A DNA stretch of 35,656 bases from an uncultured Rikenellaceae bacterium (GTDB lineage: Bacteria; Bacteroidota; Bacteroidia; Bacteroidales; Rikenellaceae). Location: the NCBI GenBank assembly GCA_947040435.1, contig CAMRBL010000013.1, positions 1 to 35,656 on the forward strand, read 5' to 3'. This document shows positions 1-35,656 of this stretch, piece after piece; the first letter of the stretch is position 1; every line of letters starts with the position of its first letter. A program made the translations under genes and the position numbers. The notes under the pieces are model-generated. The model was not told the DNA's origin. It was given only the letters and a program-made list of their open reading frames with translations, and made no database searches.

Positions 1-1
1 A

Positions 2-67
2 TTGGAATCTACAAAAAACGCGCACCAGTCTATATTAAAAGTAAAGGAACGTTTGGGTGTGTTGTAG
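2..67 (+). CDS. C-terminal tail of a CDS truncated by the window edge; possibly the end of an HTH-type regulator
   Basis: Frame 2 reads LESTKNAHQSILKVKERLGVL*. It resembles the ends of HTH recognition helices (S-x-x-x-A-x-x-S-x-x-K-x-K-x-x-LG). Only about 21 residues are visible, and frame 1 is also open to a nearby stop. Confidence 0.25.
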   Translation: MESTKNAHQSILKVKERLGVL

Positions 68-116
68 TGTGATTAACTCATGATTTTGGCACTATTAGGT
101 ATCAGTCTATCAATTT

Positions 117-185
117 AGTATAAATACACGGATAACGTTGTATGATAAAATAATTATCATGCAACGTTATCTGCATATTTATACT
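117..185. repeat. Long near-perfect inverted repeat (31-bp arms, 7-nt spacer)
   Basis: Arms agtataaatacacggataacgttgtatgata (117-147) and tatcatgcaacgttatctgcatatttatact (155-185). By hand: 27 Watson-Crick pairs, 2 G:T and 2 mismatches. Confidence 0.85.
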
Positions 186-410
186 CTTTTATGTATATTT
201 ATTATTGATATATTTGCAAGTAAAAAGTATTAATTTATCATTTGTTTTGGAGTAAAATATGTTTATTTTGTAAAATAATTTTGTTAGAATATATTAAATT
301 AGATATTAATTACGTTAACTAATATGCTGTTAATTATTATTTATAATAAATCTCTTTTAGTTATACTTTAGTTGTAAAATATGGTTAAAAAAATATGAAT
401 TTATATAGTT

Positions 411-436
411 TTTTTTTGCAAATAATTGCAAAAAAA
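411..436. repeat. Perfect 11-bp palindrome with T/A-tract flanks (TTTTTTTGCAA-ATAA-TTGCAAAAAAA)
   Basis: Direct read: arms 411-421 and 426-436, loop ataa. Could be a bidirectional terminator-like hairpin or an operator. Confidence 0.7.
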
Positions 437-1283
437 TCAGTATCTTGTAGTTGTAAAATAGATGAATTCACACGGTGAATTAGGTCTATAATATTGTTAA
501 ATTTAGCTATTAAAATGGGTGTAAATTGTCATTAATTTAGGAGTCGAAATGAAGTTAAAAATGGTGAAAAAAAATAGCTAAAATAGGGTGTAATATGATT
601 TTATTTATGTATATTTGTTGCAAAATATTGAGGGAGTATCCTCATTAATATGTTTTTATAATATTGAGTTTAAGTCTCTTTTTTAGTGTGTTTATGAGAG
701 TCATTTTTAAAATTTGTATATACGTAAGTATTTAAGATATAACTAATTAACCTAATACCAATAATTAAAACTAATAATAGCCTATGTAGAGAGAAAAGTA
801 CACATTAAAAGAGATTTCATATTAATTATTAACGTATTACTTATGGTTTCGTAATTGAAATTATGGTGACTGTTGTATGAATTAGTAGATACTTCCTATT
901 GGATAGGGTGTGATATCTCGTAATATTTAAACAAAAACAAATTTTTAAACAAATTACATTAAGGTATATGACAATAAGTTTACAATACAATTCTTAGTAA
1001 CACCCTATTTACTTTATTTTCAATTAGTTAGTATTATTTATTTAGTTGTATAATATTGCTATTGTGGGGCTGTTCACTTGCTCTCTTCTATGTTGCCTAT
1101 ATTTTGGTGCTGAGATAGATATCATAACTATTTTATAGATGAAAGTTTTAATGTGTTTGTTCAATTTTTTTGTCATGTGCTAGCAAGTATTAACAAAATT
1201 CAATTTATTGATACGTAAAATAAAATTACGTGCTAGTAAATGAGTTAATTCGATTGTAAATTAATTAATAAAAAATTTAAGAC

Positions 1284-3542
1284 ATGTACAAGACATTAAT
1301 CATGTATTCTCTTATTTTATCAGTAGTCCTCTTTGGTGGCTGTCGAAAAGATATCGACGCCCATTATGCAAGACCTACTTATTTATTAGGAAGTACGTAT
1401 GAATTTTTGGAGAAAAGAGGAGATTTCACTCTTTTTCTTGACGCCGTAGATCGTTCTGGATTTAAAACTGGACTTAATGGCAGTGGATTGTTTACTGTTT
1501 TCGCACCTTCGGATGTGGCAGTAAAGGCTTATTTGGCTGAAATAGGTAAAACTTCTTTAACAGAACTTACTCCTGAGGAGTTGGAACTGTTGGTCGGTTA
1601 TCATATTGTTGAGTTTTCTTATAGGCCAGAAGACTTCTTGGGATTTACTAAAACAGCTTCGTCTTTAGAGCCTGAGATTGCTGATGGATACGCACATCGT
1701 TTCAAAACACTCGCTCGTGAAGAAGTTCGAGAGCGTAAAAACCCTGCGTTAGGTAATCTTGTCGATGTATTTCAGCAAGAGAAGTTTCTCCCAATAATCT
1801 CAACAACGCTATTGAAACATAAGCGTAGTCCCGATTATGAGGCTGATTATAAATTTTTCTTTCCAGATGTAAATTGGAAGGGAGACAAAGATCAGTTTTA
1901 TGTAGCAGGAGCTGCTGTTTTAGAGAGTGGTATTCCTGTTGATAACGGATATGTGTATATTGTAGATAAAGTTGTAGCACCATTGAAAACGGTGTATGAC
2001 GCTTTTGACGATAAGCCAGATTATAGCCTATTTAGAGAGCTATATGATCGTTTTGCTTCTTTTGAATATGATCAAGAGGCAACATCTAGTTATGCCGCTT
2101 TAGGAGATAGTTTATTCGTAATGAGACATTACCTAGGACCAGCAGCAACAAGCGCAGACTTGCCAGATATCTCAGACGAATGGACAGTAAGTCCAGGTCA
2201 GTCTGATTTTGAGGCTAGAATGAGGAGAACATTCAATTCATATGTTCCTAATAACGCATCACTAGAGGCTTTCTGTAATGAGTATTTTGCAGATGAAAAA
2301 GATCCTAAAAAAATTCCTTTACTACCATTATTTTATCTTTTGTCATCTCATATACCATATGGACAAGAGATTATAATGCCTTCAGATTTTTCTAAGGGAG
2401 TTGAAGGATTATTTGGCGAGAAATGGATTTTAGGTCAAGGTGATTTGTTTGATCAAGAATTTTGTAGTAATGGTTTATTTTACGGAATCAAAAAGGTTCT
2501 AGAGCCAGCTATTTTTTCTATGATAACAGAGCCATTGTTTAAGTATGAACGCTTCTCTTTACTAGCATCATTATTCCACAAAACTCAGAATATTTTACCT
2601 TTAGTTGATGTAGATAGGAATTATTCTTTACTATTACTATCTAACACTAATCTGAAAAATACTTATGGTTATATGTTGGATTATAATGGAAATCCAGCTG
2701 ACTTAGATATCTTAGGAAGCAGAATTAAAGTTTTCCGTTATGCTGATTACAAAGATAATGATAAGGAAATTGTTGAGATCAATTTTCCTGCTCAGTTAAA
2801 TGTAGTTCAATCTCAGGTTGTTGATGGATTAATCGAGTATGAAACAGGTGAACGTAAGTTTTTCGCAACAAGTCAACCATTTACTTATCTGTATCAAAAT
2901 GATGGAGGTCTGTTTTATGAAGATACTGCACGAGTTAACATAGTAGAAAATGGTCGTTTCCCAATTTATGAGTATGAGAATGGTACTGGAAAAGGTCTTG
3001 TAATTGAAGTTGAGAATTTACTAGAGCGTAACACAGTAAATATTGCCAACCAATTGAGAAAAACAAATCCTAAATTTTACAAGGAGCTGCTTAGGGCTAA
3101 CTTAATTAAACTTGAAAATTTGGATGAAAATGGTGGAATTATTGAAGGTAGTGATTCTTGGAAGAATACAAAGTTTATTACGGATCATTGGTTGAATGGA
3201 GAGCGTTGTATGGTATTTGCACCTACAGATGCCGCATTTGACGAGAGTGTTATACCAACAGATTCAGCAGCTTTGCATAAGTATTTGAAATCTCACTTTA
3301 TTTCAGTTGATCAGAATGGAGCAGATCAGTATACGCTACCTAATTTGGGCCCGGAGAGAGAATATGATACCAAGGCAAATATTACCTTGGCAAAATTTGA
3401 AACTCTGACACTTACTTATAAAGATAGTAAAACTCTAACAGTAACTGATACGAAAGCTGTAGCAACATCTACAGATGGTAAGATTCCATTTTTTGCATCA
3501 GATGGAGTTATATTCGGAATCATTGATATGAAAAAGCCTTAA
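1284..3542 (+). CDS. Multi-domain fasciclin (FAS1) surface lipoprotein, 752 aa
   Basis: Lipobox VLFGGC followed by RKDIDAHY. FAS1-like blocks SGLFTVFAPSDVAVKAYL...LLVGYHIVEFSY and ERCMVFAPTDAAFDESVIP...LHKYLKSHF; a probable third repeat in between. Confidence 0.85.
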   Translation: MYKTLIMYSLILSVVLFGGCRKDIDAHYARPTYLLGSTYEFLEKRGDFTLFLDAVDRSGFKTGLNGSGLFTVFAPSDVAVKAYLAEIGKTSLTELTPEELELLVGYHIVEFSYRPEDFLGFTKTASSLEPEIADGYAHRFKTLAREEVRERKNPALGNLVDVFQQEKFLPIISTTLLKHKRSPDYEADYKFFFPDVNWKGDKDQFYVAGAAVLESGIPVDNGYVYIVDKVVAPLKTVYDAFDDKPDYSLFRELYDRFASFEYDQEATSSYAALGDSLFVMRHYLGPAATSADLPDISDEWTVSPGQSDFEARMRRTFNSYVPNNASLEAFCNEYFADEKDPKKIPLLPLFYLLSSHIPYGQEIIMPSDFSKGVEGLFGEKWILGQGDLFDQEFCSNGLFYGIKKVLEPAIFSMITEPLFKYERFSLLASLFHKTQNILPLVDVDRNYSLLLLSNTNLKNTYGYMLDYNGNPADLDILGSRIKVFRYADYKDNDKEIVEINFPAQLNVVQSQVVDGLIEYETGERKFFATSQPFTYLYQNDGGLFYEDTARVNIVENGRFPIYEYENGTGKGLVIEVENLLERNTVNIANQLRKTNPKFYKELLRANLIKLENLDENGGIIEGSDSWKNTKFITDHWLNGERCMVFAPTDAAFDESVIPTDSAALHKYLKSHFISVDQNGADQYTLPNLGPEREYDTKANITLAKFETLTLTYKDSKTLTVTDTKAVATSTDGKIPFFASDGVIFGIIDMKKP

Positions 3543-3562
3543 ACATTAACAATAGAATAATT

Positions 3563-6500
3563 ATGAAAATAATAAAAATACTATTACTGTTATCTTGCTT
3601 ACTACCAGTTGCTTTATTCGGTCAAGCAAAAAAAGCAGTCTCAGGTGTTGTAAGCGATGAATCTGGGACATTGCCAGGTGCGAGTGTTTACTTACAGTCT
3701 GTATCAGATAAGCGAGCATGGGACGGTGTTGCAACAAATATAAATGGAGGTTATGTTCTACAATTTGTAGATAATAAAGAATATGAGATTGTTTTTTCAT
3801 TTATTGGGTACAGAACCCAAACAATTCCATATAAAGGACAAACGGTAATTAATGTAAAACTGGTTAGTGATAGTCAGATTGAAGATATCGTTATTAGAGG
3901 AGTTCAGCGAGATGGAATGGGAATGAATTCTAAATTGACCTCTTCAGCAGTAGAGAAGATTAGTTTAGATGGTCTTAAGGATATGGCTGTTACATCTGTC
4001 GAGGGAATGGTTCAAGGAAAGTTAGCCAACGTAGATATAGTTGCAGGCTCAGGAGCTCCAGGAAGTAAAATGTCAATACGTATTAGGGGAACATCATCTC
4101 TTACAGGAGATAATGATCCATTAATTGTAATTGACGGAGTACCACAGAGTGTCTCTATCGATGATGGATTTAACTTTGCAACAGCCAATGAGGATGATTT
4201 TGGAACACTTTTGAATATGTCTCCAACAGATATCGAATCTATCACAGTATTAAAGGATGCCGCTGCGACAGCTATGTGGGGAGAGCAGGCTGCTAATGGA
4301 GTTTTGGTTGTTACAAGAAAAAAAGGAGCAAAAGGTGCCCCTAGTTTTCAAATTAAGCAAGTTGTAAAGACTTCAATTGAGCCAAAGAGAGTTCCAATGC
4401 TTAATGGACAGGAGTACAAGACTCTTATGCAGGATGCTATTTGGAATAATGTTAGAGATAACGAGTTTACTTCTTTAGGATTATTGAGTGAATATAAAGA
4501 CATTCTTTATGATCCAGCATATATTTATTTCGATGAATTTAATCAAGATACAGATTGGTTAGACCTGGTAAGACGTGTACCAATCAGTTCTGAAACTAAC
4601 TTTAATATGAGTGGTGGTGGAGATAAGGTAACTTATCGTTTTTCTGCTAGTTACTTGAGTGAAATAGGAACTACAATAGGAGAAGATTATTCTCGTGTTA
4701 ATGCGTATATGAATTTAGGTTATCGTTTTTCTGATAAATTCAATATTTCATCATCATTTAGTTATACAGATGGAGATAGAAATGGCTCAGTTGAAAGTCC
4801 AAGAAATTTGGCTTTAAGTAAGATGCCTAATATGACACCATACATATTAGATGAAAATGGAAATATGACGGATGAGTATTTTGTTCAGCCATCTTCTACA
4901 ATCCAAGGTAATTTCGCTTATACTAGACAACATCCAGTTGCAATGGCAGAGCTGTCATCTTCTAGATTTGCTGAGAAGACGTCTGCTATGGATTTCAATT
5001 TATCTTATCGTCCTTTACCAGGAATGAATATTAATGGTACAGCTTCGTTAAAGTTACAAAATTCGGTTAGGCAGGGGTATTTACCCGCAGCTGCTACTGG
5101 AGCTCAATGGTCTGATGGTAAATACAACCAAAGTCAAGAGCACCAAGGTTATTCAATGGGGTTGTATACGTCGTTGAATGCTAGTTACTATAAGAAAATA
5201 TCAAGACACTCTTTCACTGCTGCAGTAAAAGGAGAAATGAATCAAAGTTCTAATGCATCTCAGTGGGTTGTAACAAGTGGAAATAATGGACTTGAACTAA
5301 GTGACCCTACTGTCGGAGGTATCATCAGAGATATTGGTGGTAGTCTTGGAGAGTGGAGAAGTGTTGGTCTTGTTGGATCTTTTAACTTGAATCTTTATGA
5401 TGAAAAGTATAACCTCGAGTTAACTGCACGTACAGGTGGAAGTTCTAGTTCAGGTCGAAATGCACGTTGGGGAATAAATCCAGTAGTTGGATTTAACTAT
5501 AACATGCAGAATGAGAATTTCTTGAAGGATGTTGAGTGGTTAGATGAGGTTATTTTGCGTGGTAGTTGGGGTTATACACCTAAAGGAGCTTCAGGAAACA
5601 ATACTTATGGTGGAATTTATTCTGCTTTATCTGAGCAATATGTAGATATGGGAGCGCTAATTCCTTCATCTATGCAGTTAAATAGTATTGATTTTGAGCG
5701 AATTTATCAAACAAATTTTGGGTTATCTGTAGCTGTTCTAGATTATAGATATAGATTTTCTGCAAATTATTACATCAAGACAACAAAAAATCTACTACAG
5801 AGGGATATGTCTATCCCAAGTTCTACAGGATTTAGTACTGTTGCATGGTTTAATGATGGTAGTGTTCAAAATAAAGGATGGGAAACAGCAATCACTGGTA
5901 GCAATATTCTAGGATCAAAAGGTAATGGATGGAATCTAGGATTCAATGTCAATGTATCTAGTAATAAGAATGTTGTATTGGATTTACCTACTAGTTTAGA
6001 GTATCAAGAAGCAAGGATTGCTAATGGATCATATGCAAATAAGATTGTTGAAGGAAGACCTTTAGGAGCATTTTACGGATTTGATTATATAGGCGTATAT
6101 CAAAATTTAGATGAAACAGTTGCAACTGACATCAACGGTAATGTAATTAAAGATGTTAATGGAGATAATGTTATAACAACTATCAATGGTGAGAAGCAGC
6201 GTCCAGGAGATGCACAATATCGTGACTTAAATTATGATGGAGTTATAGACCAATATGACATTATTTATTTGGGTAATTCTATGCCAATTCTAACTGGAGG
6301 AGCTTCACTTTCAATTTCATGGAAGAATCTATCATTTACTACAGCACTACATTTCCGTATAGGTCAAAGTGTTATAAACCAAGCACGTTTTAATACTGAG
6401 GGTATGAGTGGTCAAAAAAATCAATCTACAGCTGTCTTGAGTCGTTGGAGATATGAAGGTGATCCTACTGATATGCCAAGAGCAATGTGGGGAAATAACT

Positions 6501-6778
6501 ATAACTCATTGGGTTCTAATAGGTTTGTAGAAGAAGCATCATTTGTAAAGGTTAAAGATCTTACTTTGGCATATAGACTTCCTACTGAATTTTGCAATAA
6601 ACTTGCAATGAAGGATATTAGACTTGTTTTAACTTGTTACAATCCATTTACTATTACTAACTACACTGGTCAGGATCCTGAGGTTCCTCTTCCAGGTGGA
6701 TTTAATAATTTAGCAATGGACAATAGTTTGACACCTAGTGCAAGAACATTTGCAGGTTCAATAACAATAAGTTTCTAA
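3563..6778 (+). CDS. SusC/RagA-family TonB-linked outer membrane protein
   Basis: Signal peptide, carboxypeptidase-regulatory-like N-domain (VSGVVSDESGTLPGASVYL), plug motif MSIRIRGTSSLTGDNDPLIVIDGVPQ, C-terminal beta-barrel ending ITISF. Adjacent to a SusD. Confidence 0.95.
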   Translation: MKIIKILLLLSCLLPVALFGQAKKAVSGVVSDESGTLPGASVYLQSVSDKRAWDGVATNINGGYVLQFVDNKEYEIVFSFIGYRTQTIPYKGQTVINVKLVSDSQIEDIVIRGVQRDGMGMNSKLTSSAVEKISLDGLKDMAVTSVEGMVQGKLANVDIVAGSGAPGSKMSIRIRGTSSLTGDNDPLIVIDGVPQSVSIDDGFNFATANEDDFGTLLNMSPTDIESITVLKDAAATAMWGEQAANGVLVVTRKKGAKGAPSFQIKQVVKTSIEPKRVPMLNGQEYKTLMQDAIWNNVRDNEFTSLGLLSEYKDILYDPAYIYFDEFNQDTDWLDLVRRVPISSETNFNMSGGGDKVTYRFSASYLSEIGTTIGEDYSRVNAYMNLGYRFSDKFNISSSFSYTDGDRNGSVESPRNLALSKMPNMTPYILDENGNMTDEYFVQPSSTIQGNFAYTRQHPVAMAELSSSRFAEKTSAMDFNLSYRPLPGMNINGTASLKLQNSVRQGYLPAAATGAQWSDGKYNQSQEHQGYSMGLYTSLNASYYKKISRHSFTAAVKGEMNQSSNASQWVVTSGNNGLELSDPTVGGIIRDIGGSLGEWRSVGLVGSFNLNLYDEKYNLELTARTGGSSSSGRNARWGINPVVGFNYNMQNENFLKDVEWLDEVILRGSWGYTPKGASGNNTYGGIYSALSEQYVDMGALIPSSMQLNSIDFERIYQTNFGLSVAVLDYRYRFSANYYIKTTKNLLQRDMSIPSSTGFSTVAWFNDGSVQNKGWETAITGSNILGSKGNGWNLGFNVNVSSNKNVVLDLPTSLEYQEARIANGSYANKIVEGRPLGAFYGFDYIGVYQNLDETVATDINGNVIKDVNGDNVITTINGEKQRPGDAQYRDLNYDGVIDQYDIIYLGNSMPILTGGASLSISWKNLSFTTALHFRIGQSVINQARFNTEGMSGQKNQSTAVLSRWRYEGDPTDMPRAMWGNNYNSLGSNRFVEEASFVKVKDLTLAYRLPTEFCNKLAMKDIRLVLTCYNPFTITNYTGQDPEVPLPGGFNNLAMDNSLTPSARTFAGSITISF

Positions 6779-6802
6779 TTTTGAATTTTAAATATTATTA
6801 AT

Positions 6803-8377
6803 ATGAAATTAATGTTAAAAATAAGATTAATACCTTTACTTTTGTATTCAATGCTTCTCGTTAGTTGTAACGACTGGCTTGATGTTGAGCCGGTAGGGGT
6901 GCAAACTAACAAAACGTTTTGGCAAACAAAGGAAGAGGTTGAAGGTGTTTTAGCATCTTCTTATATTCAATTGCGTAAGTCAATGAATACGATGTTATTT
7001 TGGGGAGAACTTCGAGGAAATGGATTAAAGTTTGGTCCAAATTTTAAAGGCGTTGGGAGTGAGGAGTATCAATCTGATATGCGAGAGTTAAATATTCTTC
7101 CAACGAATGATATAACTCAATATAAAGAGTTGTATAAAGGAATTTCTTATGCAAATCACGTTATTAAGTTAGGTCCTGGTGCGAGGGATTATGATGTTAC
7201 ATTAACAAAGTCTTTATTGAATTCGTATCTTGCAGAGGCAGTTTTTTTAAGGTCATTGTACTATTTCTATTTGGTTCGTACATTTAGAGATGTTCCTTAT
7301 ATTACTGATGCATATGATACTGATGAAGCTGAATTTAGAGTTGATAAAACTTCTGGAAAGAAGATCTTAGAGAGCGTATTGGCTGATTTAAAGAAGTATG
7401 CTACAAAATGTAAACCTGGTTATGAAGCTGTATGGCAAACTAAGGGTCGAGCAACGAGCTGGGCATGTTATGCTTTAATTGCAGATATATCTTTATGGCT
7501 TGGTGACTACGCAGGTGCTATAGAGTATTGTGATAAATTCCCAAGCGGCACATTTAGTTTAGGTGAGATGGAAGATTGGATGGATGTTTATTATCCTGGC
7601 AACTCATCTGAAAGTATTTTCGAATTGCAGTATAAGCATGGAGATGATGGATTGCAACAAAATAATCTATTCAGCACTTTTGAGTCTGGTGGTGGTAACT
7701 TAATCGTAAGTGATTATCTTAATGATCTATTTTTGTCAATTGATCCATCTGATATTGATGTAAGAGGATACAATTTAGGATATTTGAATTTAACTAAATG
7801 TGTTTGGAAATACATAGGTACTGAGACAGATGTTACAGCTAATCAGAGGAGTGTTAGACCACAAAGTGAAAGATCGCCTAACTTTATCTTCTATCGTTAT
7901 GCAGATATTGCTTTCATTAAAGCAGAAGCTTTGATTATGCAGTCGATAGATAATATGGGACAAGCATATTCAATATTGGATGAAACAGTAAGAAAACGTG
8001 CTGGCTATAGGAAACCACTACCAGTTGTTGTATATGAACCTGAAAAAGGAGATACAGATCAAGAGATTGCAGCAGCAAGAGCTAAAATTCAAGGAGATGC
8101 TTTAAAATTAATTGTAGATGAGCGTTTAAAAGAGTTTTATGCAGAGGGCAAATCTTGGTATGATATTTTGAGAATCTCACGTGTTAAAAGTGTTGGTATC
8201 CAATATTTAAAAGATTGTTTATTACCTCATGTACCTAGTAATAAGCGTCAAATCAAGAATAATGACTTGAATAATGTTGATTTTCACTACTTGCCAATAA
8301 ATGATGATGAGATTAGAGCTTCTGGAGGTATATTAAAGCAAAATCCATTCTACAAAAAATTTTCAGACAAAATCTAA
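6803..8377 (+). CDS. SusD/RagB-family nutrient-binding lipoprotein
   Basis: Lipobox LLVSC-NDWLDVEPVG, SusD-type AEAVFLRSLYYFYLVRTFRDVPYIT, and C-terminal LIVDERLKEFYAEGKSWYDILR. Confidence 0.95.
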   Translation: MKLMLKIRLIPLLLYSMLLVSCNDWLDVEPVGVQTNKTFWQTKEEVEGVLASSYIQLRKSMNTMLFWGELRGNGLKFGPNFKGVGSEEYQSDMRELNILPTNDITQYKELYKGISYANHVIKLGPGARDYDVTLTKSLLNSYLAEAVFLRSLYYFYLVRTFRDVPYITDAYDTDEAEFRVDKTSGKKILESVLADLKKYATKCKPGYEAVWQTKGRATSWACYALIADISLWLGDYAGAIEYCDKFPSGTFSLGEMEDWMDVYYPGNSSESIFELQYKHGDDGLQQNNLFSTFESGGGNLIVSDYLNDLFLSIDPSDIDVRGYNLGYLNLTKCVWKYIGTETDVTANQRSVRPQSERSPNFIFYRYADIAFIKAEALIMQSIDNMGQAYSILDETVRKRAGYRKPLPVVVYEPEKGDTDQEIAAARAKIQGDALKLIVDERLKEFYAEGKSWYDILRISRVKSVGIQYLKDCLLPHVPSNKRQIKNNDLNNVDFHYLPINDDEIRASGGILKQNPFYKKFSDKI

Positions 8378-8389
8378 AAAAGAGTAAAC

Positions 8390-9961
8390 ATGAAAAAAAT
8401 AATAAGTATATTTATATTGATGTTTTCAGTATCTTTGGGTTTTATATCATGTGAAGACCCCTTTGCTGGAGATGACTTTGCGGCGTATACAGAACAACCA
8501 ATAGGTATTTATTTAGATACAAAGCCCGAGTATTCTAGCTGGGTTAAGTTACTAAAGAGGGCTGACATGTATAATGCGGTAAATGTTAATGATGATTTTA
8601 CGTGTTTTGTTGCAAACAATGATGCTGTAGCGCGTTATCTTAAAGAGATTAAATTTAGTAGTATTGGTGATCTGAGTGAAGAACAGGCTAAAAATGTGGT
8701 TGCATATCATATTATACCTTTCACAGTTCTTAATCAAGAGGCTTTAGGAGGTCAAATTAATGATAAGACAGCTTCAGGTAGCTACCTTATAGTAGAAGCA
8801 GATGCAACTGACCCGACTGCGCCAAAGTATTTAAATAATGTTAAGATTATCAACTATAATCAGACTGTTATTAATGGAATTATACATGAGCTTGAAGATG
8901 TACTTCAACCGCCTTTGTATAGTGTAGGAGAGTTGATCGCTGCATCAGATCGTTTTACAATCTTTAATGAGGCAGTTAAGCTAGCTGGTTTAGATACATA
9001 CTTAAACCTTAGAGAGATTGTAGTTGGATATGGTAAAGTTATCGATTTTAAGACAGTATTAGCTGTATCAGATTCTGTTTTTAGAGTGAATGGCATCGAA
9101 AATATTGCTGATCTTAGAGAGAAGTATGTTGGAGATCCAGATGATGTTCTCAATCAGTTTTATAATTTTGTTGCATATCATATTCTTCCTAAATCATATG
9201 ATTATTCTTCATTAATTACAAAGTTGAATGAGACAGATAAAGGGAGAAATTTCCTAACATATGCTAAAAATCAATTTATTACTATAACAGATGATGGAGG
9301 TTTATATAGTACTATAAATTCACATGATCCAATCGGTAAAGAGGTTTCATTCATTCAAGAGCGTCTTAATAGTGTTGCGATTAATGGATATATACACGAG
9401 GTTGATAAGTTGATGGATATTGTAGCACCAAAAACCTACCCTTTTGAGTATGATCTTGCTACTGGTAAGGAGTTCGAAGTATTGGATTTTTATAGAGGTC
9501 CAAATACAAAGAAGATGGAGGTTTTTGAAAATGATGACTCTTTGGAGTTCATTAAAATGGTCACAATTCCTGCAGGCAAAGGTATCCTTAGGTATGTTAA
9601 TAATGGAAACGTTGTGAATATGCCTATGCATAACAATGACTGGTTGATCGTTGAGTTGGGAGATATGGGTTCTATAGAGTTCACAATTCCACCTGTTATT
9701 CCAGGAAATTATAACCTTGTATTGTATAAGTGGCAGTATGGCCCTGGTGTCGATCACTCAGCTGATAAAAGAAAACCAGGTACTACATTAGTATTAAATA
9801 ACAATATTAGAGTAGGTGAAGTACACTACGGTAGTGGAGTCTTTAGACATGTTGTAGGAAAGACGCAGATTGTTGAGATGAAAGAGAATAAATTGTTATT
9901 TAAACTAACAAAGCCAGGACCTATCGGATTTGATATTATTAGATTTGAACCAATTGAATAA
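8390..9961 (+). CDS. FAS1-domain lipoprotein with C-terminal beta-rich domain (DUF5108-like)
   Basis: Lipobox FISC-EDPFAGDD, two FAS1-like blocks (FTCFVANNDAVARYL...VVAYHIIPF; FVAYHILPK...INGYIHEVDKLMDI), and a C-terminal domain with the same layout as the next gene. Confidence 0.8.
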   Translation: MKKIISIFILMFSVSLGFISCEDPFAGDDFAAYTEQPIGIYLDTKPEYSSWVKLLKRADMYNAVNVNDDFTCFVANNDAVARYLKEIKFSSIGDLSEEQAKNVVAYHIIPFTVLNQEALGGQINDKTASGSYLIVEADATDPTAPKYLNNVKIINYNQTVINGIIHELEDVLQPPLYSVGELIAASDRFTIFNEAVKLAGLDTYLNLREIVVGYGKVIDFKTVLAVSDSVFRVNGIENIADLREKYVGDPDDVLNQFYNFVAYHILPKSYDYSSLITKLNETDKGRNFLTYAKNQFITITDDGGLYSTINSHDPIGKEVSFIQERLNSVAINGYIHEVDKLMDIVAPKTYPFEYDLATGKEFEVLDFYRGPNTKKMEVFENDDSLEFIKMVTIPAGKGILRYVNNGNVVNMPMHNNDWLIVELGDMGSIEFTIPPVIPGNYNLVLYKWQYGPGVDHSADKRKPGTTLVLNNNIRVGEVHYGSGVFRHVVGKTQIVEMKENKLLFKLTKPGPIGFDIIRFEPIE

Positions 9962-9969
9962 ATATTATA

Positions 9970-11541
9970 ATGAAAAATAAATTAATATATATACTACTAC
10001 TTGTTACATTCAGTGTTGGATGTGAGAAGACTTGGGATGATCATTATGGATATGAAGATGATCCTCGTATAGCAGCTGCTTCATTGACAGCTTGGGAAGC
10101 TCTTAACATTATGTCAGGATATAATGATGATAAATACTCTAAGTTTATAACATTGCTTGAGCGTGTAGGTTATGACAAGGTACTAAATAGTAATCGTATG
10201 CTTACCGTTTGGGCTCCACTAGATGAATACATTCCAGATGAAGTTATGCAGTATGCGGATTCAACAAGCGATAGTATTCTAATACAAAGATTTGTTAAAA
10301 ACCATTTGAATAGTTTACCTCTATTCAAAACAAAAATTATTGTAAGAGATCAGATCAATACTCTTGCGGGTAAATCTTTGAAAATCGATAGGCAGTATCC
10401 AAATGGACAGCTAAAAGTCTATATAGATAATAATTATATCTCTATATTTGACATTGCATGTACGAATGGTGTTATCCATCAGATTAATGGAGTTTTACCT
10501 CCATTACAAAATGTTGGTGAATACTTAGATGAGGCTGGAAAAGAGTACAAAATATTTCGAGACTCAATGAACGGTCGAGTAGAGAAAGTGTTTTCTCCAG
10601 AATTAAGTTTTCCAATTGGAGTTAATGATTTTGGACAAACTATCTATGACTCTTCATTTATTTATAAGAATTCATTATTACATGGTCTTCAACTACACGA
10701 TGAGGAGGATATTAGAACTCTTTGTTTACCAAGTGATATAGTAATCAAGAGTGCTTTAGAAGAGATCAAGCAGTATATGAGCGATATTAATCGTCCTTTT
10801 ACTGCAGTCGATACAGCTACATGTTTACAATGGATAATGGAGGCTTCAATATTATATGGTAAGGTAGATGATTATTCGCACTCTGCGAGTTATTATTCAG
10901 CTTATGGAGCTGAAATTAGACCTGCTATGCAGCTTGTAAAATCAGATTATCAAGAGTGTAGTAATGGTAATGTGTATATATATGAGAATCTATACATTCC
11001 ACGCTCTATTTTCATGTATAATGCAGAAGTCAGTCCAGTTAACTTTTTGGAAATTGCTAAGAATGAAGTTGAAATAGAAAAGGGTGTAATGGCACCTATA
11101 TGGCAATATACTGAAAATGCTACATTTAAGTTATTTGATGGTAATCAAGGGCGAGTAAAATTTTTAGAGGTTGGAGGAAAAGTTGGAGACCATCTAGAAT
11201 TCAGACCTGTACGTTTAAATAAGTATTCTGAGCCAGAAGCTATTAAGTTAATGCCAGGTAAGTATGCTGTTTATGGACAATTTTTTGGTTGGGGTTCGTC
11301 AGCAAGTACAAAACTTAAAATAAATGGTAAGGCTCAAAAATGGTATAAAGATGGTGGAGAAGTATTTCCTACAAATAACCACTCGTTTGAGTATACTACT
11401 TATCCTGTACTGGTTGATACTCTTTGGATTAAGCCGCAGGAGGGTTATTCTACTCCAACAATAAGATTTGAGGCTACAAGTGCAGCGCCTATAAGAATTC
11501 AACGAATGAAATTCCAAGCAGTTGGAAAAGATAACTATTAA
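9970..11541 (+). CDS. FAS1-domain lipoprotein with C-terminal beta-rich domain (DUF5108-like)
   Basis: N-terminus CEKTWDDHYG, typical of this Bacteroidetes FAS1 lipoprotein group. FAS1 block RMLTVWAPLDEYIPDEV...FVKNHLNSL...TNGVIHQINGVL. Same length (523 aa) and layout as the preceding gene. Confidence 0.8.
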   Translation: MKNKLIYILLLVTFSVGCEKTWDDHYGYEDDPRIAAASLTAWEALNIMSGYNDDKYSKFITLLERVGYDKVLNSNRMLTVWAPLDEYIPDEVMQYADSTSDSILIQRFVKNHLNSLPLFKTKIIVRDQINTLAGKSLKIDRQYPNGQLKVYIDNNYISIFDIACTNGVIHQINGVLPPLQNVGEYLDEAGKEYKIFRDSMNGRVEKVFSPELSFPIGVNDFGQTIYDSSFIYKNSLLHGLQLHDEEDIRTLCLPSDIVIKSALEEIKQYMSDINRPFTAVDTATCLQWIMEASILYGKVDDYSHSASYYSAYGAEIRPAMQLVKSDYQECSNGNVYIYENLYIPRSIFMYNAEVSPVNFLEIAKNEVEIEKGVMAPIWQYTENATFKLFDGNQGRVKFLEVGGKVGDHLEFRPVRLNKYSEPEAIKLMPGKYAVYGQFFGWGSSASTKLKINGKAQKWYKDGGEVFPTNNHSFEYTTYPVLVDTLWIKPQEGYSTPTIRFEATSAAPIRIQRMKFQAVGKDNY

Positions 11542-11542
11542 A

Positions 11543-14500
11543 ATGATAAATATGATGAGAATAGTTAAAATAAGATTAGTCATGTTTTTTTGTCTTGCGT
11601 TAGGTTTAACGACACAAGGACAAAATAAAAGTAATACAGAGAAACAAGTGACATATTATAAAGTCAAGGGAACAGTGTTTTCAGATGAGACACAGAAACC
11701 TCTTGCTAATGTTATGATATCTTCAGTTGGAGCACTTAATGGAGCTATAACTGACTCACTTGGAGGATTTATAATTGAAGTACCGAATAGACGATCTACA
11801 TTAAGTGTTGCGTCATCAGGGTATCACCCTCAGAAGGTACAGGTTTTAAAGCGTGAAACACTAAATGTTTATTTAGTACCTACATCACGTAGGTTTTCTG
11901 CACGTGGCTATGAGTCAGTATTAGGATATAGAGCCTTTGACGACTATGTAGGAACAGCAGAAGTACTATCTGGAGATGATATTAGTGATGTATATTCTGA
12001 CTTAGACAATGCACTTGTAGGAAAGTTTGCAGGATTGCAAGTTACAGGTAAAGGAGGAATGCCAGGAGAGGGATCATATTTAAACTTGAGAGGAACACGT
12101 TCTCTAGTTGCTAATAATACTCCTTTGATTGTTATTGATGGAATTCCATATGATCCTTCATATGCAGTATCTTCATCAATCACAGGTTACTCTAAGAGTA
12201 TCTTCAGTATTGTATCAAGTAAAGAGGTTCAAAATGTTACACTTTTAAAGGGAGCTGAGGCAGCTATTTATGGTTCTCTAGGAAGTAATGGAGTTCTTTT
12301 GATTGAGACAGAAAAGGCTTCTGACCTTGAGACAAAGATTGAGTTCCAAGCAACCGCAGGTGTTGCAATGATTGATACACGTTTGCCCCTACTAGAAGAG
12401 ACAGATTATAAGTCTTATATTGGAGATATTGGAGCAAACAAATATCCGGACCTAGATGTATTAGTTGACAAGTTACCATTCCTTTTGGATGATCCATCAG
12501 ATCCACGCGGAAAGATCTATAACAACAATACAGATTGGCAAGATGAGATTTACGACCTAGCGTTTCAATCTGATTACCAATTAAAGGTAAAAGGAGGAGA
12601 TGCAGTTGCTAAATATGTATTAACATTGGGAACGCAGCAGAACAATGGTGTTATCAAGGGAACAAACTTGTCTAAGTACTATACACGAATGAATGCAGAC
12701 ATCAACTTTTCGAAAAGTTTGAAGTTGAATGCATCTGGAGCTCTTAATTTTACACAGATGACACTACAAGAGCAGGGTATGGCAACTTACACTAACCCGT
12801 TTTTGACATCTTTATATGAGGCACCAGTATTAAGTGTAAATCAACAGGTTTTCATGAATAAAGAAGTAGTTGAGCTTGCAGCTTTCACTCCAGTTAACAG
12901 TGAGTTAATGATGAGTAATCCAGCTGCAATCGTAAATGATGTTAAAGGTTATAGTAGCGCATACGATGCACTTATTAATGTTGGTTTAGATTTCACTCCA
13001 ATAGAGAATTTGAAAATCCAAGGAGTATTTGGTTTAACTTACTCTCATAACAAGGAAGATTTATTTATTCCTGGTAAGACATCAAGAGCAATTGCGCCTT
13101 TGATGGATACCTTGGCAGAGAATACTGTTAGAGGAGGAGTTACAACCCTTATGAACTATTATGCAAGAGCACAAGCTACTTACTCTAAGACGTACAATAC
13201 AATTCATCACCTGAATATGAATGCAGGTTATCAATTGATGACTACACAGAAGGAGACAGATAATGCATCTGGTATAAATACACCTACAGACTTCTATACT
13301 ACACTATCTAATACGTTGTCTTCACACTCTAGAAATATCACAGGTATTATGGAGAAGTCAGCATGGATGAATGGATACGCTTCTGTAGACTATTTATATA
13401 ACAATCAGTTGTTTGCTAATGTTGGAGTAACAGCAGATGCTTCATCTGCTTATGGTCCAAGCGGAAGTAATCTATATTTCTTCCCATCAGTTAGTGCAGG
13501 ATGGAAAGCAAAGAATACATTTTTGCGTAATGTTGATCTAGTTAACACCCTAACTTTCAGAGGAGAGTTTAGTGAGCAAGGTAATAGTCAATATGGGTCT
13601 CATTATGGACGTTATTACTACGTTACAGATCCATATAAGGATGTCGTAGGAACGTATCGTGACATGGTTGCTAACTCATATTTAAAACCAGAGCGAGTAA
13701 GAACTTTAGGTGGAGGAGTAGATGTATCACTACTAGGACACGTTGTTGCATTAAGTGCTGATTATTTTCAAGAGTATACTACAGATATGATTATCGCAAA
13801 GAGTACTTCAGCAGTTCTAGGAGTACCTTCTATTTATGATAATGCTGGAGAGTTGAAAACAAATGGTGTTGAGTTAAATCTACAACTTAATGTGATTCAA
13901 AAGGGCGCAGTAAAATGGAGTCTAGGAGGAAACATTGCACATTATAAGTCAAAGATTGTTGATTTAGGGGGTACGTCAGAGATCATTACAAAATATGATG
14001 ATGGAACTCAATTGATTACAAGAGTAGGCGAGTCACCTTATCAGTTCTACGGAGCTCAAGTTGAGAAAGTATTTAATACAACAAAAGAGGCAAACGATGC
14101 ACATTATGTATCACAAAATGGCGAGCAATTTGTAGCAGGAGACATCAAGTTTAGAGATGTAAATGGTGATCAGATTATTAATGACAAAGATCGTGTTATA
14201 ATTGGTGATCCAACTCCAGATTTCTATGGTGGATTTTACACAAATTTAAAATGGAAGAATTTCGGATTATATGCATATTTTAGTTATTCATATGGTCAGG
14301 AAGTTTATAACGGAGTTCGCCGTACTACAGAGGCAATGACAAATTTTGATAATCAATCTACAGCAGTTGAGAGACGTTGGATGACAGAGGGTCAAAATAC
14401 AGATATGCCAAGAGCTTCTTATGGAGACAAGACTGGTAATAGTCGTTTTTCAGATCGTTGGATCGAAGATGGTTCATATATTAAGATGAAGGAGTTAACA

Positions 14501-14704
14501 TTGAGTTATGATATCTTTAATAACTGGTTAGGTTTTTCACATATAAGTTGTTATGTAACTGCTGAGAATCTATTTGTTTGGAGTGATTATAAAGGTATGG
14601 ATCCAGAGTTTAGTTACTCATATGATAGAGCTTTGCAAGGAATTGATTATGGTAAGATTGCAAATCCTCGTAGTGTGAAACTTGGTATTAATTTGAATTT
14701 TTAA
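11543..14704 (+). CDS. SusC/RagA-family TonB-linked outer membrane protein (second copy)
   Basis: The track ORF begins at 11522 inside the upstream gene; the likely start is 11543, 11552 or 11555 (MMRIVKIRLVMFFCLALGL). VKGTVFSDETQKPLANVMI domain, plug GSYLNLRGTRSLVANNTPLIVIDGIPYDP, C-terminal barrel. Confidence 0.93.
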   Translation: MINMMRIVKIRLVMFFCLALGLTTQGQNKSNTEKQVTYYKVKGTVFSDETQKPLANVMISSVGALNGAITDSLGGFIIEVPNRRSTLSVASSGYHPQKVQVLKRETLNVYLVPTSRRFSARGYESVLGYRAFDDYVGTAEVLSGDDISDVYSDLDNALVGKFAGLQVTGKGGMPGEGSYLNLRGTRSLVANNTPLIVIDGIPYDPSYAVSSSITGYSKSIFSIVSSKEVQNVTLLKGAEAAIYGSLGSNGVLLIETEKASDLETKIEFQATAGVAMIDTRLPLLEETDYKSYIGDIGANKYPDLDVLVDKLPFLLDDPSDPRGKIYNNNTDWQDEIYDLAFQSDYQLKVKGGDAVAKYVLTLGTQQNNGVIKGTNLSKYYTRMNADINFSKSLKLNASGALNFTQMTLQEQGMATYTNPFLTSLYEAPVLSVNQQVFMNKEVVELAAFTPVNSELMMSNPAAIVNDVKGYSSAYDALINVGLDFTPIENLKIQGVFGLTYSHNKEDLFIPGKTSRAIAPLMDTLAENTVRGGVTTLMNYYARAQATYSKTYNTIHHLNMNAGYQLMTTQKETDNASGINTPTDFYTTLSNTLSSHSRNITGIMEKSAWMNGYASVDYLYNNQLFANVGVTADASSAYGPSGSNLYFFPSVSAGWKAKNTFLRNVDLVNTLTFRGEFSEQGNSQYGSHYGRYYYVTDPYKDVVGTYRDMVANSYLKPERVRTLGGGVDVSLLGHVVALSADYFQEYTTDMIIAKSTSAVLGVPSIYDNAGELKTNGVELNLQLNVIQKGAVKWSLGGNIAHYKSKIVDLGGTSEIITKYDDGTQLITRVGESPYQFYGAQVEKVFNTTKEANDAHYVSQNGEQFVAGDIKFRDVNGDQIINDKDRVIIGDPTPDFYGGFYTNLKWKNFGLYAYFSYSYGQEVYNGVRRTTEAMTNFDNQSTAVERRWMTEGQNTDMPRASYGDKTGNSRFSDRWIEDGSYIKMKELTLSYDIFNNWLGFSHISCYVTAENLFVWSDYKGMDPEFSYSYDRALQGIDYGKIANPRSVKLGINLNF

Positions 14705-14714
14705 AATTAGAGTT

Positions 14715-16490
14715 ATGATAAAGAATAAATTATTTTTATTTCTTCTTTTGTGTTCTTTTAGTTTCTCTTCATGCGAAGATTTTTTTAGCATTCAGAAAGA
14801 GGACTTACTAACAAATGAAGATAATTACAAAGAGCGTAATCAAATCTATTCAGGTATGGTTGGTTTGGCAGCAAACTTCCGAGGAGTAGTAGATGATTAT
14901 ATTATCTTGAGTGAGTTACGTGGCGATTTACTTCAGCCAACATCAACAGCTCCAGATGAGTATTGGGATATATTTAGATACAAGACAGATCAAAATAATA
15001 GTGCTGCATCGCCAGCTCCATTATATCTATTGATTGCAAATTGTAATGATTTCTTACGTAATATACGTGCCTATAACAGTGCTTATCCAGGAGGAATAGA
15101 AGAGGTTATCTATAGAGGTATGGTCTCTTCGACACTTTCGTATAGTGCTTGGGCATATCTAAATATTGGTAAATTATATGGTGAGGCATACTACCATGAT
15201 TTACCTGTTTCGGATATGAATCAAGATATGAGTAGTGGTAAATTACTAAATTTAAAATCTTTAGTGAGTCAATTGATCTCTTCTATGCAAATGGGTGTTG
15301 AAGGTATTAATGCATTTCATTATTTAGATTGGAAACTTATTGTAATGGACCCAAGTAGCATTGATGCATATAATAAATTTGATGAGACATGGTCTAGGAT
15401 TGTTATCAATCCTGACATATTGTTGACGGAGTTATATTTATGGGATGGAAACCACATTGAGGCAGCAAAGCAAGGAATTGCGGCGATGAAAGGCCAAGGT
15501 TTGTACACAGCAGGAACAAACACCAAGTTATTCAACCTAACTTCGTATACAGATGGTCATTGGGCTGAACTTTTTGATCGTGAATTATCAACAGGTCATT
15601 TAAATGAAGCTATGACTGCAATTCAGTATGACTACTCAAAGAGACAAACAAACGATTTGCAGTATTATTTTTCAAATTATGCTCCAAATATCTATCGTTT
15701 TAAGCCGACAGATATTGCATATGAGTCTTTATTTAGGATTCCTACAAAAATGCACTACTTTGAAGAAGGTGAGTTAGGTCCAGGCCGACCAGCTGATTCT
15801 ATGTTAGGTTATACCTATGATTCTAGACGAGAATCTTCGGCTATATCTATTGAGAATGGAGAAGTTGTTGTGAATAAATATTCATTAGATAACTCTAACA
15901 AGCCAAGTTTAAAAAAGAAATCATATGAACATGATGCTACTATTTATGTTTATAGAGCATCTGAACTATGCTTGATGGTAGCTGAGGCATTGAATGGAAT
16001 TGGATCACCGGAGGGTAATAGAGCCGCAGACTCATTAGTAAGTGTTGGTTTTGCTGCTTCTTGGAATGGTACTTCTAAGGTTTTCAATGCGCCATTTGAT
16101 GCACCGATATATTCATCAACTCACTTAAGTGGATCGAAAGGTATTCTCGGAAGATTAGGTTATAGAGGTAATTATACTCGTTACTATATCTCTGGAGGAA
16201 AAGAATTATCTGCTGCAGATTCACTAGTTCGTAAACAATTTGTAATGGATAGTATCATTGCACAAGAGACTGCACGTGAGTTGGCATATGAAGGAAAGAG
16301 ATGGTTTACATTAGTTCGTATGGCACTTAATAGCAATATGCCAGAGAAGGTTTCAGAGATTATACCAAATAAGTTTCCGGCAGCTTCAAGAGACCAATAT
16401 AGAGTTTGGTTGAGAGAGCCAAGCAATTGGTTTATGAAGTGGAATCACTATCCAGAAGGAGTCACTCCTGAAGAAAAGAAGAAGAAATAA
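14715..16490 (+). CDS. SusD/RagB-like lipoprotein (second copy)
   Basis: Lipobox FSSC-EDFFSIQKEDLL, internal ASELCLMVAEALNGIG, C-terminal QETARELAYEGKRWFTLVRMAL; directly after a SusC. Confidence 0.9.
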   Translation: MIKNKLFLFLLLCSFSFSSCEDFFSIQKEDLLTNEDNYKERNQIYSGMVGLAANFRGVVDDYIILSELRGDLLQPTSTAPDEYWDIFRYKTDQNNSAASPAPLYLLIANCNDFLRNIRAYNSAYPGGIEEVIYRGMVSSTLSYSAWAYLNIGKLYGEAYYHDLPVSDMNQDMSSGKLLNLKSLVSQLISSMQMGVEGINAFHYLDWKLIVMDPSSIDAYNKFDETWSRIVINPDILLTELYLWDGNHIEAAKQGIAAMKGQGLYTAGTNTKLFNLTSYTDGHWAELFDRELSTGHLNEAMTAIQYDYSKRQTNDLQYYFSNYAPNIYRFKPTDIAYESLFRIPTKMHYFEEGELGPGRPADSMLGYTYDSRRESSAISIENGEVVVNKYSLDNSNKPSLKKKSYEHDATIYVYRASELCLMVAEALNGIGSPEGNRAADSLVSVGFAASWNGTSKVFNAPFDAPIYSSTHLSGSKGILGRLGYRGNYTRYYISGGKELSAADSLVRKQFVMDSIIAQETARELAYEGKRWFTLVRMALNSNMPEKVSEIIPNKFPAASRDQYRVWLREPSNWFMKWNHYPEGVTPEEKKKK

Positions 16491-16506
16491 TTAAAATAAT
16501 TAGATT

Positions 16507-18456
16507 ATGAATAAGATATTAAAATTAATCGGAACTATTTTACTGGTAAGTGGACTTTATAACTGTTCTGATGTTGAGTTAGATAAAAATGAGAGTCTGC
16601 TACCTACTGATCCCGAGGCAGAAAATGATGACAGAGTAGACAATGATATGTGGGCTTGGGTTGGAACTTTTCCAGGAGATGTTGCACCACTTAGAAAACG
16701 TCTAGATGATGTAAGTGTTGTTGTTAAGGGTTATGCAGAACAGCCAATTTTCAACGTAGGTAGTGAGCCAAAATATTGGCAAAGTACTGGATTGTATGTT
16801 GTTCCAGTTGAGCCAGTTGAGATTATTGTTCCTGATGTACAAGAAGGTACTCTACACTACCAGATTGGGGTTGCAGATATCGAGTTAACTGGTATTGAAA
16901 CTGGAATAAAACGTTTCGGTAATGTCACACAAAAAGGTAAGTTAACTAAAGGTTCAAATATCCTTAAACATAACTTTGGTGGTCATCTATATATCTATTA
17001 TGTAGGAGTTCCTAGCAAAACAGATGTAACATTAACTGTTAGTGGAGCTGTTAAGAGTATTGATTATATTATAGATGAAACTAACTTGGAAGAGTGGACA
17101 GTCGCAGTTAAGGATACAGTAAATCCTATGATCTGGGGCGAGTTAATCGGCAAGAATATTGCTATTACACTACCAATTGAAGAGTTAAGAAAGATTCCTA
17201 ATCCAGGAACAGTATTGCTTAATTCAGATAAGCTTGTTGGTGATTTAAGCAAATTATGGAGAGGTAATTTTACTCCAATAGATGGTGTTCAATTGTGGCG
17301 TATTTATGCAGACATGCAGTTACCTTCTAAGGTATCCACTTTTAGTGGCTACCCAGTTGGATTGGATGTTGAGAAAGAGAATATTATTAAAGCTTTAGCT
17401 GGAGTTGGAGTTGAAAGTGACCGTAAGCATATTTACAATGCTATTGGAAAGAATTATTTGACTCCATGGTATAAAAGTAATTTGCTTTCACCAGTTATTC
17501 CACTCTTGAGTACATTCTATATTTATAATCAGAATTCAGTATGGCCAAGTGATTTTGATGTTGCAACCTTAACTAATAATCCAAATATTGGTATCAATGG
17601 ATATATTAACTTGGAAGAGGGAGTTAAATTACGAATGCTTATTCAATTAGCTCAAGAGTACGGTTGGGGTCTATTTACTTATGTTAATAATGCTCTTATA
17701 AGTGAATTTGCCACTACAGTAAAAGTAGGTGTAAAACCAATTCCAGATCAGATAAAGAATGATTGTTTTGCAATCGCAGTATCTGAATATGCTAGTACGG
17801 ACCTTGCAGAGTTTTTTGACTCATGGAATTTTACAGTAACAAATTTCTCTAGAGACTATATGGAAAAATATTCAGCTCCTACTTCTAAATTTTGGACTGA
17901 GTTTACTCTAGGTGTCCCAGTAGTTGATAAAGGTTTAGTTGCAAAGAAATTTGTTAGACCTAATCCATCATTAGTAAGAGATTCAGTTTATTCTCCAAAG
18001 GAGTGGATTTGTGATGGAAGTTCTTTTAACGCAGGTACAAAATATGAGAATTTATTAGATGGCAATGTAGCGTCAGTCTGGCATAATGATTGGCAGGGAG
18101 GAACTGGAAACTTCTTTCCACATGATGTTTTCTTTAATTTTAATGCGGAAAAAACTCATGAATTAGAGTTCAATTATATCACAATAAATCAAAAGAATGG
18201 TCAGAATAGAGATGAAGTTGAAACTAAAGAGTTTCAAGTAGCTATTTGGAAAGAAGGTGATTGGGAGTTAGTTGATAATGGTCGAGTAATGTTCGCATCT
18301 AAAAATGATGGTGTTCAGCAATTTTATCTTAAGGATATTTATAAGACAACGGCCGTTAAGTTTATTATGCTTAATACACATAAAACTGCAGATGGAACTC
18401 GTGGTGAGGAAAATGATTGTAATCTTGCTGAATTTAGAATTGGATTAATAAAATAA
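16507..18456 (+). CDS. M60-like (enhancin-type) domain lipoprotein with degenerate active site and C-terminal F5/8 type C-like domain
   Basis: M60-type N-region (YWQSTGLYVVPVEPVEIIVPDVQEGTLHYQIGVADIEL, GGHLYIYYVG). Expected HEIGHNYQ-W region reads NAIGKNYLTPWYKSNLLSPV (17437-17493). No HExxH elsewhere. C-terminal LLDGNVASVWHNDW discoidin signature. Confidence 0.75.
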   Translation: MNKILKLIGTILLVSGLYNCSDVELDKNESLLPTDPEAENDDRVDNDMWAWVGTFPGDVAPLRKRLDDVSVVVKGYAEQPIFNVGSEPKYWQSTGLYVVPVEPVEIIVPDVQEGTLHYQIGVADIELTGIETGIKRFGNVTQKGKLTKGSNILKHNFGGHLYIYYVGVPSKTDVTLTVSGAVKSIDYIIDETNLEEWTVAVKDTVNPMIWGELIGKNIAITLPIEELRKIPNPGTVLLNSDKLVGDLSKLWRGNFTPIDGVQLWRIYADMQLPSKVSTFSGYPVGLDVEKENIIKALAGVGVESDRKHIYNAIGKNYLTPWYKSNLLSPVIPLLSTFYIYNQNSVWPSDFDVATLTNNPNIGINGYINLEEGVKLRMLIQLAQEYGWGLFTYVNNALISEFATTVKVGVKPIPDQIKNDCFAIAVSEYASTDLAEFFDSWNFTVTNFSRDYMEKYSAPTSKFWTEFTLGVPVVDKGLVAKKFVRPNPSLVRDSVYSPKEWICDGSSFNAGTKYENLLDGNVASVWHNDWQGGTGNFFPHDVFFNFNAEKTHELEFNYITINQKNGQNRDEVETKEFQVAIWKEGDWELVDNGRVMFASKNDGVQQFYLKDIYKTTAVKFIMLNTHKTADGTRGEENDCNLAEFRIGLIK

Positions 18457-18460
18457 AATT

Positions 18461-20056
18461 ATGAAAAAAATAATATTGCTATTTACTTTATTATCTGTTT
18501 TTTTAGTTTGGAATTGCAGTGATAAAATTGAGGCAGCAGATGAATGGTCTTCATCTGCGAGAACTTGGGAAGACAAGTTAGGAGACTACAGAGGTACGCT
18601 TGATATCTTGGTAGACGGTTTAGCTATGGATACAGTTGTTCAACAGGTTTCTTTTGTTGGCGATAATTACAATAGAGTAAGTATGTCTATAGAAGACCTC
18701 TTTATACAGGACAAGCGTTATGGTACTGTATACTTCACAGAGTTGTCTTTTAAAGAGGAGAATGGAGTTATTAATATCAAAGGAACTCAGAATTCACCAA
18801 CATCAACATCTTTTGGTTTGGTAACTTTTGATATCGTAGGTAAGGTTAAAAACAATGTTCTTTCGTTTGACTTAACTATTAATGGAGTTGATATCAAAGA
18901 GCTTCAGTTGAATATGCGTAATGCTCGAATGATTGATAAGTTTCCAAACAGCGCTACATATATTGAGAAGGCTTTTGTAGTAGAAGAGGATCTTAATCGT
19001 CCATTTATTACGGGAACTCCAGCAATTTCTTCCCACCAGGTAACTATCTTTGTAGCAGATTCATTAACTATTACAGATAGTACATTCTTTTGTGTACGAC
19101 CAAAATTTGAGTTATCCCCAGGGGCGTGGATTGAACCAGATCCAACTATGAACTGGACTGTAACACATAATACTAATCCAGATATTAAAGATGCTCCTAG
19201 TATAGCTACAACAGACAGTTTATATCGTTTCACAGAGAAACTTGATATGTTTGGTAATAGGACTATGTATTTTGAATTGAAAGTTTGGGCTGAGGATTCA
19301 ATCAATTTCCGTGAGTACCGTGTCACATATGCAAAATCTAATGCGATAAAGATCTCTCTTTTCCATTGGGAAACTCGTGACGGGTACCGTGAACCTATCG
19401 CTGGATGGGCAACAAATAACGGATATTTTAAGACTTTGTCAAAAGATGTACCACTGTTTGCAAATAGATATGCTACTCGTGTATTAGGCGGTACTATCGG
19501 AGAGATTGGTGCAACAGTTAGAACAGGAGTTACAGGAACAGTTAAGGATTCTAACGTTGTAGTAGTATCAGGAAAGTTGTTTAGAGGAGTCTTTAATTTA
19601 GATTCCCTTAACACGCCAAAGAATGGAGAGCTACATGGCGTTCCATTTAGTAAGCGTAAGCCGGTATCACTAAGAGGCCAATTCAAGTATATCCCAGGAT
19701 CTGTATTGTATCTTGGCGATTCAATCTTACCCGATTCAATCAAAGGACATACAGATAGTTGTTATATCGAAGCTTTTCTTTATGAGTCACCTACTGCAGA
19801 TTCGTATCTAGATAGTTTAGATTTAGATGATCGTAAAATAGTTGGACATGCAAAGTTTGTATCTGGTAAGTCATATGAATTTAGAGATTTCTCAATGAAC
19901 TTTACAGTTAGAAATTGGGTTCCAAATAGAAGGTATCATTTAGGTATTGTATGTAGATCTAGTGGTAAGGACGAATATAGAGTTGGAGCACAGGGTAGTG
20001 AATTGACAGTTTCAGGATTTGAGATCATGTCGACACAAGTATTAAATGAATATTAA
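18461..20056 (+). CDS. Lipoprotein with calycin-like N-terminal domain and PCMD-like (putative carbohydrate metabolism domain) C-terminal domain
   Basis: Lipobox VWNC-SDKIEA. YRGTLDILVDG...FVGDNYNRVSMSIEDL calycin-like. WETRDGYREPIAGWATNNGYFKTLS...PFSKRKPVSLRGQFKYIPG resembles PCMD. Confidence 0.7.
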   Translation: MKKIILLFTLLSVFLVWNCSDKIEAADEWSSSARTWEDKLGDYRGTLDILVDGLAMDTVVQQVSFVGDNYNRVSMSIEDLFIQDKRYGTVYFTELSFKEENGVINIKGTQNSPTSTSFGLVTFDIVGKVKNNVLSFDLTINGVDIKELQLNMRNARMIDKFPNSATYIEKAFVVEEDLNRPFITGTPAISSHQVTIFVADSLTITDSTFFCVRPKFELSPGAWIEPDPTMNWTVTHNTNPDIKDAPSIATTDSLYRFTEKLDMFGNRTMYFELKVWAEDSINFREYRVTYAKSNAIKISLFHWETRDGYREPIAGWATNNGYFKTLSKDVPLFANRYATRVLGGTIGEIGATVRTGVTGTVKDSNVVVVSGKLFRGVFNLDSLNTPKNGELHGVPFSKRKPVSLRGQFKYIPGSVLYLGDSILPDSIKGHTDSCYIEAFLYESPTADSYLDSLDLDDRKIVGHAKFVSGKSYEFRDFSMNFTVRNWVPNRRYHLGIVCRSSGKDEYRVGAQGSELTVSGFEIMSTQVLNEY

Positions 20057-20065
20057 AAAATATAC

Positions 20066-22405
20066 GTGATGAATATTATATTAAGACTGATAGTTTTTGT
20101 TAGTGTTCTTTCGGTTTTCTTCATCTCTTGTAGTGAAGAAAACCCGGAAGGGCCTGTAAATACAGATGTAACTAAGATGGTATCTTTTGCACAGGATACA
20201 TTCTTTATAGAGGAGGACGCAATTGATACTACAATTACTATCGTTGTACCTAAGTATGTAAATGGAAAGGTTTATATCACTTTAGGATCTACAGATGGTA
20301 GTGCAGTTAAAGGTTCTAATTTTGTTCTTAGAGAATTAGAGGCAATAATTCCAGTTGGAAAGGCAAGTGTTGAAATTCCAATTGAGACAATTAATGATAC
20401 TCTGATGAATCTAAATCGTGATTTCAAACTAGAGATATTAAGTGTCAAAGGCTTTGCTTTTGCAGGTACTACTCGTCAAAAGTGTGTTGTTGTTATTAAA
20501 AATGATGATCATCCTAAAGAGGCAACTGCAACATTCATAAAATCTGAGATTGAGGTTTATGAGAATGAAAAAGTGTTAGAGATTCCATTTAACATTATCA
20601 AGGGCAAGTCAATCGTCAAGTTAAAGGGAGATGCAATTGTAACTTTTGCAGCAGCACTAGGTATGGGAAATGCTACTAGTGATCACTTTAGGTTCAGAGA
20701 TGGTGGAAAAGTTTTCATGAAAGAAGGAGATTCAACTGGCGTTGTTATTATTGACCTAATAAACAATGATAAAGCTAAGCCAGATTTTGTATGGGCATCA
20801 ATTCGTATTTCAGAAACAGAAGGTGTATTTCCTGGTGATGATCATTGTAAATTGATAATAAACAATGATGACATTGATAGGCAAATGGCTTTTTCTGAGA
20901 TTAAAACTAGTGTAGCAGAAGATGCTGGTGAGGTTGAGATTTCTGTTGTTATATCAGGAAAGCCTAAATTTGAAAAGCCAATTATCAAGGGTCAACTAGC
21001 ATTTAGAAATCCAGGTAGCCGTTTGAAGTTTATTGGAGATTCTATTTTTAGTGTTAGAGGAGATACAACACTAACATTTAAAGTTGCAATTGAAGACAAT
21101 AAAGAGTATGGAGTTTGGGGAGATACAATCGACTTTATAGGAGTTGAGAATGTGACTACTCCCAAAGCAACTAAAACTATGATCATTGATATTGTTGACA
21201 ATGAGCGCAAGATTAAATTTGAATCAGTTAAGATTAGTGCAAATGAAGGAGATCAGGAGCAAAAGAGTTTGATGATTCCAATTTTGTTGGAAGGTGGAGT
21301 TGCTTTGTATGATACAGATGTTAAAGTCTCTATCGGCAACAGCAATACTCTAGAGGGTCAGTATGATATTGTTAGTGGAACAGATCTAACAATTCTTAAG
21401 GGTCGTGATAGAGTTGAAGTTGAGGTTAAATTCCGTCACCTTGTAGATGCTGCGGACAGATTTTTCGAGTTGAATATATCTAGTACTCAGGAGCATACTT
21501 CTGTTGTAAGTGGAGAAGGTAGTATGTGTACATTACATATTCTGAATATAGACCCTAACGTTGCATTTTCAACATCAGCTGACGTTATGAAATTCAACAA
21601 TACTTTAGACACTATCTATATACATGGTAATAATCTAATTGAAGCTTCTAATGTTGAATTATCTGTAGTTGCTACAGAGGGAGTTACTTATGTTGGACAA
21701 AAAGTAATTCCATTGGCTAAAGGTAGTAGTATACATAAGATACCTGTTAAGGTTGATTTTGATCCCAATGTTAAGGTTGGACAGTTACAATTTGAAATTT
21801 CTAGAGTTACAAGTGACGACATAGAGGTTGAAGGTGTAATTAATTCTAGTTTCTCTAAGAGAACATTATTTGCTCTAAATCAAGATAAAGCTGTATCAAC
21901 TTATGTTACTAAGCCAATGAATGCAGACAATACTGGAACTGATCCTAATACTAATTGGAGAGTTGTATATTATTCAACTCAAGAGACAAACGAAGGTACA
22001 TGTAAAGATATTATTGATAACAATAATGATACACATTGGAGTACAAACTGGGCTGGCGGTGGAACGTTAATTGATGGAGTAACTCCAGATAAAGCTTTCC
22101 CAGAAGGACCTTATACTATTATATATGATATGAATAGAGTAATTCTTTCAGATAGTGTTGAGATGGGTGCTCGTCTAAGTAATTTAGGTGATTCACATGG
22201 ATTGGATGTCTATATTGGTGATTCAGAAGCTGTCGATGATCCATCATGGAAATTGATATGTAGCATCGATAATAAAACGACTAATGTAAAAAGTGTGAAA
22301 AAAGCTTCAACCAAAGTTGTCGGAAGGTATGTTAAGCTAGTTATTCCTGAAGGAGCAAGAAATAATATTGCATGTTTGGGTGAATTTAGGCTTTTTGGGT
22401 ATTAA
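20066..22405 (+). CDS. Calx-beta-repeat lipoprotein with C-terminal F5/8 type C-like domain
   Basis: Lipobox FISC-SEEN. Repeated Calx-beta-like blocks (VSFAQDTFFIEEDAIDTTITIVV...SAVKGSNFVL...INDTLMNLNRDFKLEI). C-terminal DIIDNNNDTHWSTNW discoidin signature. Confidence 0.75.
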   Translation: MMNIILRLIVFVSVLSVFFISCSEENPEGPVNTDVTKMVSFAQDTFFIEEDAIDTTITIVVPKYVNGKVYITLGSTDGSAVKGSNFVLRELEAIIPVGKASVEIPIETINDTLMNLNRDFKLEILSVKGFAFAGTTRQKCVVVIKNDDHPKEATATFIKSEIEVYENEKVLEIPFNIIKGKSIVKLKGDAIVTFAAALGMGNATSDHFRFRDGGKVFMKEGDSTGVVIIDLINNDKAKPDFVWASIRISETEGVFPGDDHCKLIINNDDIDRQMAFSEIKTSVAEDAGEVEISVVISGKPKFEKPIIKGQLAFRNPGSRLKFIGDSIFSVRGDTTLTFKVAIEDNKEYGVWGDTIDFIGVENVTTPKATKTMIIDIVDNERKIKFESVKISANEGDQEQKSLMIPILLEGGVALYDTDVKVSIGNSNTLEGQYDIVSGTDLTILKGRDRVEVEVKFRHLVDAADRFFELNISSTQEHTSVVSGEGSMCTLHILNIDPNVAFSTSADVMKFNNTLDTIYIHGNNLIEASNVELSVVATEGVTYVGQKVIPLAKGSSIHKIPVKVDFDPNVKVGQLQFEISRVTSDDIEVEGVINSSFSKRTLFALNQDKAVSTYVTKPMNADNTGTDPNTNWRVVYYSTQETNEGTCKDIIDNNNDTHWSTNWAGGGTLIDGVTPDKAFPEGPYTIIYDMNRVILSDSVEMGARLSNLGDSHGLDVYIGDSEAVDDPSWKLICSIDNKTTNVKSVKKASTKVVGRYVKLVIPEGARNNIACLGEFRLFGY

Positions 22406-22425
22406 TAAATAATAAGTAGATTGAA

Positions 22426-24378
22426 ATGAAAATATTTTTAAATACTAAAGTATGTATGAAGAGTTTTAGTTGGCTTTTTGTATTGTGTATAGTTCTGAGT
22501 GGTTGTAATGACAAGACTACGGGACTAGGAAATAATTCACTATCGTTTGATGTTGATAGTATGGTTGTTTTAGACGATGTACGTGTAGAATTTTTACAAA
22601 TAGAACTTACAGAGCCTTTGACAGAAGCATGTAATATTTATATAACAAGTAGTATTGAGGAGTCTAAACGTTTCTCTTTTCCTGAGTATATCAGACTTGG
22701 AGAGGGAGCGATTAGAGGAAAATATCCAATATACGTAACTGAGAATAAATTTTCATCACTAGATGTAACTACTATTTTTACCTTTGATAAGGTAGCAGGA
22801 CCGGCAGAAATTGATGCAACAAAGAAATCAATTAAGTTTACCATTAAAGGTAAAGCAAATGCTGGAGCAGTTGTTATTGGTTTTGAGGATAATTTTTATT
22901 CTGTAGGAGAAGATGAAGAATATTTTGAGTTACCGTTTAAGATCCAAGGAGTATTAGAAGATTCTGTTAAATTAAAAGTGAAAGCTCTAAATGGAACAGC
23001 AGTTGTCGGTACAGATTTTTGGTTTGGAGCGGGTAACAAGAATTCTAATTCGGAAGGATATGTTCAGCTAACTAAAGGAGAGGAGTGGAATTTCATTCCT
23101 ATCTCAATTATTGATGATGGTACATCAGCTCTAGATAGAACTTTTACTATTACTTTAGAGAGTCTTCATCCAGTAGATAAATTAGTTAATATTGCACCTA
23201 CACAGAATGAATGTGTTGTTACTATCCGTAATATTGAGAGACGCCTAAGAGTTACAGACTCACTTGTAGAGGTTGGAGAATACATTGGTAAAATTAATTA
23301 TAATTTTAATTTAACTGCGACAGTTCCAGCAACCGTAACTGCTGATATAGTTGTTGATGAAAAATCAACTGCAATTGAAGGAAAGCATTTTAGATTCATA
23401 CTAGAAGATGGTCAAACCAAGCCTACTATTGAAATTGCGCCAGGCGAGACAAGTTCTGGTATCAAGATTGAGATTCTTGATGAGTCATTAGGTAATGAAG
23501 ACAGAAAGCTTTTCTTAAAAATCATTAATGCAAAAGGAGTTGAAGTCTCTGCGAAATATGGTATTGGAGAGGTTATTATTCAGAATGATGATAACTCTGT
23601 AGGATTTGCCTCTTCGGAAGCGGTTATTATTTCTGGAGAAGTAATTAAGATACCTATTTCAGTTGTAGGTACTCTTGATGAAGAGTTACAGTTCGTATTT
23701 GAAGTTGTTGATGGCGAGGGAAATGCTACATCACCAAATGATTTCATTATTCTTTCACCTATTGAACCAAAAGTAATAGAGGGACAATCTACTGCTTATC
23801 TTTCAGTATCTACAACATTTACAAGTAAATCAAAGAATTTTTTACTTAAACTAGTTAAGATCAAGGGTACAGGAATCTCTATTAACTCGGTTATTGATCA
23901 AAATCGTCGTTACTGTAAAGTAAATATGTTGGGTAATATAGATAAAACACAATGGAAAATTATTGATTCAAGTGTATCTATGGATTCGGATCCAGTAGGG
24001 AAACTAATTGATGGAGATATTACTACTTTTTGGCATAGTAGATATACTGATGCAACATCTGCTGCACCATGGTTCTTTGTAATAGATATGACGGAGACAC
24101 TGCCTGTAAACAAGCTTTTATTAAATGCTCGTTCAAACCAACAGGATTCACGTCTAATTGTAGTTTATCTTTCAGATTTACCATTGGATAAGGATTCTCC
24201 TGATTGGGTGGAAATATTGAACTATAGATTTCCAACAGATCCATATGCACCTAATCAAACATTAACAATACCAGGAGGGCATACTGGGCGATACATGATG
24301 TTAAAAATATTAGAAGGTCGTTCAAGTGATCCAAAGGTTTCAGCATTCTGTGAGATTACAGTAAATCCAAAAGACTAA
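22426..24378 (+). CDS. Calx-beta-repeat lipoprotein with C-terminal F5/8 type C-like domain
   Basis: Likely start 22456 (MKSFSWLFVLCIVLSGC-NDK). Calx-beta-like blocks (AIEGKHFRFILEDGQTKPTIEIAPGETSSGIKIEILDES). C-terminal LIDGDITTFWHSRY discoidin signature. Confidence 0.75.
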   Translation: MKIFLNTKVCMKSFSWLFVLCIVLSGCNDKTTGLGNNSLSFDVDSMVVLDDVRVEFLQIELTEPLTEACNIYITSSIEESKRFSFPEYIRLGEGAIRGKYPIYVTENKFSSLDVTTIFTFDKVAGPAEIDATKKSIKFTIKGKANAGAVVIGFEDNFYSVGEDEEYFELPFKIQGVLEDSVKLKVKALNGTAVVGTDFWFGAGNKNSNSEGYVQLTKGEEWNFIPISIIDDGTSALDRTFTITLESLHPVDKLVNIAPTQNECVVTIRNIERRLRVTDSLVEVGEYIGKINYNFNLTATVPATVTADIVVDEKSTAIEGKHFRFILEDGQTKPTIEIAPGETSSGIKIEILDESLGNEDRKLFLKIINAKGVEVSAKYGIGEVIIQNDDNSVGFASSEAVIISGEVIKIPISVVGTLDEELQFVFEVVDGEGNATSPNDFIILSPIEPKVIEGQSTAYLSVSTTFTSKSKNFLLKLVKIKGTGISINSVIDQNRRYCKVNMLGNIDKTQWKIIDSSVSMDSDPVGKLIDGDITTFWHSRYTDATSAAPWFFVIDMTETLPVNKLLLNARSNQQDSRLIVVYLSDLPLDKDSPDWVEILNYRFPTDPYAPNQTLTIPGGHTGRYMMLKILEGRSSDPKVSAFCEITVNPKD

Positions 24379-24444
24379 AAGGATTAATAACTATTATACA
24401 TAAATTGTGAAATATTTAATTTAGATATTAACAATATAATTCAA

Positions 24445-24483
24445 AAAGGCACGCAAGAGAACTTCTCTTGCGTGTCTTTTTGG
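24445..24483 (+). terminator. Rho-independent-type terminator at the end of the 11-gene run
   Basis: cacgcaagagaa (24450-24461) / ttctcttgcgtg (24463-24474), preceded by aaaaag and followed by a T-rich tract. Confidence 0.85.
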
Positions 24484-24610
24484 TTATTATATTATCTATT
24501 ATATTGGATCCAATAAACATTCTATAATTAGAGTAAGTTTATTTATAATTATCAAAAGATCTATCTATTTACTACCTTACCTTTCATCATATTGCCCTAT
24601 ACATATGAAT

Positions 24611-24640
24611 AAAAAAAGTCGGAAGAGATTATCTTCCGAC
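24611..24640 (-). terminator. Terminator for the minus-strand porin gene
   Basis: gtcggaaga (24618-24626) / tcttccgac (24632-24640); A7 at 24611-24617 reads as T7 on the minus strand. Confidence 0.85.
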
Positions 24641-24697
24641 TTAGGTATTATACGTAATTTTTTATTTTAAGTTTGTATTTATCATATATATCAATAT

Positions 24698-26017
24698 TTA
24701 GAAGTTCAATTGTACCATCATTTGCGCGCAGTTTGCATGAGCTTTTGCATTGTTTGCATTCTTTCTAGTTCCATATAAGTATTCAGCGCCGATATTTAAT
24801 GCTGGGATAATGTTGTAGAAAACATTTGCTACAACGTATTTAGATAATTTATATGTGTCTGGGGCTTGAGCAAAGTAGTTATTATCACTCCATATTTGTA
24901 CTTGGCTGTATGCGCCATTCATTTGCCATTTATTTGTGAGATTAACTTTTAGTCCAGCCATCCATCCCATTGTCGGAAGAGTTTGTAGTTTTCCTTTGTA
25001 TTGAGGATTTACGACTAAATCATACCCCTTTCCATTAATATCTTGAATGTAATTCTCTATACCTTCACCATAAACTATTTGACCGAACGCACTAATTGAT
25101 TTATGCATTTTAATATTACTACTAATCATTGCGCCCCAACCTATTTCTGTTTCATTACTCATATTTGTATTGTCGTAATACTCCATTGCTCTAATAATTC
25201 CAGATGCACGTACATGACTATTATTGTTATTCCAACTGTACTGAGCGTATAATGGTATATCAGGAATACGTTGAGGAATTATATGTGCTTCAGTACCTGG
25301 AGTTGTTGCGCTTACTCTAGGCATCTCTGCTGAAATTGCAAAATTCCAGTGAGGTGTAATATTAAAGTTATATCTTACCATTAGATTTCTGCTGTACGTA
25401 TATGCATTTGGACCTTCAAAGTCAATTGTATTCGGTGCTGCTTTAAGGTCAACAAAAGTCGTTGCTGTTTGTCCCAACGTAACACCTTTAAATGCTACAT
25501 ACGCCTCTCTTAGGCGCAGTGATGTTCCGTTTCCACGAAAGTCTGTCTCTATATACCCCTCAATTGGACCGAGGATTCTACTTTGAATGATTGTTTTAAA
25601 GAAGAGTCTAGTTGTACTAGCATCCATCAGCAGACTCTGTTTATTTTGCGAAGTTGAAGTCATTGGTATTGCTGAAGTAACGAAATCTTTACTATCTATC
25701 ACACTATTCCAATTGTAAGCAGTTCTAAAATTCACGAATCCACCAATTGCGAATATTGCTTTAGCAGATGGAGCAGCTATAATAAAGTTAGGCACACCAG
25801 ATTGTTGAAATCCTTTTTTTATAGTTTTGGAGTATGTCTCAACAATTTCACCTTTCATGAGCCATATATTCTCATTTTTTTTATGAGAACCTATAATGAG
25901 TACATTATTGTGATTTTTGTAGTGATAATTATGTTGCTTTCTCTCTTTAGCCAACACATCTACTGTTGTTAGGCTTATGATGGCCGTAGCCATCAATACA
26001 GTATTGATTATTTTCAT
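24698..26017 (-). CDS. DcaP-like trimeric-type outer membrane porin
   Basis: Signal peptide and beta-barrel pattern; IGGFVNFRTAYNW, LFFKTIIQSRILGPIEGYIETDFRG, LRLREAYVAFKGVTLGQTATTFVD, C-terminal aromatic end (MMVQLNF). Confidence 0.8.
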   Translation of the reverse strand: MKIINTVLMATAIISLTTVDVLAKERKQHNYHYKNHNNVLIIGSHKKNENIWLMKGEIVETYSKTIKKGFQQSGVPNFIIAAPSAKAIFAIGGFVNFRTAYNWNSVIDSKDFVTSAIPMTSTSQNKQSLLMDASTTRLFFKTIIQSRILGPIEGYIETDFRGNGTSLRLREAYVAFKGVTLGQTATTFVDLKAAPNTIDFEGPNAYTYSRNLMVRYNFNITPHWNFAISAEMPRVSATTPGTEAHIIPQRIPDIPLYAQYSWNNNNSHVRASGIIRAMEYYDNTNMSNETEIGWGAMISSNIKMHKSISAFGQIVYGEGIENYIQDINGKGYDLVVNPQYKGKLQTLPTMGWMAGLKVNLTNKWQMNGAYSQVQIWSDNNYFAQAPDTYKLSKYVVANVFYNIIPALNIGAEYLYGTRKNANNAKAHANCAQMMVQLNF

Positions 26018-26242
26018 AATTTTTTTTATTAATTAATTTATACTCACTCTTATTGAGAGTAGAGACAAGTTTCGTGCCATTAAGGTTTTTGTTTGTTCAT
26101 AATCTCCGTGATATAAATTTGTTTTTATTTCTTTATGTAGTATCAATATTGTTCAAAGAGGTCTATTATTTATACATATTTGTGCTTATTTTTGTTAAAA
26201 AGCTAATATTACCACTTTTTTTCAATAAAATAGGTCAATAAA

Positions 26243-26273
26243 TTTGCACATTAAAATTTTATGCCTATCTTTG
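26243..26273 (+). promoter_or_regulatory. Bacteroidetes-type primary promoter for the tRNA gene
   Basis: TTTG (26243-26246), 19-nt spacer, TATCTTTG (26266-26273); matches the TTTG-N19-TAnnTTTG consensus about 29 nt upstream of the tRNA. Confidence 0.8.
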
Positions 26274-26301
26274 TGTCATCATTAAGAGATTAGTGGTTAA
26301 C

Positions 26302-26376
26302 GGGAGTATAGCTCAGCTGGTTCAGAGCATCTGCCTTACAAGCAGAGGGTCCTTGGTTCGAATCCATGTACTCCCA
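26302..26376 (+). tRNA. tRNA-Val (anticodon UAC)
   Basis: Cloverleaf: acceptor gggagta/tactccc, D-arm gctc/gagc, anticodon stem tctgc/gcaga with loop cttacaa (anticodon TAC), T-arm cttgg-ttcgaat-ccatg with one T:T mismatch. CCA is not encoded. Confidence 0.93.
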
Positions 26377-26383
26377 CAGCAGA

Positions 26384-26416
26384 AGACAATTACAGAGATG
26401 TAGTTGTCTTTTTTTT
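26384..26416 (+). terminator. Terminator after tRNA-Val
   Basis: agacaatta (26384-26392) / tagttgtct (26401-26409) with one G:T pair, then T8. Confidence 0.85.
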
Positions 26417-26635
26417 GTTATATATACTGTATCAATCAGAAATTTAGGTTGTGCTGTAATATTTTCTTTGTTATATTTTATATCTTTGTATATCTTGTAG
26501 AGTCAAATAGTATGTCTTATACTCATTAGAGTTTAATTTTGTTCTACATTACAACTATAAATAAATAAAAATTGTGGATAATTAGTTGAATGGATCAGAT
26601 ATTGTGTTTACAAATATTATTAAATATAACAGATA

Positions 26636-27232
26636 ATGCTAAGAATAGGGGTAACAGGAGGGATTGGTAGCGGTAAAAGTATAGTATGTACTCTTTTCAA
26701 TAGGTTAGGAGCACCAGTTTATAACTCAGATGCAAGAGCAAAAGAGCTAACCAATAGTAGTCCGCAAATAATAGATGGAATAATAGAAATATTCGGAGAG
26801 CAATCCTATCTAAATGGAGTGTTACAACGTAAATATATAGCATCACAAGTATTCGCGGATTCAACTATATTAGCTAAATTGAATGGATTAATCCATCCAG
26901 TCATAGCAGAAGATTTTAATCTGTGGTGTCGCCAAATGGAGAGTGTCGGTGCTGTATATGTTATACTTGAAAGTGCCATACTATTTGAAAGTGGCTTTGC
27001 TTCTCATGTAGATGAAGTTATCTGTGTTTCAGCTCCCGTTCAGGTAAGAATAAGTAGGGTAGTGAATCGAGATTGTTTAACTAGTGAAGAGGTTCAATCT
27101 AGGATAAACAATCAACTTAGTGATATTGACAGGCGTTCTAGGTCTAAATATAACATAGTTAATGATGGTCATAGTCTCATTATGCCCCAAATAGTTAAAT
27201 TGAATGCTATCTTTGGAGATGAAAAAGTATAA
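26636..27232 (+). CDS. coaE: Dephospho-CoA kinase
   Basis: P-loop [53 protein letters not shown]. Confidence 0.95.
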   Translation: MLRIGVTGGIGSGKSIVCTLFNRLGAPVYNSDARAKELTNSSPQIIDGIIEIFGEQSYLNGVLQRKYIASQVFADSTILAKLNGLIHPVIAEDFNLWCRQMESVGAVYVILESAILFESGFASHVDEVICVSAPVQVRISRVVNRDCLTSEEVQSRINNQLSDIDRRSRSKYNIVNDGHSLIMPQIVKLNAIFGDEKV

Positions 27233-28049
27233 TACGTACCTAGATTTATCTAGCCCTAAGGTGATGACTATAATAAATGTCACCCCAGACTCTTTCTATG
27301 ATATAAGTAGGAAAAACAGTGTAGAGAATATTTCGCATGCAGTTCAAACAGCCATAGAGAGTGGTAGTGATGTTATCGACATCGGGGGCTACTCGTCTAG
27401 ACCAGGTGCAGAGGATGTTGCAGTACGAGAAGAGATTCGTCGTTTATCTAAGGGAGTTGAGTGCATTAGGCGAATTGATTCTACCATTCCGATCTCTATT
27501 GATACCTTTAGAGGGGAAGTTGCAAGATTTATAATTGAGAATTATGGTGAATGTATTATCAACGACATATCTTCAGGAGAGATTGACCCTACCATAATTG
27601 ATATTGCAGCAAACTACAACGTACCTTATATTGCGATGCATATGAGGTCAAATCCAAAAATGATGCAGAACTACACTCAATATGAAGACGTGGTTAGAGA
27701 GGTCAAGGAGTTTTTTAAGAGTAAGTTGTTAGATCTAAAAAGTAGAGGAGTTGACAATGTTATTATAGATCCTGGTTTTGGCTTTGCAAAAGATGCTGTA
27801 CAAAACTTCCAATTGGTTGATGGTTTGTCAACTCTTTCGGATTTGGGGTCCCGTATATTAGTAGGTATCTCTCGAAAGTCTATGATCTACAATACTATTG
27901 ACACCACTCCAGAAGATGCTCTTATCGGGACAACAGCACTACATTGGCAGCTTCTTGTAAATGGTGCAAATATATTGAGGGTACACGATACAAAAGAGGC
28001 CGTACAGGTCGTTAAGTTATATAATGGATATAAAAAAGCGTTAAAATAG
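27219..28049 (+). CDS. folP: Dihydropteroate synthase
   Basis: MTIINVTPDSFYD, DVIDIGGYSSRPGAE, PISIDTFR, NVIIDPGFGFAKD, LVGISRKSMI. The track ORF starts at 27204; the start could be 27204 or 27219, and either overlaps coaE. Confidence 0.95.
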   Translation: MKKYNTYLDLSSPKVMTIINVTPDSFYDISRKNSVENISHAVQTAIESGSDVIDIGGYSSRPGAEDVAVREEIRRLSKGVECIRRIDSTIPISIDTFRGEVARFIIENYGECIINDISSGEIDPTIIDIAANYNVPYIAMHMRSNPKMMQNYTQYEDVVREVKEFFKSKLLDLKSRGVDNVIIDPGFGFAKDAVQNFQLVDGLSTLSDLGSRILVGISRKSMIYNTIDTTPEDALIGTTALHWQLLVNGANILRVHDTKEAVQVVKLYNGYKKALK

Positions 28050-28700
28050 ATGATAATTACAAAGAATATAAATAAAAGTTACGGTGAACTATCTGTATTA
28101 AAAGATGTTTCCTTGGAGATTAATCGAGGCGAGATTGTGTCAATAGTAGGAGCTAGTGGGGCGGGTAAAACCACTCTACTACAAATCATGGGTACACTCA
28201 GTAGGCCAGATAGTGGAACTATAGAGATTGCGGGTCAAAGAGTAGATAAACTCAATGATGCGACGTTATCTCATTTCCGTAATCAAAATATTGGTTTTGT
28301 TTTTCAATTCCATCACTTACTTCCTGAGTTCAATGCTCTTGAGAATGTATGTATTCCGGGTTATATCGCAAAAAGAGATCGATCTGAAGTTACAGCAAGA
28401 GCAAAAGAGTTACTTGAGTTATTAGATATGCAAGATCGTATGTACCATAAACCATCAGAGATGTCGGGAGGCGAGCAGCAGCGTATTGCGATTGCGAGAG
28501 CACTGATTAACTCCCCCTCTGTCATTCTTGCAGATGAGCCGTCGGGGAATTTGGATAGTAAAAATAGAGAAGATCTACACAAGTTATTTTTAACACTAAG
28601 GGATACTCTTGGTCAGACGATTGTTATTGTTACTCACGATACACTCTTGGCAGAAAAAACAGATAGGCAGATTGTCATGAAGGATGGTATTATTTTATAG
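28050..28700 (+). CDS. ABC transporter ATP-binding protein, LolD/MacB-like
   Basis: Walker [12 protein letters not shown], signature [15 protein letters not shown], Walker [13 protein letters not shown]. Start codon immediately follows the folP stop. Confidence 0.93.
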
Positions 28701-28717
28701 ATTAATATTTTTATAAT

Positions 28718-29491
28718 ATGGATAAGTTAGAACTAAAAGAGTTACTAGACACTTTACACAATAAATATAATGACTCTAGTTTCATTGAGTCTGATCCTAT
28801 ATCTATACCTCATCGCTATGATTTGAAAGAAGATATTGAGATTAGTGGATTTCTGGCCTCAGTTATATCATGGGGAAATAGAAAAGCAATTGTAAATAGT
28901 TGTTGTAGGATGATGGATTTTATGGATAATTCGCCTTATGATTTTACGATTAATGCATCGGATAAAGAGTTAGATTCATTAAGTAGTTTTGTTCATCGAA
29001 CATTTAATGGAGCTGATTTTAGGACATTTATTCTTGCGATAAGGGGTATCTACATGGAGCATGGAGGTATTGGGAATTTATTTGAGCAGAAGTGGCTTGA
29101 GTACGAAGATATGCGTCCAGTACTATCTGACTTTAGAAAGGTATTTTTCGATTTAGATCATGAAAAGCGTAGTGAGAAGCATCTATCATCAATAGATAAG
29201 AAGTCAGCGTGTAAGAGGTTGAATATGTATATTAGGTGGATGGTTAGACGAGATTGTAATGGAGTTGATTTTGGTCTTTGGGATAAGATTCCGATGTCTG
29301 CATTATATATGCCTTTAGATGTTCATACGGCTAACGTTGGTAGGGAGCTAAACTTGCTTACTCGCCCTCAGAATGATTGGAGAGCAGTTGAGGAGCTTAC
29401 TCAGTCATTAAGAGAGTTTTCACCAGAAGATCCAGTAAAATATGATTATTCTCTATTTGGTGCAGGAATAAATAAAGAGTTTAAAATATAA
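28718..29491 (+). CDS. TIGR02757 / DUF2400 family protein
   Basis: DPISIPHRYDLKEDIEISGFLASVISWGNRKAIVNS, KRLNMYIRWMVRRD.CNGVDFGLW, MPLDVHTANVGRELNLLTR. Confidence 0.88.
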   Translation: MDKLELKELLDTLHNKYNDSSFIESDPISIPHRYDLKEDIEISGFLASVISWGNRKAIVNSCCRMMDFMDNSPYDFTINASDKELDSLSSFVHRTFNGADFRTFILAIRGIYMEHGGIGNLFEQKWLEYEDMRPVLSDFRKVFFDLDHEKRSEKHLSSIDKKSACKRLNMYIRWMVRRDCNGVDFGLWDKIPMSALYMPLDVHTANVGRELNLLTRPQNDWRAVEELTQSLREFSPEDPVKYDYSLFGAGINKEFKI

Positions 29492-29497
29492 CAAACT

Positions 29498-29720
29498 AAA
29501 AGTTCCCTGCGATCACGCAGTGCGGCCCGCATAGGGCAGTTCCGACAAACAAAATAAAAGTTCTCTGCGACCACGCAGTGCCGCCCGCATAGGGCAGTTC
29601 CGACAAACAAAATAAAAGTTCCCTGCGACCACGCAGTGCCGCCCGCATAGGGCAGTTCCGAAAATAAACTAAAAGTTCTCTGCGATCACGCAGTGCGGCC
29701 CGCATAGGGCAGTTCCGACA
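29498..29720. repeat. Four tandem copies of a GC-rich approximately 58-bp unit
   Basis: aaaagttc[c/t]ctgcga[t/c]cacgcagtgc[g/c]gcccgcatagggcagttccg starts at 29498, 29556, 29614 and 29671 (periods 58, 58, 57). Confidence 0.97.
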
Positions 29721-29745
29721 AACTATCACTCCTAACTAACAATAT

Positions 29746-29794
29746 GAAAAAAAAAGAGAGGAAACTATATTTAGTTTTCCTCTCTTTTTTATCT
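29746..29794. terminator. Bidirectional terminator between convergent genes
   Basis: A-run + gagaggaaact ... agttttcctctc + T-run (one bulged T); serves 28718+ and 29793-. Confidence 0.85.
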
Positions 29795-30014
29795 AGTACT
29801 CCTCTTCGTTGAAGAAAAAGTCCTCTTTACTAGGGTAGTCAGGCCAAATGTCCTCTATACTTTCATATACTTCACCATCATCCTCGATTTCATTTAGGTT
29901 TTCAATCACCTCTAAAGGAGATCCAGAACGTATTGCATAATCAATAAGTTCATCTTTTGTTGCAGGCCATGGTGCATCCTCAAGCTTCGAAGCCAATTCT
30001 AGTGTCCAATACAT
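29793..30014 (-). CDS. DUF2795 domain-containing protein
   Basis: MYWTLELASKLEDAPWPATKDELIDYAIRSGSPLEVIENLNEIEDDGEVYESIEDIWPDYP. Confidence 0.85.
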   Translation of the reverse strand: MYWTLELASKLEDAPWPATKDELIDYAIRSGSPLEVIENLNEIEDDGEVYESIEDIWPDYPSKEDFFFNEEEY

Positions 30015-30065
30015 ATCTTAAATTATTAAAGTGTTTTATTTAATTTGCAAAAGTATATTAAATTT

Positions 30066-30626
30066 TTATTTTTCTACTATCCAGAGCTCTTCTTTTATCT
30101 GAAAAATAACATTTAATTTACGACCTAATACATAAAGGTAGTCTGATAGTCTATTTAAATAAACTATTGCACTTTCCGATATAGGGAATTCTGCTGCCGC
30201 ACTGACAGCTCTCCGTTCAGCTCTTCTGCATACAGTTCTGCATACATGAGAAAGTGAGATTAATACATGTCCTCCAGGAATTGTAAATTTTTCTATTGGA
30301 GTCAGAGAGTTTTCTATTGTATCTATTCTGCTTTCGATATAATTAATTGTTTTATCACTTATATCGGCTACTTTTTTTTCCATAGAAGTATCAATAGCTA
30401 GCAGAGCCGATAGCGACATTAGTGTGCTCAGCGAAATAGTTAAGTCCTTTTGGAATTCGTCTAAATTACTCTCCGACAGAGCCATTTTATCTCTCAATAG
30501 GGCTATATTTGCCATTAGTTCATCTACGGTTCCATACGCTTCAACTCTAACATCATCTTTAGTAGTTCGTTTTCCTCCAATCAAAGAAGTCGTCCCTTTG
30601 TCCCCAGTTTTAGTGTAAACTTTCAT
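30066..30626 (-). CDS. PduO-type cob(I)alamin / cob(I)yrinic acid a,c-diamide adenosyltransferase
   Basis: MKVYTKTGDKGTTSLIGGKRTTKDDVRVEAYGTVDELMA; FTIPGGH...HVCRTVCRRAERRAV; YLNRLSDYLYVLGR. Confidence 0.95.
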   Translation of the reverse strand: MKVYTKTGDKGTTSLIGGKRTTKDDVRVEAYGTVDELMANIALLRDKMALSESNLDEFQKDLTISLSTLMSLSALLAIDTSMEKKVADISDKTINYIESRIDTIENSLTPIEKFTIPGGHVLISLSHVCRTVCRRAERRAVSAAAEFPISESAIVYLNRLSDYLYVLGRKLNVIFQIKEELWIVEK

Positions 30627-30631
30627 AGTAA

Positions 30632-31159
30632 TTATAATTTAAAGTGTTGTATCGGTAACTTATTATCACAATAAAAAAGCATAAAACGTCGATTGTCAAT
30701 AGTTAAGTATTTATCACTATTTATGTGTTTAGTACACATTTTAAGTCGTTTTTTATTACTTCTAGGGTGTATTACTACAACAGGTATGCCAGAGTTAAGT
30801 GCCCTCTCTAATATTTCATCAATTTGGTGTGTCTCTACGCTATCAGATATTATTACTATACTATGTTCACTCTCTGGGTTAAAATGATTACTATTATTAA
30901 AGATAAAAAAAGTACTATATGAGCAGTGTGTACAGAGGTTCTGGAGCTGTCTTGACGATCTATGGTCACATGCCTCAGCTCTAAGAGCGTTGTATAGTTC
31001 TCTATTTTGCGAAGCGAACTTGTACTTCATAAATACTTTACGTATTATATCGTATACAAATGGAGAGTGTACCCCATGCCCCCTAAAGTGCTTTATTCTT
31101 AGCGTACTTTCGGTGTATAGTATAGCTCTAGCAGCTTTATTTTTTATCTTTAAATACAT
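30632..31159 (-). CDS. Short protein resembling a Bacteroidetes class I SAM methyltransferase with the central portion missing
   Basis: N-terminal RIKHFRGHGVHSPFVYDIIRKVF and C-terminal LTIDNRRFMLFYCDNKLPIQHFKL resemble the ends of that family. No GxGxG-type SAM-binding motif found; only 175 aa. Confidence 0.55.
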   Translation of the reverse strand: MYLKIKNKAARAILYTESTLRIKHFRGHGVHSPFVYDIIRKVFMKYKFASQNRELYNALRAEACDHRSSRQLQNLCTHCSYSTFFIFNNSNHFNPESEHSIVIISDSVETHQIDEILERALNSGIPVVVIHPRSNKKRLKMCTKHINSDKYLTIDNRRFMLFYCDNKLPIQHFKL

Positions 31160-31175
31160 AAATTCATCTAAAAGT

Positions 31176-32438
31176 TTACTCTCCTAAAAGTTGTCCAGCT
31201 AATGCTCCTGTTGAGAATGCCACTTGTAGGTTGTATCCCCCCGTATCGGCATCAATATCGAGTACTTCACCTGCAAAGTATAATCCTTTTACAATTTTAG
31301 ATTGGAGTGTATTTTGGTCAACATCATTAACGTCAACTCCGCCAGCAGTAACAATAGCCTCTTCAAATGGTCTATAATCAGTAATATTGATTCTAAAACA
31401 CTTTAGTTGCGCTATTAATCTAGTAATGTCTGAATCTTGAATATCTTCAAGTTTCGTCATTATAGGGATGTTTATGCCCTTAGCAATTGGTTCAACGAGT
31501 AGCTTCGGAAGGAGTTTTCTTAGCAATTCGTGGAACTTTGCAACAGGAGGTAGTTCCGCTATTTCGCGTTGAATTCTCGCCTCTATCACCTCTTCAGTTA
31601 GAGCAGATTTAAGGTCAATTTTAAGTTCGACACTTTTTTCATCGATAATTGCATCAACCGCGTCACGGCTCAATTTTAATATCACTGCTCCTTCAATACC
31701 TCTAGCAGAGAATTGTACTTCACCGAATTCCGTTCTGACCTCTTCGCCGTCAATAACAAGAGCAACGCTTACGTTCTTTAGCCACACACCGTCAAGTGAT
31801 TTTGCTTGTTCGTGTTTGAACTCCAGAGGGACTAACGAAGGTCTTATCTCCTCAATTTTATGTCCCAAGTCATATGCGAATTTGTATCCGTCCCCAGTTG
31901 ACCCAGTAGCAGGATACGATACCCCTCCAGTACAAACAATCACATTACTACACTCTTCACGTCTAGTGTATCCTCTTTTGTTTACTACTTCGACCCCAAT
32001 GACACGGTTTGCGACAGTTGTAATTTTAGAAACTCGAGTAAAACACTGAATTTCGACCCCTTTATCTTTATTCCAATATACGAGAGCATCAGATATATCC
32101 CAAGCTTTTCCGCTCGTAGGGAATACCCTTTCGCCTCTTTCTATTGTCAGGTCGACTTTACATCTTTTAAAAAACCCTAATAAGTCATTATTATCAAATG
32201 CTTTGTATGATGTTCTAAAGAACTCTGCATTTGTTTTAATCTTAGAAAGGAACTCTTCAGTCTCTTTCATATTAGTTAGATTACATTTACCTTTTCCTGT
32301 GATGCAAATTTTGCGACCAGGTTTTTCCATTTTTTCGAGTAGTAAAACACTCTTTCCGTCTCGTGCGGCAACACCTGCGGCCATTAGACCTGCAGCGCCT
32401 GCACCTATTACAATTACGTCGTACACAATAAATTTCAA
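31176..32438 (-). CDS. HI0933/BaiN-like NAD(P)/FAD-dependent oxidoreductase
   Basis: VIVIGAGAAGLMAAGVAARDGKSVLLLEKMEKPGRKICITGKGKCNLTN; VCTGGVSYPATGSTGDGY; C-terminal GLYFAGEVLDIDADTGGYNLQVAFSTGALAG. Confidence 0.95.
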   Translation of the reverse strand: MKFIVYDVIVIGAGAAGLMAAGVAARDGKSVLLLEKMEKPGRKICITGKGKCNLTNMKETEEFLSKIKTNAEFFRTSYKAFDNNDLLGFFKRCKVDLTIERGERVFPTSGKAWDISDALVYWNKDKGVEIQCFTRVSKITTVANRVIGVEVVNKRGYTRREECSNVIVCTGGVSYPATGSTGDGYKFAYDLGHKIEEIRPSLVPLEFKHEQAKSLDGVWLKNVSVALVIDGEEVRTEFGEVQFSARGIEGAVILKLSRDAVDAIIDEKSVELKIDLKSALTEEVIEARIQREIAELPPVAKFHELLRKLLPKLLVEPIAKGINIPIMTKLEDIQDSDITRLIAQLKCFRINITDYRPFEEAIVTAGGVDVNDVDQNTLQSKIVKGLYFAGEVLDIDADTGGYNLQVAFSTGALAGQLLGE

Positions 32439-32520
32439 TTATTTTTTACAAAGATACACTAATTGATAGAATTTTGACTATTTTTGTGGTCGAAAAAGAT
32501 TATAAAGTTCTATTCAAATT

Positions 32521-33459
32521 ATGTTAAGCCGAAGATTATTAAGGATTAAAGTCGTAAAGACACTCTATGCGCACTTTAGATCAGAGTCAGATTCATTGAT
32601 AGGTACCGAAAGAAACCTAGTCAATAGTGTAAATAAGACATACGATCTCTACCATCAAATGCTATCTTTGGTTACAGAGGTGGCTAAGTATGCAGAAGAG
32701 AGAGTTGAGTTGGGAAAGAAAAAAAGACTTCCAACGCCAGAGGATTTAAATCCCAATATGAAATTTATAGATAACGCTCTGATAACACAGCTGAAATGCA
32801 GTGAAGATTTGAACGATTATTTATCAAGATATTCATTGGGTTGGATCAAGTTTCCAGAGTTAATTAAGAGTTTGTATAGCTCAATGATTGAGGCAGATTT
32901 CTATAAAGCTTACATGGATAGTGCTGAGAAATCGTACAAGTTAGATGTTCAATTCGTCAAGGATTTTTATCTTAATTTAGTAGAAGATAATGAACTACTT
33001 GAAGATATTCTTGAAGAGCAGTCTATTCTATGGTGTGACGATTTAGATTTCTCGTTGATTATGGTTATCAAAACGTTTAGTTTGTGTAAAGTTAATCAAG
33101 GTGAAATTCCGCTTCTTCCTAAGTATAAGAATTATGAAGATGAAGAGTTTGCAAAAGTTCTATTCAGAAAAGCGCTAGTTAACAATAAGGAGTATTTTGA
33201 ATATATTGAGAAATACACTCAAAATTGGGATTTCGATAGGATTGCATATCTAGATACTATAATAATGGATGTTGCAATGGCAGAGATTTTAGCTTTTCCG
33301 TCTATTCCCGTTAAGGTTTCACTAGATGAGTATATTGAGATATCGAAATATTATAGTACCCCAGGCAGTAGTGTGTTTATTAATGGTGTTCTTGATAAGA
33401 TTGTGACAGCTCTAAATGGTGAGTCAAAGATTGTAAAGGTCGGAAGAGGAATATTATAG
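32521..33459 (+). CDS. nusB: Transcription antitermination factor NusB (long Bacteroidetes form)
   Basis: MLSRRLLRIKVVKTLYAH N-terminus; C-terminal NWDFDRIAYLDTIIMDVAMAEILAFPSIPVKVSLDEYIEISKYYSTPGSSVFINGVLDKI. Confidence 0.93.
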   Translation: MLSRRLLRIKVVKTLYAHFRSESDSLIGTERNLVNSVNKTYDLYHQMLSLVTEVAKYAEERVELGKKKRLPTPEDLNPNMKFIDNALITQLKCSEDLNDYLSRYSLGWIKFPELIKSLYSSMIEADFYKAYMDSAEKSYKLDVQFVKDFYLNLVEDNELLEDILEEQSILWCDDLDFSLIMVIKTFSLCKVNQGEIPLLPKYKNYEDEEFAKVLFRKALVNNKEYFEYIEKYTQNWDFDRIAYLDTIIMDVAMAEILAFPSIPVKVSLDEYIEISKYYSTPGSSVFINGVLDKIVTALNGESKIVKVGRGIL

Positions 33460-33477
33460 GTATTTAAGATATTTAAG

Positions 33478-33525
33478 AGCCAATTTAGATTAATATATAT
33501 ATATTATCTAAGTTGGCTTTTTTTT
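33478..33525 (+). terminator. Terminator after nusB
   Basis: agccaatttagat (33478-33490) / atctaagttggct (33506-33518) with one G:T, then a T-run. Confidence 0.85.
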
Positions 33526-33610
33526 ATATCACTATCAACGATTAAGTAGTTTGAGTTTTGGATTTGGGCAAATATTCTAGCTGTTTGCACTCCAGAATTC
33601 GATTTTATAA

Positions 33611-34057
33611 ATGATATTTATATTTTGTGAAATGAGAGTTCTATTAGTTACTATACTATCAATGTTACTATTTTCTTGCATGACAACAAGAAAGAAAGAT
33701 GGAGATAAGGTATCACCTTTTAAGGGAAAAGTGTTGTGTATTCATCCCGACTCTACGCCTCTAATCGACACTATTGATTTTGGTCGTATAAGTATGGGAG
33801 AGATGGTTGAGCAAACAATCCGTATAAAAAATAGTTCCATTGAAAAACCTTTGGTTCTGTTGAGTCATGACACAAATTGTGGTTGTACGACACTTGACTA
33901 TGATAAAAAGCCTATAGTTCCAAGTAGCTATAAGGATGTTACATTCACGTTTAATTCAAAGTTTGCAGATGGAGGCAGACAGTTGAAACTAGTTAAGATA
34001 TATAGCTCCTTTATGAAAAAGCCGTTTAAATTCTATGTAATGGCTCAAGTAGATTAG
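33611..34057 (+). CDS. DUF1573 domain lipoprotein
   Basis: Probable start 33632 (MRVLLVTILSMLLFSC). IDFGRISMGEMVEQTIRIKNSS and SHDTNCGCTTLDYDKKPIVP match the DUF1573 pattern. Confidence 0.85.
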   Translation: MIFIFCEMRVLLVTILSMLLFSCMTTRKKDGDKVSPFKGKVLCIHPDSTPLIDTIDFGRISMGEMVEQTIRIKNSSIEKPLVLLSHDTNCGCTTLDYDKKPIVPSSYKDVTFTFNSKFADGGRQLKLVKIYSSFMKKPFKFYVMAQVD

Positions 34058-34140
34058 GAAACTGAAGTTTTCAAATTTAATTGAAAACCTTGGTTTTATT
34101 TTTTTGTCTACAAAAACGACTAAATTTTTTAGTCAATAGA

Positions 34141-34171
34141 GTTGTTAATTGCATACAAAAATATATCTTTG
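34141..34171 (+). promoter_or_regulatory. Candidate promoter upstream of yajC
   Basis: GTTG (34141-34144; 3/4 to TTTG), 19-nt spacer, TATCTTTG (34164-34171). Confidence 0.55.
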
Positions 34172-34246
34172 TAGTGAGATGTATAATATATGGCTCAAAT
34201 ATTTTTCGAATCAATTTATAAATGTGTAATATAAAAAATTAAAAAA

Positions 34247-34570
34247 ATGAATCTATTTCTTCAAGCAGATGCAGTTAGTGGTCTTATGGGCGGCGAAAGT
34301 TTCCAGTTTATCTTCATGATGGTACTTATTTTTGGTGTAATGTATTTTTTTATGATACGTCCACAACAGAAGCGCCAAAAAGAGTTAAATAAATTTCGTG
34401 ACTCATTGTCTAACGGTATGAAAGTAATTACTGCAGGCGGTATTTACGGTACAATTAAAGAGGTTAAAGAGGCTTATGTACTTATTGAGATCTCTAACAG
34501 CGTTAATATCCGTATTGACAAAAGCATGATTATGAAGGATAACACAGACTTGGCTAATCAAGCGAAGTAA
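34247..34570 (+). CDS. yajC: Preprotein translocase accessory subunit YajC
   Basis: FIFMMVLIFGVMYFFMIRPQQKRQKELNKFRDSLSNGMKVITAGGIYGTIKEV. Confidence 0.95.
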   Translation: MNLFLQADAVSGLMGGESFQFIFMMVLIFGVMYFFMIRPQQKRQKELNKFRDSLSNGMKVITAGGIYGTIKEVKEAYVLIEISNSVNIRIDKSMIMKDNTDLANQAK

Positions 34571-34590
34571 TCAAGAGATTGTGTAAAAAA

Positions 34591-34630
34591 GGGCTGTTCC
34601 AGAATGAAAATTTTGGAACAGTTTTTTTTT
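34591..34630 (+). terminator. Terminator after yajC
   Basis: ctgttcca (34594-34601) / tggaacag (34614-34621) then a T-run. Confidence 0.85.
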
Positions 34631-34686
34631 GTAATAAATATTATTTCTGATGGTTATATTTTTTTTGCTATTTGCATTGAGAATAT

Positions 34687-35208
34687 CTAATATATTAGTA
34701 TCCCTACAACTCCCGCTATTACAATGAGTATAATAGGGTTTAACTTCAATAGAGAGAGGATAAAAGCGCCAGCTAAGATGATCCAGCTTTTGTAGTCAAT
34801 AAATGTATTAGGCGTTAGGAGGAGAACTCCTGCGGCAAGAATCATACCTATCATCATTGGTTTCATTCCATTAAGTACCCCCGTTACATATCTATTATTT
34901 TGTAGTTTAAGGTAGAATTTAGTTATGAGGAGCATTATAGTCAATGCAGGCAGACACACTGCAATAGTAGCAATAATTGATCCCCATATATCCCCTGTTA
35001 CAGTATATCCAATATAAGTTGCGCTATTAATTGCAATAGGGCCTGGAGTCATTTGTGAGATTGCAATTATGTCTGTAAATTCGCTATTTGATATCCACTC
35101 TCTCGACTCTACTACTTCGTGTTGAATCAACGAGAGCATTGTGTAGCCTCCGCCGAAGCCGAAGAATCCAATTTTGAGGTATGTTAAAAAAAGCTGAATA
35201 TATATCAT
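34687..35208 (-). CDS. Chromate transporter family protein (half-size ChrA)
   Basis: MIYIQLFLTYLKIGFFGFGGGYTMLSLIQHEVVESREWISNSEFTDIIAISQMTPGPIAINSATYIGY. The upstream part of the 34687-35301 track ORF overlaps the neighbouring gene and is unlikely to be translated. Confidence 0.9.
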   Translation of the reverse strand: MIYIQLFLTYLKIGFFGFGGGYTMLSLIQHEVVESREWISNSEFTDIIAISQMTPGPIAINSATYIGYTVTGDIWGSIIATIAVCLPALTIMLLITKFYLKLQNNRYVTGVLNGMKPMMIGMILAAGVLLLTPNTFIDYKSWIILAGAFILSLLKLNPIILIVIAGVVGILIY

Positions 35209-35656
35209 TGTTTTAAAGTTTTGTTTATGTACCAAACGTGTAAAACACCTGCGATAGCACCAAGTACAATGAATACAATTGGAGATATTCCCAGTAGCCA
35301 TACAGCTAACGCAGCAGCAATTGCGACACCAATTTTGTAGTATTGCATCCCTTTAGCGAGGCTAAAAATAGGTGTTAAAATCAGAGCGACAACAGCGGGT
35401 CTAATCCCTTTAAAAGCTGCCGTTACGGTCTCATTATCTCTAATATTACTAAAGAACATTGCAATAATTAGGATGATAGAGAAAGATGGTATTACAACCC
35501 CCAAAATAGAGACTAGTGCACCTTTGAATCCAGATAATTTATACCCCACAAATACTGCGGTATTTAGAGATATTGGACCGGGAGCAGTTTGTGCTAGTGT
35601 AAGTAGTTCAAGGAATTGATTTTTTTCGATCCATTTACGGTGTTCTACAATTTCGC
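35205..35656 (-). CDS. Chromate transporter family protein (half-size ChrA), 5' end beyond the window
   Basis: Reading through from the window edge: EIVEHRKWIEKNQFLELLTLAQTAPGPISLNTAVFVGYKLSGFKGALVSILGVV. The track's Met start at 35549 is internal. Confidence 0.9.
   Translation of the reverse strand, partial: EIVEHRKWIEKNQFLELLTLAQTAPGPISLNTAVFVGYKLSGFKGALVSILGVVIPSFSIILIIAMFFSNIRDNETVTAAFKGIRPAVVALILTPIFSLAKGMQYYKIGVAIAAALAVWLLGISPIVFIVLGAIAGVLHVWYINKTLKQ

Follow-up and report, generated by a model that had tools for sequence, protein, structure and literature searches.

What can an operon do for its host when it encodes two SusC/SusD pairs and nine lipoproteins, and none of its products is a recognisable enzyme? 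This question is raised by a locus of an uncultured Rikenellaceae bacterium. The window (the whole stretch of DNA analyzed, 35,656 nucleotides) is one whole contig (C13) of an assembly of 2.2 Mb in 208 contigs that is 84.6% complete. ORF recovery returned eleven co-directional coding sequences on the + strand between 1284 and 24378, separated by 1 to 24 bp and followed by a strong terminator, as the first-pass annotation had described. The features are as follows.

1284-3542, + strand: g1, long FAS1 lipoprotein of 752 aa that opens the core (Pfam Fasciclin 2.1e-19, three stretches)
3563-6778, + strand: g2, SusC1 TonB-dependent transporter of 1071 aa (TIGR04056, 634.9 bits)
6803-8377, + strand: g3, SusD1 lipoprotein (SusD_RagB 2.4e-18, SusD-like_3 9.7e-16)
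8390-9961, + strand: g4, DUF5108 family lipoprotein, two FAS1 domains followed by a C-terminal jelly roll resembling CBM35/CBM6 (Fasciclin 7.4e-18)
9970-11541, + strand: g5, FAS1 lipoprotein (Fasciclin 4.3e-14)
11543-14704, + strand: g6, SusC2 TonB-dependent transporter of 1053 aa from ATG 11543 (TIGR04056, 613.5 bits)
14715-16490, + strand: g7, SusD2 lipoprotein (SusD_RagB 3.6e-11)
16507-18456, + strand: g8, pseudo-M60 lipoprotein (M60-like_N 2.1e-11; only the C-terminal part of Peptidase_M60 matched)
18461-20056, + strand: g9, calycin-like and PCMD lipoprotein (PCMD 2.2e-27, Calycin_like 2.7e-08)
20066-22405, + strand: g10, Calx-beta/weak F5-8C lipoprotein (Calx-beta 7.2e-07; F5/8C 0.0013, below cut-off)
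22426-24378, + strand: g11, Calx-beta/F5-8C (CBM32-like) lipoprotein (Calx-beta 5.1e-13; F5/8C 3e-05, below cut-off)
24441-24483, + strand: intrinsic terminator at the operon end (20-pair stem, 8 GC pairs)

The intergenic gaps from g1 to g11 measured 20, 24, 12, 8, 1, 10, 16, 4, 9, and 20 bp, with the g6 start set at ATG 11543, a choice that fits the 1,053-aa orthologue of a same-genus genome. From this spacing we infer that g1 to g11 form a single transcription unit. There was no terminator between genes, because the gaps of at most 24 bp are too short for one; inside the coding sequences, 13 terminator-like signals were counted versus 6.9 ± 3.0 expected (positions 1 to 20000). A lipobox cysteine was found in all nine non-SusC proteins, with acidic residues after it in most of them, and the remaining two proteins were SusC (NCBIfam cut-off for TIGR04056, 368 bits), which agrees with the earlier count of nine lipoproteins and two porins. 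Adjacent SusC and SusD-family genes occur twice (g2/g3 and g6/g7), each pair constituting a SusC/SusD uptake system. A canonical PUL comprises SusCD, a surface endo-enzyme, and an SGBP (PMC7618045). Neither such an endo-enzyme nor any other catalytic family was recognised by Pfam (g1 to g11) or NCBIfam (g1 to g10), and a motif scan found HExxH in none of the eleven proteins. The claim of the first-pass annotation that the locus holds no recognisable intact enzyme was thereby upheld. Its domain assignments were also recovered by Pfam for FAS1 (g1, g4, and g5), Calx-beta (g10 and g11), and PCMD with Calycin_like (g9), while the F5/8C-like folds it had named were found in g8, g10, and g11, but below the Pfam cut-offs in all three.

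The same-genus genome (G263) carried all eleven genes in the same order at 46 to 88% identity, with g1 (lipobox FGGC) at 66% and g6 at 88%, and six further Rikenellaceae had the core, or part of it where the contig ends. A SusC2 alignment and profile scan of genome contigs yielded 80 named loci, of which the nearest (L136) belonged to an uncultured Rikenellaceae bacterium; the loci spanned Bacteroides, Prevotella, Paludibacter, Odoribacter, Echinicola, Parapedobacter, Sphingobacterium, and others. A genome-contig scan with g8 alone as the query gave no match. SusC2 was preceded by at least 9 kb of sequence in 67 loci. At least 60 of these had the order FAS1-SusC-SusD-FAS1/DUF5108-FAS1-SusC-SusD on one strand, with median gaps of 11 to 20 bp, a proportion that describes one SusC2 family and not all SusC genes, as the loci were picked by SusC2 similarity. 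Several of the other seven were explained by truncation at the contig end or by an antisense ORF that obscured g4. A chance juxtaposition of the genes was ruled out by this recurrence. What g1 to g7 encode is an ancient module found throughout the phylum, in which three FAS1 lipoproteins accompany two SusC/SusD transporters of different type. In every locus seen, the seven-gene core itself was free of enzymes, and the peculiarity of the operon is confined to its tail. The eleven-gene order that the first-pass annotation had proposed to look for was found widely for the core and in full in G263, with other tails in other genera.

In other genera, the core was usually joined to pectin-degrading enzymes in the same locus. 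SusD2 was followed by a PL11 rhamnogalacturonan lyase and a GH2 in Bacteroides nordii (L094), by PL11 in L115, by GH28 in B. xylanisolvens (L098), and by a pectinesterase in L114. Another post-core family, starting AFPGAEGFG, appeared PL1-like by eye and had no Pfam lyase match. Some core-bearing loci held large tail proteins without a Pfam match, and a PDB search with the unassigned tail proteins of L098 and L142 gave no match. In B. thetaiotaomicron, BT4145-83 responds to RG-I (PMC3243724); its SusCD pairs BT4164/65 and BT4168/69 have the SGBP BT4167 between them, and the lyase BT4170 belongs to the same locus (PMC8002723), and BT4164-69 are annotated as SusC, a DUF5108 protein, hypothetical proteins, and a TonB receptor (PMC10434189). 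The core of this PUL, BT4164-BT4169, reads SusC-SusD-two lipoproteins (the DUF5108 protein and BT4167)-SusC-SusD, and the same order, SusC-SusD-DUF5108-lipoprotein-SusC-SusD, is present in the window, where g5 occupies the BT4167 slot, equated by published gene order and not by sequence. We took g1 to g7 as an RG-I-type outer-membrane core on the strength of gene order and published annotation, not sequence. Beyond the core the two systems differ: in B. thetaiotaomicron one finds the surface RG-I lyase BT4170 along with numerous enzymes for pectin, and in the window a pseudo-M60 and the PCMD and Calx-beta proteins. A search of the window genome (84.6% complete) for PL11 and GH28 returned neither. 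A literature search for FAS1 proteins with SusC in Bacteroides gave one loose match and, among the papers covered, no description of them.

These comparisons spoke against the proposal of a stand-alone binding-only system, since g1 to g7 correspond to the part of pectin (RG-I type) PULs that is conserved and serves binding and import. The first-pass annotation had named an already catalogued PUL as evidence against its own reading, and this applied to the core, which is catalogued in B. thetaiotaomicron, but not to the tail. The label "binding-only" appears right for the operon as far as profiles see, and the system would be a re-purposed known module and not a new kind.

The tail opens with g8, which consists of an M60-like N-terminal domain, an M60 fold without zinc ligands, and a C-terminal CBM32/F5-8C-like domain (CBM32 match to 7blg, 2.4e-6). 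The first 24 Foldseek matches were all M60; they came from a low-confidence model (pLDDT 50) and serve only as support for the Pfam M60 assignment. With M60-like_N and the M60 fold (the latter from this low-confidence model), g8 falls within Peptidase M60. It lacks the HEXXHX(8,28)E zinc motif, its H, E, H, and E being replaced by N, A, K, and P, as expected from the degenerate M60 claimed earlier, and the zinc-site residues are also gone in four other loci (L136, L085, L100, and L109). The frame is open over its full length and dN/dS versus L136 was 0.31, a rough value because dS was about 1.15 and near saturation; together, these two observations point to a gene that is maintained and not decaying. 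With the clade-wide loss of the zinc site, they led us to reject a decaying pseudogene, and g8 appears to be a non-catalytic protein that has been maintained.

In the SusC2 tree, the M60-tailed loci formed one clade (13 rows, SH-aLRT 100), within which the degenerate-M60 loci made up one Rikenellaceae-centred subclade that includes the window (support 95 to 97). Three Odoribacteraceae loci (L101, L105, and L163) have the core and the M60 position as in the window but keep HExxH (HEIGHNFQ, HELGHNYQ), unlike g8; the motif is also intact in L110. In the M60 tree, the degenerate M60s grouped together (95), beside those of the three Odoribacteraceae loci and apart from three intact M60s encoded elsewhere in the window genome. 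The L110 M60 clustered with the other M60s of the window genome, and for this reason M60 genes may have entered core loci more than once. In one Odoribacteraceae/Rikenellaceae lineage, an M60 peptidase gene has replaced the post-core enzymes.

Enzyme family counts were compared across seven Rikenellaceae genomes. Beyond the operon, the window and same-genus genomes each encode three full-length M60s (those of the window genome, the only ones read directly, carry an intact HExxH), together with five and seven GH20s, one and two sialidases, no GH28, and one weak GH88 match each. Two Rikenellaceae with a non-M60, pectin-type tail, made up of DUF4957-like proteins and in one case also GH2, had no M60, GH20, or sialidase; they had six GH28s each and three and four GH88s. 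The other pseudo-M60 genomes (G249, G304, and G310) showed mixed enzyme content and no full-length M60 elsewhere, so the pairing of a pseudo-M60 with intact M60s is not general. The earlier suggestion that degradation is supplied elsewhere gained support in that candidate glycoprotein enzymes (M60, GH20, and sialidase) exist in the window genome. For the window genus, this gene content, which is correlative and comes from a MAG that is 84.6% complete, favours a host-type O-glycoprotein substrate.

The core's ties to RG-I/pectin enzymes in most genera would also suit an operon that still serves a plant pectic or arabinogalactan-protein glycan, with the pseudo-M60 and Calx-beta proteins as extra binding modules for a plant glycoprotein-linked polysaccharide. 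GH88 and GH28 do occur in some pseudo-M60 relatives, and the matches of the C-terminal domain of g4 include the CBM35 2w47, which was complexed with unsaturated galacturonic acid. We nevertheless consider continued use of a plant glycan unlikely, as the window and same-genus genomes lack GH28, have a single weak GH88 match each, and are rich in M60, GH20, and sialidase, and as PL11 is absent from the window genome. Somewhat less likely still, the locus would be a normal PUL that supplies its own surface enzyme, with g9 (PCMD), g10, or g11 hiding an unrecognised hydrolase. The sequence relatives of g9 in the PDB, 4het and 4jrl, are the nearest solved PCMD chains and were deposited as hypothetical or putative glycoside hydrolases, and the large Pfam-less tail proteins of other core loci indicate that unknown enzymes occur at this position; however, the deposited names are predictions, and the profile searches described above recognised no catalytic family.

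The first-pass annotation had also offered adhesion as a role, and the model of g4 bears on it. The AF2 model (pLDDT 89) contained the FAS1 folds and the C-terminal jelly roll; Foldseek placed TGFBIp/periostin at the top (3.5e-17) and also matched CBM35 (8.4e-05). DUF5108 was matched by 41 of 49 g4 homologues. An adhesive surface layer of FAS1, F5/8C, and Calx-beta domains, with import secondary or lost, would accord with these top matches and with the general knowledge that eukaryotes use FAS1 and discoidin-type domains for adhesion, yet it is very improbable in our judgment. The predicted fold of g4, with its CBM-like domain, fits a surface glycan-binding protein, and both SusC/SusD pairs are intact and are the most conserved genes of the operon (dN/dS 0.07 to 0.17). 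Adhesion alone was rejected, and an adhesion role was disfavoured, on account of these two transporters being retained under strong constraint.

The reading we prefer, and regard as moderately probable from the sequences, is that a pectin-type capture/import module was re-purposed for the uptake of O-glycoproteins or glycopeptides, with M60 reduced to a binding protein. The predicted surface-binding features are the nine lipoboxes, the CBM35-like fold in g4, and CBM32-like domains in g8 and in g11, which matches CBM32-type PDB chains. The FAS1/CBM35-like, pseudo-M60/CBM32-like, and Calx-beta/F5-8C lipoproteins (g1, g4, g5, and g8 to g11) would hold an O-glycosylated protein or glycopeptides at the cell surface, with g8 acting as a protease-derived glycopeptide-binding protein. 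Surface enzymes of other loci (the three intact M60 peptidases, the GH20s, and the sialidase) would trim the bound substrate, and the two pairs of SusD lids and SusC barrels would take up the fragments through the pedal-bin mechanism, powered by TonB, that SusCD systems are known to use. A precedent is the mucin PUL BT4240-50, in which the M60 BT4244, an SGBP with CBM32, and SusCD take part in mucin glycopeptide import (PMC11992087). Like the window, it combines SusC/SusD with an M60-fold lipoprotein bearing a CBM32-like domain and with a CBM32-type binding protein; unlike the window, it has one SusCD pair and no FAS1 core, and its M60, the O-glycopeptidase BT4244, is active.

More tentatively, and with considerable doubt, the core could be one double utilisome of two SusCD types and three FAS1 lipoproteins that has stayed intact throughout the phylum and is re-targeted by tail swaps, a protease having become, in the Rikenellaceae subclade, a non-catalytic glycoprotein receptor that supplies the complex. 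In the levan and dextran utilisomes, which consist of SusCD, an SGBP, and a surface glycanase, lipoproteins sit stably on SusCD (PMC7618045). These complexes share with the window SusCD transporters and co-encoded surface lipoproteins but contain an enzyme that is active and a single type of SusCD, whereas the window encodes two such types and no enzyme that was recognised. If the preferred reading is true, the genes for binding and import in a pectin PUL make up an independent module whose substrate class was changed via exchange of tail genes, which raises the question of why two SusCD pairs and three FAS1 lipoproteins stay together from Sphingobacterium to Bacteroides. It would also mean that a mucin-type O-glycopeptidase has turned into a non-catalytic receptor. 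HEXXH was missing from 7% of the 523 PF13402 entries in 2012, vertebrate members being cited (PMC3267712).

A family of 700-770-aa proteins was found immediately 3' of, or close to, the seven-gene FAS1-SusC-SusD-FAS1-FAS1-SusC-SusD core at the Bacteroides xylanisolvens locus (L098, 14948-17056) and at six more loci, its hosts including Echinicola and others in addition to B. xylanisolvens. The L098 member gave no Pfam match and no PDB sequence match, and the family is a candidate for a pectin-related enzyme that has so far gone unrecognised. A second family, of 760-1000 aa, was observed 3' of the core at L142 (14916-17195) and at 16 more loci in Prevotella, other Bacteroidaceae, Coprobacter and unclassified Bacteroidales. 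Neither of the two members scanned matched Pfam, and the L142 member was also without a PDB match. At L100, one of the loci whose M60 lost zinc-site residues, the gene that follows the pseudo-M60 gene (18243-21020) encodes 926 aa and has macroglobulin MG2/MG4-like domains; its product might act as a partner that traps proteases.

The genome of the window carries another SusCD locus on a separate contig (L170, 2411-11213 of G000 C4), with only one FAS1 lipoprotein (202 aa) and a WbsX/GH99-like protein.

Upstream of the first operon gene, approximately 1.1 kb of the window displayed no long open reading frame and no visible regulator gene; a strong hairpin terminator of 20 pairs lies close to the contig start (129-173). 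The 3' end of the cluster is directly adjoined by chromate transporter genes in the genome from the same genus (L016, 4943-6211), whereas in the window (24698-35301) the homologue, 88% identical, lies about 10 kb from that end. Between the two are genes for a DcaP-type porin, tRNA-Val and an ABC ATPase, together with coaE, folP and further housekeeping genes.
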